Virus record (IMG/VR): IMGVR_UViG_3300042314_000177
Span: 1-64,000 of that record
Length of the DNA: 64,000 nucleotides
Source: a virus
Reading direction: 5' to 3' (one strand)
Each line of letters opens with the position of its first letter. The first letter of the stretch is position 1. Positions 1-64,000 of this stretch are shown here, one piece after another. Under the pieces are notes generated by a model. That model had not been told where the DNA came from and ran no database searches. It worked only from the letters and a program-made list of their open reading frames with translations. A program made the position numbers and the translations under genes.

Positions 1-1021
1 TTGCGTTTGCCGTGTAATTGATAAACTCAAAAAACACGCGCTCAAAACTGCAACGATACGCAGCATAACTTCCTGGGACATCTACACCGACATCAGCTTT
101 GTTGTTGCCATTTAATCGAATGTTGCTCAGTTTGCAGTTACTGTGCCCTTCAGAAACGCCCGCAAACGACAGCATTGTCCCGCCGTTAGTGTCCCAAATC
201 AAATTGCATTGTGGCAAATCTGTAAAAGTGCTGGCGTTTTCGCCGTACATCGTTTGTCCCGATGCGCTGTAACGCAAAGTGCTGGTGATAATGTAATCAC
301 CCAATGGTACAAAAACATCGTGTCCTGTATCTAATGCGTCCTGAATAGCCGCCGTATCGTCAGCCACTCCATCGCCAACAGCACCAAAGTCCTTTACCGA
401 AACATATTGCTCCAGCTTTGTCTGAACGGTCTGTGCGGTGGCTCCAGCAAAGGTTGCGGTGTATGAGATAGCCGTTGCGTTGCCAGAGTTAATCACGCCA
501 GTTTCGTTCGTCATCACTTCAATGCTAGAATTTAGCGGTGGAGCAATCGAGAACGTAATGACATTGCCTAAAAGGTTATAGCTATCCTTTTCCTGATAGA
601 CGCCGTTGATGAAAACGTTTGTTGCCAGAATGGTAGATGGCGCAGCCGAAAGCGTGAAGTCAACTTCAACGCCATCACCAACAAAGTCGTTCTTGACAAC
701 GGACGCAGATACAGCCGCAGGATCGAAGCCATAGCCTACAGGACTGTAGAGAACGAACTCCTCGCGCTTGTTGCGGATTGTGATTGAAAACTCGCCGCCA
801 GTGTAAAGCAGTGCTGGCGTGCCGTTACGATAGGCATAGCCATTGCTTGTACGGATTGGCTGCGTAGCCGGAATGGTTAGGTTGGCATCCCAAAATACCT
901 GAATCGGATTCTGTTCAGGGTCTTGGTTGATTGCACCGATATACAGGTAGCCGTCATCCAGCGGCGTGCCGTCTAGATCGGTGAATATTGGGTAAGGGCC
1001 AGTAACTTGAGTAAGTGCCAT
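1..1021 (-). CDS. Tailspike protein, N-terminal part (unit A), cut by window edge
   Basis: This is the first 340 residues of a tailspike; the gene runs off the left edge. The N-terminal part resembles the P22 tailspike head-binding domain (ITDLDGTPLDDGYLYIG-type start). It is followed by a pectate-lyase-type beta-helix opening (VKDFGAVGDGVADDT). Such trimers bind surface polysaccharide and often cleave it. It is nearly identical to the start of the complete tailspike at 32972-34990, with exact stretches of over 100 bp. It is the most downstream late gene of unit A visible here. Confidence 0.85.
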   Translation of the reverse strand, partial: MALTQVTGPYPIFTDLDGTPLDDGYLYIGAINQDPEQNPIQVFWDANLTIPATQPIRTSNGYAYRNGTPALLYTGGEFSITIRNKREEFVLYSPVGYGFDPAAVSASVVKNDFVGDGVEVDFTLSAAPSTILATNVFINGVYQEKDSYNLLGNVITFSIAPPLNSSIEVMTNETGVINSGNATAISYTATFAGATAQTVQTKLEQYVSVKDFGAVGDGVADDTAAIQDALDTGHDVFVPLGDYIITSTLRYSASGQTMYGENASTFTDLPQCNLIWDTNGGTMLSFAGVSEGHSNCKLSNIRLNGNNKADVGVDVPGSYAAYRCSFERVFFEFINYTANA

Positions 1022-1079
1022 TAGAACTTAATCCCTTGCGTCTTTGAGCTTATAGCTGAAATTATTGTGCTGCGAAAGG

Positions 1080-3731
1080 TCATTGTGGCATTTCCGTGCG
1101 CTGTTCCTTCTTCGCTTTCTCCGCCTCTGCTTCAATCGAACTAAGTGTTGCAACAATGGGAGCAAACTTTTCGTTTATTTTCCCAATAATAGCTTGTTCT
1201 TGTTCGCTTCCAGATTTTGTTTTCGCAAGTGCAGCAAAGAGGTTACGAACTGGTTTGCTTTCATAGGCCCTAACTGCTGCCGTGAATGCCGCAGCCAATG
1301 CTGTTCCAGTTCCGCCAGTTGTTAAAACGTCAGCTCCAGTTCCAAGTGCGCTAAGAACTATGGGGATATAGTTTTCCTGCCCACTTTGAGTCTGGACTCC
1401 AGCAGTCCCGCCTCTGCGGGTTGCATTAAGGGCTTGTATCAATCCTTTAATTTCTTGCTGCTGTGCATTGGAGAAAAACACACCGATTTGATCGGCTCTG
1501 TTAATCATTTTAGACACGAACTTTTCTGGGCTAATGGATTGAGCAGCGCCAATGTCTTTCGCAACCCTATTAACAAGTGCCATTCGCGCCAAAGCTTGTC
1601 CATCAGGAGTAAGCGCCCGATACAATGCACTGACATCGCTTTTCTTGCTACTGAAAAGCATTTTATCAATCAGTTCTGGTGTAGCCTCACCTTTACGCAA
1701 AATAGCTTTTAGCTCATTGCGATTAGCTTCGTTTATGCCTTCGCTCAAACGCGCATTGGAAACGCGCCATTGCGTATAATCCCGCTTGTCGCCGTTCTTT
1801 AGAATATATTGACCAATATCCTCATTGAATGGCTTATAGATACTTTTTACCGCATCTCGAACACGATTAGACGCGCCTATGGAAAGATTAGTATCCTGCC
1901 ACGCATTGCCTAATTCATCTTTGCGGAACGATTCCATTTGATAAATATCTCGATCGCCAACTTTATCGCGCAACTCCTGCAGTTTAACAACAGCTTCATC
2001 CGCTGCGTCTGTTTTTAGGCTAGATAGTTTTGCAATCTGATCATCGATAGCTTTCATTGTGTTAGTTGTTGCAACTGGGCCAGCAGATGCAACTTTAGCA
2101 AAAACTTCTTTTTTGGCATCGCTGTATTTTTGAACATTATCCGCATTCTTACGAATAATATCAGCAACTAATTTGGCCTCGACATCTGCTGGAACTGATC
2201 CAGCATTCTCCACCAAGAAATCTTGAACAGCATCTTGACGGGCTTGCTGCTGTGTAGCGCGAGCGCCGCCAGTACCAACCAAAGGAATTCGTTCACCAGC
2301 CCTTTGTGCGGTAGCCCCAAGGAATGTGGTTGGCTGACGAATATCAGAAGTCATGATAGGAATGTTGGCCTGTTCGCCAGCACGGATAATGTCACGAGCA
2401 GTTGGTGGAGAAACTAAAGCTTCCATTGTTGATGTCGTAGCAGGCGCAGTTGTTGTCGGCGCTGGAACACTGCGAGGACGCGCAAGGCCACTGACGGAAA
2501 CAGGTGCAACGCCACCAGCTATACCAGCAATAGTTTGAGCAACTGGGCCACCGCCCGCCTGTCTAGTCAGTTCAGTAGCAGCAGAACCAGTACCACCACC
2601 AATAATCTGCTGTGTTGGCAATTCAGTTAATGTCGCAGCAATTCTTTTTCCCGCCTCTGGTAAATAACGGGCCGCCAAAGATGCACCGCCAAGGCTCGTC
2701 AGGGCGCTGACAACTCCTTGATTGATTGCACTTGCTAATGGGTCACCTTCTGGAGCGCCTGTTGCCTCACGAAATGTTTGCCCCAAATCAGTAGATAGAT
2801 TTGTGCCAGCTAACGCATTGACAGCGGCATTGGCTGGGTTGCCAACCAGACCGAGCAAGTTGCCCACGCCTTCAGCTATATCACCGCCTGCTGCATATAG
2901 TGATTCACCAACAGATGCTCCACCCTGTGATGGAAGCTCAACTGGCTGTCCAGTTGTCTTATCATAAACTCGACCATCCATCCCAACAACAAGGTTAGGA
3001 TTGGTTTCAAATTCAATTAATGTTGTTTCTTCCTGACCATCAGGTTGAGCTTCAGCCTCAAGATTAGGCAACTCCCGAAAATTAACATCCCCGATAGTTG
3101 CATCAATCTGCGCCGGATCATAGCCAGCAGCTATATAGCGATTATATCTGCGCTGCGTTGCCTTCTGAACGATTCCCAATCGCCTAAGAAGGTTCTTTTT
3201 AATTTCAGTGCCATCCATGCTTGGCGTAATAGTGGTCTGTTCATACGCTTGTTGCTCACCAGGAGTAAGCGATGCACCGAATAGTTTGTTTCGAATAATA
3301 TTGTCCGAAGACTTAACGTCTGCCCACCAGTCACGTTGTCCAGGCGTCCCGATGTCACTGTTCCAGCCTTGCAAAAGGCTTTCGACGCTGGTGAATGCAG
3401 AGCCTGCAAAATCATCGTTAAATCCACGCAATGCACGCGACAAAGCATCCACCTGATTAACATCATCAGTCAGCGTATCAGCCGCTTTTTCAGGAAAAAG
3501 CTTCGGCCCTTTTTCTGGGCCTTCAAGACGCGATATTTTCCCGCTGACGTTACTGCGTTGGTATACGCCAGTTGGGTCTAAGCCCTCAGCAGCAGCCTGC
3601 TGAGGAGTCAATGTTGAAAAAGTTTCCTCAAGCTTTTCTGGCTCTTTAGGGATAATAACGGCTCTGCGGCCAGAAGGCGCAGGAGATTCCCCACCAGCAA
3701 CAGGAAGTTCCCAAGGATTAGTTTGTGCCAT
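1080..3731 (-). CDS. Large internal virion / DNA ejection protein (P22 gp16 position)
   Basis: The product is about 883 residues. It has a proline-rich, low-complexity N-terminus, a Gly/Ala-rich hydrophobic middle and a long helical C-terminal half, as in podovirus ejection proteins. It lies just upstream of the tailspike, where P22 has gene 16. I chose ATG 3731, one base after the previous stop, over a TTG at 3743. Apart from the last residues (EMPQ) it barely resembles its positional partner at 35049-38243, so this slot is mosaic. Function is inferred from position and composition. Confidence 0.6.
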   Translation of the reverse strand: MAQTNPWELPVAGGESPAPSGRRAVIIPKEPEKLEETFSTLTPQQAAAEGLDPTGVYQRSNVSGKISRLEGPEKGPKLFPEKAADTLTDDVNQVDALSRALRGFNDDFAGSAFTSVESLLQGWNSDIGTPGQRDWWADVKSSDNIIRNKLFGASLTPGEQQAYEQTTITPSMDGTEIKKNLLRRLGIVQKATQRRYNRYIAAGYDPAQIDATIGDVNFRELPNLEAEAQPDGQEETTLIEFETNPNLVVGMDGRVYDKTTGQPVELPSQGGASVGESLYAAGGDIAEGVGNLLGLVGNPANAAVNALAGTNLSTDLGQTFREATGAPEGDPLASAINQGVVSALTSLGGASLAARYLPEAGKRIAATLTELPTQQIIGGGTGSAATELTRQAGGGPVAQTIAGIAGGVAPVSVSGLARPRSVPAPTTTAPATTSTMEALVSPPTARDIIRAGEQANIPIMTSDIRQPTTFLGATAQRAGERIPLVGTGGARATQQQARQDAVQDFLVENAGSVPADVEAKLVADIIRKNADNVQKYSDAKKEVFAKVASAGPVATTNTMKAIDDQIAKLSSLKTDAADEAVVKLQELRDKVGDRDIYQMESFRKDELGNAWQDTNLSIGASNRVRDAVKSIYKPFNEDIGQYILKNGDKRDYTQWRVSNARLSEGINEANRNELKAILRKGEATPELIDKMLFSSKKSDVSALYRALTPDGQALARMALVNRVAKDIGAAQSISPEKFVSKMINRADQIGVFFSNAQQQEIKGLIQALNATRRGGTAGVQTQSGQENYIPIVLSALGTGADVLTTGGTGTALAAAFTAAVRAYESKPVRNLFAALAKTKSGSEQEQAIIGKINEKFAPIVATLSSIEAEAEKAKKEQRTEMPQ

Positions 3732-3732
3732 A

Positions 3733-4020
3733 TTAATTTCCAATCACAACGTGCCAGTGAGGGCCAGTAGCAAATCTTGATGGGTTTTTCACCTCATCGC
3801 GTGCCTCAATAATTTTATAACCAGCATTTTTAATGCTAGAAATGTATTCCTTAAATGTCACACCAGGTATTGGAGCAATATCGACTGCTCCTTTAGTACG
3901 AGCATGATATGACCTTGGATTCTTTTTAGACAATGGATTATTTGGCCCACGATAGCCAGATGTTATCCGTGCATTAGGAAAAAGTTCACCAATCACAGCA
4001 GGGCCATCAGCGAAAGCCAC
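3733..4020 (-). CDS. Small virion-cassette M15-like peptidase
   Basis: The product is 95 residues and resembles the D-Ala-D-Ala carboxypeptidase/VanY (M15) fold. SYHARTKGAVDIAP fits the zinc-binding His...Asp motif, and GPHWHVV near the C-terminus fits the final HxH. It lies inside the ejection-protein block and overlaps the gp20-position gene by 14 bp. A role in local peptidoglycan opening during DNA entry is more likely than host lysis, because a separate endolysin exists. Catalysis is inferred from motifs only. Confidence 0.6.
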   Translation of the reverse strand: MAFADGPAVIGELFPNARITSGYRGPNNPLSKKNPRSYHARTKGAVDIAPIPGVTFKEYISSIKNAGYKIIEARDEVKNPSRFATGPHWHVVIGN

Positions 4021-4942
4021 CAGACGGAGCGCCCGTCTGACCTCCTTTTGGCTTTCTCCAGCTATCTGGGCTTCCAGTTACTGGCCCACCTACATATTCT
4101 TGCCCGTTTACAATATCGCCTATTTTTAAGTCTGCTGGAATAGCTTGAACATTACTGTAAACTTTTGGCTTTGCAGCAGGTGCGGATTCACCACTGGATG
4201 GTGTTCCGTAAAGTTCTAAATACAAAGAAAGTGGGCCGTTAAATACTGTATTATTGGGAGTCATAACCCCAGAGACAAACGTATCGCCCTGCGTGATAGC
4301 AATGTTACTTAATATCTCTTGGCCCCGCTTGCTGAATGGCTCAATTCCAGCCGCACGCAGTTTATTAGCAGCATCACCAAAGCCAGTCATTTCATCGGCA
4401 GCTTTAGGGTTGACTGCACGAACTTGAAAATCAATGAAGCCTTGGGCTGCCCGTGGGTCTACTCCAGGATTTGAGATTGCTTTTGAAAGGTCTCTAAATT
4501 GCTGTTCAACTTCAGTATATCCGCTATTTTTTGCCGCATCAGCACGTAGGTTTAATTCATTAACTGCTGATTGAATATCAACAACGCCATCTTTGTTAGT
4601 CCCAAGACGGTTGTATACCTTACGCGCCGTTTCTAAAAAAAAGTTTTTGCGGCCTTCATCTAGGACATCATAGGCAGATTTTACAGCATTCACATAATCA
4701 GGGCCAAGCTCACGCATAGCTTCATTGCGAGATTCAACGGTTGCTCCAGGGCCAAGCTTTTCTTTAAATATTCTTACTTTTTGCGCTTCTGCATCTATCT
4801 TGCGCTGAATTTCTGCAAGCTCCGCTTCAGCACGGAGGCGTTGAGCATCAGCCTGCTGTTGCTGCTGGCCTAATTGGACGGCTTTAAAAAACGTTTCTCC
4901 AGGCGATGGCGTTTTAAGTGTATAATCATAAGGCTGTACCAT
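4007..4942 (-). CDS. Internal virion protein (P22 gp20 position)
   Basis: The product is 311 residues. The N-terminal 60 residues are Gln/Ala/Glu-rich and predicted coiled coil (GQQQQQADAQRLRAEAELAE). The rest is helical, with a Gly/Pro-rich tail. It lies between the gp7-like gene and the peptidase, where P22 encodes ejection protein gp20. The counterpart at 38565-39320 (251 residues) has the same kind of coiled-coil N-terminus but little other similarity. Role inferred from order and composition. Confidence 0.5.
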   Translation of the reverse strand: MVQPYDYTLKTPSPGETFFKAVQLGQQQQQADAQRLRAEAELAEIQRKIDAEAQKVRIFKEKLGPGATVESRNEAMRELGPDYVNAVKSAYDVLDEGRKNFFLETARKVYNRLGTNKDGVVDIQSAVNELNLRADAAKNSGYTEVEQQFRDLSKAISNPGVDPRAAQGFIDFQVRAVNPKAADEMTGFGDAANKLRAAGIEPFSKRGQEILSNIAITQGDTFVSGVMTPNNTVFNGPLSLYLELYGTPSSGESAPAAKPKVYSNVQAIPADLKIGDIVNGQEYVGGPVTGSPDSWRKPKGGQTGAPSGGFR

Positions 4943-4950
4943 AAGTTACC

Positions 4951-5577
4951 TCAATATCCTCTGCCGATTGCTAGGCCAGCAAACTGTGCTGGGAGCGATA
5001 GCGATTGCTGCCAAGCGTTAGCAGCGCCTAATTTTGCACCAGCCTGTGCTGCGCCACCCTGCGCTAACAGACCAGAAATAGCACCAGCCGATTGCATCCC
5101 AGCAGTTCCAACGCCAGCAGCCGATTGCTGACCAAGCGAAGTCATGCCGCCAAGTCGTCCGTACTGTTGCTCAAGGAACTGATTTAACAATTGAGGACGG
5201 AACTGGGCTAGTGCGCCCTGAATATTTCCGCCACGAAGCCCACCAGTTGCCGATGCGTTCTGCAAAAGAGCTTCCTCTTGCTGCCGCGCTAAAGCTTGAA
5301 ACGCTGGGCTTTGCTCTTGTTGAGCTACATATTCTTGCTGTGCTTCTGGGCCAGCAAGACCTAATGCTGCCATCTGCGCCTGAAGAGCAGGGCCACCAGC
5401 AGCTACATACGGCTGCAATAACCCACGCATTTCTTCACGAGCAGCCCTTGTTTCAGCGACACCAGCTTGGCTGGCATCATACTGAAGCTGACCAGCGCTC
5501 TTTGCGGCTTTAGAACCGACAGCGCTACTCGCTAACTGAGTACCACCAACAATAAGTGCTGAGACTGGATCAGGCAT
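4951..5577 (-). CDS. DNA transfer protein, P22 gp7-like
   Basis: The product is 208 residues, rich in Ala, Gly and Gln. It starts with a hydrophobic glycine-containing segment (VSALIVGGTQLASSAVG), then has AREEMRGLLQPYVAAG and QNASATGGLRGGNIQGALAQFRP, both typical of gp7-family DNA transfer proteins. Those blocks are strongly conserved with 39320-40036, while the C-terminus differs. Such proteins are ejected early to help DNA cross the envelope. It overlaps the upstream gene by 8 bp. Confidence 0.65.
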   Translation of the reverse strand: MPDPVSALIVGGTQLASSAVGSKAAKSAGQLQYDASQAGVAETRAAREEMRGLLQPYVAAGGPALQAQMAALGLAGPEAQQEYVAQQEQSPAFQALARQQEEALLQNASATGGLRGGNIQGALAQFRPQLLNQFLEQQYGRLGGMTSLGQQSAAGVGTAGMQSAGAISGLLAQGGAAQAGAKLGAANAWQQSLSLPAQFAGLAIGRGY

Positions 5578-6031
5578 CAGACATTTCCTTCATATATTCA
5601 TCAAGGCTTTCGCCATAAAGTTTTAACACAACGTGACCTATTTCCATTGCTGCTTGCGTGCCGTGAACCAACTGCACTGTAGCAAGAACAATATCATAAT
5701 ATCCAGCACGCCAAACAAAACTGGTAGCGCACGCATCACCAGCTAGCTCAACAGTATCAGACGCCTTCCATTTCAGGATTGCAGTGCTGACAAGGGGAAG
5801 CAGAACTGTGAAATGGGCTTGATAAAACGGATTAGCTGGCAATCCTACTAGCGCAGCCCAGATAGCTGCATCCGCATCGTCGCGATCGATCTTGTCGCCA
5901 TCAACAATATCATCAAAAAGCTGAACAACTTGCCATAGGTCAATTAGCCATTCAACGGCAGCTTCGGGCAAGTCTAATGCTTCCACAAAGTTCCTACGCA
6001 ACCAATATTCAGGCGTTCCGCTTTTAAGCAT
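5570..6031 (-). CDS. Helical protein of unknown function, unit A only
   Basis: The product is 153 residues, mostly alpha-helical, with an acidic run (FDDIVDGDKIDRDD). The motif faintly recalls DDxxD sites of isoprenoid enzymes, but nothing else supports that. It occupies the slot that holds a cupin-SET fusion in unit B (40038-40925), so this is an exchangeable position in the virion block. I do not recognise the family. Confidence 0.55.
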   Translation of the reverse strand: MLKSGTPEYWLRRNFVEALDLPEAAVEWLIDLWQVVQLFDDIVDGDKIDRDDADAAIWAALVGLPANPFYQAHFTVLLPLVSTAILKWKASDTVELAGDACATSFVWRAGYYDIVLATVQLVHGTQAAMEIGHVVLKLYGESLDEYMKEMSDA

Positions 6032-6044
6032 AGTAAGCTTTCTA

Positions 6045-6089
6045 CTATTGAGCCCCAGGCTGCTCTATAACGCTCTGTGGCAAAACCAT
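6045..6089 (-). CDS. Possible leader peptide MVLPQS... (14 aa)
   Basis: A 15-codon frame (MVLPQSVIEQPGAQ) lies upstream of the 153-residue gene. A related frame (MVLPQSLKEQP...) stands at 40922-40984 before an unrelated downstream gene. No good ribosome binding site is visible and the differences are amino-acid changing. It may therefore be a conserved leader sequence rather than a translated peptide. Confidence 0.25.
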   Translation of the reverse strand: MVLPQSVIEQPGAQ

Positions 6090-6096
6090 ATCACAA

Positions 6097-6498
6097 TCAA
6101 TCGTCAAATTCAAACTCTCGTTCTTCTTGTGCTTGACAAGAGCGTAAATCATGACAGATGAACTCGAACTTATGGCAGTAGCCACGAAAGCCAGCATCAA
6201 CGTCCCATTGGTTAAATGGAATCTTTTCCATCTTAGCTTGGGTCATTGTGCTGTTGTCGTAATACTCGCAGTTTGAGCAGCGACGGCGACGCGCCTCAGT
6301 CTCATCCACTTGCATAGCTTTGCCAAGCGCAATCCAGTATTCAGGATTAGCATCGCGCTCGTTACTAGGGTTTTCAGGGCCAAGCATCCAATCGTCAATG
6401 ACGATCTTGGTGTTCTTCTTGTTTTCAGCGGTGGTGATGAATGGCTCGCTCTCACGTAGACCAGCAAAACCTTCAATAATCATCATTGGCTTTTTCAT
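6097..6498 (-). CDS. Cys-rich putative zinc-binding virion-cassette protein
   Basis: The product is 133 residues. The N-terminal half is a conserved MKKPMMIIEGFAGLRESEPF segment. The C-terminal half has CSNC, then GYCHKFEFICHDLRSC, a spacing that suggests a metal-binding knuckle. It abuts the next upstream gene. The counterpart at 41592-41987 is almost identical over the first 75 residues and then diverges abruptly next to an HNH gene. Function unknown. Confidence 0.7.
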   Translation of the reverse strand: MKKPMMIIEGFAGLRESEPFITTAENKKNTKIVIDDWMLGPENPSNERDANPEYWIALGKAMQVDETEARRRRCSNCEYYDNSTMTQAKMEKIPFNQWDVDAGFRGYCHKFEFICHDLRSCQAQEEREFEFDD

Positions 6499-6833
6499 TA
6501 GCTCACGAGCCTCCCAGATGCACGAATGTTGATGGCTGAAGCTGTTCCAGCAATCGTTGAGATGAAACCCGCTGGCGGGAGAACGTGTCCAACCAATTCA
6601 GGGAACGTATAAGTTTCCGCTGGCTGGAGCGTTTTGGTCTTGACAATCAAGTTGTCGTTTCCTGCGCTTCCCGAAGCAGCCACAAGGTTGACGCTGATTG
6701 TCGCGGCACTAACGCTGTAGTTAGTCGCTGTGAACTTATCGATAATCGTCTGCACGCCAGTGGACGTATATTGTGTTGTTTGCGTGTTCTCTGCTGTCTT
6801 GGCAGGGATGATATTACTAATAGATACGGCCAT
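6498..6833 (-). CDS. Small structural protein (111 aa), beta-rich
   Basis: The product is 111 residues, beta-strand and Thr/Ser-rich, with no Cys. It looks like a small virion decoration or tail component. It lies between the needle-position gene and the Cys-rich gene, roughly where P22 has gene 14. The homologue at 41987-42322 has the same length and differs by scattered substitutions. Structural role inferred from context. Confidence 0.6.
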   Translation of the reverse strand: MAVSISNIIPAKTAENTQTTQYTSTGVQTIIDKFTATNYSVSAATISVNLVAASGSAGNDNLIVKTKTLQPAETYTFPELVGHVLPPAGFISTIAGTASAINIRASGRLVS

Positions 6834-6843
6834 ATCTTATTCC

Positions 6844-7485
6844 TTAATACAGCAAGTTGTTAAACGAGGCGGCTTGCATAATAACCCAATTTGTGCCGTT
6901 TGACACTAGTGTTGCCCAATTACCAGACACATTAGTCAAAATAGCAGTTCCAGCCGATCCACCGCCTTGCGGGATTACATCACTAGATGCTGAGACAAGC
7001 GTTTGATCTTGGTTGTTTTGAAATGTTAGATAACGCCCAGGATATGTTGCAGCCGATGGCAAGGTTACAGTGCAAGTCGATCCTGACTTGTTATTGATTA
7101 TCCATGTTTCATTTGGTGCAACCGTGAAATCCGCTGTCTTAGTAACAACTACAGATGTCGGTATTGATGCCAATATTGCTAGTGAATCAAGCGGCGGTGG
7201 CGTCAATGCAAGGTCTTCAATCTGCGATTCAATAACCGCAAGTTGGCTTGCACTTGCTGGGCTTGGCTCTTTGTTAAGAGCTTCGGCCAAGGCTGCAATC
7301 TCAGCAAGAGCGTCATTAGCCGCTTGACCTGAATTGCCAGCAGCGAACTCAACACCTGGGATGATATCGTTCGTGTTTGAATCAACAGTCGCAAACAGCC
7401 TTTCGAACTGCTTTATCTGCTCATGATCCTGTAAGAAGGACGCAAGCTGATCGCGTGTTAAGCTTAGCCTTGTCCGCGTTGCCAT
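6844..7485 (-). CDS. Minor tail protein at tail-needle (gp26) position
   Basis: The product is 213 residues. The N-terminal half is helical and partly coiled coil (RDQLASFLQDHEQIKQFERLF, then an Ala/Glu-rich heptad region). The C-terminal half is a beta-domain rich in Ser, Thr, Gly and Asn. It follows the gp10 homologue, as gene 26 does in P22, and a helical stalk with a beta tip fits a needle. The C-terminal domain is better conserved with 42333-42980 than the middle. Needle identity is inferred. Confidence 0.5.
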   Translation of the reverse strand: MATRTRLSLTRDQLASFLQDHEQIKQFERLFATVDSNTNDIIPGVEFAAGNSGQAANDALAEIAALAEALNKEPSPASASQLAVIESQIEDLALTPPPLDSLAILASIPTSVVVTKTADFTVAPNETWIINNKSGSTCTVTLPSAATYPGRYLTFQNNQDQTLVSASSDVIPQGGGSAGTAILTNVSGNWATLVSNGTNWVIMQAASFNNLLY

Positions 7486-8894
7486 TAGTAAGCTAACGGC
7501 TCAATCGCCGCCTCTAATCTAGCAAACGACATATGCGCGTCTGATGTGCCTTGGAATCTCTGTATGCGCCAGTTACGCATCCATCCCTGTTGGAACCAAA
7601 CCAAACGCTTTGCACGCTGTCCTGTCTTGCCAGCATTGATAAACTTCTGCTGGCTGTAGGTTTGACCATCAGTGGAATAGCTGGTGTTGATTGTTGGCTC
7701 TACGCCATACGCTGCTGAACCAGTTAGGCCAACCAGTTCTAGGTTCTGAATGATTGCGCCACGACCTTCGTTGTAAACAATCGTTGTGCCAAACTCCCAA
7801 CGCACCTTCTGCCCGTAATGGCTTGAGATGTTGCTAACCATATAGCCTACAGATGTATTTGTTGGGTCGCCTACCAGCCATTTGTCATAGCAATACACAA
7901 GGTTCTGTGCGCGGTACTTTGAAAGACCTACCAAGCTGCTTGTCAGGACAAACCACACTGGCTGGCCTAAGTCTTGCGTAGCGGCAGCGTCAAATACAAT
8001 CGTGCGATCGGGCAAGTGAATATAAAGATGCTCGTGCGCCTTATCGTTACGCGCCTCTAGCTTGACTGTAGACAGTTGCGCTTCGGTAAACTGAAGCAGG
8101 ATTTGATCTATCTCTTGCGTGCTAATCTTATTCGTTTTGGCATTGCCGCCAAGATAAACGCCTGGAGCTTCATTGAATCCGCTGCCAAGGAAAGCGATGC
8201 TCTCTAGATAAACGCAGCAAGCGTGTGTGCCGACAACGCCCTTTTCAATCTGAGCGCCATCAATGCGCTGGAACGGGAACAGGTCGCCGCCTACGTTGTC
8301 ATATACTTCGATGGTGTTTCTGTTCAACGCGTATATCTCATTGCGTAGCTTGAGCAGTGCGACAACGGGATCAGGGTCAATTTCGGACGAACCATACTTC
8401 AGGGGATTAACCTGCGTTGGGTCACTTAGTTCCGTGACAATAAGAAACTCGCCATCAGTGGTCATGAAGTAGCCATCTACCCAAACCACATCCAGAACGA
8501 TGCCAAGGTCAGGGTCGGTTACTTGAACAAGGCCAAGGCTAGGCGACCAGTAAAAAAGGTCTTCGTTTGAAGCGATAGCCAAGCGATCGAAGCTGTAGTC
8601 CATCGTTACTAGTTGACCGTTGTTCCCAACGTCACCCAGAATCGTTATTGCACCTGTGCTGGACACTATAACGAGCTTAGAACCCATCACGCGATAGCAG
8701 ACGCCATTCCAGTTGATGCCGCCACGATCAACGCCTGGGCCAGTGCCGTTAGCCACCAAGCCATCAGCAGGACGCAGGAAGCCTTCGCTAATCCCATTAC
8801 TCTTTGGCACTGGAATCATATTGACAGGATAGGACGTGCGAAAGTCCGGCCCATTGTCCGTATAGATGCCGCTAAGGATTGGAATCTGCGTCAT
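7485..8894 (-). CDS. Packaged DNA stabilisation / tail hub protein, P22 gp10-like
   Basis: The product is 469 residues, close to P22 gp10 (472). The start MTQIPILSGIYTDNGPDFRT and the repeated beta-propeller-like blades (DGYFMTTDGEFLIVTEL, HEHLYIHLPDRTIVFDA) fit this family. It closes the portal channel after packaging and connects to the tail needle. It directly follows the 44-residue gene and is highly conserved with 42980-44392. Confidence 0.85.
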   Translation of the reverse strand: MTQIPILSGIYTDNGPDFRTSYPVNMIPVPKSNGISEGFLRPADGLVANGTGPGVDRGGINWNGVCYRVMGSKLVIVSSTGAITILGDVGNNGQLVTMDYSFDRLAIASNEDLFYWSPSLGLVQVTDPDLGIVLDVVWVDGYFMTTDGEFLIVTELSDPTQVNPLKYGSSEIDPDPVVALLKLRNEIYALNRNTIEVYDNVGGDLFPFQRIDGAQIEKGVVGTHACCVYLESIAFLGSGFNEAPGVYLGGNAKTNKISTQEIDQILLQFTEAQLSTVKLEARNDKAHEHLYIHLPDRTIVFDAAATQDLGQPVWFVLTSSLVGLSKYRAQNLVYCYDKWLVGDPTNTSVGYMVSNISSHYGQKVRWEFGTTIVYNEGRGAIIQNLELVGLTGSAAYGVEPTINTSYSTDGQTYSQQKFINAGKTGQRAKRLVWFQQGWMRNWRIQRFQGTSDAHMSFARLEAAIEPLAY

Positions 8895-8903
8895 GGATAT
8901 ATG

Positions 8904-9038
8904 TTATTCCAGCAGGAGAAAGCCGCCATCTTCCAGAGTCAGGAAATCGCCATTCTCTAAAAGAAGCGCACCAAGTACGGGGCCACCGTCTGCATTGAAA
9001 TAACGCAAACGAGACCGAAGGCGCGTTAGCAAAAACAT
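8904..9038 (-). CDS. Tiny structural-cassette protein (44 aa)
   Basis: The frame encodes 44 residues ending in a repeated ENGDFLTLEDGGFLLLE-type motif. The same gene, with the same length, stands at 44402-44536. The ATG overlaps the stop of the 100-residue gene (TAATG), indicating coupled translation. Function unknown. Confidence 0.6.
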   Translation of the reverse strand: MFLLTRLRSRLRYFNADGGPVLGALLLENGDFLTLEDGGFLLLE

Positions 9039-9340
9039 TAGAAGCCTTCGCCTGGAATGATGTGAAGCGAACCACCGCCAGCAGGGGCGATGTATGCAAT
9101 CCGATCATAATCCAAAAACTTGCTGATGGTGACCTGACCGTTTGGCGGAACAAGATAGTCAGCAGTCGTTGCAGCCAAGCCAGCGCCAGTTCCAACGCGC
9201 ACAAAGCACTCAACCGAATTGCGGCTGGTAATGCAAAGGGTAGTCACGTTAGCACCGAACACAGAGTTCGCACTTGTGCTGCCAGGGGTTACGGCAATAG
9301 CTTGTCCGTAAGCTGGGGCGAATGTTCTGATATTATCCAT
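9038..9340 (-). CDS. Conserved structural-cassette protein (100 aa)
   Basis: The product is 100 residues and predicted beta-rich (ITSRNSVECFVRVGTGAG, YLVPPNGQVTISKFLDYDR). It is nearly identical to 44536-44838. It lies between the DUF6321-like gene and the 44-residue gene and shares a TAATG junction with the latter. It is probably a small head or decoration component; no family recognised. Confidence 0.6.
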   Translation of the reverse strand: MDNIRTFAPAYGQAIAVTPGSTSANSVFGANVTTLCITSRNSVECFVRVGTGAGLAATTADYLVPPNGQVTISKFLDYDRIAYIAPAGGGSLHIIPGEGF

Positions 9341-9352
9341 AAATCAATTCCT

Positions 9353-9634
9353 TTACCACTTAATCTTGTCCGACCAGAAGGCCGCGCTCATTTTGCCCTT
9401 AGCTATATTCTTTGCGTGTCTAGCCTTAAATGATGCGCGGCGCTTCTTGTTAGATTCGCTTTCGCCCTTGCTGGCAGGAGAACCCATAACGCCCTGTTGC
9501 CCAAAACGGATTGTCCTGATCTTATCGCCTTCTTTGGCGACCACAACGTGCGACTTCTTCGGATGCGATGGTGTGCGCTTTGGTTTGTTATAACCAGCGA
9601 CACCAGCACGAGTAAGGCGCGAATCCTTTTTCAC
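9353..9634 (-). CDS. DUF6321-like small basic protein
   Basis: The product is 93 residues and strongly basic. MKKDSRLTRAGVAGYNKPKR, HPKKSHVVVAKEGDK and RFGQQGVMGS match the DUF6321 pattern found in many marine and freshwater phages. Its charge suggests contact with DNA or RNA. It is nearly identical to 44851-45132. Confidence 0.65.
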   Translation of the reverse strand: MKKDSRLTRAGVAGYNKPKRTPSHPKKSHVVVAKEGDKIRTIRFGQQGVMGSPASKGESESNKKRRASFKARHAKNIAKGKMSAAFWSDKIKW

Positions 9635-9643
9635 TTGGACAGC

Positions 9644-9766
9644 TTACTTCTTTTTCTTCTTGGCTTTGGTCATTGTCATTGCCTTGCCAGCTTTAGCGGC
9701 GGCTTTCTTAGCCATCGCCATACCTTTTGCATCGTAGCTGAACTTTTTTCCACCGACCATTGGCAT
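9644..9766 (-). CDS. Lys/Ala-rich peptide (40 aa)
   Basis: The frame encodes MPMVGGKKFSYDAKGM followed by Lys/Ala repeats, ending KAKKKKK. An AGGAG ribosome binding site precedes the ATG. The equivalent at 45151-45273 has the same length and almost the same sequence. The extreme basicity suggests nucleic-acid binding or packaging with DNA. Family unknown. Confidence 0.6.
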   Translation of the reverse strand: MPMVGGKKFSYDAKGMAMAKKAAAKAGKAMTMTKAKKKKK

Positions 9767-9779
9767 TTCAATTCTCCTA

Positions 9780-10967
9780 TTAGAAAGTTACGTAAAGATT
9801 AAACGCTTCAAGGCGCATCAGGTTATTCGCAGTCGCTGGCTTTGCAGTGATTGTAAATGTCTGATCCTGTGTAGTGTCAACGCTCAAGAACACGTTGGCA
9901 CCAGTCGATAGGCCATGACCTATAGAAGTTGTTGAGTTGCTGACAACTTGTGAGCCACCACGATTGTATAGTAGCTTCTGAACAGACGCGCTGGTGTTGT
10001 TTGCCGCAGCAGCAGCCAAGAGAACGCCGCCGCCATATGTCATGCCCAAGGTTTTAACTGTAGCGTTATTGGTCAACGTGAACAGAGCGTCAATCTCCAT
10101 GCCGCCACCAACGCCCATTGACCAGCCAGGGACTGTGACGGATGCTAGAGTAATTTCGGTGTTAGCTACAGCAACAACTGCAACGCCGTACCAAACAAGA
10201 GCAGTTTGTGTGCCAGACTGCGTACCGCTGGTGGTGACTGCTGCGCCTCCTGCTGATGTGGACACGGTGAAGGTGTTGGCTGAAAGCACTTCCTTCACAT
10301 AGTATGTGGTGTTGATAGCCAATCCGGTAGGCAATGCACCAGTAGTGGTGAAACGGATAGTGTCATTTACTGATCGGCCATGTGCTGCCCAAGTCACTAC
10401 GCCAGGTGCAGCAATGCTAATCGTTACAGTTGACGAAACGTAAGGTAGGTCGATTGTTACCTCCTCAGTATCTGTATCAGCGTCTACAACTTCATAAAAG
10501 CCTGTGGTCGCCGTCCCACCTGTCCAAGTGATATACAGGCTCGCGCCTTGCGAAACTGCATTGGTGAGGCCATGAACGCCAGCACTTACCAATTTAACAT
10601 CACCCGCGTTATCCGCATAGGTGAGCGTAACAAAGGTAGCGGCTGGCTCAACTAAAGCAACAGCCTCAAGGCTACCGATTGTCAATAGCGGGAAGTCACG
10701 CAAAGAAGGTTGAGCGCCTACGTCATATTGCGCTGTTGACTCAAGTCCGCTGGTAATACGCACAGTGCGATCAACAGGATATGGGCCAAACATCTGTGCG
10801 CTGTTAGAAAGCGAAGCGATCTGGGTGTAGGATTCATAGCTTGCTGGGCCAATTGGCTCAAGCGATACAGTTGTGGCATCGTTACCTACATTCCCAATGC
10901 TGATATATTGACCAGCAGGAACAAGGACGTCTGTAATAGTCTGAGTAAGACCTGGTTGAATAATCAT
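9780..10967 (-). CDS. Beta-rich structural protein (395 aa)
   Basis: The product is 395 residues, rich in Thr, Ser, Val and Gly, with an N-terminal MIIQPGLTQTITDVLVPAGQ segment. The middle contains a repeated fibre-like stretch (GLAINTTYYVKEVLSANTF). This suggests a head fibre or decoration protein with Ig-like or beta-sandwich domains. It lies in the extra cassette between gp4 and gp10. The unit B copy (45287-46474) has the same length and long exact DNA stretches. Confidence 0.55.
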   Translation of the reverse strand: MIIQPGLTQTITDVLVPAGQYISIGNVGNDATTVSLEPIGPASYESYTQIASLSNSAQMFGPYPVDRTVRITSGLESTAQYDVGAQPSLRDFPLLTIGSLEAVALVEPAATFVTLTYADNAGDVKLVSAGVHGLTNAVSQGASLYITWTGGTATTGFYEVVDADTDTEEVTIDLPYVSSTVTISIAAPGVVTWAAHGRSVNDTIRFTTTGALPTGLAINTTYYVKEVLSANTFTVSTSAGGAAVTTSGTQSGTQTALVWYGVAVVAVANTEITLASVTVPGWSMGVGGGMEIDALFTLTNNATVKTLGMTYGGGVLLAAAAANNTSASVQKLLYNRGGSQVVSNSTTSIGHGLSTGANVFLSVDTTQDQTFTITAKPATANNLMRLEAFNLYVTF

Positions 10968-10993
10968 TTCAAAGTTCCCCTAACGAATTAGAA

Positions 10994-11320
10994 TTAGCCC
11001 ACGAACCAGCTAGTGCCATTGCTGAACACTGGAACTTGGTTTGAACCACCACCAGCAGCGGCAGCGTTGAAGGTTGTTGTGTTGCAGTTTGTGATGAACG
11101 CACGCGCACCAGCATTGCCAACAGCGTTAGGCAACTGGTCAAAGCGCACAGGCGTTGTCTGCACCGACGAACAAGTGACAGCGCCAAAGTTTACCTGAAT
11201 GTATTCAATAAGCGTTGTGACAGAGCAACGACGAGCGTCACCTTGGTTGGTTACGAACAGCGGTAACTGATCTCCACCATGAACCTGTGTTACGGTTGGA
11301 AGCTGATTAATTGTAGGCAT
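10994..11320 (-). CDS. Small virion protein (108 aa)
   Basis: The product is 108 residues beginning MPTINQLPTVTQVHGGDQLP. Short proteins that start this way sit near fibre genes in related phages, and the start resembles that of the fibre protein at 32083-32958. It follows gp4 by three bases. The copy at 46500-46826 shares the N-terminal 50 residues but differs in the middle. Probably structural. Confidence 0.5.
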   Translation of the reverse strand: MPTINQLPTVTQVHGGDQLPLFVTNQGDARRCSVTTLIEYIQVNFGAVTCSSVQTTPVRFDQLPNAVGNAGARAFITNCNTTTFNAAAAGGGSNQVPVFSNGTSWFVG

Positions 11321-11323
11321 GGT

Positions 11324-11803
11324 TTAACTCCATTCAAATGGGCCATCAGGCCCTGCATTTAGAGGATCGTAAGGAATCTGGACGAAAGGATTATCCCAGC
11401 GCCAAGGCTTGTTGCCCTGACCTAATGGCATTGTTGATGGAAGTTGTTGTTCAAGCGGGAATGTAGCACGTTGCAGCAATACATTGTAAGCGCCCTTAGC
11501 CGATACCTTAGTGTCAGGAGATACGGCCTTGCCGTAGCCAGGGGCAATCCGAATGGCTAGGTTGGTGATGATAGCTTCCCATGCGCTGTCAGGCACATTG
11601 GTTTCTGTATCCAGGTCGCTGTCTTGTGGGCTGCTTGGCATTGCATAGCCAAGACGGATGCCAGCAGCATTCCATTCAGCAATCATGGAATCTAAACGGC
11701 GCAAAGCAGCCTCTAGCTGTTCAGGCTGAAGGTCAAATACGTAATCTGCCATGCCAATTTCTTCAAAGGCTGACGTTACGAACTGGCGCTTTGTGTAACC
11801 CAT
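11324..11803 (-). CDS. Head completion / tail accessory protein, P22 gp4-like
   Basis: The product is 159 residues (P22 gp4 has 166). MGYTKRQFVTSAFEEIGMAD and LQPEQLEAALRRLDSMIAEW fit the gp4 tail accessory factor family, which assembles under the portal as the first tail component. Nearly identical to 46830-47309. No muramidase motif could be confirmed by eye. Confidence 0.8.
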   Translation of the reverse strand: MGYTKRQFVTSAFEEIGMADYVFDLQPEQLEAALRRLDSMIAEWNAAGIRLGYAMPSSPQDSDLDTETNVPDSAWEAIITNLAIRIAPGYGKAVSPDTKVSAKGAYNVLLQRATFPLEQQLPSTMPLGQGNKPWRWDNPFVQIPYDPLNAGPDGPFEWS

Positions 11804-11804
11804 T

Positions 11805-11862
11805 TAAACCTCCAAGTTCAATGCGCTGCCTTATATCAGAAAATAACGCATTAAACGAATAA
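11805..11862 (-). pseudogene. Remnant of the 105-aa gene present in unit B
   Basis: In unit B a 105-residue gene (47311-47628) lies between gp4 and the small basic genes. In unit A only about 60 bp of similar sequence remains: TTATATCAGAA and GCATTAAACGA align with the codons for the unit B C-terminus. No open frame connects to a start. It reads as a deletion scar. Confidence 0.45.
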
Positions 11863-12039
11863 CTATTTCTTCTTCGCCTTAACTGGCTTTGCAGTCTTTG
11901 CAGACGCAATGAAGGCAGCTTTTGTCGGCGCACCCTTGCTGCCAACTTTCCGCATACGCTCTGGTGTTTTGCCAGCAGCCTTCTGCGCCTTGATGCGCTT
12001 ACGCTTCGCATTGATATTTGCGTACAGGCCCATCTTCAT
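11863..12039 (-). CDS. Lys/Arg-rich small protein (58 aa)
   Basis: The frame starts MKMGLYANINAKRKRIKAQK and ends KAKKK. About a third of its residues are basic. Its ATG overlaps the stop of the upstream DUF6496-like gene (ATGA). The copy at 47625-47801 has the same length. Likely a DNA- or RNA-binding accessory of the head cassette; function unknown. Confidence 0.6.
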   Translation of the reverse strand: MKMGLYANINAKRKRIKAQKAAGKTPERMRKVGSKGAPTKAAFIASAKTAKPVKAKKK

Positions 12040-12209
12040 TTCTTTGCCTTCCGCTTAGGAGCCTTCGATGGCTTGCCTGCTTTCATTGCGGCTTCGCGTG
12101 CTACATTGAGCGCAATGGCGATGGCTTGCTTTTTAGGGCGACCAGCTTTTTCTTCCATCTTGATATTCTTGCCGATGCTTGCGCGGCTAAAACCTTTTTT
12201 CAATGGCAT
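12036..12209 (-). CDS. DUF6496-like small basic protein (57 aa)
   Basis: The frame encodes MPLKKGFSRASIGKNIKMEE, then RPKKQAIAIALNVAREA, matching DUF6496 proteins common near phage coat genes. AGGAG precedes the ATG. It is the first gene after the coat protein hairpin. The unit B copy is at 47798-47971. Role unknown. Confidence 0.6.
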   Translation of the reverse strand: MPLKKGFSRASIGKNIKMEEKAGRPKKQAIAIALNVAREAAMKAGKPSKAPKRKAKK

Positions 12210-12232
12210 TGGTTCTCTCCTTAAAGGAAAGA

Positions 12233-12254
12233 GGGGGAAGCCGAAGCCTCCCCC
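12233..12254 (-). terminator. UUCG-tetraloop hairpin downstream of coat gene
   Basis: On the minus strand the sequence reads GGGGGAGGC-TTCG-GCTTCCCCC, a 9-bp stem with one G-U pair and a C(UUCG)G loop. It stands 7 bases after the coat stop codon. The U-tract after it is weak (TCTTTCC), so it may act as a partial terminator or a 3-prime stabiliser. The unit B hairpin changes two pairs but keeps the stem. Confidence 0.6.
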
Positions 12255-12261
12255 ATCTCTA

Positions 12262-13536
12262 TTATACTTGGTTGAAAAGCAGGATGCCTGCCATTTCTGG
12301 GTTCGTCATTACCACACCATACAGTGTGTCCAGCGTGTAAAGCGTCTGGAAGGTCAGTGGATCGAACTTCTTGGTCATGACCAATTCGATGCCCTGATCT
12401 GTAGCAGCACGAAGAACGTCAACGCCAGCGCCATCTGGAACAGCATAACGACCTGGGAGGAGTTCAATCGAATCCTTGCGCCAGAACGGGTTGATGTTCG
12501 ATGCAGTGGTGTTGAGGAAGTTCAACGATGCAGTTGCCGAAGTCGATGCAACCTCAACGTTCTGATACTGAAGTTCAGCATCAGTTGGTGACGAGTTAGC
12601 GCCGATGATTGGCGGACTGATAACCATCGAAGTGCCATCAACAATTTCGATAACGCGGAAGGTCTTCAACTGACCTGTGCTGCGCTTCGTGATGTGATGA
12701 ACAGCTTCGATACCAGTGATCGTGAACGCATCGCCAGCAAGAATGCCAGTTGTCGAGGAGACAGTGACAGTCTGATAGCGGTTGTCTACGTTCAGAACGC
12801 CACCAACGTTGGTAACAGTTGCCTTTGGAACGTAACGAACTTGTGCGCCGTTGGTTGCAATCGTGCGTGTTGCCGAGTTTGCATTGCAACGGTTAGCGTA
12901 ATCAAGCTTGTAGGTTTCAAAGCCAGCTACTGGGCCAACATACGAACGCTCATACGCGTTTGCAGACTTGTTGCCAGTGAACGAACGAGTTGCGATCGCC
13001 AAGTTACCAGCCATGCCGTTGTAATCGCGGCTCGACAAAGCGAGGTAACGATCTTCAGCCATAACGCCCTGTTCGTTCATGATGCTGTCGCAAAGCGCGA
13101 TGTCATCATAATCGCCAGCAGCAGTTGCTACGTCAACAACAAGCGTACCCTGAGCAGCAGCCAAATCCATAACGGAAAGGTTGATGTCCGAAGCAAGTTT
13201 CTGCTTTGCAGCAGCGCCCAAACGATCTTCTTGCAATGCGTCACGAAGTTCCAAAGCATTCATTTCCCATGCCGAGCAAGGGCTGAAGCCCAAGGTCGAA
13301 GGAACAGAAAGCTGGGTCATCGTCGAAACACTAGAAGCAATCGAGCTGCCGATGGTACGTGTGAACGACTGAGCGATGTATGGTTGCGGACGCCACATGG
13401 TGTCACGAGCGCGTTCCATAGTTACGCCGTTGGTGTTGTAGATGTTGATGTTCTTTGACAGAATCAAAGCATCGTTGAAGCCTTCAAGAATGTTCTCAAA
13501 GGCAACAATTTCTTCTTTTGAAAAAGCGTTAGCCAT
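12262..13536 (-). CDS. Major capsid protein, P22 coat (gp5)-like
   Basis: The product is 424 residues (P22 gp5 has 430). It starts MANAFSKEEIVAFENILEGF and contains FSPCSAWEMNALELRDALQ and TLYTLDTLYGVVMTNPEMAG, consistent with the P22 coat HK97-fold family. It lies between scaffold and gp4. The copy at 48023-49297 matches over most of its length, with variation concentrated at about residues 220-330. It is followed by a strong hairpin. Confidence 0.9.
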   Translation of the reverse strand: MANAFSKEEIVAFENILEGFNDALILSKNINIYNTNGVTMERARDTMWRPQPYIAQSFTRTIGSSIASSVSTMTQLSVPSTLGFSPCSAWEMNALELRDALQEDRLGAAAKQKLASDINLSVMDLAAAQGTLVVDVATAAGDYDDIALCDSIMNEQGVMAEDRYLALSSRDYNGMAGNLAIATRSFTGNKSANAYERSYVGPVAGFETYKLDYANRCNANSATRTIATNGAQVRYVPKATVTNVGGVLNVDNRYQTVTVSSTTGILAGDAFTITGIEAVHHITKRSTGQLKTFRVIEIVDGTSMVISPPIIGANSSPTDAELQYQNVEVASTSATASLNFLNTTASNINPFWRKDSIELLPGRYAVPDGAGVDVLRAATDQGIELVMTKKFDPLTFQTLYTLDTLYGVVMTNPEMAGILLFNQV

Positions 13537-13553
13537 TATATTAACTCCAGAAT

Positions 13554-14411
13554 TTAGGTTTTCTTATTACGACGCTTATACTCCATGACCTTTGACAAGT
13601 CTCCGGTCTTCAGAGCTTCAGCGCGTAAGCGTTCAAGTTGTGAATCAATGGAACCAGACACACGCCCACCGCTTGTGGTGATTGTACGTTCTGGCGAGGT
13701 TGATGCCCTACGGTTTGTTACTTTCAACTGAGTCTCCAGTTTTGCTACCGCAAAGGCAAACTTTACGGGGTCGGTGATTGCTGCAAGTTCCTTAGCTCGC
13801 TTAGTGCTTTTGCCAATTGCGTAGATAAGCAAAGCAGGGTTGTCAGAGCCTTGTAGAACTATCCCTTGTTGCGTGACGTTGAACGTATCTAAAGCCGTTG
13901 CTTCAGCTTCGTCATAGTCACGCACCTTTAACGAAGATTTTGCCTTCGCATAGGAATCAAGCTTGTTCTGCCACGCCTTAGCTTCAGCGTCTTGCTGGGC
14001 TTTAGCATTGGCTTCGGCTGCATCGTATTCGCGTTTCTGCTCATACCAGTCAGCAAGCTTTTGTTCGTACTCGTCGGAATCATAATCGCAATTCTCAAGC
14101 GTTGGCTTTGCTACTAGTGCAACTGGTTTGGTCTCAGTTGCTGTGGTACTTAGCTTTGCTTCTAGTTCGCGTATCTTCCGCTCTTTTTCCCGATTTGATT
14201 TACGCAATTCACGCACCCAAGCAGGCGCACGAACTTCTTCATCTTGAGGTGGCGATTCCTCTCCGATAGATATTACGACTTCATCTTCGTCATCTTCTTC
14301 CTCATCATCATCCAGGTCGATGGAATTGGTCTCATCTTCTGCTTGGTCATTGATGTCTGTGTCGATGTCGATTGTTTCGATGTTGTCGTTATCCAGTTCT
14401 GCCGTTTTCAT
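13554..14411 (-). CDS. Scaffolding protein
   Basis: The product is 285 residues. The first 60 are very acidic (runs of Asp and Glu). A long Lys/Glu-rich coiled coil follows (REKERKIRELEAKL) and a basic C-terminus ends RRNKKT. This layout and the position between portal and coat match P22-type scaffolds, whose basic C-terminus binds coat. Homologue at 49328-50179. Confidence 0.8.
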   Translation of the reverse strand: MKTAELDNDNIETIDIDTDINDQAEDETNSIDLDDDEEEDDEDEVVISIGEESPPQDEEVRAPAWVRELRKSNREKERKIRELEAKLSTTATETKPVALVAKPTLENCDYDSDEYEQKLADWYEQKREYDAAEANAKAQQDAEAKAWQNKLDSYAKAKSSLKVRDYDEAEATALDTFNVTQQGIVLQGSDNPALLIYAIGKSTKRAKELAAITDPVKFAFAVAKLETQLKVTNRRASTSPERTITTSGGRVSGSIDSQLERLRAEALKTGDLSKVMEYKRRNKKT

Positions 14412-14428
14412 GTTTTAACCCCATTAAC

Positions 14429-16501
14429 TCACCCAAATTGTGTGGAGGGTGGAACCACATTCGTACTGGGTCGCAATGCTTCCCCAATCTTTTCAGCAGT
14501 CTCAATAGCCGACTTGCGCTGGTCAATGTCGATGTTTGAGATAGTCTCTGCTGTCTTAGCACGGGTTTCTTCCGATCGTGCCAAGGTATATTCAGTGTTA
14601 GCTTGTGCTTGGATAGCCTGAGCCTGTGACTTAGCGGCTTCGGCAAGCAAGTAAGCGGATTGCGGATCAGGCTGCACGTTTGCTTGTGCTTCCATCATCT
14701 GCTGTTGTTCTTCTTCCGTTGGCTGCAATACGCCCATCTGGACTAGCTGCTTGCGGAAGTATTCCTTGATGTCGCCAATGCCTTCGCCTTCCATGTTCAT
14801 GATAGCCATAGCTTGCAGAACCTGTTGGGTTGTCGGGTCGGTGGTAACTGCCATCATGCCTGTAAGCGCACGGACTGTAGCGTCACGGCGACTGCTCGAC
14901 GATGGGCCAACGTCTACTGCAACGTCAAACAAGGCATCGCCCAAGTTGTTTTCGTAAATCAGTTCGCCTGTTTCTTCGTCGATCTGTGGCTTCATCAGTT
15001 CAATCGAACCAACTTCTTCCATAGCGCCAATAGTCTTCATCTTGCGCTTTTCTTCAACGTAGATGTCTTTCGACATTGACAGCCATATCTCACCACAGCG
15101 CCGCACAGCCTTCGCCATGTTGCTCATGTAGATGAACGTCTGCATATCCAAGCGGGTCTGGATAAGCTCAACAGCCTTGCCGCTGATGCCGCTGACCATC
15201 TTGTCAGCTTGCTGGTTGTTACCCAGTATCTCAGCCATGTCTTGCTCAGTGATTTGAAGCAGTGCTGCCATCGCTGGCGGAATCTGTGCAGACTTGGTGT
15301 AAGCAACTGGGCCAGACGCTTGAGTCTCGCCATTTGGCCCTGTGATTGGATTGACTAGCAGGTAAGGATAGTTGCGTAGGTTATCCTCTGCCCACATGAC
15401 CTGATGGCCTGAGACTTGCTCTGGAACCAAGATAGGCTTTTCAATGGATGAAAGCGCACTGATCTCACCCAGCTTCGATAGCTGCATATTCTTCAGGCGC
15501 TGCGGGTCTTTGGCAAGGCGCACATGGCCCATGCAACGCTCAACGTTATCAACGAACCAACGCTTGCCATAGACAGGAACGATCGGAATATTCTTGCCAG
15601 CGATGTAGCCTTGGTCTTCAAGGATGCCGCCACCGCTCATGATATACTTACGGACGCGCTTCCGTTTAATACGCTTCTGGCGTACTTCTACCGTTCCAAC
15701 AGCAGCCAGAGTTTCCTCTAGCGTTTCGTCTGCGTCAAAGTCTGCTTGCGTGTAGCGTTCTTCTTCGCCTTGGATTGTCAGGAAGATTCGGACAGTCTCG
15801 CGGGTTTCCTCAACGCGGTAATACTCAGCCACGAACACAATGTCAGGCGTGTCCCAATCAAACTCATACTGGTGAATGATTTTGGGCCAGGTCGTTGGGT
15901 CATCATTCCATTCAGCTTTGTAAGCCTCATAGGTCATGGAATACAGAACGAAGCAATACTTAGCGTCGGCCTTGTCCTGGCGTTTTGCATCGATGTCAAA
16001 GAACACAGAGCTATCAGCGTCATAGATTGGTTCTATGCGGATGCGCTGGCGTTCGTCCTCATCGTTCTCATCATCTTCATAGGTAGTGCGTAAGCGCCAT
16101 GCGCCAAAGCCACCGCCAACTGCTTCCTCAAAAGCGTTGTCGTATGCTTCTTCTGCGCCGCTGTCCCGTTCGTCTGCACGATAGAGACCGTTGCACGTTT
16201 CTGTTAACTTGTCGTTTGCCTCGCCATCTTTGCTAACAAAGTCTACGGCAATGCGGTTATTACGATATTCGTTGATGATACGGATGACGCTAAGGTGAAT
16301 CTTGTTTACCTCAAAGCGTGGCTTGTTTTCGTATTGGTCACCGAGTGGGCCTTCCCACTGTGCGCCAGCGATGGAATAGAAACGCCTGTCTTGAAGGCAT
16401 TGTAGGCGCTCATCACGCACCGACGATTGAACGCGGTCGAACTCTACCATCGCCTGTTGATGGATGTTCGCAAACCTTTGTTCTCTATTCAGTCGAGCCA
16501 T
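14429..16501 (-). CDS. Portal protein, P22 gp1-like
   Basis: The product is 690 residues. It starts MARLNREQRFANIHQQAM and contains FEVNKIHLSVIRIINEYRNN, typical of P22-type portals (P22 gp1 has 725). The C-terminal 100 residues are Gln/Ala/Glu-rich and helical, corresponding to the barrel. It forms the dodecameric DNA channel and terminase docking site. It immediately follows the large terminase gene. About 95 percent similar to 50197-52269, with the extreme C-terminus variable. Confidence 0.92.
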   Translation of the reverse strand: MARLNREQRFANIHQQAMVEFDRVQSSVRDERLQCLQDRRFYSIAGAQWEGPLGDQYENKPRFEVNKIHLSVIRIINEYRNNRIAVDFVSKDGEANDKLTETCNGLYRADERDSGAEEAYDNAFEEAVGGGFGAWRLRTTYEDDENDEDERQRIRIEPIYDADSSVFFDIDAKRQDKADAKYCFVLYSMTYEAYKAEWNDDPTTWPKIIHQYEFDWDTPDIVFVAEYYRVEETRETVRIFLTIQGEEERYTQADFDADETLEETLAAVGTVEVRQKRIKRKRVRKYIMSGGGILEDQGYIAGKNIPIVPVYGKRWFVDNVERCMGHVRLAKDPQRLKNMQLSKLGEISALSSIEKPILVPEQVSGHQVMWAEDNLRNYPYLLVNPITGPNGETQASGPVAYTKSAQIPPAMAALLQITEQDMAEILGNNQQADKMVSGISGKAVELIQTRLDMQTFIYMSNMAKAVRRCGEIWLSMSKDIYVEEKRKMKTIGAMEEVGSIELMKPQIDEETGELIYENNLGDALFDVAVDVGPSSSSRRDATVRALTGMMAVTTDPTTQQVLQAMAIMNMEGEGIGDIKEYFRKQLVQMGVLQPTEEEQQQMMEAQANVQPDPQSAYLLAEAAKSQAQAIQAQANTEYTLARSEETRAKTAETISNIDIDQRKSAIETAEKIGEALRPSTNVVPPSTQFG

Positions 16502-17725
16502 TTACCACCTACTCACAGTTGCTAAAGGTTGCACATCGAAAGTCTTTGGAACGACTGCTCGACGGATGGCCTCACACGCATAACGTAGTGCGTCTATAAG
16601 GTGATTATCACGATCCGCAAGTATTGGCAAGATTTGTCCTGTCAAGGGGTCAGTTTTATAACTGTAGCACGTTAATTCGTCGATCGTGTGCTGGCAGCGA
16701 GGGTGGACAACGATGTCATATGACTTCAACCATTCGACGCCTTCCTCTACAGACTTAGGCCCTTTGACTGCCGCCATAATCTTTGGGAAGCCATGTTTAC
16801 GCATATGGCTGATGGTTTCAGGTCTGGCGCTATCAGCAACGATGGGCCACTTCTCAGAATCCGGCACAGTGAAGAACAGGTCTGGCGTGTCCATAATCTC
16901 ACAGCCAACGCGATAGGCTTCGTGATCGACATAGATTGTTCTGCCAATAACATGACAGCGGATTAGAACAGTCGGGTCAGATGCAAAGCCCCAGTCAGCG
17001 CCGAAGCGGTGCGTTGCGTCCTCTGGTGTATCGAAGTCCTCAATCTTCCAGTTGCGGAATACACGGGCTTCGCTGTTCGATGCGTAGCTTCCCAACCAAA
17101 CGTGCTTGTATTTGTCAGGGTCACGCTCTCGATCGTATTCCATCTCCGCTTTAAGCACATCAGGGAACCAAGGATTGTCTCGATAGTTTACCTGTGCAAC
17201 GATAGCGTCAGGTGGCGGATTCTCACCACGCAGCAGCATATCAATCGGGTCGGTGCTGTTCAGCGGGTTCCATGTGAACCATAGTTCGCTGTCTGGCTTA
17301 CGGATTGTTGGACGCAATAGGTCAAGTGAACGTTGCGATAGCGTCTGCGATTCCTCAACCCAAGCGCAGTCGTAACCTTCCAGCGACTTAATGGAGTCAG
17401 CGGTGTGGTTCTGCATCCCCTGGAAGATGATTAGGCCATCGCCATGCCGTGATTTAATCTGGGTTTCTTGAATCTCAAAGTAATCCTGAACACCAAGCTG
17501 TTCGATCTTTAGCTCCAGCAAACGCTTAACGGATTGCGCTAATGACTTCTGAATCTCGCGGACGCATACTGTTCTGCGCCGCTGATCCATAACGTGCGCT
17601 TCGATAACCATTTCCGCAAAGGCATGGCTCTTGCCTGAACCACGCCCACCATGTGCGCCCTTGTAGCGACTAGGCTTTAGGAATGGCTTAAACCATCGCG
17701 GGGTTTTAATCTTCAGCGTTGTCAT
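16502..17725 (-). CDS. terL: Large terminase subunit (PBSX/Terminase_3 type)
   Basis: The product is 407 residues. Walker A is GGRGSGKS (26-33) and Walker B is CAWVEE (120-125). Nuclease acidic residues fit GADWGF (D244), VADSARPE (D298) and DRDNHLIDALRY near 375-387. It cuts concatemers and pumps DNA into the prohead. It overlaps the small subunit gene by 20 bp. Almost identical to 52270-53493. Confidence 0.95.
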   Translation of the reverse strand: MTTLKIKTPRWFKPFLKPSRYKGAHGGRGSGKSHAFAEMVIEAHVMDQRRRTVCVREIQKSLAQSVKRLLELKIEQLGVQDYFEIQETQIKSRHGDGLIIFQGMQNHTADSIKSLEGYDCAWVEESQTLSQRSLDLLRPTIRKPDSELWFTWNPLNSTDPIDMLLRGENPPPDAIVAQVNYRDNPWFPDVLKAEMEYDRERDPDKYKHVWLGSYASNSEARVFRNWKIEDFDTPEDATHRFGADWGFASDPTVLIRCHVIGRTIYVDHEAYRVGCEIMDTPDLFFTVPDSEKWPIVADSARPETISHMRKHGFPKIMAAVKGPKSVEEGVEWLKSYDIVVHPRCQHTIDELTCYSYKTDPLTGQILPILADRDNHLIDALRYACEAIRRAVVPKTFDVQPLATVSRW

Positions 17726-18116
17726 CGATCACTTCACGCTGGATGCGCTGGATCATGCTGCCAGTGATACTAAGCTTAGTCGGCTCGTTAAACCCATGCA
17801 TTACGTTTAGCTCTTTAACGGCTGCTGTCATGCCTGTTGATGTCTTTGCATCCTGGGCAATACGATACGCTTGTATCAACCCTTTGACAGACATTTCGCG
17901 TGTCCATAATTGCTTTTCAACAACCTGTGATTTCAATTCATCAACCCTTATAGCAACCTTAGGGTTTTTCATCAGGTTGGATGCCTGCACATAAATGCTG
18001 GCATCAGATCCAGTCTTAGCGTCATAAGCAGTTCGATAAGCATCTGCTTGCCCCATGCCATCAGCAATGCATTGAGCGAACAATTCTTGTTTTGCAGTCA
18101 ACTTATTTTGAGTCAT
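17706..18116 (-). CDS. terS: Small terminase subunit
   Basis: The product is about 136 residues. The N-terminal helix-turn-helix region (TAKQELFAQCIADGMGQADA...) fits the Terminase_2 family that recognises the packaging site. I chose ATG 18116, 8 bases after AGGTGAG, over a GTG at 18128. The C-terminal 20 residues (QREVIDDNAED) are conserved with unit B while the rest diverges, which suggests different pac specificity with the same TerL contact. Confidence 0.85.
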   Translation of the reverse strand: MTQNKLTAKQELFAQCIADGMGQADAYRTAYDAKTGSDASIYVQASNLMKNPKVAIRVDELKSQVVEKQLWTREMSVKGLIQAYRIAQDAKTSTGMTAAVKELNVMHGFNEPTKLSITGSMIQRIQREVIDDNAED

Positions 18117-19452
18117 TGAATGTCTCACCTGTCTCTGCGTGGATAGCTTCCCTGCCTGTAAATTGCTGCCAACGATTAATGATTAAATCCACATACAACG
18201 GGCTTAATTCCAAGCCATATGCGTTTCTTCCATTCTTCTCCGCTGCCATCAGAGTTGAACCACTCCCCATGAACGGATCGAAAACGACATCATCAGGATC
18301 AGTATACGCTTTTATAAAGAACTCTGGAAGACCTACCGGATAAGCAGCCGGATGCCCTAATGCCTCAGATTGAAAGGTCGGCAGTCTGTTACCAGGATAA
18401 GCCATTCCTGCTGCAACCGCATTACCATCAACGGCAGACACATGGCCTTGGCGTTGCGCTGCATTGGTGTTGCCAGCGCCCTTCCCCTTTGCTTTAGGAA
18501 CAGCCTTTGATTCATGCTTCACTGCGTCTGGATTAAACTTCCATTCACCCTTGGTAAAATGATAGATTGGCTCAAATTGGTTCTTGAACCTTCTTGCAAC
18601 CTGTTGAGGTATTCCAGCTCTCTCCCAGCAGAACTCATCTGCATAATTCCATTGCCATTTGCGCGCATGGGCTAACACTAAGTCAAATACATACAGCTCG
18701 CGTTTTATGCCTTCAGCATTAGGCTTGATGTTGCAGAAATACGAACCATCGTTTTCTAGGTTTGCATAAATGTTTGTTGCAATGTCTTCATACCAATCCA
18801 CATACTCATCAACGTGAATGGGTTTGAAGGATGATTCTTTATCATATTCCCGCTGTGACGCATACGGAGGAGATGTAACCACCAGGTTAATCATTTTCCC
18901 ATCAAGAACCTTTGCGACATCGTTGAAGGATTTGCAATCTCCACACATTAACCTGTGATTGCCCAATATCCAGACATCACCCACAATGGTCTTTGCTGTT
19001 TTAGGCATCTCAGGAACAGTGTCTTCATCCACCAATTTAACGGACGGCACTGTCTCCAGCAATCCATCGAGAAAATCATCATCAAATCCCAACAGCTCTA
19101 GGTTGAAGTTCTCTAGGTTAAGGTCTTCAATCTCCGCCTTCAACATATCCATGTCCCACCCTGCGTTTAGGGCAAGCTGGTTGTCTGCTATCACTAAGGC
19201 GCGTTGTTGAGCCTTTGTCAGATGGTCAAGGATAATGGCTGGCACTTCTTCCATGCCAAGCTTTCTTGCTGCCAGTAGGCGTCCATGTCCTGCAATGATC
19301 GTGTTATCGCCATCTATCAGGATTGGGTTAGTCCAGCCGAACTCTTTTATGCTGGCTGCGATCTGGGCCACCTGTGCATCGCTGTGCGTGCGGCTGTTGG
19401 CGGCATATGGAATTAAATCTGCGACTAGGCGCGTTTCAATCTTTGGTGTCAT
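18103..19452 (-). CDS. ParB-like / DNA methyltransferase fusion
   Basis: The product is 449 residues. The first 110 form a ParB/Srx-type domain (LIPYAANSRTH, then GHGRLLAARKLG). The rest is a beta-class DNA methyltransferase with TSPPY (motif IV) before DPFMGSGST (motif I). SPPY favours N4-cytosine but N6-adenine is possible. It probably protects phage DNA against restriction. The gene is absent from unit B, where GGAAGCTGAGA directly precedes terS; here the same sequence precedes this gene, marking the insertion point. ATG 19452 chosen over TTG 19464. Confidence 0.85.
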   Translation of the reverse strand: MTPKIETRLVADLIPYAANSRTHSDAQVAQIAASIKEFGWTNPILIDGDNTIIAGHGRLLAARKLGMEEVPAIILDHLTKAQQRALVIADNQLALNAGWDMDMLKAEIEDLNLENFNLELLGFDDDFLDGLLETVPSVKLVDEDTVPEMPKTAKTIVGDVWILGNHRLMCGDCKSFNDVAKVLDGKMINLVVTSPPYASQREYDKESSFKPIHVDEYVDWYEDIATNIYANLENDGSYFCNIKPNAEGIKRELYVFDLVLAHARKWQWNYADEFCWERAGIPQQVARRFKNQFEPIYHFTKGEWKFNPDAVKHESKAVPKAKGKGAGNTNAAQRQGHVSAVDGNAVAAGMAYPGNRLPTFQSEALGHPAAYPVGLPEFFIKAYTDPDDVVFDPFMGSGSTLMAAEKNGRNAYGLELSPLYVDLIINRWQQFTGREAIHAETGETFNDSK

Positions 19453-19522
19453 CTCAGCTTCCAATAAGGTCTGGTGGAAACCTTCTAGAGCATCTTAGTC
19501 ACTGTGTCCATAATGTATGAAG

Positions 19523-19771
19523 TCAACTATCCACTTCATATCGATTGAAGGCTTTGGCTTCCACTTCAAGAAGCTTTGCAAGATAGTGCTGCGCCTTCAT
19601 CAAATCCTCAATTCCATTCTTATCACGATAGCGTGCGAGATATTTTATGCAGTTTCCCTGTAAATATCCTGAGAATGCTTCTTGCGACATCCAGGACTCC
19701 ATCACTTGCCAAGGCTGAACGCTTTTGGATGCGTAATGGTTTCCGCCTACTTGTTGTGAATTAACACTCAT
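19523..19771 (-). CDS. DUF3310 protein
   Basis: The product is about 82 residues. GGNHYASKSVQPWQVMESW and GNCIKYLARYRDKNG match DUF3310, a small helical family of phage proteins related to nucleotide-metabolism factors (exact role not established). AGGAGG lies 6 bases before ATG 19771. The homologue at 53908-54159 has the same core. Confidence 0.8.
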   Translation of the reverse strand: MSVNSQQVGGNHYASKSVQPWQVMESWMSQEAFSGYLQGNCIKYLARYRDKNGIEDLMKAQHYLAKLLEVEAKAFNRYEVDS

Positions 19772-19985
19772 CATCTTCCTCCTCGTCTAAATAGCAAAAC
19801 GGGTCATAGCCCTTTAGCATTGCATCGACTGCAACCATGATAGGCCCAGTGATACGCACTTTGCCAGCTTCCATCTTGCGAATGGTTGTGCCGCCATTGT
19901 CAGGCGATAGGCGGAGAGCGTCCGCCATCTCGTTTACGCTGTAGCCCATGTAGGCTCTAGCTAGTTTAAGCTTTGCTGGCGTCAT
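19761..19985 (-). CDS. XRE-type helix-turn-helix protein (74 aa)
   Basis: The product is 74 residues. ARAYMGYSVNEMADALRLSP followed by TIRKMEAGKVRITGP is a HTH of the type found in small phage and plasmid regulators. It overlaps the downstream and upstream genes by a few bases (ATGA with the methyltransferase). The homologue at 54974-55186 sits next to a different methyltransferase. It may regulate the middle genes; target unknown. Confidence 0.7.
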   Translation of the reverse strand: MTPAKLKLARAYMGYSVNEMADALRLSPDNGGTTIRKMEAGKVRITGPIMVAVDAMLKGYDPFCYLDEEEDDEC

Positions 19986-20719
19986 GCTGATGCTCCTATA
20001 AACATATCCCCTTGGCGCTGTGCCTTGTCTAGTCGTTCACACGCTAATGTGAAATATGCTTCGTTCTGCTCAATGCCTATAAACTTGCGGCCAGCCATAA
20101 CAGAGGCAACTCCGGTTGTTCCACTACCCATGAATGGATCTAAAATTGTCTGCCCTAAGTTTGTGAAGTCAGCAATAAGTTCCGACATTAATCTGCGCGG
20201 TTTTTCAGTAGGGTGCAGGCCAGTGCGTTCCGCATTGTTCACTAAATGCGTGTAGACGCCACGCTTCCCGCCTGCATTCCATTTTGCGTGCCCAGTACCA
20301 GCCCATGCACAGACGAAGTTTTCAGCGCCCTGTGCTGGCCCCTGTCCGTTTAACTGTGGCGTAGAGTCTGGCTTTATCCAAACGCAAGCTCGTTTGTATT
20401 TCATGGGGCTAGCATTGATATGCTCCGCCCATTGCCATACGCCTTCAACTGTGCAGAATGCTATGAACCAACCTTGGCAAATTTCTGATGATGACGCCAC
20501 AAATGGTTCGCGTATCGCGTCAACTGAATCAAAGTTTATCTCTTTTAATTCTGGCCCAGAATCCTTACGCAAATTTGACAAATGCGCTTTTGCCGCGTGA
20601 AGCGACGCCTCATATGGCGGATCGCATATAATGTGGTCAACCGTTCCAATATTCGGCATGATGTCTAAGCAGTCACCAAGGTATAAGGTGGCGTTTCCGA
20701 TTATCACTGACTCAGTCAT
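19982..20719 (-). CDS. DNA adenine-type methyltransferase (DPPY, beta class)
   Basis: The product is about 245 residues from ATG 20719. Motif IV CDPPYE is near residue 36 and motif I DPFMGSGTTG is near 205, the beta-class order; DPPY suggests N6-adenine. HPTEKPRRLM before motif I is typical. Unit B has an unrelated methyltransferase and a PAPS-reductase-like gene instead. Likely antirestriction or epigenetic marking of phage DNA. It overlaps the DnaA-like gene by 8 bp. Confidence 0.85.
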   Translation of the reverse strand: MTESVIIGNATLYLGDCLDIMPNIGTVDHIICDPPYEASLHAAKAHLSNLRKDSGPELKEINFDSVDAIREPFVASSSEICQGWFIAFCTVEGVWQWAEHINASPMKYKRACVWIKPDSTPQLNGQGPAQGAENFVCAWAGTGHAKWNAGGKRGVYTHLVNNAERTGLHPTEKPRRLMSELIADFTNLGQTILDPFMGSGTTGVASVMAGRKFIGIEQNEAYFTLACERLDKAQRQGDMFIGASA

Positions 20720-20957
20720 TTTCAGATTCCATTTCCGCCATCTTCTGCAATGAGTGAACAATGGTGCTGTGATCGCGGTTCATAATTCTTCCAATCTCTG
20801 TGGTTGAATAGCCCTTGCCTCTCATCCACACAACGCATTTCCGCCTTACTTCTACCAATGGCTTCAGTTTGCTTCTGCCTAGAATGTCTTCAAGTGTGTA
20901 ACCGTGTAATTCTGCAATGGCATCAATCTCTGCCAAATTCTTTTCCCTTGGCGTCAT
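20712..20957 (-). CDS. DnaA domain IV-like DNA-binding miniprotein
   Basis: The product is 81 residues. LVEVRRKCVVWMRGKGYSTT and IGRIMNRDHSTIVHSLQK match the DnaA C-terminal DNA-binding domain, including the signature DHSTIxH helix. No AAA+ domain is present. Such proteins could bind DnaA boxes and recruit or block host DnaA. A perfect DnaA box lies at 23933-23941. Homologue at 56117-56362. Confidence 0.75.
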   Translation of the reverse strand: MTPREKNLAEIDAIAELHGYTLEDILGRSKLKPLVEVRRKCVVWMRGKGYSTTEIGRIMNRDHSTIVHSLQKMAEMESEND

Positions 20958-20988
20958 GAATGTTCCTTAATGGAAGTTCCGTATAGCA

Positions 20989-21189
20989 TTAGATTTTGTC
21001 CTTTTTAATAAAGCGGCCCGTGTTTGAATCGCGCAGTGAAGCGTTGCGTTTCAAGAGTAACAATTCCGTTGTGTCCTTTATCCATGCATTCCGCCACCAA
21101 GTGCGGTCAACGTGCGTTTGCCATAAGATAAGTAGCGTTGTGGCTTCCAGCGCCAGCATCGCAATGATTGCGATTTGATATTGGTTCAT
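20989..21189 (-). CDS. Small membrane protein (66 aa), unit A only
   Basis: The product is 66 residues with one N-terminal transmembrane segment (IAIIAMLALEATTLLILW) and a basic cytoplasmic tail (DSNTGRFIKKDKI). AGGAGG-like sequence precedes the start. There is no counterpart at the same position in unit B. Function unknown. Confidence 0.55.
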   Translation of the reverse strand: MNQYQIAIIAMLALEATTLLILWQTHVDRTWWRNAWIKDTTELLLLKRNASLRDSNTGRFIKKDKI

Positions 21190-21219
21190 TTAATCCTCCC
21201 TACTTACTGTGTTAATGGC

Positions 21220-21462
21220 TTAGTCGGCATCGACAAAATCATGGTATAGCAATGCCTCTGTGACGATTGCGGCAGCACAATGTTCTGCGCTTGAAAACTG
21301 ATCCATGTAAGCAAATCCCATTGCGTCAATGCAAGCATCAAACAAGCGGTTGCTGTTGCGGATGTATTCGTGCGGATCAGCGCATTCTTCAAATGGGCCA
21401 GCGCGAAGCTGCTTTGATAGAAGTCCGTCGATGCGTTCAAATTGGCGAAGAGTGATGCTCAT
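21220..21462 (-). CDS. Small acidic protein (80 aa), unit A only
   Basis: The product is 80 residues, helical and acidic, with two Cys and three His. It overlaps the upstream gene by 4 bp (ATGA), so it is translated in the same operon. I do not recognise it. Confidence 0.5.
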   Translation of the reverse strand: MSITLRQFERIDGLLSKQLRAGPFEECADPHEYIRNSNRLFDACIDAMGFAYMDQFSSAEHCAAAIVTEALLYHDFVDAD

Positions 21463-21662
21463 GCGAACGTAAACTCCCGTTCGTGAAAGCAGTGAGCGAA
21501 CCAGCGAGGAGCTGGATTGCTGCTAATTAGATCAGCAAAGAAGGCATATTCTGCATTACCTTTGCCATCAAAGCGAAAGCAACGATCGGAAGGCTGGCGC
21601 TCATCAGCGTCAGTGACTTCGATGAAAACACCGTCAGCGAGTGTGGAAAACTTTACTAGCAT
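21459..21662 (-). CDS. Small protein (67 aa), first gene of a leftward operon
   Basis: The product is 67 residues (MLVKFSTLADGVFIEVTDAD start), possibly a small beta-barrel with several Phe near the end. AAGGAG stands 8 bases before the ATG. A TTTACA-N17-TATGAG promoter and a 13-base hairpin precede it. Function unknown. Confidence 0.55.
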   Translation of the reverse strand: MLVKFSTLADGVFIEVTDADERQPSDRCFRFDGKGNAEYAFFADLISSNPAPRWFAHCFHEREFTFA

Positions 21663-21682
21663 TAAACTTACTCCTTAAAGGC

Positions 21683-21695
21683 GAGGCATTGCCTC
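21683..21695 (-). promoter_or_regulatory. 5-prime leader hairpin (GAGGC-AAT-GCCTC)
   Basis: On the minus strand a 5-bp stem with a 3-base loop starts 15 nt after the -10 box of the leftward promoter and is followed by GCC and a ribosome binding site. The same layout occurs at 26816-26828, 61914-61926 and (shorter stem) 56381-56392. Confidence 0.5.
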
Positions 21696-21710
21696 CGTTG
21701 CTGTTGCACC

Positions 21711-21739
21711 CTCATAGTCTTGGTGATTTTATATGTAAA
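21711..21739 (-). promoter_or_regulatory. Leftward promoter TTTACA-N17-TATGAG
   Basis: The minus strand reads TTTACA, 17 bases, TATGAG, preceded by an A-rich stretch (GAAAAAAGTG) also found upstream of the rightward promoter at 26773. It would drive the small-gene cluster 21662 and downstream. Conserved spacing in four places supports it. Confidence 0.6.
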
Positions 21740-21759
21740 GCACTTTTTTCAATTAAATA

Positions 21760-21960
21760 TCATTTTTGCCGTTTTGCGTGTTCTATTGCGGCAATAGCCC
21801 ATTCCTTTGGCGCTCCAGCATACTTACCTTTGGCCCAGTTCTTTCGTATATCATCCATAGATATGCTTCCAAGGTCATATTTAGCCAGGTCGCACATTAG
21901 GTTTGTGGCTGCGCTGGTGCTAGTCTTGACCAATTTGTAAGTTTCTCCGTAGCTCTGCAA
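21760..21960 (-). CDS. Small helical protein (66 aa)
   Basis: The product is 66 residues; SAATNLMCDLAKYDLGSISM and APKEWAIAAIEHAKRQK are conserved with a 58-residue protein at 56453-56629. It overlaps the upstream gene by 41 bp. Function unknown; it belongs to the leftward replication operon. Confidence 0.5.
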   Translation of the reverse strand: MQSYGETYKLVKTSTSAATNLMCDLAKYDLGSISMDDIRKNWAKGKYAGAPKEWAIAAIEHAKRQK

Positions 21961-22444
21961 GCTCCTCTGCCGTAACGTATTCCTGGGGCGGAGCGTAATC
22001 GCGGTAGTGAATCATCAAAAGATGCTTGGCGCGATTGATCCTGCGTCTGCGATCATAGCCCTCATTCTGAACCACCGAATCTATCTCCGCTGGCGTTGGC
22101 ATGAACTTGCAAGTCCGCAGCAGCTTTAGAAACGCGCTGCGTAAATCGACCAATGGATAGATTCGCAGTGTCAGCCAATACAGTTCTAACCGCTCCGCTT
22201 CTTCCTCCACACTGCGCTTCTGGCTGGCTGTGGCTAGTGAAAGCTTGGCAATCATAACCTCGACCTGTTCGCGATCAGGCATTGGTGGCCTTGGTGCGTC
22301 CACAAACTGCTGAAGGGTCTCCGCAGACTTAGGCCCAATCGTCGGTAGGTCGCTCCCCATCAGCAGCTCGTCGAGCTTGGCTGGCAATGACTGCTCTGAC
22401 CATTGAATTGGTTGGTTCTGCTGCGTGTTTGCTATTTCCTGCAT
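21920..22444 (-). CDS. Replication partner protein (helicase-loader position)
   Basis: The product is up to 174 residues, helical, with TASQKRSVEEEAERLELYWL and a basic segment (YDRRRRINRAKHLLMIHYRD). It overlaps the initiator gene by 116 bp in another frame, and the overlap is conserved in unit B. By analogy with lambda O-P order it may be a helicase loader or primosome adaptor, but no loader motif is visible. A start at an internal ATG (22360) is possible. Confidence 0.55.
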   Translation of the reverse strand: MQEIANTQQNQPIQWSEQSLPAKLDELLMGSDLPTIGPKSAETLQQFVDAPRPPMPDREQVEVMIAKLSLATASQKRSVEEEAERLELYWLTLRIYPLVDLRSAFLKLLRTCKFMPTPAEIDSVVQNEGYDRRRRINRAKHLLMIHYRDYAPPQEYVTAEELAELRRNLQIGQD

Positions 22445-23087
22445 TGGTCGCGCCTTTCGGTTCGTATATATCCAGCCAGCCGTTGATTGTCGAACGGTCT
22501 AGCAATTCGTTGATGTCATGTCCTACTGAGTGCAAGGCTTCCAGTTTGGTAAGCGCCCTTGCTTTCGCTCTATCGGTTAATGGGCGCTTGCGTTGCTTCC
22601 GCATCTCCACCCAACCGTTCCAAGCATCTATAGGCAACCATAGGGGATACCCCTCTATAATAACTGGTTTATGGTTATTGGTTATTGGTTTATGGTTAGT
22701 GGTTAAGGTTACGACTGGGTTCTCACTGGCAACCGACTCGGAACCCACTGGGTTTTCCATGGCCTGTTTTATCGCAGTTTTCGGTCGCCCACCGCGCTTA
22801 CCGTTCTCTCTATTGCGTTCAGCCTGACGATGATATTCCTCAATATCAGCATCGCATCGAGGATGCCTCCATCCTTCTTCAGTGCAAATAAACATATCAT
22901 TGAGCAAAACTTCAATCACACCCACATCTATTCGGATGCGTCTGGCAACCCACTGGGTTTCGAGTGGGATAGGTGATTCAGTTTCATAATACATATCTAG
23001 CAGCCGACGATAAGCCAAGTCCTCGTCGTTGGTTAGATGGCGTGTCGATCGAGCGTAATCGCCAATGTTGAATTTATAATAATGCAT
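22329..23087 (-). CDS. Replication initiator (lambda O-like) with DUF1376 N-terminal domain
   Basis: The product is 252 residues. The first 80 resemble DUF1376/YdaU (HYYKFNIGDYARSTRHLTND..., DLAYRRLLDMYYETE). A low-complexity linker follows, encoded by heptamer iterons, then a C-terminal domain (GWVEMRKQRKRPLTDRAKAR) nearly identical to that of unit B. Unit B has a different N-terminal winged-helix domain and different iterons. This is the expected design of an initiator with the origin inside its gene. Initiator role is inferred. Confidence 0.7.
   Translation of the reverse strand: MHYYKFNIGDYARSTRHLTNDEDLAYRRLLDMYYETESPIPLETQWVARRIRIDVGVIEVLLNDMFICTEEGWRHPRCDADIEEYHRQAERNRENGKRGGRPKTAIKQAMENPVGSESVASENPVVTLTTNHKPITNNHKPVIIEGYPLWLPIDAWNGWVEMRKQRKRPLTDRAKARALTKLEALHSVGHDINELLDRSTINGWLDIYEPKGATNAGNSKHAAEPTNSMVRAVIASQARRAADGERPTDDWA
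22665..22706. repeat. Iterons: six tandem heptamers (two 21-bp repeats), putative origin
   Basis: Two tandem 21-bp copies (19 of 21 identical) are each built of three 7-mers: TGGTTTA, TGGTTAT, TGGTTAT, then TGGTTTA, TGGTTAG, TGGTTAA, followed by GGTTACG. They lie in the linker-coding part of the initiator gene, like the lambda origin inside gene O. AT-rich DNA lies on the downstream side. Confidence 0.6.
22742..22755. repeat. Near-palindrome AACCCACTGGGTTT, copy 1
   Basis: The 14-mer AACCCACTGGGTTT occurs here and at 22947-22960, and a half site (ACTGGGTT) stands at 22714. All three lie inside the DUF1376-type initiator gene and are absent from the unit B initiator. They may be extra protein-binding sites of this origin version. 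Confidence 0.35.
22947..22960. repeat. Near-palindrome AACCCACTGGGTTT, copy 2
   Basis: Exact second copy of the 14-mer at 22742-22755, 205 bp away inside the same gene. Its recurrence in coding DNA in different codon contexts suggests a DNA-level function. Confidence 0.35.
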
Positions 23088-23089
23088 GA

Positions 23090-23155
23090 TTAATTTACTC
23101 GCCTTTTAATGGCGGTAATATCTTGCGTGATGGTTCTGTGGCGTGTATTACTCAT
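23090..23155 (-). CDS. Leader peptide MSNTRHRTITQD... (21 aa) before initiator
   Basis: A 21-residue frame starts 10 bases after AGGAGG and ends two bases before the initiator ATG. The segment NTRHRTITQD is identical in unit B (57720-57770), where the frame overlaps the initiator start (ATGA). Conservation of the peptide and its coupling to the initiator suggest translational control. Confidence 0.5.
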   Translation of the reverse strand: MSNTRHRTITQDITAIKRRVN

Positions 23156-23188
23156 TACAGCGATGCCTCCTCTTGCTAGGCGTTGTTA

Positions 23189-23230
23189 GAGCGGGTCGAG
23201 TGCTTTTTGCTTTTTCAGCACTCCCCGCTC
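23189..23230. repeat. 14-bp interrupted inverted repeat upstream of initiator
   Basis: GAGCGGG-TC-GAGTGCT pairs with AGCACTC-CCCGCTC across a 12-base T-rich loop. It starts 3 bases after the -10 box of the leftward promoter, so it spans the predicted start site. It could be an operator or an RNA hairpin. Unit B keeps it (57801-57841) with one change that is G-U tolerated on the plus strand. Confidence 0.55.
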
Positions 23231-23233
23231 GCT

Positions 23234-23263
23234 CTTACATAACTCAAAACGCACATTTGTAAA
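23234..23263 (-). promoter_or_regulatory. Leftward promoter for the initiator operon
   Basis: The minus strand reads TTTACA-N18-TGTAAG; unit B has TTTATA-N18-TATAAG at the same place. It would transcribe the leader peptide and the initiator genes. It lies back to back with the rightward promoter at 23281. Confidence 0.5.
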
Positions 23264-23280
23264 AGCTAATTTTGGCAGCA

Positions 23281-23310
23281 TTGACAACCAATACGCTGAT
23301 AGCGTATTCT
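23281..23310 (+). promoter_or_regulatory. Rightward promoter TTGACA-N18-TATTCT
   Basis: A consensus -35 and a good -10 stand in intergenic DNA facing a terminator only 35 bases beyond. Unit B has TTGACC-N17-TATTAT at the same position. No protein gene lies between promoter and terminator, so it implies a short RNA. Confidence 0.55.
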
Positions 23311-23316
23311 GTGCGG

Positions 23317-23372
23317 ATTGGTACCTCCTTACCGAAACGAACTTGGGTGGCTTCGGTCACCCATTTTTATTT
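23317..23372 (+). ncRNA. Predicted small RNA with anti-Shine-Dalgarno loop
   Basis: The predicted transcript is about 55 nt. Stem 1 is TTGGTA/TACCGA (23318-23323 with 23330-23335) around the loop CCTCCT. Stem 2 is the UUCG terminator. The loop matches the 16S rRNA anti-Shine-Dalgarno core, so the RNA could pair with ribosome binding sites. Unit B (57927-57981) keeps the stem through a base-pair change and presents CTCCT. It also overlaps the 3-prime end of the DUF1064 gene in antisense. Confidence 0.45.
23345..23370 (+). terminator. Rho-independent terminator with UUCG loop (rightward)
   Basis: GGGTGGC-TTCG-GTCACCC forms a 7-bp stem (one G-U pair) with a C(UUCG)G tetraloop and is followed by ATTTTTATTT on the plus strand. 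On the minus strand the loop is CGAA, one pair is lost and no T-tract follows, so it is directional. The sequence is identical in unit B (57954-57979). Confidence 0.7.
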
Positions 23373-23711
23373 GGTCTCACGAAGATCGTGATGTGGGAAT
23401 AGCGCCTTAAAGACAGCGCGGCGCAAAGGCCAATCTCTGACAACGACTCCCTTCACATCTTCAGTCACCAGCATACCGTTTTCGACATATTCGAAATCAG
23501 ATTTATAGCCAACGCGCCTGCCATTGGAATGTTTAAGCTGGCGTCCATTGATGACGAACCAGTATTGCGGGTGGATCATCAGGTCACTTATCTCTCCAGC
23601 AGCTTCCAATGCGTGCAGTTCATTGCAGCGCATAGCCTCACGTTTGCTGTCATGTGTATGACCAGCCCTGCACTGCGATTTGACAGCACGATACTTTCCG
23701 AAACGTTTCAT
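23367..23711 (-). CDS. DUF1064 protein, probable Holliday-junction-type nuclease
   Basis: The product is 114 residues. MKRFGKYRAVKSQC, HDSKREAMRCNELHALE and YKSDFEYVENGMLVTEDVKG fit DUF1064. The E...D...E/K pattern (ExxRxxEL, SDFxY, VxEDxKG) resembles a PD-(D/E)XK nuclease core. Likely acts on recombination or replication intermediates. Start overlaps the XRE gene stop (ATGA). Homologue at 57976-58320. Confidence 0.75.
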   Translation of the reverse strand: MKRFGKYRAVKSQCRAGHTHDSKREAMRCNELHALEAAGEISDLMIHPQYWFVINGRQLKHSNGRRVGYKSDFEYVENGMLVTEDVKGVVVRDWPLRRAVFKALFPHHDLRETK

Positions 23712-23914
23712 GCGTTAAGTTTCTGCTCTATTAGGCGATCGAGTGCGTCATTGGCTGCAATCCATGCGCCTAGCTGTGGTTCAGTGCGTCCACTTTTCCA
23801 ATTCGACAGCGTGACGCGGGTGATGCCAGCCTCAATTGCTATCTTGCAAGCCCTGATTTTATGCGTCCTGGCATAGCTAAAAAAGTTCGCAATTTCGTTT
23901 TGTACCTGGTTCAT
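23708..23914 (-). CDS. Cro/CI-like XRE repressor (68 aa)
   Basis: The product is 68 residues. EAGITRVTLSNWKSGRTEPQ is a clear helix-turn-helix recognition segment. It is the first leftward gene, divergent from the ERF operon, the usual place for an early regulator. ATG 23914 was chosen over TTG 23920. Homologue at 58323-58529 keeps the recognition helix (GITRVTLSNWK). Confidence 0.75.
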   Translation of the reverse strand: MNQVQNEIANFFSYARTHKIRACKIAIEAGITRVTLSNWKSGRTEPQLGAWIAANDALDRLIEQKLNA

Positions 23915-24005
23915 ATTCAACTTTCTTTGGGTTGTGGATAAAAAGAGCTTTTAATCTTCTGAAAATTAGTTACAAGGGGTTTGGCAAATAAAAGGAGATA
24001 CCGCA
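23915..24005. promoter_or_regulatory. Divergent control region with a DnaA box
   Basis: This 91-bp AT-rich spacer separates the leftward and rightward early operons. It contains TGTGGATAA (23933-23941), the exact complement of a consensus DnaA box. A possible leftward promoter TTGTAA-N16-TAAAAG is also present. AAAGGAG precedes the ERF start. Both early operons are probably controlled here by the XRE protein. Confidence 0.45.
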
Positions 24006-24566
24006 ATGCCAGTACATAAAAAGATTAACGAAGCGCGGATTGCTTTCCACGCATTACCTCTAAAAAAGTCCGGCCATAATACGTTTGCTGGATATAAATA
24101 TTTTGAGCTTTCAGACTTTGTGATTCCAGCCCTTCGCATTTTTAACGATGTCGGATTGTGCGCGATCATAAGCTTTTCAGAATCCACAGCGTCGATGCAC
24201 ATTGTCGATGTCGAGGATGGAACTCAGGTGATTATTCACAGCCCAATGGGATCAGCCAATCTTAAAGGCTGTCACGAGATACAGAACATTGGTGCTTGTG
24301 AGACTTACTCCACCCGCTATCTCTGGACAGCAGCCCTTTGCATTGTCGAGCATGACGCACTGGATGCTACCACAGGCAAGATCGAACCAGCACCACGCGA
24401 AAAGTTTATCAGCGATAAGCAGTTTGCTGAATTGCAAGCCTTGGTAGACGAAACCAAAACAGACATGGCTCTGCTCTGCAAGCATTACAAAATCAGCGCA
24501 CTCAAGGAATTGCAGGAAATCCGCTTCGATGCGGTTAAGGCTGCATTAGAAAAGAAGCTGAAATGA
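24006..24566 (+). CDS. erf: ERF-family single-strand annealing protein
   Basis: The product is 186 residues. NTFAGYKYFELSDFVIPALR and CETYSTRYLWTAALCIVE match the ERF superfamily (P22 Erf). It anneals complementary strands in RecA-independent recombination and concatemer formation, usually with the exonuclease encoded next. First gene of the rightward operon, overlapping yqaJ by 4 bp. Homologue at 58838-59407 with a diverged C-terminus. Confidence 0.88.
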   Translation: MPVHKKINEARIAFHALPLKKSGHNTFAGYKYFELSDFVIPALRIFNDVGLCAIISFSESTASMHIVDVEDGTQVIIHSPMGSANLKGCHEIQNIGACETYSTRYLWTAALCIVEHDALDATTGKIEPAPREKFISDKQFAELQALVDETKTDMALLCKHYKISALKELQEIRFDAVKAALEKKLK

Positions 24567-25198
24567 CGGACGCAGCTATTATACAACGCAGTCCCGAATG
24601 GTATGCAGCACGTTGTGGAAGCCTTGGCGCTTCCCAACTTGCAGACGCCCTAGCCAAGACCAAATCAGGCTGGGGAGCATCACGCGCCAACCTTCGCGCA
24701 ACCCTTGTGGTCGAAAGGCTCACAGGCCAGCAAGAAGAAGGATTTATTCGCAGTGCAGCAATGCAATGGGGAGTAGACAAGGAAGAAGAAGCTAGAATCG
24801 CCTACAGCTTCATTACAGGCCATGATGTGACTGAGGTAGGGTTATATAAGCATCCTACCATTATAGGCACTCACGCCAGCCCTGACGGGCTTGTGGGCGA
24901 TGATGGCTGCATAGAGATTAAATGCCCAAACTCTGCCACACACATAGAAGTGCTCAAAACTAATCAAATCGCGCACAAATATATACTACAGATGCAATGG
25001 CAGATGGCTTGCGCCGATCGTCAATGGTGCGATTTCGTAAGCTTCGATCCACGAATGCCAGACCATCTAATGCTTTACATTGCGCGGGTGCAGCGCGACA
25101 ACGATATGCTGGCGACTTTGGAATCAGAGGTTGCCGCATTTCTGGCAGAAGTTGACAAAGACGTAGAAGCATTATCAGAGCTAGGAATCCCATCATGA
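24563..25198 (+). CDS. YqaJ-family viral recombinase / 5-3 exonuclease
   Basis: The product is 211 residues. IIQRSPEWYAARCGSLGASQ, GTHASPDGLVGDDGCIEIKCPN and YILQMQWQMACADRQWCDFV give the lambda-exonuclease-type PD-(D/E)XK core (S-PDG...EIK...QxxxxM). It resects double-strand ends for the annealing protein. Overlaps erf and the HTH gene by 4 bp each. Homologue at 59404-60036. Confidence 0.9.
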   Translation: MTDAAIIQRSPEWYAARCGSLGASQLADALAKTKSGWGASRANLRATLVVERLTGQQEEGFIRSAAMQWGVDKEEEARIAYSFITGHDVTEVGLYKHPTIIGTHASPDGLVGDDGCIEIKCPNSATHIEVLKTNQIAHKYILQMQWQMACADRQWCDFVSFDPRMPDHLMLYIARVQRDNDMLATLESEVAAFLAEVDKDVEALSELGIPS

Positions 25199-25416
25199 CA
25201 CAGAACGAAAGAGTTTTCGATCACTTGCTTACTGTTGGGCCAATCCGTCCAATGACAGCATTGAATGACCTTGGCATCTATCGCCTAGCCTCAAGGATTA
25301 ATGATCTGCGAAAGGCTGGGCATAAGATTAAAACCAAAAAGGTTGAGGTGGTCAATCGCTGGGGCGAATCATCTTACATTGCTGAGTATAGCCTGGAACT
25401 TGAAGATGCTGCCTAA
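25195..25416 (+). CDS. Winged helix-turn-helix protein (HTH_39 type)
   Basis: The product is 73 residues. GPIRPMTALNDLGIYRLASR and INDLRKAGHKIKTKKVEV fit the HTH_39 winged-helix family found in phage recombination operons. It starts in an ATGA overlap with the exonuclease gene and overlaps the nuclease gene by 11 bp. Homologue at 60033-60254. Confidence 0.75.
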   Translation: MTQNERVFDHLLTVGPIRPMTALNDLGIYRLASRINDLRKAGHKIKTKKVEVVNRWGESSYIAEYSLELEDAA

Positions 25417-25738
25417 TCGCATTGCCAAGAGGCAAAAGCGTTCATCGCGCTGGCGCTCACAAGGCCACCTGAATTTCATTCGATCGTTCCATTGCTCGAT
25501 TAATGGTTGCCAGGATATGCCGATCGAGTGCGCTCACGTTCGCAATGGTAGCGGCGCAGGAATGGGGCAGAAGCCAGATGATTGGCGGGTTGTTCCATTA
25601 TGCCGCGAGCATCATAATCAGCAACACACAGTTGGTGAGCAGACGTTCTGGAAAGGCATTGACGTAGAAGCTTTGATTGAAGCATTTTGCAAAGCCAGCC
25701 CAAAGGCGCGTGAGATTAAAGAGGCTCAAGACAAGTGA
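25406..25738 (+). CDS. DUF968/Ref-like HNH nuclease
   Basis: The product is 110 residues from ATG 25406. FHCSINGCQ, ECAHVRNGSGAGMGQKPDDW and VVPLCREHHNQQH match DUF968-type Cys/His nucleases, related to Ref, which cuts in a RecA-dependent way. It is conserved between ERF/YqaJ and NinB, so it is a recombination accessory. Homologue at 60244-60576. Confidence 0.75.
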   Translation: MLPNRIAKRQKRSSRWRSQGHLNFIRSFHCSINGCQDMPIECAHVRNGSGAGMGQKPDDWRVVPLCREHHNQQHTVGEQTFWKGIDVEALIEAFCKASPKAREIKEAQDK

Positions 25739-26133
25739 CGCAAACAGTTTGGCTTCGCGGTGAATATCAAAGACGATTGGCTCACCAGTTGATTGACAAA
25801 GCGCCGCAAGACGCAGTTGTTAAGATTAGCCAAGCCAAGCGATCCGATGATCAGAATGCAAAGATGTGGGCCATGCTGTCAGACATTAGTCGATCAGCAC
25901 CAGAAGAAAGGCGTCACATACCAGAAGTTTGGAAGTGTATTTTTATGGCAGCATTAGGGCATGAAGTGATGTTCACAATGGGCCTAAACGACCAGCCTTT
26001 CCCAATAGGCTTTAAAACATCAAAGCTAACTAAGGCCCAGATGTCAGATTTAATTGAGTTTGTGTATTCGTATGGGGCGCAACACAACGTAAAATGGAGT
26101 GAAGAAAATGCAGAATATTATAATATCAGGTAA
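25735..26133 (+). CDS. ninB: NinB / Orf-like recombination mediator
   Basis: The product is 132 residues. AKRSDDQNAKMWAMLSDISR and PEVWKCIFMAALGHEV fit NinB (lambda Orf), a dimeric single-strand DNA and SSB-binding factor that substitutes for RecFOR. It overlaps its neighbours by 4 and 26 bp. Homologue at 60573-60953. Confidence 0.85.
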   Translation: MTQTVWLRGEYQRRLAHQLIDKAPQDAVVKISQAKRSDDQNAKMWAMLSDISRSAPEERRHIPEVWKCIFMAALGHEVMFTMGLNDQPFPIGFKTSKLTKAQMSDLIEFVYSYGAQHNVKWSEENAEYYNIR

Positions 26134-26479
26134 CGTAGGCAAAGACGCAGAGCTTCGCACAGTGCGCGACAGCCAGGTTCTTAGCTTCAACGTAGGCGTC
26201 AAGAACGGATTCGGTAAAGATGCTGGCAGCGTTTGGTATCGGTGCAGCTTATGGGGCAAGGCAGCGGAAGTGTTTGCTGGCAGTCTAAAGAAAGGCACTA
26301 AGGTCTTTGTATCTGGTGAGCTTACGCATGACGAATACGAAGGCAAGTCACAGTTCAATGTGCGCGTTGGAAGCATTGATACAGCGCCGCGATCGGAAGC
26401 TGGCGGAAGCAGCACCACTGCCGATACTAGCGTCACATGGGATAACGTAAAGGACTTGGATGATGATGTCCCATTCTGA
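26108..26479 (+). CDS. ssb: Single-stranded DNA-binding protein
   Basis: The product is 123 residues. IIISGNVGKDAELR, VWYRCSLWGKAAE and GELTHDEYEGKSQFNVRVG form the OB fold, and the acidic tail ends DDDVPF, the partner-binding tip. ATG 26108 lies 8 bases after GGAG; a GTG at 26099 is the alternative. Unit B has a GapR gene inserted exactly after this ribosome binding site. Confidence 0.92.
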   Translation: MQNIIISGNVGKDAELRTVRDSQVLSFNVGVKNGFGKDAGSVWYRCSLWGKAAEVFAGSLKKGTKVFVSGELTHDEYEGKSQFNVRVGSIDTAPRSEAGGSSTTADTSVTWDNVKDLDDDVPF

Positions 26480-26711
26480 AGAACCTACCAAAACACGCAA
26501 TGAACTGCCGACACGCACTAGGAATATTCCTCCACCGTCTGAATATCTGGAGCATCGCTATAGGCAGAGCAACCAGGCGATCGTGGATTCATCCAAAGCA
26601 TTGTTGAAGGCGCAGTTAAAGGCTGGGCATCATACGCTAACGCCCGAAAGCTACAAGGCGATCGTCAGGAAATACGACTGGCAGTTCTGCTTACATCCTA
26701 CATTATTCTAA
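26460..26711 (+). CDS. Small early protein (83 aa)
   Basis: The product is about 83 residues. KTRNELPTRTRNIPPPSEYLE and AIVRKYDWQFCLHPTLF are conserved with 61577-61810. It overlaps the end of ssb by 20 bp and is the last gene before a terminator. Function unknown. Confidence 0.55.
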   Translation: MMMSHSEEPTKTRNELPTRTRNIPPPSEYLEHRYRQSNQAIVDSSKALLKAQLKAGHHTLTPESYKAIVRKYDWQFCLHPTLF

Positions 26712-26715
26712 GCCA

Positions 26716-26753
26716 AATGGCGGGCGGCAATGAGCTTCCCGCCATTATTTTTG
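26716..26753 (+). terminator. Rho-independent terminator of first rightward operon
   Basis: AATGGCGGG pairs with CCCGCCATT (9 bp) around a 13-base loop, followed by ATTTTTG. It stands directly after the 83-residue gene. The same hairpin occurs at 61814-61850. Confidence 0.75.
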
Positions 26754-26772
26754 TCTGTTATGAAAAAAGTGC

Positions 26773-26801
26773 TTTACACATTAAAAGGCCCTTTTTATAA
26801 G
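26773..26801 (+). promoter_or_regulatory. Rightward promoter TTTACA-N17-TATAAG
   Basis: TTTACA (26773-26778), 17 bases and TATAAG (26796-26801) follow the terminator and open a second rightward unit of tiny genes. Boxes and spacing are the same in unit B (61871-61899), although the spacer sequence differs. Confidence 0.65.
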
Positions 26802-26815
26802 AGGGCATCAACCCA

Positions 26816-26828
26816 GGGGCCATGCCCC
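26816..26828 (+). promoter_or_regulatory. 5-prime leader hairpin GGGGC-CAT-GCCCC
   Basis: The hairpin starts 14 nt after the -10 box and is followed by GCC and CGGAGG before ATG 26847. Unit B has GGGGC-CTT-GCCCC at the same distance. It may stabilise the 5-prime end or control ribosome access. Confidence 0.5.
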
Positions 26829-26846
26829 GCCAATACGGAGGAAGTT

Positions 26847-27032
26847 ATGATAACTGATAATCTAACCGAAGAAGAACGGGTTCAGCGCCGCATAGAATTT
26901 TACAGGGAAGTCTCAAAAGGACTTGCTGAAACGCTCAAGGCATATCCGCTGCAAGAGGATGTATATACACCGCATCCAGATGATTACGATGGCGGACGCT
27001 TTGATTATCTAACTTCACGAGGTGTAAAATGA
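26847..27032 (+). CDS. Small early protein (61 aa) with conserved C-terminal tag
   Basis: The product is 61 residues. The C-terminus DDYDGGRFDYLTSRGVK is shared with the 96-residue protein at 61945-62235, while the N-terminal parts differ. ATG 26847 follows a CGGAGGA binding site. Function unknown. Confidence 0.55.
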   Translation: MITDNLTEEERVQRRIEFYREVSKGLAETLKAYPLQEDVYTPHPDDYDGGRFDYLTSRGVK

Positions 27033-27118
27033 CCAAGATGACAAAGACTCAATTCTGGCTGGCTGTAATATGGTTTGCTGCAATGATAACAATGTTTGCA
27101 ACGGAGAGGACATTTTAA
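27029..27118 (+). CDS. Tiny membrane peptide (29 aa)
   Basis: The frame encodes 29 residues with one transmembrane segment (FWLAVIWFAAMITMFATERTF). It starts in an ATGA overlap with the previous gene. The unit B version at 62237-62326 has the same length and the same end (MFATERTF). The binding site for the next gene lies inside its 3-prime end. Confidence 0.6.
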   Translation: MTKMTKTQFWLAVIWFAAMITMFATERTF

Positions 27119-27119
27119 G

Positions 27120-27308
27120 ATGACATTGATCGAACTTAGAAACATCGTCGCGGATCATGTTCAAATGATGCACGGCAACCCAGAATTTATCCGCCAGATT
27201 AGAGATGGTGAGCAGGATGATGGCCCATTCATAACAGGCGCTTTAGCGATCTGGGCAAAGTTCATGGAAGGCTTGCAACCAGCACCAGAGGTATTGGCAG
27301 ATGATTAA
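27120..27308 (+). CDS. Conserved early protein (62 aa)
   Basis: The product is 62 residues (MTLIELRNIVADHVQMMHGN start), acidic and helical. GGAGAGGA stands upstream inside the previous gene. The first 77 bp and the 28 bp before them are identical to unit B (62328-62516). Function unknown. Confidence 0.6.
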   Translation: MTLIELRNIVADHVQMMHGNPEFIRQIRDGEQDDGPFITGALAIWAKFMEGLQPAPEVLADD

Positions 27309-27438
27309 GGCAGCACAAGCAGCGCCTTTAGGCAAGACGTATCGCGTATCTTCTGAGAACGCATGGCCCCTTAGAGGATTAGACGGAAAGACATTTGCAG
27401 AGCGCCGTGCAGAGCGTGAGAAGGAGCAAAGCAAATGA
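27301..27438 (+). CDS. Small basic protein (45 aa)
   Basis: The product is 45 residues ending RRAEREKEQSK, overlapping the previous gene by 8 bp. The homologue at 62509-62646 has the same length. PLGKTYRVSSENAWPLRGLD suggests a folded core. Function unknown. Confidence 0.55.
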   Translation: MIKAAQAAPLGKTYRVSSENAWPLRGLDGKTFAERRAEREKEQSK

Positions 27439-27518
27439 AACGCTATATAATCAGCAAGGGAAAGGCGTTCAGGATTCGCACTGTGGAAGGCGTCACGTTT
27501 ATAACTAGATTAGTCTAG
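27435..27518 (+). CDS. Very short protein (27 aa), last rightward gene
   Basis: The frame encodes 27 residues, starting in an ATGA overlap and ending 4 bp inside the convergent phosphoesterase gene. KAFRIRTVEGVTFITRL resembles the C-terminus of a 63-residue protein in unit B (62643-62834), so this may be a shortened version. Confidence 0.45.
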   Translation: MKRYIISKGKAFRIRTVEGVTFITRLV

Positions 27519-28693
27519 TCTGCCTCAAGCATTTCTGTGGTTATCATAACCCTGCCTACAGCACCATACTTTTTATGGTACGTTATTGCCCAGGCTGCTC
27601 GATCAGCAATCCAGCCACCACGCGCAGCATAAGCGTCACGCGCTGCCAAGGTTGGATGCTGAACCACAGTTACGCCGTTATATTCTTTCTCGTCCCTGTG
27701 ATGGCGATGTCCGCAGTGTATTTCGCGCCTGCTAGTCCTGCCCCATTGCTGCGGGAACTGTGCCGCAAACAGAAGCGGTAGGCTCTCGTTCTTAACTTTA
27801 TGACCATGATGGATTCCCAACATAGTGCTGCCCCATTCAAATACATAGAATGGCAGGACGCTATCGTTGACAGTGACGCGAGGTTCTTCTTCGTAATGCA
27901 CCGAAAACAAATCAGCCAGCCAGCCGCTTGCTTCTTCGTCGTGATTGCCTTCCGCTATAATCAGATGCACTTCCTGATGGCGCAGCAAAGACATTGTTAC
28001 CAGCGATCGAATGACGCGGATTGCAGACTTGCGTATCTTAGGGAAACGGCTGTCAGCATCCAGAACGTGCTTTGAAGCTGGTGTTACTGGTGTCTTGCCA
28101 TCCGTATGCAGAAAGTCGCCCTGGATGTTAATAACTGCCGTGTGAGCCTTTGGGCTTTGTTCTATCATTTGTTGCAGTGCAGCAATGATGGTGCGCTCTG
28201 CGATAGATATGTTCCAATCGCTTCCACCCTCTTGATGCCATGCCAGCATTCCAAGGTGGTAATCAGTGAACGTATAAAGGTTGCACAGATGCTCCTCAGA
28301 AGCCGCTGGAGCAACGATTGATACCACAGGCGGTATCTCGTCCTTAAAGCCCTCAACTGCCTCTCTCATGGCGTCCACAAGAGCCTCATGGCTTAGTGAC
28401 GCTTTAACCCATTGACCAGATGGTTTGCCTTCAGCGTTGTAGTAGGTGCTGACGCCCTTAGCTACATAGCCATCAGGAACAGGTCGAGTGAAGTCATGCT
28501 CAGGCGAATAGCCGAACTTTGCAGCCTTGCGCTTCACAGCAAGATAAGTCTCGCTTGCGCCGCCAATGTTCATGCCTAATTCAGTGGCCGCTGCCCTGGC
28601 ACTTCCAAGGCGCTCTATGGCCTCAAGAATTTGCTTTTGACGAGGCGTGCAATACCTGTACAGGTTTTCGTCTATCGTTATGATGGATGGCAT
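27515..28693 (-). CDS. Metallophosphoesterase with N-terminal HTH
   Basis: The product is 392 residues. An N-terminal HTH-like part (RQKQILEAIERLGSARAAAT) precedes a calcineurin-type phosphoesterase with FTDYHLGM, GDFLHTDG, EGNHDEE and CGHRHHRDE metal ligands. It may be an SbcD/Mre11-like nuclease. It is the most downstream late leftward gene and converges with the early rightward genes. A partial second copy is at 63426-64000. Confidence 0.8.
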   Translation of the reverse strand: MPSIITIDENLYRYCTPRQKQILEAIERLGSARAAATELGMNIGGASETYLAVKRKAAKFGYSPEHDFTRPVPDGYVAKGVSTYYNAEGKPSGQWVKASLSHEALVDAMREAVEGFKDEIPPVVSIVAPAASEEHLCNLYTFTDYHLGMLAWHQEGGSDWNISIAERTIIAALQQMIEQSPKAHTAVINIQGDFLHTDGKTPVTPASKHVLDADSRFPKIRKSAIRVIRSLVTMSLLRHQEVHLIIAEGNHDEEASGWLADLFSVHYEEEPRVTVNDSVLPFYVFEWGSTMLGIHHGHKVKNESLPLLFAAQFPQQWGRTSRREIHCGHRHHRDEKEYNGVTVVQHPTLAARDAYAARGGWIADRAAWAITYHKKYGAVGRVMITTEMLEAD

Positions 28694-28918
28694 TTACTTG
28701 CCTTTCGGACAATCGTCCTCACATAAACATACAAAGACGCTGTTATGCGCCTCTATTTCTGTGACAGTTTCTGATGAATCTTTTGTTGCATCGTAACTTA
28801 TGGGTTTCGCAATAGCACAATAGCTATTTACGGGAACGGTCGAAACGGTCGCGCAGCCGCTCAGTGCGCTCAGGATCAGGAGTAATAATGGCGGCTTCAC
28901 CCAGTGCAATTTGCTCAT
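28694..28918 (-). CDS. Outer-membrane spanin lipoprotein (Rz1-like)
   Basis: The product is about 74 residues from ATG 28918. The signal peptide LLLLILSALSGC ends in a lipobox with Cys. The mature part has SYCAIAKPISY, then AHNSVFVCLCEDDCPKGK, a pattern of Rz1/LysC-like proteins. It overlaps the Rz gene by 95 bp in another frame, the hallmark of spanin pairs. It acts in the outer membrane at the last step of lysis. Confidence 0.8.
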   Translation of the reverse strand: MSKLHWVKPPLLLLILSALSGCATVSTVPVNSYCAIAKPISYDATKDSSETVTEIEAHNSVFVCLCEDDCPKGK

Positions 28919-29036
28919 TGATGGCCTCATTTATTTCTTTGATTGTTTCCTGACGCCCTTGCCGCTTCCAACGATGCTCTGCCCAAACTCCCAACAGCTT
29001 GTCCAGAACACCCAGCAAGAGCATCAGGAACTTCAT
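28824..29036 (-). CDS. Inner-membrane spanin (Rz-like)
   Basis: The product is 70 residues: an N-terminal membrane anchor (FLMLLLGVLDKLLGVW) and a charged helical periplasmic part (RQETIKEINEAINEQIALGE). With the overlapping lipoprotein gene it forms a two-component spanin. Its start joins the holin stop as TAATG. Confidence 0.75.
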   Translation of the reverse strand: MKFLMLLLGVLDKLLGVWAEHRWKRQGRQETIKEINEAINEQIALGEAAIITPDPERTERLRDRFDRSRK

Positions 29037-29218
29037 TACTCTGCGGACTCAGCTACAGGTTGCTTGCTGAAAACAGACCAAACAGCAACGCCAATGGTAG
29101 CTACGGCAGCAGCCAACGCATCAACCGTTGCGCCGTCGATAAGGCCTTTTCCTGCCAGATAGCCAAAGCCAGCCGCAGCCACTGTACGAACGATTCCAAA
29201 CAATTGTTCCTTCTTCAT
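29036..29218 (-). CDS. Holin (Pam3 gp28-like)
   Basis: The product is 60 residues from ATG 29216-29218, 8 bases after AAAGGAAA. Two hydrophobic segments (IVRTVAAAGFGYLAGKGLI and DALAAAVATIGVAVWSVF) are separated by a short turn. The size and composition resemble small Pam3-type holins. It stands next to the spanins. Confidence 0.7.
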   Translation of the reverse strand: MKKEQLFGIVRTVAAAGFGYLAGKGLIDGATVDALAAAVATIGVAVWSVFSKQPVAESAE

Positions 29219-29263
29219 GTCATTTTCCTTTACAGTATTGTGGGGAACGTCTATTACGTAGTT

Positions 29264-29815
29264 ATGACGCACCGCACTTGTTTTCGCTGCACCCGTTCCT
29301 TGGAAGCTACTCCAGGGAATTTCCACCGCGAGAAATCACGCCCATTGGGTTTATCATATGAATGCAAGGAATGCCATAGCGAGCGTAAGAAAGGTCGTGA
29401 CCGCCGCAAAGAGCGCTGGGGTGCACTAACTCCAGAACAAAAAGTATTACGCAAAGCTAGAATGTTGCGGTATGGACGGACACAACGCGGACGCGCCACA
29501 TATTTGCGGAACGCATACCAACGTATTGATGAATGCGATTTAACATCATTAGAGATACTAGAGTTTATAACGCAGCCCTGCGTGTACTGCGGAACTGTTA
29601 CCGACAACAGGGGGCTGGATAGAATTGACAATAGCTTACCCCACATAAAAGGTAACGTTCAGACTGCTTGCACTGGCTGCAACATCATGCGCGGGGATAG
29701 GTTTACTGTCGAAGAAATGATGTTGATAGGAAAGACAGTCTCCGAAATTCATAAGACTAGGAATAAGACGCCCTTGGCAATTCAAAGTGAGGGCCATCAG
29801 GAAACGACCGACTAA
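29264..29815 (+). CDS. HNH homing endonuclease within lysis cassette
   Basis: The product is 183 residues. CFRCTRSLEATPGNFHRE and YECKECHSERKKGR form an N-terminal zinc element; CVYCGTVTDNRGLDRIDNS and NVQTACTGCNIMRG form the HNH core. It is coded on the plus strand between holin and endolysin, opposite to all neighbours. Its last 59 bp overlap the endolysin gene in antisense. A free-standing selfish gene is likely. Confidence 0.8.
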   Translation: MTHRTCFRCTRSLEATPGNFHREKSRPLGLSYECKECHSERKKGRDRRKERWGALTPEQKVLRKARMLRYGRTQRGRATYLRNAYQRIDECDLTSLEILEFITQPCVYCGTVTDNRGLDRIDNSLPHIKGNVQTACTGCNIMRGDRFTVEEMMLIGKTVSEIHKTRNKTPLAIQSEGHQETTD

Positions 29816-30188
29816 GAATTTTAGCAGTTATAGGCCCATTTATAGCGGACAGCAATTTCCAAGTTCCGCCCCAACGTATTGGAATCTTTTCGGCTAAAGA
29901 TGCTTCCCGCATAACTTCAGCTAATCTATGGTATAAAGGCCAGTCCCATGATACTTTACCGTCAATCAGCGGCGCTAAATCAACAGCGTGTCCAGTGATG
30001 TGCCGCGAGTTCAGCGTCTTTGATGCGCCTTGTGCCAGTAACTTGCGTTGACGATCTAGGGTGCGTAAGCCTTCCAGCACGGTAAAGTCCAAGTCAGACA
30101 TCGCAGCAGCCTTCTTTACCACACGCACTAAATCGGGATGGACTCCATCTAGACGCAATAAAGAACGACTGCCAAGGATTATGCTCAC
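29757..30188 (-). CDS. Endolysin, M15 (VanY-type) peptidase
   Basis: The product is 143 residues from GTG 30188, which overlaps the upstream stop (GTGA). LEGLRTLDRQRKLLAQGASK, SRHITGHAVDLAP and DGPHFEL carry the HxxxxxxD and final His zinc ligands of M15 peptidases. It cleaves peptide links in peptidoglycan. No signal peptide is visible, so it depends on the holin. Confidence 0.85.
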   Translation of the reverse strand: MSIILGSRSLLRLDGVHPDLVRVVKKAAAMSDLDFTVLEGLRTLDRQRKLLAQGASKTLNSRHITGHAVDLAPLIDGKVSWDWPLYHRLAEVMREASLAEKIPIRWGGTWKLLSAINGPITAKILSRSFPDGPHFELPRASYS

Positions 30189-30367
30189 ACAGCACCCTTT
30201 TGCAATATGCTTACCAGTATGCCAACCAGCAACACGATGATGGTTCCACAAGCGCCAATGCCAACGCTTTCTAGGCGCTTCATTCTGGCGCAGATGCTTT
30301 CGTATCTAAACGCACAGACTTCTTCGTGAGTGTTGAGTTGTGCTTGTGTTGCGTCAATCGTGTTCAT
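30185..30367 (-). CDS. Small membrane protein before endolysin (60 aa)
   Basis: The product is 60 residues. The N-terminal helix is charged (QLNTHEEVCAFRYESICARM) and the C-terminal segment (VGIGACGTIIVLLVGILVSIL) spans the membrane. This layout recalls XhlA-like or holin-associated proteins. It overlaps the endolysin start by 4 bp. A lysis role is inferred from context. Confidence 0.6.
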   Translation of the reverse strand: MNTIDATQAQLNTHEEVCAFRYESICARMKRLESVGIGACGTIIVLLVGILVSILQKGAV

Positions 30368-30393
30368 GTTGTCTCACTCATTTGATGCAGTGA

Positions 30394-30657
30394 TTAAGCT
30401 TCTGCTTCTGGCAGTGCGTTCTTAGCTTGCTCTGCGGCATAGGCAGCTACTACGTCAGCAGTATGCGTTGCAGCGCATATTGCCTGAACGCGAGCATCTT
30501 CTGCGCTGTAGTCATCGCCTGGGGCAACAACGTGACGGTGGAATGTGCCGCTGATCTGTTCGCCGTCTTCGAGGATGGCAGTCTTAGTGCGTACTTGCAC
30601 GCAGCCGTTCTCAAGTACTTCGATGTTATCAACAACTACGTTTTTCTCTAAAGCCAT
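30394..30657 (-). CDS. Small conserved protein next to tail fibres (87 aa)
   Basis: The product is 87 residues, acidic, beta then alpha, ending EQAKNALPEAEA. Similar small proteins follow tail fibre genes in other phages. AGGAG precedes the start. Function unknown. Confidence 0.5.
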   Translation of the reverse strand: MALEKNVVVDNIEVLENGCVQVRTKTAILEDGEQISGTFHRHVVAPGDDYSAEDARVQAICAATHTADVVAAYAAEQAKNALPEAEA

Positions 30658-30702
30658 TTTTATTCTCCTGTTTCCAGACCAGCTATCCCGCTGGACATTA
30701 GG

Positions 30703-32070
30703 TTAAATTCTATATGTGACCGTAAAGGCGGTAATTCCTTTTGTGCCTGACGATGTGAACGCTGGGCCAGTTGCATCAAAAGTTTTGTAGAATGTAATAC
30801 CGTCCACAGCTACTTTAGCCTTTGTCATGCCAAGCAAAACGGTGTTATCTTGAACAGGTGTAGCCACCCAAACATTTTGGCCCGTTGGCAAAAGCGCGGC
30901 GGGTATGCCTGTCATTGCCATAGTTCCGGCGTTGCTCGTAGCGTAAGTGTCATCCCACGAAAGCGTAATCAGGCGACCTGTTTTTTGGTATTTGACCGTA
31001 GGTTGAACTGTTGTTGTAAAACCTGAAAGCGTAGCGGTGAACGATCCTGTGGTGCCGCCATCACCTGGCAGCGTTGAAATCAAACTGTTGGTTGCAAAAT
31101 CACCTACCGACACAAGGCCGCTGTTTGACGTTCCCATTGTTGTAGGTGGGCTAAAATATAATTTGTTCGTTGCGTAGTTACCGCCTGAAAACAAGTTTAC
31201 CACACCGCTGGCATTGACGCAGTATTTGTCACCGCCAGCAATAGGGTTGTCAAACAAGCAGCCTGTTATAGATGCTGCGCTGCAAACGCCTAGTTTGATT
31301 TCTTGGTCGGTGTTGAGTTCAAAATATATACCACTGATGTTGACGCCAACGGTTCTAGCTGTCTCATAAAACGGGCCATAAGAACCTTGGAAAATGCCGC
31401 CAACAAAGTTTGAGCCAGCAATTTGATATTCTGCTTTGATGAATCCAGTTGTCGCTACGCCGCGACTTCCCTTTTCAAAGACGTTATCCGTCCAATCGAC
31501 ATTGTAAACAGAACCCGCCAGCGAAAACGCGCCGCCAACAACGGACTCCAAAAACCAACCTTTAGTCTGTCTGATATTGCAGTTATCAAAGCAATACTGT
31601 TGGATGTAGTTGTTAGTGTACGCGCAGTTAATCTTAAAGAAGTAGCAGTTTGAAAACCGCATACGCAGAAACTTGTTGCCGTTTATGCAATACGCGTTCG
31701 TAGTAACATTGTTAGCTGCAAATCTTATGTTTTGAAATGTAACAAACTCTGACAGCGGTGCTGAAGTGGTTGCGTATGTGCTGCTAAAAATGCTGATTGT
31801 TTGGTCGGTGTAAAAGCCGCCCTTATTGCCGATGCCGACAATGAAAAATTCATCTGTGGTGGTGTCTACTTCACGGTCAATGTTTATCGACGCAGTAACA
31901 TACGTTCTTCCAGGGATGATAAGAGTGGGCCAGTTGTTAGCGGCACAAAAGTCTATCGCCGCTTGAACAGCAGCAGTGTCATCCGTAACACCATCGCACG
32001 CCGCGCCAAAGTCTTTAACGTTGACCGGAGCACCGTCAATCATGGAGTAAGTGGCTTTAGTGAGCGACAT
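30703..32070 (-). CDS. Second tailspike / pectate-lyase-fold protein
   Basis: The product is 455 residues. VNVKDFGAACDGVTDDTAAV is the classical start of phage pectate-lyase beta-helices. Asn-rich coils follow, then a C-terminal beta-domain. It lacks the P22-type head-binding domain, so it may attach through another spike. Probable polysaccharide-binding or depolymerising protein. Its unit A equivalent lies outside the window. Confidence 0.7.
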   Translation of the reverse strand: MSLTKATYSMIDGAPVNVKDFGAACDGVTDDTAAVQAAIDFCAANNWPTLIIPGRTYVTASINIDREVDTTTDEFFIVGIGNKGGFYTDQTISIFSSTYATTSAPLSEFVTFQNIRFAANNVTTNAYCINGNKFLRMRFSNCYFFKINCAYTNNYIQQYCFDNCNIRQTKGWFLESVVGGAFSLAGSVYNVDWTDNVFEKGSRGVATTGFIKAEYQIAGSNFVGGIFQGSYGPFYETARTVGVNISGIYFELNTDQEIKLGVCSAASITGCLFDNPIAGGDKYCVNASGVVNLFSGGNYATNKLYFSPPTTMGTSNSGLVSVGDFATNSLISTLPGDGGTTGSFTATLSGFTTTVQPTVKYQKTGRLITLSWDDTYATSNAGTMAMTGIPAALLPTGQNVWVATPVQDNTVLLGMTKAKVAVDGITFYKTFDATGPAFTSSGTKGITAFTVTYRI

Positions 32071-32082
32071 TGTAATCTCCGA

Positions 32083-32958
32083 TTAAGCTGCGCGGTATGT
32101 CAAACTAAGAACAAACGCACTGTTGTTTGCAAACCCTACGTCACTCAAAGCAATCCCAGTGGATTGAATTAAGTCTATATTTGTAGTGTTAATAGCTGCG
32201 TAACCGCTAAGCTGACCCGCAAAGGTTACGTTTATTGGAAGCACTGAAAGCGCCGAATAGCCAGATGCGTTGTTTACGCAAGTAAACGGCAACCCTGTAA
32301 TTTGTGCCGCGCCTGTTGAAGAGCCTTTATTAGCCAGCGAAAGATAGCAGCTAACGGTAACAATGTTGCCTATGCGGGTGTAATAGCCAACACTGTTAGA
32401 TAAAGCCACACCTACAGATGCGCCGCCAAATGATACGCCAGCCGTCCAAGTGCCTTCTTCGTACCAATCTAGCAATTCGCTGGTCATGCCAGCCGAGGCA
32501 GTGTTTGCGCTGAAGTCGATACCTTTGCCAGCAACGGGAGCAAAACCGTTAGAATTGATGTCGCCAACAACAACGCCAGCAATATTAAACTGCACTTTTG
32601 ATGAAACAGGGGTTGTAGCTATTTGCATAAAGTTGGAGCCGTTGCTCCAGAAAAGGTTTGCAAAGTTTTCAGCGTTGTTTCCGCCTAGCAAGAACCCACC
32701 GTTGGTTGAACCCACGCCACCATAAATGCTGAGGTATGCGTTTGCAGATGTATTGGTAATGCCAACTTGTGTTCCGCCAATGCTATATGCTGGGGTTCCC
32801 GTTCCAAACGATCCAGACAGTGCAGACATAGCACGGCCCGCCGTCACGTCGCCTATGCTAACCTTTACAGTTGATCCGCCTTGCACAATCGGCAAAACTT
32901 CTGTGCCTGCAAGCGGGGTTGTAGCTGCGGTTAACGCTGAGATTTTCTTATCTGCCAT
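32083..32958 (-). CDS. Fibre protein (291 aa)
   Basis: The product is 291 residues. MADKKISALTAATTPLAGTE is a short N-terminal module found on many phage fibres. Gly/Ser/Asn-rich beta repeats follow, and the C-terminus has ELLDWYEEGTWTAGVSFGG, a common tip segment. Likely a receptor-binding or adaptor fibre between two tailspike genes. Confidence 0.65.
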   Translation of the reverse strand: MADKKISALTAATTPLAGTEVLPIVQGGSTVKVSIGDVTAGRAMSALSGSFGTGTPAYSIGGTQVGITNTSANAYLSIYGGVGSTNGGFLLGGNNAENFANLFWSNGSNFMQIATTPVSSKVQFNIAGVVVGDINSNGFAPVAGKGIDFSANTASAGMTSELLDWYEEGTWTAGVSFGGASVGVALSNSVGYYTRIGNIVTVSCYLSLANKGSSTGAAQITGLPFTCVNNASGYSALSVLPINVTFAGQLSGYAAINTTNIDLIQSTGIALSDVGFANNSAFVLSLTYRAA

Positions 32959-32971
32959 TTGTCTACTCCAA

Positions 32972-34990
32972 TTAAATCATTCGGCCTTCAAACCGAGTGC
33001 GCCAGCTTGATCCGGCAGTGGCATTGCCTGAAAGAACACCCACTGATTTCGTGGAGTTAGAAATTCTTAATTGAATGTACGCGGTGTCGTTGGGCACCAT
33101 GTACACAGTAACAGTTCCTTGCTGAGTCAAGTTGTTTGCTGAAGTTCGCATGGCCCCATAGTTACCAAGGTTTAATTGATAGGTTGTTCCGCCGACCACC
33201 AAAGACAGCAAGCCCTCTGTGTGACCCACCGCAAGATTGTCTAAGGCTAATTGAACTTTGAACTCATAGTAGCCAAACAAAGGTGCGGTAAATACGCCTG
33301 TAGCTGCATTAAACGCTGACGCAAGATCGTATTCTTGGTTCCACGCCAGCGAATTAAACGAATAATTTGTTCCGTCACCCGTTAAGTTTGACGCATCGTT
33401 GAGCAATCCAGCAGCAAACGCGCCGTTGTCGTTTCGGACAAAACCAATTACACGCTGTCTATATCCAGGTTCAATTTCAACATTCGAGCCAACAACGGTG
33501 TACCCGTAAGTGCCGTTAACATTTTTTATCAAGGTTGACCCGCTAGTCCCAGGCACATAACAACCTATAATACTTGATTGACCAGCAGCGTTGCCCCAAT
33601 CCATCAAACGAGTGGTGTTGCTGGTTTGTAGGTAACAGCCGTTGAAATTCACCGTGTTTGCTGTGGTGGCTAGGTAAATACCGGTATTGCTGTCTTCAAA
33701 CCAACAGCCCGTGAAATTCATCAACTGGCTATTGTTGGCTTGAATCTGCCATGCTCCGTCAGAGAACACGCAGTTCACAAAGCTAAATGCAGCCCCAGCT
33801 CCGGCCATCACAAACCTGTCGGTAGCAGTGCCTTTCCAAGTCGTAGAAATAAACTGGTGGATGGCCCCATTGCCTTTTACGCCAATGTTGCAGCCACCTA
33901 TGTAGCAGTCTTTGACGATAGTGTCGTGTGCAAAATTGGGGAATGACCCAGACCCAAGATCAATTGCCGTTGCGTTTGCCGTGTAATTGATAAACTCAAA
34001 AAACACGCGCTCAAAACTGCAACGATACGCAGCATAACTTCCTGGGACATCTACACCGACATCAGCTTTGTTGTTGCCATTTAATCGAATGTTGCTTAGT
34101 TTGCAGTTACTGTGCCCTTCAGAAACGCCCGCAAACGACAGCATTGTCCCGCCGTTAGTGTCCCAAATCAAATTGCATTGTGGCAAATCTGTAAAAGTGC
34201 TGGCGTTTTCGCCATACATCGTTTGCCCCGATGCGCTGTACCGCAAAGTGCTGGTGATAATGTAATCACCCAACGGCACAAAAACATCGTGTCCTGTATC
34301 TAATGCGTCCTGAATAGCAACCGTGTCATCAGCCACGCCATCGCCAACAGCGCCAAAGTCCTTTACCGAAACATATTGCTCCAGCTTTGTCTGAACGGTC
34401 TGTGCGGTGGCTCCAGCAAAGGTTGCGGTGTATGAGATAGCCGTTGCGTTGCCAGAGTTAATAACGCCAGTTTCGTTCGTCATCACTTCAATGCTGGAAT
34501 TTAGCGGTGGAGCAATCGAGAACGTAATGACATTGCCTAAAAGGTTATAGCTATCCTTTTCCTGATAAACGCCGTTGATGAAAACGTTGGTTGCCAGAAT
34601 GGTAGATGGCGCAGCCGAAAGCGTGAAGTCAACCTCAACGCCATCACCAACAAAGTCGTTCTTGACAACAGACGCAGATACAGCAGCGGGATCGAAGCCA
34701 TATCCTACAGGACTGTAGAGAACGAACTCGTTACGCTTGTTGCGGATTGTAATGGAGAACTCGCCACCAGTGTAAAGCAGTGCTGGTGTGCCGTTACGAT
34801 AAGCGTAGCCGTTGCTTGTGCGGATTGGCTGAGTAGCTGGAATGGTTAGGTTTGCGTCAAAGAACACCTGAATCGGATTTGTCTCAGGGTCATCGTTGAT
34901 TGCACCGATATACAGGTATCCGTCATCCAGAGGCGTACCGTCTAGATCAGTGAATATTGGGTAAGGGCCAGTAACTTGAGTAAGTGCCAT
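32972..34990 (-). CDS. Tailspike protein, complete (unit B)
   Basis: The product is 672 residues. Residues 1-110 resemble the P22 head-binding domain. A linker follows, then the beta-helix begins near 210 (VKDFGAVGDGVADDT). The C-terminal 120 residues form a jelly-roll-like domain (FNAATGVFTAPLFGYYEFKV). It is the main host-recognition protein. The first 340 residues are almost identical to the partial copy at 1-1021. Confidence 0.85.
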   Translation of the reverse strand: MALTQVTGPYPIFTDLDGTPLDDGYLYIGAINDDPETNPIQVFFDANLTIPATQPIRTSNGYAYRNGTPALLYTGGEFSITIRNKRNEFVLYSPVGYGFDPAAVSASVVKNDFVGDGVEVDFTLSAAPSTILATNVFINGVYQEKDSYNLLGNVITFSIAPPLNSSIEVMTNETGVINSGNATAISYTATFAGATAQTVQTKLEQYVSVKDFGAVGDGVADDTVAIQDALDTGHDVFVPLGDYIITSTLRYSASGQTMYGENASTFTDLPQCNLIWDTNGGTMLSFAGVSEGHSNCKLSNIRLNGNNKADVGVDVPGSYAAYRCSFERVFFEFINYTANATAIDLGSGSFPNFAHDTIVKDCYIGGCNIGVKGNGAIHQFISTTWKGTATDRFVMAGAGAAFSFVNCVFSDGAWQIQANNSQLMNFTGCWFEDSNTGIYLATTANTVNFNGCYLQTSNTTRLMDWGNAAGQSSIIGCYVPGTSGSTLIKNVNGTYGYTVVGSNVEIEPGYRQRVIGFVRNDNGAFAAGLLNDASNLTGDGTNYSFNSLAWNQEYDLASAFNAATGVFTAPLFGYYEFKVQLALDNLAVGHTEGLLSLVVGGTTYQLNLGNYGAMRTSANNLTQQGTVTVYMVPNDTAYIQLRISNSTKSVGVLSGNATAGSSWRTRFEGRMI

Positions 34991-35048
34991 TAGAACTTAA
35001 TCCCTTGCGTCTTTGAGCTTATAGCCGAAATTATGTTGCAGCGAAAGG

Positions 35049-38000
35049 TCATTGTGGCATTTCTACTGTTGGTGCTTCGTCTGGTTTAGAACCTACAGCT
35101 TCTGTGCCACCAATCGTCGCACCCTTTGCTATTGCAGAGTTCAACCAATTGCGAGCGTCCTTCATGTCGATGCCAACTAACTTAGCGTAGTCGCTGAACT
35201 GCTTACTGCCAGCAACACGATTGATGTTGCGCTCAAGCGCATCGCCAGTTGCTGCGCTTACTGTTAAATCGCGGAATGGTTCGCTACTTATCAGGTTATG
35301 TAACTTCTGAGCATTCGTCTTGCCAAGCCGTTGTGCAATCTCAGGGGCAGCAGCAGCCAAGCCAGCGCCTGCCACAGCCATGAGAGGGCCACCAAGCACG
35401 TTGCCGATCATAGCAGCGCCAGCAGCGCCACCAGATGCCATAAGGATTCTGCTTAGAAGCCTTTCTGAATTTAGCAGTTGTAGCTGATTTGAAGCACCAG
35501 TGCGCGTAATAGCTTTGTCAGCATCGCTCAGACGTCGAGACACAGCATATAGATCAGTCAAAAGCTTATCACCTTCTGGGCCAACTGCCTCCGCTACTTG
35601 CTTATAAACTGCGCTATTAGCTCGTAGGTCACGATAGATGTTTGCGAAGTTTGTAAAACTAAATGTCTCGTCAGTTGCTTTTGCTGCCTTGAACAGTGCT
35701 GAGGTAAGCACCCTACCGCGCATATTTTCTGGGATGATCTTAACAAGAGTATTTAGCGTTTGAACGTTACCCTTTGTTCCTTGTGTAATTGCACGCTGCA
35801 TTAGCGGTGCAAGGCTTCCAGATAGGTTCTTGGTGAAGATCCGCTCCATCTGTTCGCGGCCTTCATACATCTGCTTGAACAGAGTATTTGCTGCACGCTG
35901 CTTGTCAGCAATTTCCTTACCCGCGCTTGCCTCAATGAAATTAATTTGATCGTCAGCCAAAGCTCCGTAAATGTCTTTTAAACGCTTTATGTTGGTATCC
36001 GACCAAGGGCCAGTACCATTCTCAAGCGCCTGACCAATCATGTCTCGATATTCATTTAGGGCAGTATATGTTGGATTATCCTTAGAGATAGAAGACCATA
36101 GTTTCTTTTCTTCTCCAGAAAGGTTCATAATTCCTTTCTTGCCGCCACCTAAAAGACGAATGCGTTCTTGCAGATAAGATTTAATTTTATCACTGCTTAC
36201 TGTGCCAGCAGCATCAATTGAATCAGTAACTTCATCACGTAATACACCAGCCTTCTTACCGAGGCCCTTTTGAGCATTATCCAGTTGGTCGAATACGTCA
36301 GCCGACACTTGCGAAATGTCAGTGACAGCATCTAGTTCATCCATTGCCTTATGAGCGCGTTCCGATGCAGCCTGAACAGTTTCGTTCCAAACTTCCTTTG
36401 CCTGAGAAGCGATTTGTGCGCGTGTTAAGCCAACGACTTCTTTCAATTGAGAATTATCACTAAGAACATCGACTGGAAGTTCAAGGCCAAGACGATCAGC
36501 AGCAGCCTTTGCCTCTGGATTAGTCTTTGCCATCTCAGCCAATTGAGCTCGTGCCTTTGAAGCACCAGGCCCACGACTAACAGCTTTCTGAGCTAAGTCG
36601 ATCATTCCTTCAGTGCTAATCTGAGCAGCTACGTCTTCTACCGCTTCACCAGCGATGGGCGCGGCCATACCAGCAGTAGGCGGAGCCATGCCAGTAGGCG
36701 CACCAGTTGGGATATCGAATCCAGTTGGTGACGGAGCCGCTTGTCCGCCCATACCAATATCAGGAACCATGCCTGTAGGCACTTCCCCCGTTACATTAAC
36801 AAATTCACCTTCAGGTATACCAGTCCCATCTGGAGCCATCCCATCTGGAGCAGCGCCACCTGGCATAAAGCGTCGAGCAGCAGCACCAAATCCTGATTGC
36901 AATATGCCTCCAGCAGCAGCGGTTTTTGCACGCTCTAAAGCACTAGCGTCAGGCCGTCCTTCGCCGCCGCCATAAATGCCACCCTCAACGATGTCTCGTA
37001 CTACTGGGCCTCCAGGAATAAACTTTGTAAGCTTGTTAACGGGAGACACAATGCTGCTTGGTATTTCAGCAAGCATAGATGTTATTGGATAATTCTCCAT
37101 GCTATACTCACCAGCAGCCTGGAGCTTTGCAGCAGCTTCTGGGGACTTAAATACTGTAGAAAGAATTTCTTCCCCAAGATTACTTGTGAATCCACGAACA
37201 GCAGCTGTACCAATAGCGGTTTCCATTCCTGGAGCAGATGGTTCACGTATGCCTGAACGATTAGGAGTGAATCTAATTGTGCGCTGTGGATCTTCGCTTA
37301 GAGCCTTAACCGTTTCTGCGCTGAGGGGATTTCCACCAGTCAACTCTATAGCCTTGGCATTAACTTCATCAAGTGTTCTGCCAGCAGCCCACATCCCCTG
37401 AAGCTCGCTTGCTATGGAAATATCTTTATCAGTTGAGAACTTATCGCCTTCAGCAACTTTAAGCACAGGGACGCCACCAGCGGTTTCAGCTTCCGCACCG
37501 CCCATGACCTTTAAGAAATTTTCTTTTATTCTGTCTTTGTAAGCGTTAGCAAAATCTTCACCAATAACAGCGTCTGGATTAACATTGTAAGTCGGGTCTG
37601 TAGAAAGTTGTCTAAACCGATTACGCGCAAAGTCATATGCAAGTCTATCAGACGCAATCAAATCTCTCGTTGCGATAAGAAACTGGCGGCGAGCTTGTGG
37701 AGATACAAACCCAGATTCTGGGTCATAAAGACCCTTCAAATCAGTTATGGTTCTATCAATAGAAGTTTGAATATCTTTAGTTGTTTCAAATTCTCCGCCC
37801 AACACGCCAGTGCTGGGGTCTTTGATTTTGCTACCTAATGTAATTAAAAAATTGTCATCAGCTTTGCTTGGATTAGTGCGGCTGGCAATCGTCACCATAG
37901 TATCAAATATAGGCAAAACCTTTTGATATTTAACTACAGCAGGCTCAGTTCCATACTTTGAAAAAAGAGATTCAAATTTTGTTCGACCTTCAGTTTCAAC

Positions 38001-38243
38001 ACCCTTCTGTTCTTGGCGTTTAGCAAGGTCAGCTGCTTCCTGAGCTAATCGCAAGCGTTCTTCGTCGCGTGTCTCACCAGAAACCTTGCGACTTTCTTCA
38101 GCTATCTGCTCAGGCGACCTTGGAATATCAATGACATTAATTTTCGGAATCGAAAGCTTTTCACGAGGCACGCCACCCTGAACAATGTATTTTTTGCCAT
38201 CGCTACCTGTGAGCTGATCACCTTCTTTGTACTTAACTGCCAT
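35049..38243 (-). CDS. Large internal virion / ejection protein (unit B)
   Basis: The product is about 1064 residues from ATG 38243. The N-terminal half is helical and charged, the middle is a Gly/Pro/Ala-rich stretch (near residues 450-540), and the C-terminal part is helical with a hydrophobic glycine-rich segment (SGGAAGAAMIGNVLGGPLMA). It holds the gp16 slot before the tailspike. It is longer than and largely unrelated to the unit A protein, except for the final EMPQ. Confidence 0.6.
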   Translation of the reverse strand: MAVKYKEGDQLTGSDGKKYIVQGGVPREKLSIPKINVIDIPRSPEQIAEESRKVSGETRDEERLRLAQEAADLAKRQEQKGVETEGRTKFESLFSKYGTEPAVVKYQKVLPIFDTMVTIASRTNPSKADDNFLITLGSKIKDPSTGVLGGEFETTKDIQTSIDRTITDLKGLYDPESGFVSPQARRQFLIATRDLIASDRLAYDFARNRFRQLSTDPTYNVNPDAVIGEDFANAYKDRIKENFLKVMGGAEAETAGGVPVLKVAEGDKFSTDKDISIASELQGMWAAGRTLDEVNAKAIELTGGNPLSAETVKALSEDPQRTIRFTPNRSGIREPSAPGMETAIGTAAVRGFTSNLGEEILSTVFKSPEAAAKLQAAGEYSMENYPITSMLAEIPSSIVSPVNKLTKFIPGGPVVRDIVEGGIYGGGEGRPDASALERAKTAAAGGILQSGFGAAARRFMPGGAAPDGMAPDGTGIPEGEFVNVTGEVPTGMVPDIGMGGQAAPSPTGFDIPTGAPTGMAPPTAGMAAPIAGEAVEDVAAQISTEGMIDLAQKAVSRGPGASKARAQLAEMAKTNPEAKAAADRLGLELPVDVLSDNSQLKEVVGLTRAQIASQAKEVWNETVQAASERAHKAMDELDAVTDISQVSADVFDQLDNAQKGLGKKAGVLRDEVTDSIDAAGTVSSDKIKSYLQERIRLLGGGKKGIMNLSGEEKKLWSSISKDNPTYTALNEYRDMIGQALENGTGPWSDTNIKRLKDIYGALADDQINFIEASAGKEIADKQRAANTLFKQMYEGREQMERIFTKNLSGSLAPLMQRAITQGTKGNVQTLNTLVKIIPENMRGRVLTSALFKAAKATDETFSFTNFANIYRDLRANSAVYKQVAEAVGPEGDKLLTDLYAVSRRLSDADKAITRTGASNQLQLLNSERLLSRILMASGGAAGAAMIGNVLGGPLMAVAGAGLAAAAPEIAQRLGKTNAQKLHNLISSEPFRDLTVSAATGDALERNINRVAGSKQFSDYAKLVGIDMKDARNWLNSAIAKGATIGGTEAVGSKPDEAPTVEMPQ

Positions 38244-38245
38244 AA

Positions 38246-38611
38246 TCAATCACCATATCTTTTACGAGAACGACTTACGTCAGGAGCCTTACCCCAACCA
38301 GGGAAGGTTATATGTAATGCGCCTTTGTTACTAGCAGCAACGCGAGTGCCTGGATATGTTCGTTTTACTAAGGCAATCGCTTCAGACATCTTCATTCCTT
38401 TTGGCGGGAAAAAGTCAAGACCGTCACCTTTTTGGTGCGATCCCGTCTTTGTTGTTGTCAAACCCTGCGCCCTTAATGCATCTTGGTGCTTTTGCGTCCT
38501 GAATCCACTTGTTGGACTAAAGCCAAGTGCGCCTAAATCCTTTATTGGGTTAATGTTACTACCCTTAAAAGGTACCAGACTGCGTTGTGCTAGTCTGACC
38601 TCCTGTATCAT
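38246..38611 (-). CDS. M15-like peptidase of the virion cassette (unit B)
   Basis: The product is about 120 residues. TSGFRTQKHQDALRAQG, GSHQKGDGLDFFPP and GALHITFPGW carry the expected SxH...D and final His ligands of M15 peptidases. It holds the same slot as 3733-4020 but is a different subtype. The start is uncertain: I used ATG 38611, which lies inside the upstream gene, because no start codon follows the AGGAGG at about 38600. Confidence 0.55.
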   Translation of the reverse strand: MIQEVRLAQRSLVPFKGSNINPIKDLGALGFSPTSGFRTQKHQDALRAQGLTTTKTGSHQKGDGLDFFPPKGMKMSEAIALVKRTYPGTRVAASNKGALHITFPGWGKAPDVSRSRKRYGD

Positions 38612-39320
38612 CAATTGTAAAAGTAACCTCAGGAGGGGCTTCATTGCCAGTAACATTACCTATGAAACTCTCAGCATTTACAATTTTACCACCAGGCTGA
38701 ACGGGAATAAGTTTCATACCCTCAGTTTTTAACCATGTATCTGCTGCCGCCTTGCCTAAAATACGCACGCGATCCTGATACTCTTTACCTACAGGCGAAA
38801 GGTTTTGAGTTATGCCAACAACCTTCTCGTATAAATCTTTGTCGCTTTGAATTAAAGCTAGTTCCATTGGAAGCACTACAAGGTCAGGGTCTGTATCAAA
38901 GGCTGTTATCATATCTTGGGCTGCTTTTGCTTGTTTTTCCTGCCCTACTGTTCCTTGATAACCTTCCAATTGCTTTTTTAAACGAGCGCGAGCTAACTCA
39001 CGCTTGCCGTTCTTTACTAAAGTAATGACTTCTGAGCGAAGCAAATTTGCGTTCTTTTTTTCATCTTCATTCAAAATAGATTCTGACGCCTTGATCTGGT
39101 CATTAAGTTCAGGGAACGCCATCGCTAGTCGTGCTAAGTTAGGAGCCGATCTATCTTGTTGATACGATGCCATCGCTTGCTTTATCTCCGCAGCGCGTTG
39201 CTGCTTTAAGACAGCAGCCTGTTCAGCACGTTGCCTTTGCTCTTGAGCTTGAGCAAAGTTAAGCGAGCCTTCGAAAGCTGCCATAGGGCTTGCAATGTTA
39301 TAGTTAAATGGATCAGGCAT
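38565..39320 (-). CDS. Internal virion protein at gp20 position (unit B)
   Basis: The product is 251 residues. A long N-terminal coiled coil rich in Gln, Ala and Glu (AQAQEQRQRAEQAAVLKQQR) is followed by a helical region and a Thr/Ser/Gln tail (GGQTSTTQSGTF). Starts in a TAATG junction with the gp7-like gene. Role inferred from position. Confidence 0.5.
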   Translation of the reverse strand: MPDPFNYNIASPMAAFEGSLNFAQAQEQRQRAEQAAVLKQQRAAEIKQAMASYQQDRSAPNLARLAMAFPELNDQIKASESILNEDEKKNANLLRSEVITLVKNGKRELARARLKKQLEGYQGTVGQEKQAKAAQDMITAFDTDPDLVVLPMELALIQSDKDLYEKVVGITQNLSPVGKEYQDRVRILGKAAADTWLKTEGMKLIPVQPGGKIVNAESFIGNVTGNEAPPEVTFTIDDTGGQTSTTQSGTF

Positions 39321-40036
39321 TAGAATGTTCTCTGGTTTATATTAGACATAGTGAAGCCACTAGGCCCAATCATTCCGCTTTGTGGTGGCACTGGAGGCGT
39401 TGGAACGCCCGATGGAGTCACGGGTGGCTTAAACAGCCCTGGTAGCTGTCCACCTATAGTGCCGATTGCCTGATTAAAGGCATTGGCCTGTCCTAATATA
39501 CCACCAGCTTGTGCTTGTCCCGCTTGCGTATATGCGTTGCCAATATTGGTTGCAGAGTTAAGTGTATTGGTTGCAACGCCAGCAGCAGAGGCTTGGCCAA
39601 GAGTTGAAAGCCCAGCCAAACGTCCATATTGCTGATCTAAAAACTGAGTCAATAATGCGGGGCGAAACTGAGCTAATGCGCCCTGAATGTTGCCGCCGCG
39701 AAGTCCACCAGTTGCTGATGCGTTTTGCCGAATGGCATCCTCTCCTTGTGCAGCCAATGCCTGAAAGAATGGGCTTTGCTCTTGCTGCGATATATAGGCT
39801 TGCTGTGCTTCTGGGCCTGACAGACCCAATGACGCCATCTGAGCTTGCAAGGCTGGTGTGCCAGCGGACACATACGGGTTAAGCAGCGTCCGCATTTCCT
39901 CACGAGCCGCACGCTGTTCGTCTGCTGTTCTGTCAGCCGCCGCAAGTTGTGTTTTACTCGCTCTTTTAGAGGCACTAATTGACACCCCTGCGCCGATGAT
40001 GGCGCTACCGATTGTTGCCGCTGCTACCGCACTCAT
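39320..40036 (-). CDS. DNA transfer protein, P22 gp7-like (unit B)
   Basis: The product is 238 residues. AAATIGSAIIGAGVSISASK is a hydrophobic N-terminus; AREEMRTLLNPYVSAGTPAL and QNASATGGLRGGNIQGALAQ are shared with 4951-5577. The C-terminus is Pro-rich and different. One base separates it from the cupin-SET stop. Confidence 0.65.
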   Translation of the reverse strand: MSAVAAATIGSAIIGAGVSISASKRASKTQLAAADRTADEQRAAREEMRTLLNPYVSAGTPALQAQMASLGLSGPEAQQAYISQQEQSPFFQALAAQGEDAIRQNASATGGLRGGNIQGALAQFRPALLTQFLDQQYGRLAGLSTLGQASAAGVATNTLNSATNIGNAYTQAGQAQAGGILGQANAFNQAIGTIGGQLPGLFKPPVTPSGVPTPPVPPQSGMIGPSGFTMSNINQRTF

Positions 40037-40037
40037 A

Positions 40038-40925
40038 TCAATATCCCCCTATCGTCACTATCAAAGCCTGACGATAATCTACTGTAATTTCTTCGCCGTT
40101 GCTGCCGCCCTTGCATCCTGAGATGTCGCGCATTGCAACAACATATATATCACCATTTTCCATACGGAACATCATTGCATTCGGATTCTTAGAATGGTTG
40201 GTGTAGCGCCCTGCTGGTGTGCGTAGTCCGCCCATCAATGCTGGCGCAATTACCTCAAACTGTGGAATGTTACCAGATGCAAACAATCCTTTGCCTTCGA
40301 TCTGGCTATCACCCAGCGCAACTTTATACTCGCCATGCGGAAACGGAATCTGGTCATATTGTAATTCAGATATTTCCCGCACTGTTTCAGCGTCAAAGCC
40401 AAACTCCTCAATCGCTGCGTAAAAGTCAGCAATGTCTTCAGAGTGATCAAAGCTTAACAGCATTTGGTTAAACTTCTTTGATTCCTGCCATGACTCGCTT
40501 TTGTCTAAGAACATTTCATCAAGCGTATCAACGTCACGCTCGTCGGTTGAAAAGATGTTCTGCCAAATCACATCTTCATGGATATAGGCTATCTTGCGGC
40601 CAGGAGGTGCGATGAACGACTGTGGGGCCACTAGCTCTGTCTTTGTGCCATCGTCATTTAAGATAGTCAGGCGACCAGATAGCATATTGTTGAAATGGGC
40701 AGTCTTGTGATGATGGCCTACTATATATGAATCCGCTGGCATACGAACTTCACGAATGTAAATGCCTGGAGCAAAGCGATGTGTAATAGGGCAGTCAGCT
40801 TGTGGTAGGTCAAGAAGTGCCGACTCTAGACGCTGAACATCAGCTTCATTGAAAGCCTTTGTGAAAGGCTCAATAAGAACGCTTTCAACTGTATCAATGT
40901 CTTTTGTGCGGCATATTGCAGTCAC
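40038..40925 (-). CDS. Cupin-SET fusion protein
   Basis: The product is 295 residues. Residues 45-130 look like a cupin barrel with HHHKTAHF (71-78) as possible metal ligands. Residues 199-287 look like a SET domain: GKGLFA (211-216), the NHS motif (243-245) and GEEITVDYR (277-285). SET proteins methylate protein lysines with S-adenosylmethionine. It lies in the virion block, where unit A has an unrelated protein. Starts at GTG in a 4-base overlap with a short upstream frame. Substrate unknown; it could modify virion or host proteins. Confidence 0.7.
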   Translation of the reverse strand: MTAICRTKDIDTVESVLIEPFTKAFNEADVQRLESALLDLPQADCPITHRFAPGIYIREVRMPADSYIVGHHHKTAHFNNMLSGRLTILNDDGTKTELVAPQSFIAPPGRKIAYIHEDVIWQNIFSTDERDVDTLDEMFLDKSESWQESKKFNQMLLSFDHSEDIADFYAAIEEFGFDAETVREISELQYDQIPFPHGEYKVALGDSQIEGKGLFASGNIPQFEVIAPALMGGLRTPAGRYTNHSKNPNAMMFRMENGDIYVVAMRDISGCKGGSNGEEITVDYRQALIVTIGGY

Positions 40926-40984
40926 AGCATCACCTTTACGAAATGAGCCACAGGCTGCTCTTTAAGGCTCTGTGGCAAAACCAT
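40922..40984 (-). CDS. Possible leader peptide MVLPQS... (20 aa), unit B
   Basis: A 21-codon frame begins MVLPQSLKEQP and ends with TGA overlapping the GTG of the cupin-SET gene (GTGA). The first 12 codons resemble the frame at 6045-6089. No strong binding site is visible. It may be a coupled leader or chance conservation of the 5-prime region. Confidence 0.25.
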   Translation of the reverse strand: MVLPQSLKEQPVAHFVKVML

Positions 40985-41112
40985 ATCACAATTTGTTTGC
41001 CTTTGGCAATAAAGTATCTTAATTATCATCACGCAGCTTACCTGACGGGGGACAGGCGACTCATCATCGCTTGCTGTAATTTTCCTGATGCAGCACTTTG
41101 ATGAGGTGTTTT

Positions 41113-41595
41113 ATGATTACTCAAGAACGTTTGCGTGAGCTTGTCCGCTATTGCCCTGAGACTGGCATATTTACCCACCTCGAAAGCAATCGTCGCAAGA
41201 AAGCTGGAATGCAAGCTGGATCGTTGCGAAAAGATGGCTATGTTTACATTATGATTGATGGGCATAGAACTATGGCTCATAGATTTGCATGGATGTATAT
41301 AACTGGTAAATGGCCTATTGCTGATATTGACCATGTAGACGGTAATAAATCTAACAACTCATTTAATAATCTTCGTGACGTTTCTCGCAGTGTAAACGCT
41401 CAAAATCAAAATAGGGCAAAGCGAACAAGCAAAACTGGATACCTAGGTGTTCGTTATCATGGGCCTAATAAATTTGTTGCCGCAATCTCCGTTAATGGCA
41501 AAAGCATTTACCTTGGTGTTTTTGGCGATTCATTAGATGCCCACAATGCTTATCTGACAGCGAAACGTAAACTACATGAGGGATGTGTAATTTAA
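41113..41595 (+). CDS. HNH homing endonuclease with AP2-like domain
   Basis: The product is 160 residues. An N-terminal NUMOD-like part (YCPETGIFTHL), HNH core (ADIDHVDGNKSNNSFNNLRD, then SRSVNAQNQN) and a C-terminal AP2-like DNA-binding part (TGYLGVRYHGPNKFVAAISV) give a typical free-standing homing enzyme. It runs opposite to its neighbours, and its stop overlaps the Cys-rich gene end by 4 bp. Absent from unit A at this site. AGGTG precedes ATG 41113. Confidence 0.85.
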   Translation: MITQERLRELVRYCPETGIFTHLESNRRKKAGMQAGSLRKDGYVYIMIDGHRTMAHRFAWMYITGKWPIADIDHVDGNKSNNSFNNLRDVSRSVNAQNQNRAKRTSKTGYLGVRYHGPNKFVAAISVNGKSIYLGVFGDSLDAHNAYLTAKRKLHEGCVI

Positions 41596-41987
41596 TCCTC
41601 ATCTTCACGTTCTTCCCAAGCCTGACACGCTCTCATGTCGTGACAAATAAATTCAAATTTTTCACAATATCCACGATAACCTGCGTCTACATCCCATGCG
41701 TTCCACGGAATTTTATCCATTTTTGATTGCATAAGCGTTGAGTTAATAAAATACTCGCAGTTAGAACATCTGCGCCGACGAGCTTCAGTCTCATCCACTT
41801 GCATAGCTACACCCAAGGCCACCCAGTATTCAGGATTAGCGCCACGCTCGTTGCTTGGGTTTTCAGGGCCAAGCATCCAATCGTCAATGACGATCTTCGT
41901 GTTCTTCTTGTTCTCAGCAGTGGTGATGAATGGTTCGCTTTCACGCAGACCAGCAAAGCCTTCAATAATCATCATTGGCTTTTTCAT
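41592..41987 (-). CDS. Cys-rich putative zinc-binding protein (unit B)
   Basis: The product is 131 residues. The N-terminal 75 match 6097-6498 almost exactly. The C-terminal 50 keep the Cys pattern (CSNC, GYCEKFEFICHDMRAC) but the DNA is far more diverged up to the HNH gene junction. Function unknown. Confidence 0.7.
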   Translation of the reverse strand: MKKPMMIIEGFAGLRESEPFITTAENKKNTKIVIDDWMLGPENPSNERGANPEYWVALGVAMQVDETEARRRRCSNCEYFINSTLMQSKMDKIPWNAWDVDAGYRGYCEKFEFICHDMRACQAWEEREDED

Positions 41988-42322
41988 TACGATATTTCCC
42001 GTCCAGATGCGCGGATGTTGATAGCTGTGGCTGTTCCCGCAATAGTTGAAATAAACCCGCCTGACGCAATTACCTGGCCGACTAGCTCAGGAAACGTGTA
42101 GGTTTCCGATGGCTGAAGCGTTTTGGTCATGACGATAAGGTTGTCATTTCCTGCGCTGCCAGACACTGCCACAAGGTTAACGCTGATCGTTGCAGCCGTT
42201 GCGGTGTAATTAGTTGCTGTGAACTTATCAATGACCGTTGTAACGTTCACAGAGGTATATTGCGTTGTCTGTGTGTTTTCCGCAGTCTTTGCTGGAATGA
42301 TGTTTCTGGTATTTACAGCCAT
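41987..42322 (-). CDS. Small structural protein (111 aa), unit B
   Basis: The product is 111 residues and aligns end to end with 6498-6833 (IIPAKTAENTQTTQYTS shared). Beta-rich, no motif recognised; probably a small virion component. Confidence 0.6.
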   Translation of the reverse strand: MAVNTRNIIPAKTAENTQTTQYTSVNVTTVIDKFTATNYTATAATISVNLVAVSGSAGNDNLIVMTKTLQPSETYTFPELVGQVIASGGFISTIAGTATAINIRASGREIS

Positions 42323-42332
42323 GTCTAATCCT

Positions 42333-42980
42333 TTAATACAACAAACAATTAAATGATGCTGCTTGCGTTATAACCCAATTTGTGCCGTTTGACACTAGTG
42401 TTGCCCAATTTCCAGCAACATTTGTCAAAATCGCAGAACCAGCCGAACCGCCACCTTGCGGAATGACATCGCTTGACGCAGATACAAGTGACTGATCTTG
42501 GTAGTTCTGAAAGTTAAGAGTACGGCCAGCATATACCGAAGCGGTAGGCAGCGTGACAGTGCAAGTCGAACCTGACTTGTCATTAATAATCCAAAGCTCA
42601 CCAGATGCTACCGTGAAGTCCGCTGTTTTAATTACAGGCGACGATGACGCATTAATGATTGCTTGCACAGCCAGCGCATCCAATGCTGGCGGCAATTGTT
42701 GAAGTGTCGTTATTTGCTCTTGCAGTGCTGCAATCTGCTCCTGAGATGCCGCTGGTGGGCCTCTGTCTAAAGAATCCAGAAGACTTTGAATGCTGTCATT
42801 TGCTTCATTCGCAGCAGCATTGGCATTGCCAGCCGCAATACTAATATCATCAACAGTAACGTTCGCCATCGTATCAACGGTAGCAAATAGATTTTCGAAT
42901 TGTTTAATCTGCTCAAAGTCCTGAAGGAACGAGGCAAACTGATCCCGTGTCAGGCTTAATCTTCTTGGAGTTACAGCCAT
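42333..42980 (-). CDS. Minor tail protein at needle position (unit B)
   Basis: The product is 215 residues. A helical N-terminal half (LSLTRDQFASFLQDFEQIKQ) and a beta C-terminal half are as in 6844-7485. The middle helical region (AAASQEQIAALQEQITTLQQ) is a clear coiled coil that differs from unit A. It abuts gp10. Confidence 0.5.
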   Translation of the reverse strand: MAVTPRRLSLTRDQFASFLQDFEQIKQFENLFATVDTMANVTVDDISIAAGNANAAANEANDSIQSLLDSLDRGPPAASQEQIAALQEQITTLQQLPPALDALAVQAIINASSSPVIKTADFTVASGELWIINDKSGSTCTVTLPTASVYAGRTLNFQNYQDQSLVSASSDVIPQGGGSAGSAILTNVAGNWATLVSNGTNWVITQAASFNCLLY

Positions 42981-44392
42981 CAGTAAGCCAATGGCTCTAT
43001 TGCCGCCTCTAGCCTAGCAAAAGACATATGAGCGTCTGATGTGCCCTGGAAACGTTGAACGCGCCAGTTACGCATCCAGCCTTGGTGGAACCATACAAGT
43101 CTCTTGGCTCGCTCTCCAGTCTTACCAGCCTTGATGAACTTCTGCTGGCTCCAGTTCTGCCCATCAGTTGAGTAGCTGGTGTTAATCGTTGGGTCTAAGC
43201 CGAACGCAACCGAGCCTGTTAGCGAAACCAGTTCAAGGTTCTGCAATATCGCGCCGCGACCTTCGTTATATAGAATGGTTGTGCCAAATTCCCAACGCAC
43301 CTTTTGCCCCCAGTGCGTCGATATATCCTTTACCAGATACCCAATGGCATTGCTGGTAGGGTCGCCTAGCAACCACTTGTCATAGCACCACACGAAGTTC
43401 TGAGCGCGATAGCGAGCGAAGTCCACAAGGCTGCTCGTCAACGTGAACCAAACAGGCTGGCCCAATTCTTGCGATGCCGCTGCGTCAAATACAATCGTGC
43501 GATCTGGAAGGTGGATATATAGATGCTCGTGCGCTCTATCGTTCCTTGCCTCTAGCTTTACAGTCGCTAACTGCGCTTCAGTGAATGTTGCAAGCAGTTC
43601 GTCAATCTCTTGCGTGCTAACCTTATTTGCGGTTGCGTTTGCGGCAAGATAAATAGATGGCGCTTCGTTGAAGCCACTACCAAGGAATGCGATGTTCTCA
43701 AGGAATACGCAGCAAGCGTGTGTGCCGACAACGCCCTTTTCAACCTGAGCTCCTTCGATACGTTGGAACGGGAATAGCTCTCCACCACGGTTGTCAAACA
43801 CTTCGATGGTGTGACGGTTAAGCGCATAGACTTCATTGCGTAGCTTTAACAGGGCAACCACTGGATCAGGGTCAGCTTCTGACGAACCATATTTTAACGG
43901 GTTCACTGCGAACGGATTGTTTAGTTCAGTGACCACCAGAAACTCGCCATCAGTGGTCATCCAGTAGCCATCCACCCACACTGTATCAAGAACTATGCCA
44001 AGATCAGGGTCGGTGTTCTGAGCGAGAACGCCTGTTGCTATATCCCATAGGAATAGATTGTTGTTCGATGCGATGCCAATATATTCAAAGCTATAGTCTA
44101 GCGTAACGTAATCGCCATCATTGCCGACATCTCCCAAGATCGTCACAGCGCCATTGCTGGCAACTGATACGAACTTAGAACCCATGACGCGATAGCATAC
44201 GTTGTTATAGTTTATGCCACCGCGATCAATGCCAGGGCCAGTACCGTTGCCGACAATGCCTTCAGCGGGTCGCAAGTATCCATTACTGATTCCATTCGCT
44301 TTTGGCACAGGAACAAAGTTAACGGGATAAGACGTTCTAAAGTCTGGCCCGTTGTCTGTAAATATGCCGCTCAGGATTGGAATCTGTGTCAT
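42980..44392 (-). CDS. Packaged DNA stabilisation protein, P22 gp10-like (unit B)
   Basis: The product is 470 residues and colinear with 7485-8894. The C-terminus (QGTSDAHMSFARLEAAIEPL) is identical in both. It forms part of the tail hub below the portal. Confidence 0.85.
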   Translation of the reverse strand: MTQIPILSGIFTDNGPDFRTSYPVNFVPVPKANGISNGYLRPAEGIVGNGTGPGIDRGGINYNNVCYRVMGSKFVSVASNGAVTILGDVGNDGDYVTLDYSFEYIGIASNNNLFLWDIATGVLAQNTDPDLGIVLDTVWVDGYWMTTDGEFLVVTELNNPFAVNPLKYGSSEADPDPVVALLKLRNEVYALNRHTIEVFDNRGGELFPFQRIEGAQVEKGVVGTHACCVFLENIAFLGSGFNEAPSIYLAANATANKVSTQEIDELLATFTEAQLATVKLEARNDRAHEHLYIHLPDRTIVFDAAASQELGQPVWFTLTSSLVDFARYRAQNFVWCYDKWLLGDPTSNAIGYLVKDISTHWGQKVRWEFGTTILYNEGRGAILQNLELVSLTGSVAFGLDPTINTSYSTDGQNWSQQKFIKAGKTGERAKRLVWFHQGWMRNWRVQRFQGTSDAHMSFARLEAAIEPLAY

Positions 44393-44401
44393 GGATATAG
44401 T

Positions 44402-44536
44402 TTATTCCAGCAGAAGAAAGCCGCCATCTTCAAGAGTTAGGAAGTCACCATTCTCTAAAAGAAGCGCACCAAGAACGGGGCCACCGTCTGCGTTGTAATA
44501 ACGCAAGCGATTCCGAAGGCGCGTTAGCAGAAACAT
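44402..44536 (-). CDS. Tiny structural-cassette protein (44 aa), unit B
   Basis: The frame has the same length and C-terminal ENGDFLTLEDGGFLLLE-type repeat as 8904-9038. It starts in a TAATG junction. Preservation in both units supports that it is a real gene. Confidence 0.6.
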   Translation of the reverse strand: MFLLTRLRNRLRYYNADGGPVLGALLLENGDFLTLEDGGFLLLE

Positions 44537-44838
44537 TAGAAGCCTTCGCCTGGAATAATGTGGAGCGAACCACCGCCAGCAGGGGCAATGTATGCGATCC
44601 GATCATAATCCAGAAACTTGCTAATGCTTACCTGACCGTTTGGCGGAACCAGATAGTCAGCAGTCGTTGCAGCTAGACCAGCGCCCGTGCCGATGCGGAC
44701 AAAGCACTCAACCGAATTGCGGCTGGTGATGCACATCGATGTCACGTTCTTACCAATAACGGAGTTCGCACTAGCAACGCCAGGAGCTACGGCAATAGCT
44801 TGTCCGTAAGCTGGTGCAAATGTTCTAATATCATCCAT
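44536..44838 (-). CDS. Conserved structural-cassette protein (100 aa), unit B
   Basis: The product is 100 residues, differing from 9038-9340 at few positions (for example ASANSVIGKNVTSMCIT). Function unknown; head or tail accessory. Confidence 0.6.
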   Translation of the reverse strand: MDDIRTFAPAYGQAIAVAPGVASANSVIGKNVTSMCITSRNSVECFVRIGTGAGLAATTADYLVPPNGQVSISKFLDYDRIAYIAPAGGGSLHIIPGEGF

Positions 44839-44850
44839 AGTTTAATTCCT

Positions 44851-45132
44851 TTACCACTTTACTTTGTCGGCCCAAAACGCCGCGCTCATTTTACCCTTAG
44901 CTATATTCTTTGAATGCCTAGCCTTAAACGATGCGCGGCGCTTCTTATTAGATTCGCTTTCGCCTTTGCTGGCGGGTGAACCCATTACGCCCTGCTGTCC
45001 GAAGCGGATTGTCTTGATCTTATCGCCTTCTTTAGCGACAACAACGTGCGACTTCTTCGGATGCGATGGTGTGCGCTTGGGCTTGTTATAGCCAGCTACA
45101 CCAACACGAGTAAGGCGCGAATCCTTTTTCAT
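44851..45132 (-). CDS. DUF6321-like basic protein (unit B)
   Basis: The product is 93 residues with only about three substitutions relative to 9353-9634. Strong conservation of this basic protein contrasts with the exchanged ejection genes. Confidence 0.65.
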   Translation of the reverse strand: MKKDSRLTRVGVAGYNKPKRTPSHPKKSHVVVAKEGDKIKTIRFGQQGVMGSPASKGESESNKKRRASFKARHSKNIAKGKMSAAFWADKVKW

Positions 45133-45150
45133 CTGAGCCTCGTGGCGTTC

Positions 45151-45273
45151 TTACTTCTTTTTCTTCTTGGCTTTGGTCATAGTCATTGACTTGCCAGCTT
45201 TAGCTGCAGCTTTCTTAGCCATCGCCATACCTTTTGCATCGTAGCTGAACTTTTTTCCACCGACCATTGGCAT
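45151..45273 (-). CDS. Lys/Ala-rich peptide (40 aa), unit B
   Basis: Same length and layout as 9644-9766, ending in a run of lysines. The DNA from here into the 395-residue gene includes over 150 bp identical to unit A. Confidence 0.6.
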   Translation of the reverse strand: MPMVGGKKFSYDAKGMAMAKKAAAKAGKSMTMTKAKKKKK

Positions 45274-45286
45274 TTCAATTCTCCTA

Positions 45287-46474
45287 TTAGAAAGTTACGT
45301 AAAGATTAAACGCTTCAAGGCGCATCAGGTTATTCGCAGTCGCTGGCTTTGCAGTGATTGTAAATGTCTGATCCTGTGTAGCATCGACGCTCAAGAACAC
45401 GTTGGCACCAGTCGATAGGCCATGACCTATAGAAGTTGTTGAGTTGCTGACAACTTGTGAGCCACCACGATTGTATAGTAGCTTCTGAACAGACGCACTA
45501 GCGTTGTTTGCCGCAGCAGCAGCCAAGAGAACGCCGCCGCCATATGTCATGCCCAAGGTTTTAACTGTAGCGTTATTGGTCAACGTAAACAGAGCGTCAA
45601 TCTCCATACCGCCACCAACGCCCATCGACCAGCCAGGGACTGTGACGGATGCTAAAGTAATTTCGGTGTTAGCTACAGCAACTACGGCAACGCCGTACCA
45701 AACGAGAGCAGTTTGTGTGCCAGACTGCGTACCGCTGGTGGTGACTGCTGCGCCGCCTGCTGATGTGGACACGGTGAAGGTGTTAGCTGAAAGCACTTGC
45801 TTCACATAGTATGTGGTGTTGATAGCCAATCCGGTCGGCAATGCACCAGTAGTGGTAAAGCGAATCGTGTCGTTTACCGATAAGCCATGTCCAGCCCAAG
45901 TTATAACGCCTGGTGCAGCGATGCTAATCGTGACGGTCGAATCAATGTAAGGTAGGTCAATGGTTACCTCCTTAGTATCTGTATCAGCGTCCAGCACTTC
46001 ATAAAAGCCAGTGGATGCCGTTCCACCCGTCCAAGTGATATAAAGGTCAGCGCCTTGCGATACTGCGTTTGTAAGGCCATGAACGCCAGCACTTACCAGC
46101 TTTACGTCACCCGCATCATCGTCATAGGTAAGCGTTACAAAGGCAGCTGCTGGCTCAACAAGGCTAACAGGCTCAAGGCTTCCGATTGTCAAAGGCGGGA
46201 AGTCACGCAGCGTTGGTTGATCGCCTACGTCATATTGCGCTGTTGACTCAATCCCACTGACAATACGCACAGTGCGATCAACAGGATACGGGCCAAACAT
46301 CTCTGCGCTGTTAGAAAGCGACGCAATCTGGGTGTAGGAGTCATAGCTTACTGGGCCGATTGCCTCAAGCGAAACGGTTGTGGCATCATTGCCTACATTC
46401 CCAACGCTGATATACTGACCAGCAGGAACAATTACATCTGTAATGGTCTGAGTTAGACCTGGTTGAATAATCAT
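45287..46474 (-). CDS. Beta-rich structural protein (395 aa), unit B
   Basis: The product is 395 residues and colinear with 9780-10967. The C-terminal 200 residues are almost identical and the N-terminal half carries most changes. Possible head fibre or decoration protein. Confidence 0.55.
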   Translation of the reverse strand: MIIQPGLTQTITDVIVPAGQYISVGNVGNDATTVSLEAIGPVSYDSYTQIASLSNSAEMFGPYPVDRTVRIVSGIESTAQYDVGDQPTLRDFPPLTIGSLEPVSLVEPAAAFVTLTYDDDAGDVKLVSAGVHGLTNAVSQGADLYITWTGGTASTGFYEVLDADTDTKEVTIDLPYIDSTVTISIAAPGVITWAGHGLSVNDTIRFTTTGALPTGLAINTTYYVKQVLSANTFTVSTSAGGAAVTTSGTQSGTQTALVWYGVAVVAVANTEITLASVTVPGWSMGVGGGMEIDALFTLTNNATVKTLGMTYGGGVLLAAAAANNASASVQKLLYNRGGSQVVSNSTTSIGHGLSTGANVFLSVDATQDQTFTITAKPATANNLMRLEAFNLYVTF

Positions 46475-46499
46475 ATCTCAATCCTTTTATTGCAGTTAA

Positions 46500-46826
46500 T
46501 TAGCCAACTTTCCACACAACGCCGTCACTGTAGACAGGAACGAAGTTAGCGCCACCGCCTGCAACAGTGGCAGCGAATGTTGTGGTGCTACCGTCAGTAA
46601 TGAACGCTCGTGCGCCAGTGTTACCGACAGGGTTGATAAGCTGGGCAAAGGTCGATGGCGTTGTCTGAACCGAATTACAAACAACAGCGTCAAAGTTTTC
46701 CTCAACGTATCCAATAAGGGTTGTGACAGAGCAACGACGAGCGTCACCTTGGTTCGTTACGAATAATGGTAACTGATCTCCGCCAGAGACCTGTGTTACG
46801 GTTGGTAGCTGATTAATGGTAGGCAT
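46500..46826 (-). CDS. Small virion protein (108 aa), unit B
   Basis: The product is 108 residues. The N-terminal MPTINQLPTVTQVSGGDQLP is shared with 10994-11320, and the middle third differs. Three bases separate it from gp4. Confidence 0.5.
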   Translation of the reverse strand: MPTINQLPTVTQVSGGDQLPLFVTNQGDARRCSVTTLIGYVEENFDAVVCNSVQTTPSTFAQLINPVGNTGARAFITDGSTTTFAATVAGGGANFVPVYSDGVVWKVG

Positions 46827-46829
46827 GGT

Positions 46830-47309
46830 TTAACTCCAATCAAGGGGGCCATCAGGCCCAGCATTTACAGAATCATAAGGAATCCGCACATAAGGATTAT
46901 CCCACCGCCAAGGCTTGTTGCCTTGACCTAATGGCATTGTTGATGGAAGCTGTTGTTCAAGCGGGAATGTAGCGCGTTGCAGCAATACATTGTAAGCGCC
47001 CTTAGCTGATACCTTAGTGTCAGCAGCTACAGCCTTACCATAGCCAGGAGCAATCCTAATGGCTAGGTTGGTGATGATAGCTTCCCATGCGCTGTCAGGC
47101 ACATTGGTTTCTGTATCTAGGTCGCTATCTTGTGGGCTGCTTGGCATTGCGTAGCCAAGACGGATGCCAGCAGCGTTCCATTCAGCCATCATGGAATCTA
47201 AACGGCGCAAAGCGGCCTCTAGCTGTTCAGGCTGAAGGTCAAAGACGTAATCTGCCAAGCCTATTTCTTCAAAGGCTGACGTTACGAACTGGCGCTTTGT
47301 ATATCCCAT
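46830..47309 (-). CDS. Head completion protein, P22 gp4-like (unit B)
   Basis: The product is 159 residues, nearly identical to 11324-11803; the last ten residues vary. First tail accessory under the portal. One base separates it from the 105-residue gene. Confidence 0.8.
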   Translation of the reverse strand: MGYTKRQFVTSAFEEIGLADYVFDLQPEQLEAALRRLDSMMAEWNAAGIRLGYAMPSSPQDSDLDTETNVPDSAWEAIITNLAIRIAPGYGKAVAADTKVSAKGAYNVLLQRATFPLEQQLPSTMPLGQGNKPWRWDNPYVRIPYDSVNAGPDGPLDWS

Positions 47310-47310
47310 T

Positions 47311-47628
47311 TCAGACTTCCAATGCTGACGTTATGCGATCTGACAGCGTTATATCAGAAGTTCGTGCATTAAACGATACCCCTAATTCTTTCGCCTTAAC
47401 TTCCAGTTCCTCACGGCTTGGGCCAGAGACTTCATCAATCTCAACGGCTTTAGCCTTTGGCTTCTTATCTAGCTTGCTTGCAGCATCTTCATAAGACGCA
47501 GACCAGCCCTTAGCGATCAATGCGTCAAATGCTTCCTGATCTGCAGCGCCTCTGTAACCATAGGTCAACCCACGTTTCTTCTTGTGAGGCCCAGGGATGC
47601 GATAAAGAATGGTTGGGAAGTCTGTCAC
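47311..47628 (-). CDS. Protein of unknown function (105 aa), intact only in unit B
   Basis: The product is 105 residues starting at GTG in a GTGA overlap. The N-terminal half (RGLTYGYRGAADQEAFDALIAKGW) may be a small folded domain. The C-terminal half (SREELEVKAKELGVSFNART) looks like a HeH or SAP-like helical motif. Only a remnant remains in unit A (11805-11862). Possibly a head-tail accessory. Confidence 0.55.
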   Translation of the reverse strand: MTDFPTILYRIPGPHKKKRGLTYGYRGAADQEAFDALIAKGWSASYEDAASKLDKKPKAKAVEIDEVSGPSREELEVKAKELGVSFNARTSDITLSDRITSALEV

Positions 47629-47801
47629 TTGGTTTTGCCCTTAACTGGCTTGGCAGTCTTTGCCGATGCAACGAAGTCAGCCTTTGTTGGCGCACCTTTG
47701 CTACCAGGCTTCTTCATACGCTCTGGTGTCTTGCCAGCAGCCTTCTGCGCCTTGATGCGCTTACGCTTCGCATTGATATTTGCGTACAGGCCCATCTTCA
47801 T
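47625..47801 (-). CDS. Lys/Arg-rich small protein (58 aa), unit B
   Basis: The frame is 58 residues like 11863-12039 (AKRKRIKAQKAAGKTPERM shared) and ends KPVKGKTK. It overlaps both neighbours by 4 bp. Confidence 0.6.
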   Translation of the reverse strand: MKMGLYANINAKRKRIKAQKAAGKTPERMKKPGSKGAPTKADFVASAKTAKPVKGKTK

Positions 47802-47971
47802 TTCTTTGCCTTCCGCTTTGGAGCCTTCGATGGCTTCCCTGCTTTCATTGCTGCATCGCGTGCTACATTGAGCGCAATAGCGATGGCTTGCTTTCTAGGG
47901 CGACCAGACTTTTCTTCCATCTTGATATTCTTGCCGATGGTTGCGCGGCTGAAACCTTTTTTCAATGGCAT
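47798..47971 (-). CDS. DUF6496-like basic protein (57 aa), unit B
   Basis: The frame is 57 residues (MPLKKGFSRATIGKNIKMEE start) and nearly identical to 12036-12209. First gene downstream of coat. Confidence 0.6.
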   Translation of the reverse strand: MPLKKGFSRATIGKNIKMEEKSGRPRKQAIAIALNVARDAAMKAGKPSKAPKRKAKK

Positions 47972-47993
47972 TGGTTCGCTCCTTGAAGAAAGA

Positions 47994-48015
47994 GGGGGAA
48001 GCCGAAGCTCCCCCC
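47994..48015 (-). terminator. UUCG hairpin downstream of coat gene (unit B)
   Basis: The minus strand reads GGGGGGAGC-TTCG-GCTTCCCCC, a 9-bp stem. Compared with unit A, the sixth pair is G-U instead of A-U and the seventh A-U instead of G-U, so base pairing is preserved on this strand. Confidence 0.6.
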
Positions 48016-48022
48016 ATCCCTA

Positions 48023-49297
48023 TTAAGTTTGGTTGAAAAGCAGGATACCTGCCATTTCTGGGTTCGTCATAACCACACCATACAGTGTGTCCAGCGTGTA
48101 AAGCGTCTGGAAGGTCAGTGGATCGAAACGCTTGGTCATGACCAATTCGATACCCTGATCCGTTGATGCACGAAGAACGTCAACGCCAGCGCCATCTGGA
48201 ACAGCATAGCGGCCTGGGAGGAGTTCAATCGAATCCTTGCGCCAGAACGGGTTGATGCTTGAAGCAGCAATGTTCAAGAAGTTGAGCGGAGCAGACGATG
48301 CGGCTGCAACCAATTCAACGTTCTTGTACTGCAATTCAGCATCAGTTGCTGGAGCAGTCGCAGCGATGATCGGTGGCGAGATAACCATCGATGTGCCGTT
48401 GACAACTTCAATGACGCGAAACGTCTTGAGTTCGCCAGTCGAACGCTTCGTGATGTGGTGAACAGCTTCAATGCCATCAATCGTGAACGCATCGCCAGCA
48501 AGAACGCCAGTTGTCGAGGAGACAGTGACAGTCTGATAGCGGTTGTCAACGTTCAGGATACCCGAAACACTGTTGGTTGTCGCCTGTGGAACATACTGAG
48601 CTTGAGCGCCAGTAGTGTTGATGGTGACAGTTGCAGTGTTAGCAGCACAACGGTTAGCATAGTCAAGCTTGTAGGTTGAGAAGCTTGCGACTTCACCAAC
48701 GAACGAACGCTCATATGCGTTAGCCGACTTCGTGCCAGTGAACGAGCGAGTCGCTACTGCCAAGTTACCAGCCATGCCGTTATAATCGCGGCTCGACAAA
48801 GCAAGGTAGCGATCACCAGCCATAACACCCTGTTCGTTCATGATGCTGTCGCAAAGTGCAACATCGTCATAATCGCCAGCAGCGGTAGCTACGTCAACAA
48901 CAAGCGTACCCTGAGCAGCAGCCAAATCCATAACGGAAAGGTTGATGTCCGAAGCAAGCTTCTGCTTTGCAGCATCGCCAAGACGGTTTTCTTGCAGTGC
49001 ATCACGAAGTTCCAAAGCATTCATTTCCCACGCAGAGCAAGGGCTGAAGCCCAAGGTCGAAGGAACAGAAAGCTGGGTCATCGTCTGAACACTAGAAGCA
49101 ATCGTCGTGCCAACAGTACGAGTGAACGACTGAGCGATGTATGGTTGCGGACGCCACATGGTGTCACGAGCGCGTTCCATAGTTACGCCGTTGGTGTTGT
49201 AGATGTTGACGTTCTTTGAAAGGATCAAAGCGTCATGGAAGCCTTCGAGGATATTCTCAAAGGCAACAATTTCTTCTTTCGAAAAAGCGTTAGCCAT
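48023..49297 (-). CDS. Major capsid protein, P22 coat-like (unit B)
   Basis: The product is 424 residues, the same length as 12262-13536. Differences cluster around residues 215-340, a likely surface or insertion domain, while N- and C-terminal regions are nearly identical. Confidence 0.9.
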   Translation of the reverse strand: MANAFSKEEIVAFENILEGFHDALILSKNVNIYNTNGVTMERARDTMWRPQPYIAQSFTRTVGTTIASSVQTMTQLSVPSTLGFSPCSAWEMNALELRDALQENRLGDAAKQKLASDINLSVMDLAAAQGTLVVDVATAAGDYDDVALCDSIMNEQGVMAGDRYLALSSRDYNGMAGNLAVATRSFTGTKSANAYERSFVGEVASFSTYKLDYANRCAANTATVTINTTGAQAQYVPQATTNSVSGILNVDNRYQTVTVSSTTGVLAGDAFTIDGIEAVHHITKRSTGELKTFRVIEVVNGTSMVISPPIIAATAPATDAELQYKNVELVAAASSAPLNFLNIAASSINPFWRKDSIELLPGRYAVPDGAGVDVLRASTDQGIELVMTKRFDPLTFQTLYTLDTLYGVVMTNPEMAGILLFNQT

Positions 49298-49327
49298 ATT
49301 TAATTCCCTATTCTTTCTAAATTAGGT

Positions 49328-50179
49328 TTATTTCTTGCTTCGCTTGTAAGCCATGACCTTTGATAAGTCTCCGGTCTTCAGAGCTTCAGCGCGTAAGCGT
49401 TCAAGTTGTGAATCAATGGAACCAGACACACGCCCACCGTTTGAGGTGATTGTACGTTCTGGCGCGGTTGTCGCCCTACGGTTAGTTACTTTCAACTGAG
49501 TCTCCAGTTTTGCTACCGCAAAGGCAAACTTCACGGGGTCGGTGATTGCTGCAAGTTCCTTAGCTCGCTTAGTGCTTTTGCCAATTGCGTAAATAAGCAA
49601 AGCAGGATTGTCAGAGCCTTGTAGAACTATTCCTTGCTGCGTGACGTTAAACGTATCTAAAGCCGTAGCTTCAGCTTCGTCATAGTCCCGCACCTTTAAC
49701 GAAGATTTTGCCTTCGCATAGGAATCAAGCTTGTCCTGCCATGCTTTAGACTCAGCATCTCGCTGCGCTTCTGCCTTGGCTTCCACTGAATCGTATTCGC
49801 GTTTATGCTCATACCAATCAGCAAGCTTTTGTTCATACTCGTCGGAGTCATAGTCGCAACTTTCAAGCGTTGGCTTAGATACTAATGCAACTGGTTTGGT
49901 CTCAGTTGCTGCCGTATTAAGCTTTGCTTCAAGTTCGCGTATCTTCCGCTCTTTTTCCCGATTCGATTTACGCAATTCACGCACCCAAGCTGGCGCACGA
50001 ACTTCTTCATCTTGAGGTGGCGATTCCTCTCCGATAGATATTACGACTTCATCTTCGTCATCTTCTTCGTCATCATCAGCCTGGTCGATGGAATTGGTCT
50101 CATCTTCCGCTTGGTCATTGATGTCTGTGTCGATGTCTATTGTGTCGATGTTGTCGTTATCCAGTTCTGCCGTTTTCAT
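49328..50179 (-). CDS. Scaffolding protein (unit B)
   Basis: The product is 283 residues with the acidic N-terminus, coiled coil and basic C-terminus of 13554-14411. Ends KVMAYKRSKK. Confidence 0.8.
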   Translation of the reverse strand: MKTAELDNDNIDTIDIDTDINDQAEDETNSIDQADDDEEDDEDEVVISIGEESPPQDEEVRAPAWVRELRKSNREKERKIRELEAKLNTAATETKPVALVSKPTLESCDYDSDEYEQKLADWYEHKREYDSVEAKAEAQRDAESKAWQDKLDSYAKAKSSLKVRDYDEAEATALDTFNVTQQGIVLQGSDNPALLIYAIGKSTKRAKELAAITDPVKFAFAVAKLETQLKVTNRRATTAPERTITSNGGRVSGSIDSQLERLRAEALKTGDLSKVMAYKRSKK

Positions 50180-50196
50180 GTTTTAACCCCATTAAC

Positions 50197-52269
50197 TCAC
50201 CCTAATATAGTGGAGGGTGGAACCACATTCGTTTGCGGCCTAATTGCGGCCCCAATCTTTTCAGCAGTCTCAATAGCGGACTTTCGTTCGTCTATATCAA
50301 CGCTTGATAATGTTTGAATAGTCTTAGCCTTCGTTTCTTCAGAACGCGCCAAGGTGTATTCAGTGTTAGCTTGTGCTTGGATAGCTTGAGCCTGTGACTT
50401 AGCGGCTTCGGCCAGCAAGTAAGCAGATTGTGGGTCTTGCTGCACGTTAGCCTGTGCTTCCATCATCTGCTGCTGTTCTTCTTCCGTTGGCTTCAGAACG
50501 CCCATCTGGACTAGCTGCTTACGGAAGTATTCCTTGATGTCTCCAATGCCTTCGCCTTCCATGTTCATGATAGCCATAGCTTGCAGAACCTGTTGGGTTG
50601 TTGGATCGGTGGTAACTTGCATCATGCCTGTAAGCGCACGGACTGTAGCGTCACGGCGGCTGCTCGACGATGGGCCAACGTCTACGGCAACATCAAACAA
50701 GGCATCGCCCAGGTTGTTCTCGTAAATCAGTTCGCCTGTTTCTTCGTCGATTTGTGGCTTCATCAGTTCAATCGAACCAACTTCTTCCATAGCGCCAACA
50801 GTTTTCATCTTGCGTTTTTCTTCAACGTAGATGTCTTTCGACATTGACAGCCATATCTCACCACAGCGGCGCACAGCCTTAGCCATGTTGCTCATGTAGA
50901 TGAACGTCTGCATATCTAGGCGGGTCTGGATTAGCTCCACAGCCTTACCACTGATACCGCTGACCATCTTGTCGGCTTGCTGGGTGCTTCCCAGTATCTC
51001 AGCCATGTCCTGCTCAGTCAGAGCAAGTAATGCTGCCATTGCTGGCGGAATCTGTGCGGACTTAGTGTAAGCAACTGGGCCAGCAGCAGTAGTCTCGCCG
51101 TTTGGCCCTGTAATTGGATTGATTAACAGATAAGGATAATTGCGTAGGTTATCCTCTGCCCACATTACCTGATGGCCTGAGACTTGCTCTGGCATCAAGA
51201 TGGGCTTTTCAATCGACGAAAGCGCACTGATCTCACCCAGCTTAGATAGCTGCATATTCTTCAGTCGCTGTGGGTCTTTGGCTAAACGAACATGGCCCAT
51301 GCAACGCTCTACGTTATCAACGAACCAACGCTTGCCATAGACAGGAACAATAGGAATGTTCTTGCCAGCGATGTAACCCATATCGTCAAGGATGCCGCCA
51401 CCGCTCATGATATACTTGCGGACGCGCTTACGCTTAGTACGCTTCTGGCGTACTTCTACAGTGCCAACAGCAGCTAGTGTTTCCTCTAGCGTTTCGTCAG
51501 CGTCGAAGTCCGCTTGCATGTAGCGTTCTTCTTCGCCTTGGATCGTCAGGAAGATGCGGACTGTCTCACGCACTTCTTCAACGCGATAATACTCAGCGAC
51601 AAACACAACGTCAGGCGTATCCCAATCAAACTCGTACTGATGGATTACCTTGGGCCATGTTGCTGGGTCATCATTCCATTCAGCCTTGTAAGCCTCATAG
51701 GTCATTGAATACAGCACGAAGCAATACTTAGCGTCTGCCTTGTCCTGGCGCTTTGCATCAAGGTCAAAGAACACAGAGCTATCAGCGTCATAGATTGGTT
51801 CTATGCGGATGCGCTGGCGTTCGTCCTCGTCGTTTTCTTCATCTTCATACGCAGTGCGTAAACGCCAAGCGCCATAGCCACCGCCTACAGCTTCCTCAAA
51901 AGCGTTGTCGTATGCTTCTTCTGCGCCGCTGTCCCGTTCGTCTGCACGATAGAGACCATTGCACGTTTCGGTTAGCTTGTCGTTTGCTTCGCCATCTTTG
52001 CTAACAAAGTCTACAGCGATGCGGTTGTTGCGATATTCGTTGATGATACGAATGACGCTAAGGTGAATCTTGTTCACCTCAAAGCGTGGTTTGTTTTCGT
52101 ATTGGTCACCTAGTGGGCCTTCCCACTGCGCTCCAGCTATGGAGTAGAAGCGTCGATCTTGTAAGCACTGCAAGCGTTCATCACGCACAGATGTTTGAAC
52201 ACGGTCGAACTCCGTCATCGCCTGTTGATGGATGTTCTGGAACCGTTGTTCTTTATTCAATCGAGCCAT
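50197..52269 (-). CDS. Portal protein, P22 gp1-like (unit B)
   Basis: The product is 690 residues, colinear with 14429-16501. Only the last 35 residues (barrel tip) and scattered positions differ. Confidence 0.92.
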   Translation of the reverse strand: MARLNKEQRFQNIHQQAMTEFDRVQTSVRDERLQCLQDRRFYSIAGAQWEGPLGDQYENKPRFEVNKIHLSVIRIINEYRNNRIAVDFVSKDGEANDKLTETCNGLYRADERDSGAEEAYDNAFEEAVGGGYGAWRLRTAYEDEENDEDERQRIRIEPIYDADSSVFFDLDAKRQDKADAKYCFVLYSMTYEAYKAEWNDDPATWPKVIHQYEFDWDTPDVVFVAEYYRVEEVRETVRIFLTIQGEEERYMQADFDADETLEETLAAVGTVEVRQKRTKRKRVRKYIMSGGGILDDMGYIAGKNIPIVPVYGKRWFVDNVERCMGHVRLAKDPQRLKNMQLSKLGEISALSSIEKPILMPEQVSGHQVMWAEDNLRNYPYLLINPITGPNGETTAAGPVAYTKSAQIPPAMAALLALTEQDMAEILGSTQQADKMVSGISGKAVELIQTRLDMQTFIYMSNMAKAVRRCGEIWLSMSKDIYVEEKRKMKTVGAMEEVGSIELMKPQIDEETGELIYENNLGDALFDVAVDVGPSSSSRRDATVRALTGMMQVTTDPTTQQVLQAMAIMNMEGEGIGDIKEYFRKQLVQMGVLKPTEEEQQQMMEAQANVQQDPQSAYLLAEAAKSQAQAIQAQANTEYTLARSEETKAKTIQTLSSVDIDERKSAIETAEKIGAAIRPQTNVVPPSTILG

Positions 52270-53493
52270 TTACCACCTACTCACAGTTGCCAAAGGTTGC
52301 ACATCGAAAGTCTTTGCAGGGACTGCTCGACGTATGGCCTCGCACGCATAACGTAGCGCGTCTATAAGGTGATTATCACGATCTGCAAGGATTGGCAAGA
52401 TTTGTCCTGTCAAGGGGTCAGTTTTATAACTATAGCACGTTAATTCGTCAATCGTGTGTTGGCAGCGAGGGTGGACAATGATGTCATATGACTTCAACCA
52501 TTCAACGCCTTCCTCTACAGACTTAGGCCCTTTGACTGCCGCCATAATCTTTGGGAAGCCGTGCTTTCTCATGTGGCTAATCGTTTCAGGTCTGGCGCTG
52601 TCAGCAACGATGGGCCACTTTTCAGAGTCAGGCACAGTGAAGAATAGGTCTGGCGTGTCCATGATCTCACAGCCTACACGATACGCTTCATGATCGACAT
52701 AGATTGTGCGGCCAACAACATGGCAGCGGATTAGAACAGTCGGGTCAGATGCAAAGCCCCAGTCAGCACCAAAGCGATGCGTTGCGTCCTCTGGTGTTTC
52801 GAAGTCCTCAACCTTCCAGTTACGGAATACACGCGCTTCGCTGTTAGATGAATAGCTGCCCAGCCAAACGTGCTTGTATTTGTCAGGGTCTCTATCCCTA
52901 TCGTATTCCATTTCTGATTTAAGCACATCAGGGAACCAAGGGTTGTCTCGATAGTTTACCTGTGCAACCACAGCGTCAGGCGGTGGGCTTGGGCCACGCA
53001 GGAGCATATCAATCGGGTCGCTGCTGTTAAGCGGGTTCCATGTGAACCATAGCTCACTGTCTGGCTTACGGATTGTCGGACGCAATAGATCGAGCGAGCG
53101 TTGCGATAGTGTCTGCGATTCTTCCACCCAGGCGCAGTCATAACCTTCTAGCGACTTGATGGAGTCAGCCGTGTGGTTCTGCATCCCCTGGAAGATGATT
53201 AGGCCATCGCCATGCCGTGACTTGATCTGGCTTTCCTGAATCTCAAAGTAATCCTGAACGCCAAGCTGCTCAATCTTTAGCTCCAGCAAACGCTTGACCG
53301 ACTGCGATAGCGACTTCTGTATTTCACGAACGCAAACTGTTCTGCGCCGCTGATCCATAACGTGCGCTTCTATTACCATTTCCGCAAAGGCATGGCTCTT
53401 TCCCGATCCACGACCACCATGTGCGCCTTTATAGCGACTAGGCTTTAGGAATGGCTTGAACCAGCGCGGGGTTTTAATCTTCAGCGTTGTCAT
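52270..53493 (-). CDS. terL: Large terminase subunit (unit B)
   Basis: The product is 407 residues from ATG 53493 (TTG 53496 is unlikely). All ATPase and nuclease motifs of the unit A protein are present (GGRGSGKS, CAWVEE, GADWGF, VADSARPE, DRDNHLIDAL). Overlaps terS by 20 bp. Confidence 0.95.
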   Translation of the reverse strand: MTTLKIKTPRWFKPFLKPSRYKGAHGGRGSGKSHAFAEMVIEAHVMDQRRRTVCVREIQKSLSQSVKRLLELKIEQLGVQDYFEIQESQIKSRHGDGLIIFQGMQNHTADSIKSLEGYDCAWVEESQTLSQRSLDLLRPTIRKPDSELWFTWNPLNSSDPIDMLLRGPSPPPDAVVAQVNYRDNPWFPDVLKSEMEYDRDRDPDKYKHVWLGSYSSNSEARVFRNWKVEDFETPEDATHRFGADWGFASDPTVLIRCHVVGRTIYVDHEAYRVGCEIMDTPDLFFTVPDSEKWPIVADSARPETISHMRKHGFPKIMAAVKGPKSVEEGVEWLKSYDIIVHPRCQHTIDELTCYSYKTDPLTGQILPILADRDNHLIDALRYACEAIRRAVPAKTFDVQPLATVSRW

Positions 53494-53878
53494 CAATCAC
53501 TTCGCGCTGGATGTGTGTAACGAGACTGCCAGTGACACTAAGCTTAGATGGAGCGTCAAGCCCAATCATTGCGTTGATGGCCTTTACAGCGTTTACCTTG
53601 TCGCTTGGCTTTGCGTCTGCGTCTAATCCTTTGGCTATCGTAGACAACACATCAAGGCTGTCTGCCAGCGTCCATGTGACACGTTCAGCAACTGCTGCTC
53701 GTAATTCAGCAACCCTTGTTGAAACATTGCTATCTGCCATTAGCCTACAAGCATTTGCTTGGCTGGTCTCTGGTTTAGTTGTCGGCTTAACATTAAAGGC
53801 TGTTCTGTAAGCCTCTGCTTGACTTTTGCCCGATGCAACTTCGTGAGCGAATCGCTCTTGTTTAGGTGTTAACGCCAT
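53474..53878 (-). CDS. terS: Small terminase subunit (unit B)
   Basis: The product is 134 residues. The N-terminus (TPKQERFAHEVASGKSQAEA) is a Terminase_2 helix-turn-helix, quite different from unit A. The C-terminus (QREVIDDNAED) is the same. Here DUF3310 lies directly upstream, with no methyltransferase between them. Confidence 0.85.
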   Translation of the reverse strand: MALTPKQERFAHEVASGKSQAEAYRTAFNVKPTTKPETSQANACRLMADSNVSTRVAELRAAVAERVTWTLADSLDVLSTIAKGLDADAKPSDKVNAVKAINAMIGLDAPSKLSVTGSLVTHIQREVIDDNAED

Positions 53879-53907
53879 GTGTCTCAGCTTCCATAAAAGG
53901 TCTGGTG

Positions 53908-54159
53908 CTAACCTTTTAAAGCATCTTCTTCATTGTGTCCAGATTCCAACTCAATAAGCTTTGAAAGATAGTGCTGGCACTTCTGTAAGTCCTGCACTCC
54001 ATTCTTGTCTTTATATCGAGCCAGATATTTTATGCAGTTGCCATGTAAAAATCCAGCAAATGCTTCCTTAGTCATCCATGCTGCCATTGCTTGCCAAGGC
54101 TGGACAGCCTTTGATGCGTAGTGATCTCCGCCGATCTGGTAGCTACTGGGATTATCCAT
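53908..54159 (-). CDS. DUF3310 protein (unit B)
   Basis: The product is 83 residues. GGDHYASKAVQPWQAMAAW and GNCIKYLARYKDKNG identify the family. AGGTGG lies 6 bases before ATG 54159. Homologue of 19523-19771. Confidence 0.8.
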   Translation of the reverse strand: MDNPSSYQIGGDHYASKAVQPWQAMAAWMTKEAFAGFLHGNCIKYLARYKDKNGVQDLQKCQHYLSKLIELESGHNEEDALKG

Positions 54160-54355
54160 GTTCATCCACCTCTGTGCGACAAGCTAATTCTTCATCGCGC
54201 TTAATGACTGCCTCACCTATTGTGCATCCGTGCCAGCGTTGAATTGCTTCCAACACAAACGGAGCGTTAAGTTCTTCTGTTGTGTAAAATTTCAAACTGC
54301 GATTGTCTGGCTCAAGTGCAGACTTCCAGTTAGAGCCCTCACCAGTATCAATCAT
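54152..54355 (-). CDS. Small protein (67 aa), unit B only
   Basis: The product is 67 residues, acidic, with YTTEELNAPFVLEAIQRWHG as its longest ordered segment. It overlaps the methyltransferase by 4 bp (ATGA). Not recognised. Confidence 0.5.
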   Translation of the reverse strand: MIDTGEGSNWKSALEPDNRSLKFYTTEELNAPFVLEAIQRWHGCTIGEAVIKRDEELACRTEVDEHG

Positions 54356-54987
54356 GTTGTTTCCTCATAATCAGATGCACGCTCTAAGCGTTTGCGGCAA
54401 GGCGCTATCCATTGCAAAGTTGTTTCAACATCAACTAAATATGGAAACCAAACAAGCCAGCTATAAGAAGTTGCGCTTGATACATTCGGGTCAATCTTTC
54501 CCTTGCACATTGGCGCACGTTCAACAAATTGCAGAACATACCTCGGTGGTGTTTTACTAAATAAATTTTCAAAACGTGCTTTACCTTCAAGAAAAGCACT
54601 TCTGACAATAACTGCAACCCCACCTCTGCTGCTTGCCAATGCCCGTTGTATAAACTGCTCTGCCAAACGAAACGGAGGATTTGTTATTGTCCAATCAGCA
54701 TCGTCTGGATTCTGCCCCCAAAGATAATCAGCAACAGGATAGCCAACGCCATAATCGTGAACATCTGATGCTTCAACATAAGCAAAGTATTCAGATAATA
54801 CTTTTACCATATGACCACGATTTGCTGCTGGTTCCCTTACGTTCATGGTGTGCATTTGTTCTTCATGAAAGTCACGCAACCACTCACACAAAGCTCTAGT
54901 TGCCCAAGGTGGTGTTGGAAAGTCATCCAAGCTATCGTGAGGCTCAGACCGTTGCTGCATTACAGCACTAGACCTATTCTGCGTCAT
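54352..54987 (-). CDS. DNA N6-adenine-type methyltransferase (NPPF), unit B
   Basis: The product is about 211 residues from ATG 54987. FPTPPWATRALCEWL leads into motif I (EPAANRGHM), an acidic cofactor residue (ASDVHDYG) and motif IV (TNPPF): motif I before IV, the gamma-type order. It replaces the two methyltransferases of unit A. Probably protects DNA from restriction. Confidence 0.75.
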   Translation of the reverse strand: MTQNRSSAVMQQRSEPHDSLDDFPTPPWATRALCEWLRDFHEEQMHTMNVREPAANRGHMVKVLSEYFAYVEASDVHDYGVGYPVADYLWGQNPDDADWTITNPPFRLAEQFIQRALASSRGGVAVIVRSAFLEGKARFENLFSKTPPRYVLQFVERAPMCKGKIDPNVSSATSYSWLVWFPYLVDVETTLQWIAPCRKRLERASDYEETT

Positions 54988-55186
54988 AATCATCACCGAA
55001 TGGGTCATAGCCCTTTAGCATTGCATCGACTGCAACCATAATAGGCCCACTGATACGCACCTTGCCAGATTCCATCTTGCGTATGCTTGTTGCGCCGTTG
55101 TCTGGCGATAGGCGTAAAGCGTCAGCCATCTCTGTTACACTGTAGCCCATAGCTACTCTAGCAAGTTTAAGCTTCGCTGGTGTCAT
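54974..55186 (-). CDS. XRE-type HTH protein (unit B)
   Basis: The product is 70 residues from ATG 55186, homologous to 19761-19985 except for the acidic end. Its start overlaps the TGA that closes the PAPS-reductase reading frame beyond its amber codon (ATGA). Confidence 0.7.
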   Translation of the reverse strand: MTPAKLKLARVAMGYSVTEMADALRLSPDNGATSIRKMESGKVRISGPIMVAVDAMLKGYDPFGDDYDAE

Positions 55187-55374
55187 GCTGCTTCTCCACA
55201 CCATAATCCGCATTCTGCGTCATATTCTTCACCATCATCAAACATTGGCAACTCTATGCTATTTACAGCAGCTGCTGCAATTTGATTATAACCTTCATCT
55301 CTCCTAAATTGCCCAGAACTTTTTGATACATTTCCGCCGTTGCGTTGCGACCGTATTTTTTCTTGCTCCGACCA
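55183..55374 (-). pseudogene. In-frame C-terminal extension of PAPS-reductase-like gene after amber codon
   Basis: Directly after TAG (55375-55377) the same frame stays open for 63 codons (WSEQEKIRSQ..., then ECGLWCGEAA) and ends in a TGA overlapping the next ATG. SAE-[TAG]-WSEQE resembles the AxWWxEQE segment of the family, so TAG probably replaces a Trp codon (TGG). The last part holds a C...WC motif. Read-through, mutation or sequence error are all possible. Confidence 0.6.
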
Positions 55375-56124
55375 CTACTCTGCACTGGTTGGATTGTCTC
55401 TAATTAATTTCAACAGTTTGCCTCTGCTTTTTAGAAAGCATAGGTCGCAATTACCTTCATAGCTTTTTAAACCCAAATCAAAAGGCTGTTGCTTCCAAAA
55501 ATCTAAAACATCCTGCTCCCTTACCATTCTGCCATTTGCTCCAGAGCCATTTTTTGCCATTGGCATTACAGATTGCCAACGTTCCTTTGCCTGTTCATTG
55601 CGCTCAATTTGTTTGAAAACGCGGTGCATTTCATCACCACGAAGGCCAATAACATTTAACCAAGTTTCATGACCTTGGGCAATCATAAACCACTTTAGTG
55701 TTTCAACTTTAAGGGTTGAAGTGCAATATCGCATTGTGGTTGTTGGCAGGAAACGCTTTCGCTCTATTAGTTTTGCAAACGGCTCCCCATTACGGCTGGC
55801 GCTGTTATATCCTACAAAACTGAAGCGGCGTTGTGCGTCAGATATTGGGTCAAGCTTTAGCTCGCCAGCTTTCCGTCTTTTAGGAGATTCCGCCCACTCT
55901 ACCCAATGAATATATATGCCCCAACGAGTTCCACACTCATGAACAAAACGAAGCGTTTCTTCCCGCTCCTTTCCCGTGTTTGCAAAAACAACATAAACGT
56001 CATTAGGCAATATTCCGCCGTGTGCATCAATTATTTGTTTCAGCATATAGCCAGACGTTCTGCCGCCGCTGAACGATATAAGTGCGGGGCCAGCAATGAA
56101 ATATGGATTAGATTGCTCAGTCAT
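55375..56124 (-). CDS. PAPS reductase / PP-loop family protein, ended by amber codon
   Basis: The product is 249 residues. SFSGGRTSGYML (PP-loop, near 17-28) and YVVFANTGKE are typical of the adenylyl-transfer fold; CDLCFLKSRGKLLKL is a conserved Cys motif. Phage members may act in sulfur-based DNA or RNA modification; DndC belongs to the same superfamily. The frame continues after the stop to 55183. Overlaps the DnaA-like gene by 8 bp. Unit B only. Confidence 0.75.
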   Translation of the reverse strand: MTEQSNPYFIAGPALISFSGGRTSGYMLKQIIDAHGGILPNDVYVVFANTGKEREETLRFVHECGTRWGIYIHWVEWAESPKRRKAGELKLDPISDAQRRFSFVGYNSASRNGEPFAKLIERKRFLPTTTMRYCTSTLKVETLKWFMIAQGHETWLNVIGLRGDEMHRVFKQIERNEQAKERWQSVMPMAKNGSGANGRMVREQDVLDFWKQQPFDLGLKSYEGNCDLCFLKSRGKLLKLIRDNPTSAE

Positions 56125-56362
56125 CGCCCTCGCCTTTCACTACATACATATTTAACGCATGGCATATGGTGCTGTGGTCGCGCTGCATGATGCGGCCAAT
56201 CTCTGTGGTAGAATAGCCTTTGTCTCGCAGCATAACCACGCACTTGCGCCTTACCTTAACCAATGTCCTATTTTTTTGTTTGCCTAAAATATCAGCAAGA
56301 GTGTAATCATACATCTCTGCAATAGCATCTATCTCTGCAAAGTTACGGCCTCTAGGTGTCAT
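56117..56362 (-). CDS. DnaA domain IV-like miniprotein (unit B)
   Basis: The product is 81 residues from ATG 56362. LVKVRRKCVVMLRDKGYSTT and IGRIMQRDHSTICHAL carry the DnaA DNA-binding signature. It lacks an ATPase domain. A TTTACA-type promoter and a leader hairpin precede it. Confidence 0.75.
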   Translation of the reverse strand: MTPRGRNFAEIDAIAEMYDYTLADILGKQKNRTLVKVRRKCVVMLRDKGYSTTEIGRIMQRDHSTICHALNMYVVKGEGDD

Positions 56363-56380
56363 TTCAGTCTCCATGTTGGC

Positions 56381-56392
56381 GGGAAGCATCCC
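56381..56392 (-). promoter_or_regulatory. 5-prime leader hairpin GGGA-TGCT-TCCC
   Basis: On the minus strand this stem starts 14 nt after the -10 box and is followed by GCC and ATGGAG, the same plan as the other leader hairpins but with a 4-bp stem. Confidence 0.4.
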
Positions 56393-56406
56393 CTAGCTGA
56401 TGTATT

Positions 56407-56435
56407 TTCATACGCTCAACAGATTTCTGTGTAAA
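56407..56435 (-). promoter_or_regulatory. Leftward promoter TTTACA-N17-TATGAA
   Basis: The minus strand has TTTACA (56435-56430), 17 bases and TATGAA (56412-56407) before the DnaA-like gene. It matches the boxes and spacing at 21711-21739. Confidence 0.55.
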
Positions 56436-56452
56436 GCGTATTGTTCAATTAA

Positions 56453-56629
56453 TTATGATTTCTGCTTCTTCGCTTCTTCAATCGCAGCAATAGCCCATTC
56501 TCTTGGCGCTTCAGCATACTTACCATTTGCCCAGTTCTGGCGTATATCATTCAGTGATATACTTCCTGACTGATACTTGGCTAGGTCGCACATCAAACTG
56601 GTAGCTGCGCTATTTGTGGGCTGTGCCAA
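56453..56629 (-). CDS. Small helical protein (58 aa), unit B
   Basis: The frame starts at TTG 56629, nine bases after AAGGAA. SLMCDLAKYQSGSISLNDIR and APREWAIAAIEEAKKQ match 21760-21960. No ATG start is available upstream. Function unknown. Confidence 0.45.
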   Translation of the reverse strand: MAQPTNSAATSLMCDLAKYQSGSISLNDIRQNWANGKYAEAPREWAIAAIEEAKKQKS

Positions 56630-57140
56630 TTTCCAGATTCCTTCTTAAATCTTCAAGCTCTAGGGCTGTGACATATTCTTGGGGCGGCTCATAATCACGA
56701 TAGTGGATCATCAAGAGATGCTTGGCGCGATTGATCTTGCGTCTGCGATCATAGCCTTCATTCTGAACAACCGAATCTATCTCCGCTGGTGTTGGCATAA
56801 ACTTGCACGTTCGCAGTAGCTTTAGAAACGCACTTCGAAGATCGACCAAGGGATAAATTCGCAACGTCAGCCAATATAGCTCCAGGCGCTCTGCTTCTTC
56901 TTCCTGACTGCGCTTCTGGCTGGCAGTGGCTAATGATAGCTTGGCGATCATGACCTCCACCTGTTCGCGCTCGGGCATTGGTGGTCTAGCGGCATCAACA
57001 AACTGTTGAAGGGTCTCAGCCGACTTAGGCCCAATCGTCGGTAGGTCGCTCCCCATCAGCAGCTCGTCTAGCTTGGCTGGCAATGACTGCTCTGACCATT
57101 GGGTTGGTTGGCTCTGCTGCGTGTTTGCTATTTCCTGCAT
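56610..57140 (-). CDS. Replication partner protein (unit B)
   Basis: The product is up to 176 residues and almost identical to 21920-22444 (PTIGPKSAETLQQFVDA shared). It overlaps the initiator by 116 bp. Role inferred from position after the initiator. Confidence 0.55.
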   Translation of the reverse strand: MQEIANTQQSQPTQWSEQSLPAKLDELLMGSDLPTIGPKSAETLQQFVDAARPPMPEREQVEVMIAKLSLATASQKRSQEEEAERLELYWLTLRIYPLVDLRSAFLKLLRTCKFMPTPAEIDSVVQNEGYDRRRKINRAKHLLMIHYRDYEPPQEYVTALELEDLRRNLEIGTAHK

Positions 57141-57723
57141 TGGTCGCGCCTTTCGGTTCGTATATATCCAGCCAGCCGTTGATTGTCGAACGATCTAGCA
57201 ATTCGTTTATGTCGTGTCCTGCCAAGTGCAGGGCTTCCAGCTTGGTGAACGCCCGTGCTTTTGCTCTATCGGTTAATGGGCGCTTGCGTTGCTTTCGCAT
57301 CTCCACCCAACCCTTCCAAGAATCAATCGGCAACCAAACTGGATACCCCTCTATTATATACTTGGTGGTTAATTGATGTATCTTTAATGTATTGGGTGCA
57401 TCTGGTGCAGGGGTCTCATGCATCTGGTGCACGGGTGGTATGTCTTTAGTGCACGGGTGCATTTGCTGCATGGGTATCTGAATCCAATACCTATTGCCCT
57501 TGCCGATCACTTCTTCACGGCGAATAAACTGCATTTCTTCCAGCGATCTAATTGCCAGTTGAACAGCCCGTTTTTTTAATGATGATTTTTTAGCTACTCG
57601 CTCAATTGAAGGCCAGCACAAACCTTCATCGTTTGCCCAATCTGCCAAAGACAGAAGGACAAGCTTTTGCGTAGATGATAGGTCTTCCCTATCCCATACT
57701 GCTGTCATTAATTTGATACTCAT
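57025..57723 (-). CDS. Replication initiator with winged-helix N-terminal domain (unit B)
   Basis: The product is 232 residues. The first 85 form a winged-helix domain of HTH_36 type (SSTQKLVLLSLADWANDEG, LKKRAVQLAIRSLEEMQFI). A Met/His/Pro-rich linker is encoded by 18-bp iterons. The C-terminal 110 residues match the unit A protein. Only the origin-binding end is exchanged. Confidence 0.72.
   Translation of the reverse strand: MSIKLMTAVWDREDLSSTQKLVLLSLADWANDEGLCWPSIERVAKKSSLKKRAVQLAIRSLEEMQFIRREEVIGKGNRYWIQIPMQQMHPCTKDIPPVHQMHETPAPDAPNTLKIHQLTTKYIIEGYPVWLPIDSWKGWVEMRKQRKRPLTDRAKARAFTKLEALHLAGHDINELLDRSTINGWLDIYEPKGATNAGNSKHAAEPTNPMVRAVIASQARRAADGERPTDDWA
57397..57475. repeat. Iterons: three 18-bp repeats, putative origin of unit B
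   Basis: TGCATCTGGTGCAGGGGT (57397-57414), TGCATCTGGTGCACGGGT (57419-57436) and TGCATTTGCTGCATGGGT (57458-57475), plus a partial GTGCACGGGT (57449-57458). Repeats 1 and 2 differ at one base and repeat 3 at three. They code for the linker of the initiator and bear no resemblance to the unit A heptamers. Confidence 0.65.
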
Positions 57724-57770
57724 GACGCAAAGTCTTGCGTGATGGTTCTGTGGCGTGTATTACACAACAT
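57720..57770 (-). CDS. Leader peptide MLCNTRHRTITQD... (16 aa), unit B
   Basis: A 16-residue frame follows AGGAAGG and overlaps the initiator start (ATGA). NTRHRTITQD is identical to unit A, after which both sequences change. Confidence 0.5.
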   Translation of the reverse strand: MLCNTRHRTITQDFAS

Positions 57771-57800
57771 AGCGATGCCTTCCTGTGTTAGGCGTTGTTA

Positions 57801-57841
57801 GAGCGGGTCGAGTGCTTTTGCTTTTTCAGCATTCCCCGCTC
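57801..57841. repeat. Inverted repeat upstream of initiator (unit B)
   Basis: GAGCGGG-TC-GAGTGCT pairs with AGCATTC-CCCGCTC. The one change from unit A gives a G-U pair on the plus-strand RNA and an A-C mismatch on the minus-strand RNA. Confidence 0.5.
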
Positions 57842-57844
57842 GCT

Positions 57845-57874
57845 CTTATATAACCGCATTCCGTGATTTATAAA
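57845..57874 (-). promoter_or_regulatory. Leftward promoter for initiator operon (unit B)
   Basis: The minus strand reads TTTATA-N18-TATAAG, matching the unit A promoter at 23234-23263 in position and spacing. Confidence 0.5.
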
Positions 57875-57891
57875 AGCGAATTTATACATCA

Positions 57892-57920
57892 TTGACCAGC
57901 GCACAGTTTTTCCGTATTAT
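57892..57920 (+). promoter_or_regulatory. Rightward promoter TTGACC-N17-TATTAT
   Basis: It lies at the same place as the unit A promoter at 23281-23310, although most spacer bases differ. It faces the conserved UUCG terminator 34 bases beyond. Confidence 0.55.
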
Positions 57921-57926
57921 CCGCCG

Positions 57927-57981
57927 CTTGGTGCTCCTTGCCAAAACAACCTTGGGTGGCTTCGGTCACCCATTTTTATTT
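57927..57981 (+). ncRNA. Predicted small RNA with anti-Shine-Dalgarno loop (unit B)
   Basis: Stem 1 is TTGGTG/TGCCAA (57928-57933 with 57939-57944) around the loop CTCCT; two pairs are G-U. Stem 2 is the terminator GGGTGGC-TTCG-GTCACCC (57954-57971) with ATTTTTATTT. Length about 55 nt. Confidence 0.45.
57954..57979 (+). terminator. Rho-independent terminator with UUCG loop (unit B)
   Basis: Same sequence as 23345-23370. The T-tract overlaps the end of the DUF1064 gene on the other strand. Confidence 0.7.
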
Positions 57982-58320
57982 GGTCTCCCGTAGATCGTGA
58001 TTCGGGAACAGAGCCTTAAAGACAGCGCGGCGCAGGGGCCAATCTCTGACAACGACTCCCTTAACTTCGTGGGTCACTAACATACCGTTTTCAACATATT
58101 CAAAGTCAGATTTATAAGCAACGCGCCTACCATTAGGATGCTTTAGCTGCTTGCCATTGATGACGAAATAATATGTCGGGTGGATCGTCAGATCACTTAT
58201 CTCACCAGCCGCTTGCAATATGTGAAGCTCATTGCAACACAGGGCTTCACGCTTGCTATCATGCGTGTGACCAGCATTGCACTGCGCCTTGACAGCGCGG
58301 TATTTACCGAATCGCTTCAT
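57976..58320 (-). CDS. DUF1064 protein (unit B)
   Basis: The product is 114 residues from ATG 58320, the same length as 23367-23711, with the same nuclease-like residues (HDSKREALCCNEL, YKSDFEYVENG, HEVKG). Confidence 0.75.
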   Translation of the reverse strand: MKRFGKYRAVKAQCNAGHTHDSKREALCCNELHILQAAGEISDLTIHPTYYFVINGKQLKHPNGRRVAYKSDFEYVENGMLVTHEVKGVVVRDWPLRRAVFKALFPNHDLRETK

Positions 58321-58322
58321 GA

Positions 58323-58529
58323 TCAATCGACTGCCCTGGCTGCAATTATGCGCTCGAGTGCATGAAACGCTGCCAGGTATGCGCCCAGCATTGGTTCGCT
58401 GCGTTTGTTCTTCCAGTTAGATAGCGTGACGCGAGTGATGCCAGCTTCGTTGGCAATCTCATAAGCCTTGATATTGTGATGCTTTGCCACAGCGTAAAGC
58501 TCTGCAATTGCGTGTGCGGTATAGTCCAT
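58323..58529 (-). CDS. Cro/CI-like XRE repressor (unit B)
   Basis: The product is 68 residues. The recognition segment GITRVTLSNWK is identical to unit A, but flanking helices differ. Divergent from the rightward early operon. Confidence 0.75.
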   Translation of the reverse strand: MDYTAHAIAELYAVAKHHNIKAYEIANEAGITRVTLSNWKNKRSEPMLGAYLAAFHALERIIAARAVD

Positions 58530-58619
58530 TTAACTTTTCTTTCGTTTTGCGATAAAAAACGCTTTTAATTCCCGTTCATGATGTTTACAAGGTATTTACA
58601 AAATAAAAAGGAAGCAACC
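58530..58619. promoter_or_regulatory. Divergent early control region (unit B)
   Basis: This 90-bp spacer contains two direct TTTACAA copies (TTTACAAGGTATTTACAAAA) near the rightward gene and a possible leftward promoter TTGTAA-N17-TAAAAG. The DnaA box of unit A is changed here (TTGCGATAA). The repeats are candidate operators for the XRE protein. Confidence 0.4.
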
Positions 58620-58826
58620 ATGCCGAAAGAAAAATGCACAGTTTGTGGTCACACCATGACCGACACATTTGAATGCTTGCCATGCGACTTTGTTGAGATG
58701 GCAATCAATGCTGGCGCTTGCCACGCAAACTATGGTGAACACCTAGCCGAGCTTATAGGTGACGTTATGACGATTCGGAATTGGTCAGCAGAACCGATCC
58801 GCTTTAAATATCCACGTTTTGCATAA
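58620..58826 (+). CDS. Small zinc-ribbon-like protein (68 aa), unit B only
   Basis: The product is 68 residues. CTVCGHTMTDTFECLPCDF gives two CxxC knuckles, and the rest is helical. GGAAG precedes the ATG. It is inserted before erf in unit B. Function unknown. Confidence 0.6.
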   Translation: MPKEKCTVCGHTMTDTFECLPCDFVEMAINAGACHANYGEHLAELIGDVMTIRNWSAEPIRFKYPRFA

Positions 58827-58837
58827 GGAGAAATAGA

Positions 58838-59407
58838 ATGCCGATTCATAAAAAACTAAACGAGGCGCGATTAGCGTTTCATGCTTTACCGCTAAAGAAG
58901 TCTGGGCAGAATACTTTTGCTGGATATAAATACTTTGAGCTTTCCGATTTTCTTGTCCCAGCCCTGCGAATCTTTAATGATGTTGGGCTTTGCGCGGTTA
59001 TTAGCTTTTCCGAAAGCACAGCGTCAATGCATATCGTTGATGTAGAAGATGGTTCACAGGTTATCATTCACAGCCCAATGGGTTCAGCCAATCTTAAAGG
59101 TTGCCATGAGATTCAGAACATTGGCGCATGTGAGACTTACTCAACCCGCTACCTCTGGACAGCAGCCCTTTGCATTGTCGAGCATGACGCACTGGATGCT
59201 ACCACGGGAAAGAATAAAGACACGCCAAGCATTCGCTACATTAGCAAAGCGCAGTTTGATTCATTGCAATCTTTGGTAGAAAAGACCAAAACAGATGTAG
59301 ATGTGCTCTGCAAGCATTACAAAATTGACGCTCTTGAATCAGTCCCTGAAAGCCAATTCAATGTGGTTCATACTGCATTGGTAAAGAAGTTGGGGAAAGC
59401 AGCATGA
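58838..59407 (+). CDS. erf: ERF-family annealing protein (unit B)
   Basis: The product is 189 residues. Residues 1-135 are nearly identical to 24006-24566; the last 50 differ, including the C-terminal helix. AAGGAGA precedes the ATG. Overlaps yqaJ by 4 bp. Confidence 0.88.
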   Translation: MPIHKKLNEARLAFHALPLKKSGQNTFAGYKYFELSDFLVPALRIFNDVGLCAVISFSESTASMHIVDVEDGSQVIIHSPMGSANLKGCHEIQNIGACETYSTRYLWTAALCIVEHDALDATTGKNKDTPSIRYISKAQFDSLQSLVEKTKTDVDVLCKHYKIDALESVPESQFNVVHTALVKKLGKAA

Positions 59408-60036
59408 CAGACGCAGCTATTATCCAACGCAGCCCAGAATGGTTTGCAGCACGTTGTGGAAGCCTTGGCGCTTCCCAACTTGCAGACGCACTAGCTAAGA
59501 CCAAATCTGGCTGGGGAGCATCTCGCGCTAACTTACAGGCGAAGCTTGTAATCGAACGGCTTACGGGTCGGCAGGAAGAAAGCTTTAGCAGCGCCGCTAT
59601 GATCTGGGGAGTGGAGAAAGAAGAAGAAGCCAGAACTGCCTACAGCTTCGTTACAGGCAATGAAGTGCTTGAGGTAGGGCTGTATAAGCATCCCACCATT
59701 ATAGGCTCCCACGCCAGCCCAGATGGGCTTGTAGGGGATGATGGGTGCATAGAGATTAAATGCCCAAACAGTAGCACACACATAGAAGTGCTCAAAAACA
59801 ATCAAATTGCACACAAATATATACTCCAAATGCAATGGCAGATGGCTTGCGCTGATAGGCAGTGGTGCGATTTTGTGAGCTTTGATCCACGGATGCCAGA
59901 CAATCTATCGCTCTACATCCAGCGGATTGAACGTGACAATGATATGCTTGCAATTCTAGAATCAGAGGTTGCTGCATTCCTTGTGGAAGTTGACGTAGAC
60001 GTAAAAGCGTTATTAGAGTTGGGAGAATCAAAATGA
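59404..60036 (+). CDS. YqaJ-family exonuclease (unit B)
   Basis: The product is 210 residues with the PDG...EIK core (GSHASPDGLVGDDGCIEIK) intact. Colinear with 24563-25198. Confidence 0.9.
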   Translation: MTDAAIIQRSPEWFAARCGSLGASQLADALAKTKSGWGASRANLQAKLVIERLTGRQEESFSSAAMIWGVEKEEEARTAYSFVTGNEVLEVGLYKHPTIIGSHASPDGLVGDDGCIEIKCPNSSTHIEVLKNNQIAHKYILQMQWQMACADRQWCDFVSFDPRMPDNLSLYIQRIERDNDMLAILESEVAAFLVEVDVDVKALLELGESK

Positions 60037-60254
60037 CACAGAACGAAAGAATATACGATCATCTGTTAGCAGTCGGGCCAATCCGTCCAATGGTAGCACT
60101 GCATGAGCTAGGGGTTTATCGCTTGGCATCGAGGATTAATGATCTGCGTAAGGCTGGGCATAAGATTAAAACCAAAAAGGTTGAGGTTGTAAATCGCTGG
60201 GGTGAATCATCTTACATCGCTGAATATAGCTTGGTGCTTGAAGATGCTGCCTAA
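60033..60254 (+). CDS. Winged helix-turn-helix protein (unit B)
   Basis: The product is 73 residues; the C-terminal 50 are identical to 25195-25416 and the N-terminal helix varies (ALHELGVYRLASR). Confidence 0.75.
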   Translation: MTQNERIYDHLLAVGPIRPMVALHELGVYRLASRINDLRKAGHKIKTKKVEVVNRWGESSYIAEYSLVLEDAA

Positions 60255-60576
60255 CCGCATTGCCAAGAAGCCTAAGCGTTCATCGCGCTGGCGCTCCCAG
60301 GGGCACTTGAACTTCATTCGATCATTCCATTGCTCAATAGATGGTTGCCAGCAGATGCCAATCGAATGCGCTCACGTTCGTAATGGTAGCGGTGCAGGGA
60401 TGGGACAAAAGCCAGATGATTGGCGAGTAGTCCCATTATGCCGCGAACATCACGGCCAGCAGCATACAGTTGGTGAGCAGACGTTCTGGAAGGGCATCGA
60501 CGTAGAGGCCCTGATAGAAGCATTCTGCAAAGCCAGCCCAAAGGCGCGTGAGATTAAAGAGGCTCAAAGCCAATGA
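60244..60576 (+). CDS. DUF968/Ref-like HNH nuclease (unit B)
   Basis: The product is 110 residues with the same Cys/His pattern as 25406-25738 (CSIDGCQ, ECAHVRNG, PLCREHHGQQH). Confidence 0.75.
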   Translation: MLPNRIAKKPKRSSRWRSQGHLNFIRSFHCSIDGCQQMPIECAHVRNGSGAGMGQKPDDWRVVPLCREHHGQQHTVGEQTFWKGIDVEALIEAFCKASPKAREIKEAQSQ

Positions 60577-60953
60577 CGCAAACTGTTTGGCTTCGTGGTG
60601 AGCATCAAAGAAGGTTGGCGCACCAGTTAATTGACAAAGCGCCAATCAATGCGGTGGTCAAAATATCGCCTGAACAAAGGTCACTGCATCAGAACAATAA
60701 AATGTGGGCCATGATCTCAGACGTTAGCAGACAGAAGCCAGAGGGCCGCACTCATGTTCCAGAGGTATGGAAAGCAATCTTTATGGCTGCTTGTGGGCAT
60801 GAGGTGCAGTTTGAAAACGGCCTGGACAATAAGCCATTCCCAATCGGCTTTAGGTCATCGAACCTAAGCAAAACACAAATGGCTGATTTAATTGAATATA
60901 TGTATTTTTATGGAAGCAAACACGATATAAAATGGAGTGAAGAATATGAGTGA
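60573..60953 (+). CDS. ninB: NinB / Orf-like recombination mediator (unit B)
   Basis: The product is 126 residues. [20 protein letters not shown] is the NinB signature. Its stop overlaps the start of the GapR gene. Confidence 0.85.
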
Positions 60954-61179
60954 TATGAATGATGATATGCTGCGTTTGCTAATTGAGCGCATTGAACGCC
61001 AGGAGGAAGAAAAGAAAACTATCTCCGACAGCATTAGAGAGATTTACAGCGAGGCAAAGGGACACGGATACGATGTTAAAATCCTTCGCGCTGTGATCCG
61101 CCTTCGCAAGATGGAAAAGAACGAACGAGCAGAATACGAAGTCCTGCTTGAAACATACATGAACGCATTGGGAGGTTAA
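60946..61179 (+). CDS. gapR: GapR-family (DUF2312) nucleoid protein
   Basis: The product is 77 residues from ATG 60946. [40 protein letters not shown] and [10 protein letters not shown] match GapR. GapR is an alphaproteobacterial protein that binds overtwisted DNA ahead of replication forks and stimulates type II topoisomerases. It is inserted exactly after the ssb ribosome binding site (GGAG, 8-base spacing) relative to unit A. Likely host-derived. Confidence 0.85.
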
Positions 61180-61182
61180 GCC

Positions 61183-61566
61183 ATGACACAGCAAGTTATA
61201 ATATCAGGAAACGTAGGCAAGGATGCTGAGTTACGCGACACTCGTGACAGCAAGGTTTTGAGCTTTAACGTAGCCGTTAAGAACGGATTTGGCAAAGATG
61301 CTGGCAGCGTTTGGTATCGGTGCAGCTTGTGGGGAAAAGCGGCGGAATCATTCTCTGGCAGTCTAAAGAAGGGAACCAAAGTGTTTATCATTGGCGACCT
61401 GACGCATGACGAATACGAAGGCAAGCCACAGTATAATGTGCGGGTCGGTAGCATCGACACTGCTCCACGATCTGAAGCTGGTGCAAGCAACACGCAATCC
61501 AGTGCGCCTAGCCAGAATCAGCATACTTCATACGATGATGATCTGGATTCAGACGTTCCATTTTGA
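61183..61566 (+). CDS. ssb: Single-stranded DNA-binding protein (unit B)
   Basis: The product is 127 residues. The OB fold is as in unit A. The linker is longer and Gln/Ser-rich, and the tail ends DSDVPF. GGAGG precedes the ATG. Confidence 0.92.
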   Translation: MTQQVIISGNVGKDAELRDTRDSKVLSFNVAVKNGFGKDAGSVWYRCSLWGKAAESFSGSLKKGTKVFIIGDLTHDEYEGKPQYNVRVGSIDTAPRSEAGASNTQSSAPSQNQHTSYDDDLDSDVPF

Positions 61567-61576
61567 GGATGCAGCC

Positions 61577-61810
61577 ATGTCTATTAAAACTCGCAACGAA
61601 CTGCCAATGCGATCCAGAAACATTCCTCCACCTTCTGATTATCTCGAGGCTAAGAGCGCAAGGATCGACACAGAGATTGCCGAAAGCAGTCGAAAGCTTC
61701 TGAAGGCCCAGCTTGCAACTGGTCACCATAAGCTAACACGCGAATCCTTTGTCGGCATAGCTAAGAAATACGGCTGGCAATTTGCGCTTCTGCAACATAC
61801 CTGGCGCTAA
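61577..61810 (+). CDS. Small early protein (77 aa), unit B
   Basis: The product is 77 residues from ATG 61577. KTRNELPMRSRNIPPPSDYLE matches 26460-26711. Last gene before the terminator. Confidence 0.55.
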   Translation: MSIKTRNELPMRSRNIPPPSDYLEAKSARIDTEIAESSRKLLKAQLATGHHKLTRESFVGIAKKYGWQFALLQHTWR

Positions 61811-61813
61811 CAA

Positions 61814-61850
61814 AATGGCGGGTGGCAATGCGCTTCCCGCCATTATTTTT
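61814..61850 (+). terminator. Rho-independent terminator (unit B)
   Basis: AATGGCGGG pairs with CCCGCCATT, followed by ATTTTTATG. Same position and stem as 26716-26753. Confidence 0.75.
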
Positions 61851-61870
61851 ATGTTAGATGAAAAAAGTTG

Positions 61871-61899
61871 TTTACATATAATAAATGGCTTTTTATAAG
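61871..61899 (+). promoter_or_regulatory. Rightward promoter TTTACA-N17-TATAAG (unit B)
   Basis: Boxes and 17-base spacing are the same as at 26773-26801, while the spacer is mostly different, which supports selection on the boxes. Confidence 0.65.
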
Positions 61900-61913
61900 A
61901 GGGCATCAACCAA

Positions 61914-61926
61914 GGGGCCTTGCCCC
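61914..61926 (+). promoter_or_regulatory. 5-prime leader hairpin GGGGC-CTT-GCCCC
   Basis: It starts 14 nt after the -10 box and is followed by GCC and CGGAGAG before ATG 61945. Stem identical to unit A, loop changed. Confidence 0.5.
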
Positions 61927-61944
61927 GCCAATACGGAGAGTAGC

Positions 61945-62235
61945 ATGACACAAAGCATCAACGAACTAGCCCAAGCTGCAATTGACGCGCTGACAGCTAT
62001 CAATGCCATCCACAAGGATTGGCTTGAGCAATTAAAGCTTAAAAGCGGCCACGGCCAATATATCAGCACCCGCCCAGAAATTGCAGAACATCTGCACATG
62101 GAGCTACTTGAGGTCATTACCGACTTTGATTGCGATCCAATGGGAACGCTGGAAGAATTTAAACTGCATAGCACGGACGAGCCAGATGATTATGATGGCG
62201 GACGCTTTGATTATCTAACGTCAAGGGGAGTTTGA
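61945..62235 (+). CDS. Small early protein (96 aa), unit B
   Basis: The product is 96 residues and helical. Only the end (PDDYDGGRFDYLTSRGV) is shared with 26847-27032. Function unknown. Confidence 0.6.
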   Translation: MTQSINELAQAAIDALTAINAIHKDWLEQLKLKSGHGQYISTRPEIAEHLHMELLEVITDFDCDPMGTLEEFKLHSTDEPDDYDGGRFDYLTSRGV

Positions 62236-62236
62236 C

Positions 62237-62326
62237 ATGAAGAAAATATCACCAGTTCAATTTTGGCTGACCGCAATATGGTTGGTTTTGGTTGTTATTA
62301 TGTTTGCAACGGAGAGGACATTTTAA
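62237..62326 (+). CDS. Tiny membrane peptide (29 aa), unit B
   Basis: The frame encodes 29 residues with a transmembrane helix (FWLTAIWLVLVVIMFATERTF). The membrane residues vary and the end is identical to 27029-27118, as expected for a real membrane peptide. Confidence 0.6.
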   Translation: MKKISPVQFWLTAIWLVLVVIMFATERTF

Positions 62327-62327
62327 G

Positions 62328-62516
62328 ATGACATTGATCGAACTTAGAAACATCGTCGCGGATCATGTTCAAATGATGCACGGCAACCCAGAATTTATCC
62401 GCCAAATCAGAGATGGTGAGCAGGATGATGGCCCATTCATAATAGGCGCTTTAGCGATCTGGGCAAAGTTTATGGAAGGCTTGCAGCCAGCACCAGAGGT
62501 ATTGGCAGATGATTAA
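62328..62516 (+). CDS. Conserved early protein (62 aa), unit B
   Basis: The product is 62 residues with one or two substitutions relative to 27120-27308. Confidence 0.6.
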   Translation: MTLIELRNIVADHVQMMHGNPEFIRQIRDGEQDDGPFIIGALAIWAKFMEGLQPAPEVLADD

Positions 62517-62646
62517 ACCAGCACAAGCAGCGCCTTTAGGCAAGACGTATCGCGTATCTTCTGAGAGCGCATGGCCACTTAGAGGATTAGACGGAAAGAC
62601 ATTTGCGGAAAGACGCGCAGAGCGAGAAAAGGAATCAAATAAATGA
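62509..62646 (+). CDS. Small basic protein (45 aa), unit B
   Basis: The product is 45 residues, nearly identical to 27301-27438, ending REKESNK. ATGA overlap with the next gene. Confidence 0.55.
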   Translation: MIKPAQAAPLGKTYRVSSESAWPLRGLDGKTFAERRAEREKESNK

Positions 62647-62834
62647 GTCGCCCAATGACGTATCCAATGGGAAGAATGGTTATCGGTGATGTAGAGACTA
62701 TGCCAGCAACGGAAAGGGGTTGTGCCAAGCGCACCAGCCGTAACGTTAGCCAGTATGGTATTCGCAATGGCAAGGCGTTTAAGTGCCGCACAGATGTGGT
62801 CAAGGGACTGACGTTTATAACTAGATTGGGATAG
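62643..62834 (+). CDS. Small basic protein (63 aa), unit B
   Basis: The product is 63 residues, Arg/Lys-rich with two Cys. The C-terminus (NGKAFKCRTDVVKGLTFITRL) resembles the 27-residue unit A protein at 27435-27518, which may be a truncated form. Confidence 0.5.
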   Translation: MSRPMTYPMGRMVIGDVETMPATERGCAKRTSRNVSQYGIRNGKAFKCRTDVVKGLTFITRLG

Positions 62835-62838
62835 GCAA

Positions 62839-63156
62839 ATGACCGATGATAAAGACAGCGCAGTGACGCAAGCGGATAGATATGCAATGGAAAGTATTCT
62901 TTGGGTGAATACAATTATTGATGACCAAGAGGCTATTGCACAAGCGTTCGCCCATCACCGCCAGTATGGTTATGACCAAGGCTATTACGATGGCTGCACA
63001 CGCTCAGTCATGCAGGGCATCATCCCTGCGACCAAGCCTGACCCGCTGGTAGAGGTGCTGAAAGATTTTGGCGGGTTTATGCCAGATGCAGAAGACTTTC
63101 GCGCCGCACTAGAAGCTCGTGGGCTGGAGATAAGGAGCAAAGCAAATGATGATTGA
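62839..63156 (+). CDS. Early protein (105 aa), unit B only
   Basis: The product is 105 residues, acidic and helical. AHHRQYGYDQGYYDGCTRSV and EDFRAALEARGLEIRSKAND are its ordered parts. Not recognised. It overlaps the next gene by 11 bp. Confidence 0.55.
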   Translation: MTDDKDSAVTQADRYAMESILWVNTIIDDQEAIAQAFAHHRQYGYDQGYYDGCTRSVMQGIIPATKPDPLVEVLKDFGGFMPDAEDFRAALEARGLEIRSKANDD

Positions 63157-63325
63157 AGTAGACCCAAACCAGTTGGACGGCATAGTCCGCGCATGGTTGA
63201 AGGAAACACTGGAGTCAGTGCAGCACAACGCAGCCTCACTTTACGTTCACCCAGAAGATGCCAAAACGTATAAGAAAGACGTTAAGGCGCTAAAATGGTT
63301 GCTTTATTATATTGGTGAAGATTGA
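63146..63325 (+). CDS. Small protein (59 aa), last rightward gene of unit B
   Basis: The frame encodes 59 residues (MMIEVDPNQLDGIVRAWLKE start, ending LLYYIGED), preceded by AAGGAG. Related small phage proteins with a central YVHPED-like motif exist, but no function is known. A 100-bp spacer without a clear terminator follows. Confidence 0.5.
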   Translation: MMIEVDPNQLDGIVRAWLKETLESVQHNAASLYVHPEDAKTYKKDVKALKWLLYYIGED

Positions 63326-63425
63326 TTTATAAACCGTCAATTATCAATCATGTCGATTTTCTAACAAGAATATTTCGCAAACAGGCGCACAGCTTGGGTT
63401 TACGGGATATGCACTTCAAACAACA

Positions 63426-64000
63426 TTAAGCTACCTCGAGCATCTCAGTGGTAATCATCACCCGCCCTACGGCTCCGTATTTTTTATGGTACGTTATTGC
63501 CCAGGCTGCTCGATCAGCAATCCAGCCTCCACGCGCCGCATAAGCATCACGCGCTGCCAAGGTTGGATGCTGAACGACTGTTACCCCATTATACTCTTTC
63601 TCGTCCCTGTGGTGTCTGTGACCGCAGTGTATCTCTCTGCGGGTGGTTCTGCCCCATTGCTGGGGAAACTGTGCCGCAAACAAGAGCGGTAGGGATTCAT
63701 TCTTGACCTTATGCCCATGATGAACGCCTAGCATGGTGTTGCCCCATTCAAACACATAGAATGGTAGAACGCTATCGCTGACAGTGACGCGAGGTTCTTC
63801 CTCGTAATGCACAGCAAACAAATCAGATAGCCAGCCGCTGCTTTCTTCGTCGTGATTGCCTTCTGCTATAATCAGATACACTTCCTGATGGCGCTGCAAA
63901 GATATAGCTACCAGTGATCGAATGATGCGGATTGCTGCCCTGCGAATCTTTGGGAATCGGCTATCAGCATCCAGAACGTGTTTGCTTGCTGGCGTTACAG
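63426..64000 (-). CDS. Metallophosphoesterase, C-terminal part (cut by window edge)
   Basis: The frame is open to the right edge. KHVLDADSRFPKIR, IAEGNHDEESSG and CGHRHHRDEKEY match 27515-28693 at about 90 percent. The upstream part lies outside the window. It shows that another unit begins here. Confidence 0.8.
   Translation of the reverse strand, partial: VTPASKHVLDADSRFPKIRRAAIRIIRSLVAISLQRHQEVYLIIAEGNHDEESSGWLSDLFAVHYEEEPRVTVSDSVLPFYVFEWGNTMLGVHHGHKVKNESLPLLFAAQFPQQWGRTTRREIHCGHRHHRDEKEYNGVTVVQHPTLAARDAYAARGGWIADRAAWAITYHKKYGAVGRVMITTEMLEVA

Follow-up and report, generated by a model that had tools for sequence, protein, structure and literature searches.

The 64,000-nt stretch analysed here (the window) is part of the 68,853-bp IMG/VR record IMGVR_UViG_3300042314_000177, which is very probably a chimeric metagenome contig of two co-occurring P22-like phages, A and B, joined within a 647-bp block of tailspike sequence. 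Its double genome is almost certainly an ordinary assembly artefact and no new kind of virus.

Two diverged phage genomes in one record

Self-alignment shows that the record is made up of two diverged P22-like phage genomes, collinear and on the same strand, both of which look gene-complete:

1-33969: unit A, a P22-like phage genome (self-alignment and contigs carrying A alone)
33970-68853 (33970-64000 in the window): unit B, a second, diverged P22-like phage (self-alignment and a contig carrying B alone)

The circle of unit A measures 33,969 bp, if 33969 joins back to 1, and that of unit B 35,789 bp. The record thus holds both units complete, minus the middle of B's own tailspike and a second pass through the shared sequence, and it has no exact terminal repeat as a whole. 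Identity between A and B is mostly 77-89% across aligned genes, and their intergenomic similarity is ~52-54% when aligned identity is summed roughly by hand over both unit lengths; A and B are therefore different species. An earlier note on this DNA had described a tailspike N-terminus at 1-1021 that recurs at 33970-34990, followed by a repeat of the whole gene order. Both observations were borne out: 1-1094 is found again at 33970-35063 with 95.2% identity (95% for the N-terminal part of the tailspike), and the collinear, same-strand order continues with A-to-B offsets of 33,969 to 35,911 bp inside the window and 35,931 bp past it, the offset shifting along the units because genes were gained and lost. 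The same note was mistaken in letting the order begin again at 63425, as 63431-63998 matches 27520-28087 and still belongs to unit B, which runs on to 68853.

The virion and recombination genes below were located in unit A and, as collinear counterparts, in unit B:

16502-17725 (-) in A, 52270-53496 in B: terminase large subunit
14429-16501 (-) in A, 50197-52269 in B: P22-like portal
13554-14411 (-) in A, 49328-50179 in B: scaffolding protein
12262-13536 (-) in A, 48023-49297 in B: P22-like coat protein
24006-25198 (+) in A, 58838-60036 in B: Erf-like annealing protein and RecE-like exonuclease

Unit A also encodes head closure, ejection, NinB-like and SSB proteins, and unit B has collinear counterparts of unit A's genes. 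Matches to portal, scaffold, coat, terminase and head closure families (phrog_156, 648, 283, 3717 and 578), to ejection proteins (phrog_770 and phrog_598) and to tailspikes place both with the P22-like podophages. The best annotated relatives of the portal are MW202867.1 (69.6%), Pseudomonas phage PfAn1 (47.6%) and the APSE phages (42%). Lederbergvirus, the genus of P22, comprises temperate phages with a tyrosine integrase; a search for phage integrase (PF00589) found none in the record, whereas the same search matched 14 of 14 control genomes. Therefore, we regard the units as P22-like in their virion genes only and keep them out of P22's genus.

Gene content differs between the units in several places. 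The gene for a GapR-like DNA-binding protein in unit B (60937-61179, +; E 9e-31) has no aligned partner in A, and the units differ in their DNA methyltransferase genes, both in agreement with the earlier note. In unit A, a gene at 18103-19464 (-) that adjoins the small terminase joins a ParB-like nuclease domain to a DNA methyltransferase, and is absent from B at the corresponding place. Two genes of unit B code for HNH endonucleases (HNH_3), one with NUMOD4 and the other with a weak AP2 match, at 41098-41595 (+) of the window and at L004:3177-3692 (+), L004 being the locus of the part of the record beyond the window; they are likely homing endonucleases. Unit B also encodes a phosphoadenosine-phosphosulfate-reductase-like protein (55375-56124, -), with other genes in the matching part of A. 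A host search among bacterial genomes returned a single match, DYMC01000001.1, a 34,480-bp contig of a 'Lentisphaera' MAG; it carries the gene for a P22-like portal (69%) and is probably a phage sequence listed among bacterial genomes.

Exact blocks and the position of the join

Shared 127-mers were counted between the circularised units. Between A and B, only four exact blocks reach 127 bp (647, 177, 173 and 162 bp); the longest straddles the closing point of the A circle, and, as the B circle was closed through it for this count, its middle 401 bp in B are taken from this record. The features around the join are as follows:

33450-34096: block r2, 647 bp, the longest series of 127-mers common to A and B, covering about residues 299-513 of the tailspike
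32962-33138: block r1, 177 bp, exact
33139-33449: A-allele stretch between r1 and r2, with 12 differences from B's own copy
9702-9874 in A, 45209-45381 in B: exact block of 173 bp
32972-34990 (-): tailspike gene read across the A/B join, 672 aa, pectate-lyase-like with a C1q-like C-terminus (A's N-terminal part lies also at 1-1021)

B's own tailspike is seen in IMGVR_UViG_3300042430_000221. It matches the record exactly over 32962-33138 and has 12 differences from it over 33139-33449; base 33449 is still different, and from 33450 the match is exact again until the contig stops at 33568. Given these 12 differences, the path through 33139-33449 is still on A, and the switch to B falls within 33450-34096, that is, within sequence exactly common to both sources; they also rule out 32962-34096 (1,135 bp) as a single shared block. 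The full reach of the block at 33450-34096 becomes visible only by comparing other assemblies. The three exact stretches that the earlier note had proposed as switch points do exist, at 1-127 (127 bp), 9702-9874 (173 bp) and 27092-27196 (105 bp), but the last is too short to act as one at k=127, and the comparison with other assemblies puts the real switch of this join in the tailspike block instead.

The two ends of the record lie in the same blocks. Its first 127 bp are identical to 33970-34096, the last 127-mer of r2, with the first mismatch at 128, so that the contig starts exactly at a 127-mer branch; its last 103 bp (68751-68853) equal 32962-33064 and end 103 bp into the B copy of r1. 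The contig ends point to assembly at k=127 for this record, and a JGI-style metaSPAdes command uses k = 33,55,77,99,127 (PMC11584781). We infer the following walk through the assembly graph. The exact 647-bp block would be beyond phasing by short reads, and the circles of A and B would be joined in a figure of eight. Leaving the block along A, the assembler would circle A and re-enter the block; it would then exit along B, circle B and halt on meeting the shared sequence again. Such a path through two circles would account for the start, end, switch point and length of the record.

Units A and B in other assemblies and the competing readings

Both units are found apart in other IMG/VR assemblies at 99.99-100% identity. 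Unit B stands alone in IMGVR_UViG_3300042430_000221 (35,388 of 35,789 bp, 100%), and unit A in IMGVR_UViG_3300042431_000075 (A 9749-33081, 23,333 bp, 2 mismatches, 99.99%) and also in 3300044732_000027 (A 17043->1). Moreover, sample 3300042431 contains unit A (_000075) and a contig 99.9% identical to B (_000033) as separate records. No paper that mentions the sample identifiers was found. In 3300044732_000027 and 3300042296_000071, r2 is followed by A and not by B, exactly over 1,614 bp; both contigs stop at 33450, where r2 starts, and the other end of 3300042296_000071 is at 9828, exactly 127 bp into the 173-bp block. IMGVR_UViG_3300044640_000333 ends at 33088, exactly 127 bp into r1. A break at base 33970/1 occurs in three assemblies (the start of this record, 3300042430_000221 and 3300044640_000161). 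Altogether, 10 of the 12 ends of six contigs (G000, G001, G002, L099, L100 and G015) fall within shared blocks that make up ~3.4% of a unit, in a sample that is not unbiased, some of the contigs having been found through the tailspike. Against this reading, the end of this record (103 bp into its block) and two other ends (119 and 120 bp) miss the exact 127 bp.

Relatives with closed ends are, in every case, single units of 33.7-34.6 kb. Terminal overlaps of exactly 127 bp in 3300034050_000106 (34,756 bp) and of 123 bp in 3300032313_000299 (33,838 bp) close these contigs as single units of 34,629 and 33,715 bp, respectively, and MW202867.1 was deposited as a 34,522-bp circle.

The contig IMGVR_UViG_3300044640_000333 is 100% A over 6309 to ~9700 and essentially 100% B thereafter, with the change inside the 173-bp block; it arose either by natural recombination or through a second switch during assembly.

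The earlier note had left three readings side by side: a chimeric contig, a mixed concatemer after coinfection and a stable composite genome. The separate single-unit contigs, together with the coincidence of ends and switch with exact blocks and the 127-bp word, support the first, and nothing positive emerged for the other two. The strongest competitor is a transient AxB cointegrate or mixed replicative concatemer, made by phage recombinases in a coinfected cell through one crossover in the 647-bp block. One crossover within r2 would yield this very sequence, and genes for Erf-like annealing and RecE-like exonuclease proteins are present in A, with collinear counterparts in B; the A-to-B switch in the 173-bp block of another contig also fits, though it may equally be an assembly switch. 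Two exact-pattern scans found no r2-spanning contig with the same unit on both sides, only contigs stopping in or at r2, and because no contig spans the whole of r2 from A to A or from B to B, the graph by itself fits two circles and one cointegrate alike. However, a molecule of twice the normal length would have to dominate the assembly, of which there is no independent sign; the start and the switch of the record both sit on graph features that an artefact predicts; and single-unit contigs of A and of B exist. We therefore hold a cointegrate to be quite improbable, and just as improbable its fuller form, in which real AxB molecules, recombined by the phages in the shared tailspike block, would be abundant in the environment and supply the population with mosaic progeny.

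A composite phage that stably carries ~69.8 kb would fit with the gene-complete appearance of both units, but A and B occur separately elsewhere, the relatives with closed ends are all single units, and a head of the P22 type would not be expected to accommodate ~70 kb; we consider this reading barely credible. Tandem integration of two related prophages into a host chromosome has a negligible chance of being the source, even though tandem lysogens of related phages are known, and we reject this reading in the absence from the record of a PF00589 integrase and of host flanks: host genes lie at neither end, a phage structural gene lies at both, and the unit boundary falls inside a structural gene and not at an attachment site.

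Implications and comparison with known systems

If the record is a chimeric assembly, as we think very probable, the remaining biological interest is modest and centres on the tailspike block shared by two diverged phages. That 647 bp of the pectate-lyase-like region are identical, against 11-23% difference in most aligned genes, suggests a recent exchange of the receptor-binding module. More broadly, public virus catalogues can contain double-length records built from two different strains, and genome size, gene content and taxonomy drawn from this record would be wrong. Screens for repeated k-mers would be expected largely to miss such records, because the copies have diverged.

The CheckV paper (PMC8116208) reported terminal repeats of k-mer length and regarded the concatenated genomes of IMG/VR as probably produced by assembly. 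This record resembles those contigs in being about twice the expected length, in holding a genome twice and in having assembly as the presumed cause, but it differs from them in that they repeat the same genome and were flagged by k-mer frequency, whereas two different phages are joined here.

Among phages, P22 and the APSE phages share with the record the P22-type portal, scaffold, coat, head-closure, ejection and tailspike genes; the portal of the APSE phages is only ~42% identical, and P22 differs in its integrase, none having been found in this record. The closest counterparts are the contigs IMGVR_UViG_3300042430_000221 (B) and 3300042431_000075 (A), which represent the same strains and have the same kind of gene set and order, as does MW202867.1. 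In contrast to the double record, each of these three carries one unit only, in 23.3-35.4 kb.

Follow-up and report, generated by a model that had tools for sequence, protein, structure and literature searches.

CopA of plasmid R1 is a hairpin RNA antisense to the leader of an initiator with a coupled leader peptide. In phages, OOP is an RNA made next to a replication initiator, encoded between cII and O in lambda (PMC3985674) and between c1 and orf48/gene 18 in P22. The OOP RNAs (lambda pO-oop-tO, P22 oop) are short, have their own sigma-70 promoter and intrinsic terminator, and lie opposite the early operon (PMC3985674, PMC13397905), directly upstream of the initiator gene. Other short phage RNAs, VpdS of VP882 (about 50 nt) and PreS of lambda, regulate mRNAs in trans (PMC12197685). 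Finally, the alphaproteobacterial cuckoo or alpha-r14 RNAs have three hairpins, each with CCUCCUCCC, and silencing by occlusion of the ribosome-binding site (RBS) was shown for the 123-nt NfeR1 (PMC10746234).

The window analyzed here is a stretch of 64,000 nt, positions 1 to 64,000 of the IMG/VR record IMGVR_UViG_3300042314_000177. The complete record (68,853 bases) contains two related, distinct phage genomes of ~34.5 kb placed head to tail, units A and B. Blocks common to both units are 73-95% identical, and related contigs measure about 34-38 kb, so that two phages were probably joined in assembly or occur as a tandem in nature. Since unit B is the second of two joined related genomes, its copy of the RNA described below comes from a related phage and is no paralogue.

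The small RNA of this window resembles several of these systems and differs from each. Like OOP, it is short, has a sigma-70 promoter and an intrinsic terminator of its own, is opposite an early operon, and sits directly upstream of the initiator gene. However, OOP overlaps the 3' end of cII or c1, whereas the RNA studied here touches only the last bases of DUF1064, and an invariant anti-Shine-Dalgarno loop has not been reported for OOP. The window has no gene identified as CII-like, and our covariance model (R1) found nothing in lambda or P22 at E <= 5. By this test, the small RNA is not an OOP homologue, despite its identical position. The comparison with cuckoo RNAs made in the initial annotation is valid as a functional analogy, in that both have an anti-Shine-Dalgarno motif in hairpin loops with variable stems. 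Yet it is not a member of that family: the RNA is encoded by a phage, measures about 50 nt, and has one CUCCU hairpin instead of three with the cuckoo motif. VpdS and PreS are similarly short phage RNAs, with the trans regulation being a prediction in our case, but they occupy a different genomic position. As for CopA, the RNA is antisense upstream of an initiator with a coupled leader ORF, but CopA lies directly in the repA leader. In our phages, by contrast, the loop does not vary, and some 155 nt or more separate the antisense stretch from the downstream start of the leader ORF.

Anatomy and neighbourhood of the small-RNA gene

The leftward operon of unit A has, in this order, an HTH-like gene, DUF1064, the small-RNA gene on the opposite strand, a 21-aa leader ORF, the initiator and a helicase-loader-like gene. 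The divergent rightward operon starts with erf. Unit B keeps this arrangement, with a diverged RNA. The relevant genes are the following.

22329..23087 (-): replication initiator/primosomal protein of unit A, with a DUF1376 N-terminal domain and an O-like C-terminal part
23090..23155 (-): 21-aa leader ORF of unit A, MSNTRHRTITQDITAIKRRVN (MSNTRHRTITQD...), read from the sequence, ending 2 nt before the initiator start
57720-57770 (-): equivalent 16-aa leader ORF of unit B (MLCNTRHRTITQDFAS), read from the sequence
23367..23711 (-): DUF1064 of unit A (domain match, PF06356), in the upstream part of the leftward operon that faces the RNA
23708..23914 (-): small HTH-like regulator that opens this operon, comparable to Cro in its position
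24006..24566 (+): erf, ssDNA-annealing protein (PF04404, phrog_155), first gene of the divergent rightward operon and predicted target

The HTH-like regulator has no Pfam or PHROG match. The leader ORFs of both units end 2 nt before, or overlap, the initiator start codon, and the small RNA is antisense to the mRNA upstream of them. The leader ORF is conserved between units although the N-terminal domain of the initiator differs (DUF1376 in A vs HTH_36 in B). The initiators at 22329-23087 (-) and 57025-57723 (-), together with the one at 3893-4615 of the relative L090, have a common C-terminal part and at least three different N-terminal domains, differences that point to modular domain swapping. 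We also observed a long inverted repeat, GAGCGGGTCGAGTGC ... GCACTCCCCGCTCGCTC, at about 23188-23236, in the interval that separates the small-RNA promoter from the initiator leader, and likewise in unit B. It is kept even in relatives without the small RNA and is a possible origin or leader structure.

The small-RNA gene of unit A (23281-23371, +) lies antisense between DUF1064 and the initiator. It is composed of a sigma-70 promoter, a 5' hairpin and a UUCG terminator, and the interval from promoter to terminator is free of genes, just as first described. Its elements, and the copy in unit B, are listed here.

23281..23286 (+): -35 box TTGACA, with TTGAC kept in all 55 distinct relatives
23289..23308 (+): near-perfect palindrome AATACGCTGATAGCGTATT between -35 and -10, a possible operator, from the inverted self-match of the sequence
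23305..23310 (+): -10 box TATTCT after an 18-nt spacer; TATnnn in 55 of 55, spacer of 17 or 18
23317..23371 (+): predicted small RNA of about 50-55 nt, its presumed start 7 nt after the -10 box
23318..23335 (+): 5' hairpin UUGGUA-CCUCCU-UACCGA, with the loop CUCCU invariant among relatives
23344..23370 (+): intrinsic terminator TGGGTGGC-TTCG-GTCACCCA plus U run; stem variants with compensatory changes in relatives
57890..57980 (+): small-RNA copy of unit B (RNA 57925-57977), with TTGACC-17-TATTAT, loop CUCCU and the same terminator; model match of 71.6 bits

RNA polymerase would start just upstream of the 5' hairpin and stop at the UUCG terminator, and we infer from these signals a transcript of ~50-55 nt. 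The terminator has an 8-bp stem (23344-23363) followed by the U run, and its end overlaps the DUF1064 stop codon. Computation reproduced the fold proposed for this transcript, with its CCUCCU loop and terminator stem (-18.9 kcal/mol, z = -4.0). The covariance search suggested at the outset was run, and R1 matches both copies, with 78.8 bits in unit A (23315-23368). Unit B had been said to keep every element, which is correct for the promoter, the CUCCU loop and the terminator; its 5' hairpin is weaker than that of unit A, and the minimum-energy fold differs. In a scan of 10 kb, the small-RNA promoter of unit A is the top promoter-like site, with 10/12 consensus positions against 9/12 for the other seven. 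The 8 sites found do not exceed the 13.6 expected from shuffles, so the significance of the small-RNA gene comes from its conservation.

Conservation across uncultured phage relatives

The small RNA is present in 62 of the 67 distinct DUF1064 relatives found in IMG/VR: hairpin and terminator are adjacent in 61, displaced by an HNH gene in one, and absent in five. In the tree of presence and absence, the rows marked MINUS include several pattern misses (such as L188, L171, L200, L201 and L191), which do carry the RNA. An exact scan of IMG/VR for the terminator gave 30 contigs, every one with the same promoter, hairpin and terminator, and the covariance model found one copy per phage among the phages searched. 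The 55 distinct promoter and RNA sequences have TTGAC, TATnnn, a spacing of 17-18 and the loop CUCCU without exception, and the identity of the promoter spacer drops to 22% across the same set. Two further relatives, L090 and L092, keep hairpin and terminator with only a degenerate promoter.

Among 26 distinct hairpins, the invariant columns are T-G-G, C-T-C-C-T and one C in the 3' arm, and GGU and CUCC are separated by one to three bases of variable number and identity. In the 5' stem, 95% of the counted pairs are standard, with only one change on both sides. This stem is held mainly as sequence and its base-pair covariation is weak; hence, the A-U to G-U change noted in unit B is real, but stands within weak covariation. 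The terminator stem is nearly invariant in the set used for pair counts, with stem variants only in the long-loop class. Terminators come in short and long-loop forms, with differing yet complementary stems (TGGGTGGC/GTCACCCA, TGGGTGGTG/CACCACCCA, TAGGCGGCG/CGCCGCCTA), and a further complementary stem, CTGGGCAGTG...CACTGCCC, was read from the sequence. Several lineages (L113, L120, L131 and L114) have enlarged terminator loops, in which a unit like TTTGGATTGGGATTTCTCGGTCG has been added either singly or as two tandem copies.

The palindromes of the promoter spacer differ by lineage: AATACGCTGATAGCGTATT at 23289-23308 in unit A, GCATTGTACAATGC in L023, and a different palindrome or none at this position in other lineages. 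It is as if repressors of differing specificity acted on the small-RNA promoter. We found no convincing second copy of the palindrome near the erf/HTH control region in the window.

HNH genes lie between DUF1064 and the RNA in two contig pairs (L102/L118 and L116/L147), where the RNA is unchanged, which shows that its function does not depend on contact with DUF1064. These are two kinds of HNH endonuclease gene, both placed exactly between DUF1064 and the small-RNA terminator (L118, 7028-7474, -; L116, about 7074-7601, +). Loss of promoter and loop, which would have spoken against a small-RNA gene, was sought in the relatives and found only in one clade and a distant outgroup. Six phages with a zinc-finger-like first gene fall into this clade, and none of them has GGAG at the RBS of that gene; the outgroup L224 has no RNA, yet has GGAG at its first-gene RBS. 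Since the loss of the RNA and of GGAG is mainly that of one clade, it counts as about one event.

Searches beyond these relatives returned little. No Rfam family matches the small RNA at the gathering threshold, and the best sub-threshold matches of a permissive search, PhrS and SorY, reflect mainly terminator similarity. A DNA search of phage GenBank with the 861-base region gave no match, and matches to DUF1064 in phages and plasmids are all below 60% identity. Cellular genomes have no DUF1064 relative, and a scan of these genomes for the RNA pattern gave two matches lacking promoter and terminator, which we judged to be chance. Altogether, the conserved boxes, loop and terminator, the diverging spacer and the survival of HNH insertions argue that the element is a real small-RNA gene of this P22-like phage group. 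The anti-Shine-Dalgarno loop RNA suspected at first is thus genuine and conserved, with control of translation in trans as the reading that is best supported.

Predicted pairing with the first gene of the recombination operon

The predicted target is the first gene of the divergent rightward operon; A-type phages have erf in this place, and B-type phages have a small zinc-finger-like ORF. The sites in the window are as follows.

23985..24008 (+): erf RBS AAAAGGAGATACCGCAATG, predicted pairing site for GGUACCUCCUU
58606..58622 (+): RBS AAAAAGGAAGCAACCATG of the first gene of unit B, predicted pairing site for GGUGCUCCUU

The erf RBS is AAGGAGAUACC or a close variant, and B-type RBSs are AGGAGCAACC, AGGAAGCAACC or AGGAGCAGUC. 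Facing them, the pairing segment of the small RNA is GGUAYCUCCUU, GGUACUCCUU, GGUUCCUCCUU or GGUAUUCUCCUU in A-type phages and mostly GGUGCUCCUU in B-type phages. Two features expected of an RNA that occludes an RBS are present: a conserved and predicted single-stranded anti-Shine-Dalgarno segment (CUCCU in 26 hairpins and 55 loci) and extended complementarity to the RBS of a specific mRNA, that of erf, which reaches 11-12 contiguous pairs. RNA and erf RBS of the GGUAUCUCC lineage are perfectly complementary over 11-12 nt. The invariant positions (GGU and CUCCU) are those predicted to pair, and the variable ones fall at a mismatch or bulge.

We ranked the duplexes of each small RNA with the RBSs of its own phage, taking all predicted genes of the contig in the relatives. 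Where erf comes first, 14 of 17 combinations place its RBS at the top of 12-31 genes, and the others place it second or third; the first genes of B-type phages rank between 1 and 8. In the complete units of the window, erf is third of 55 genes in A and the first gene is fifth of 52 in B. The GGU part contributes to pairing beyond the Shine-Dalgarno seed, since scrambling it weakened the duplex in most cases, and few other RBSs (about 4%) have ACC a short way behind GGAG. GGAG itself is a common RBS (16 of 55 genes in unit A), GGU..ACC is also required for the hairpin, and the first genes of L003 and L011 pair poorly. Swapping RNAs and RBSs among relatives was not significantly worse (permutation p of 0.07 to 0.37), and this test thus gave no significant signal of coevolution between RNA and RBS across the relatives. 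A duplex scan of the whole window was rejected as a way of naming targets, being too permissive.

The RBSs of two other plus-strand genes (L005/L078 and L058/L140) have long matches to the small RNA of their own phage. Unrelated ORFs at 4852 (+) of L005 and 6637 (+) of L140 have a common leader, GAATAGGAGAATACCA(A)TG, which is the exact 11-nt complement of the phage's own RNA.

These observations suggest a mechanism in which the hairpin would present CUCCU in its loop and GGU in its 5' arm in vivo. GGU-N-CUCCUU would pair in trans with the RBS of the first gene, either erf (AAGGAGAUACC) or the zinc-finger-like ORF (AGGAGCAACC or AGGAAGCAACC), and would block its translation, such that recombination functions would be limited or timed. 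Other RBSs of the AAGGAG type, in the phage or the host, may be secondary targets. We thus tentatively regard the small RNA as a trans-acting repressor of whichever gene opens the divergent recombination operon, with a likelihood approaching an even chance. Among the mechanisms considered it is the best supported, with a confidence that is only moderate because there is no significant coevolution and the absence of the RNA is mostly that of one clade. The UUGG-(N)-ACCUCCUUA of unit A, which presumably resembles the 3' tail of 16S rRNA, may also act as a general decoy for Shine-Dalgarno sequences.

Alternative readings and the OOP position

The mechanisms proposed initially were translational regulation of host or phage mRNAs and an antisense brake on DUF1064 or the initiator. 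The best-supported target is the phage recombination-operon RBS, and the antisense brake is the main rival. In the latter, a loop-loop contact between CUCCU and AGGAG would act in cis on the leftward replication operon and lower the initiator or DUF1064, by analogy via RNase III or leader-peptide coupling, as for OOP on cII or CopA on tap-repA. By construction, the small RNA is a perfect complement of the leftward mRNA in the stretch from DUF1064 to the leader ORF and initiator. It sits where oop does in P22 and lambda, between a regulatory or accessory gene and the initiator and on the opposite strand. The initial annotation knew of no such RNA at this position in P22-like phages, but P22 oop is there. 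This location, and the leader ORF of 16-21 aa coupled to the initiator start in both units, as in antisense-controlled plasmids, make control in cis a real rival that could coexist with action in trans. However, a purely cis-antisense RNA needs no invariant loop, because any mutation alters RNA and target at once. CUCCU nevertheless stays fixed amid diverging surroundings, and this is the main argument that cis-antisense control is not the whole story. Moreover, the RNA barely overlaps coding sequence, has its start over 150 nt upstream of where the leader begins, and is unaltered where HNH insertions changed its neighbourhood. We therefore regard this explanation as unlikely, although it is the main rival.

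The invariant CUCCU loop would equally suit a general anti-Shine-Dalgarno regulator whose targets would mostly be host mRNAs, for instance one that reduces translation from strong AAGGAG sites of the host. Precedents exist both for phage RNAs acting on host mRNAs (VpdS/PreS, PMC12197685) and for anti-Shine-Dalgarno loops that silence mRNAs (PMC10746234). This reading does not account for the further conserved GGU, nor for the fit of GGU to the erf RBS, and we consider it improbable. Still less probable is that the promoter alone matters and the RNA is a by-product, with opposing transcription hindering leftward transcription or activating a nearby origin. Such an RNA-independent role was assigned to lambda pO (PMC3985674), and the small-RNA promoter adjoins the conserved inverted repeat and the initiator gene, but the conservation of the hairpin loop would have no explanation, and L090 and L092 keep hairpin and terminator despite their degenerate promoter. 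Lastly, we rejected as hardly tenable the idea that the conserved signal is an AGGAG RBS of the leftward strand: it lies about 9-10 nt before the ATG of a short leader ORF in L090 and L092, but a start codon at usable distance exists in only 4 of 24 distinct contexts and in neither unit A nor B, while promoter and U run both have plus-strand orientation, so that the constraint is most simply on the plus-strand RNA.

Few phage small RNAs have any comparative support, and the one described here is conserved in dozens of uncultured phages, with a clear anatomy and an explicit predicted target. It sits at the OOP position of lambda and P22, but is a different RNA, outside Rfam and with a conserved anti-Shine-Dalgarno loop. 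It bears on whether distant phages have filled the OOP position with unrelated RNAs that work differently, some as cis-antisense and others as anti-Shine-Dalgarno RNAs. A possible, if doubtful, reading is that the RNA at this position is a dedicated anti-Shine-Dalgarno switch acting in trans on the Erf operon. If true, the timing of replication and that of recombination would be linked by an RNA across the early control region of these phages.
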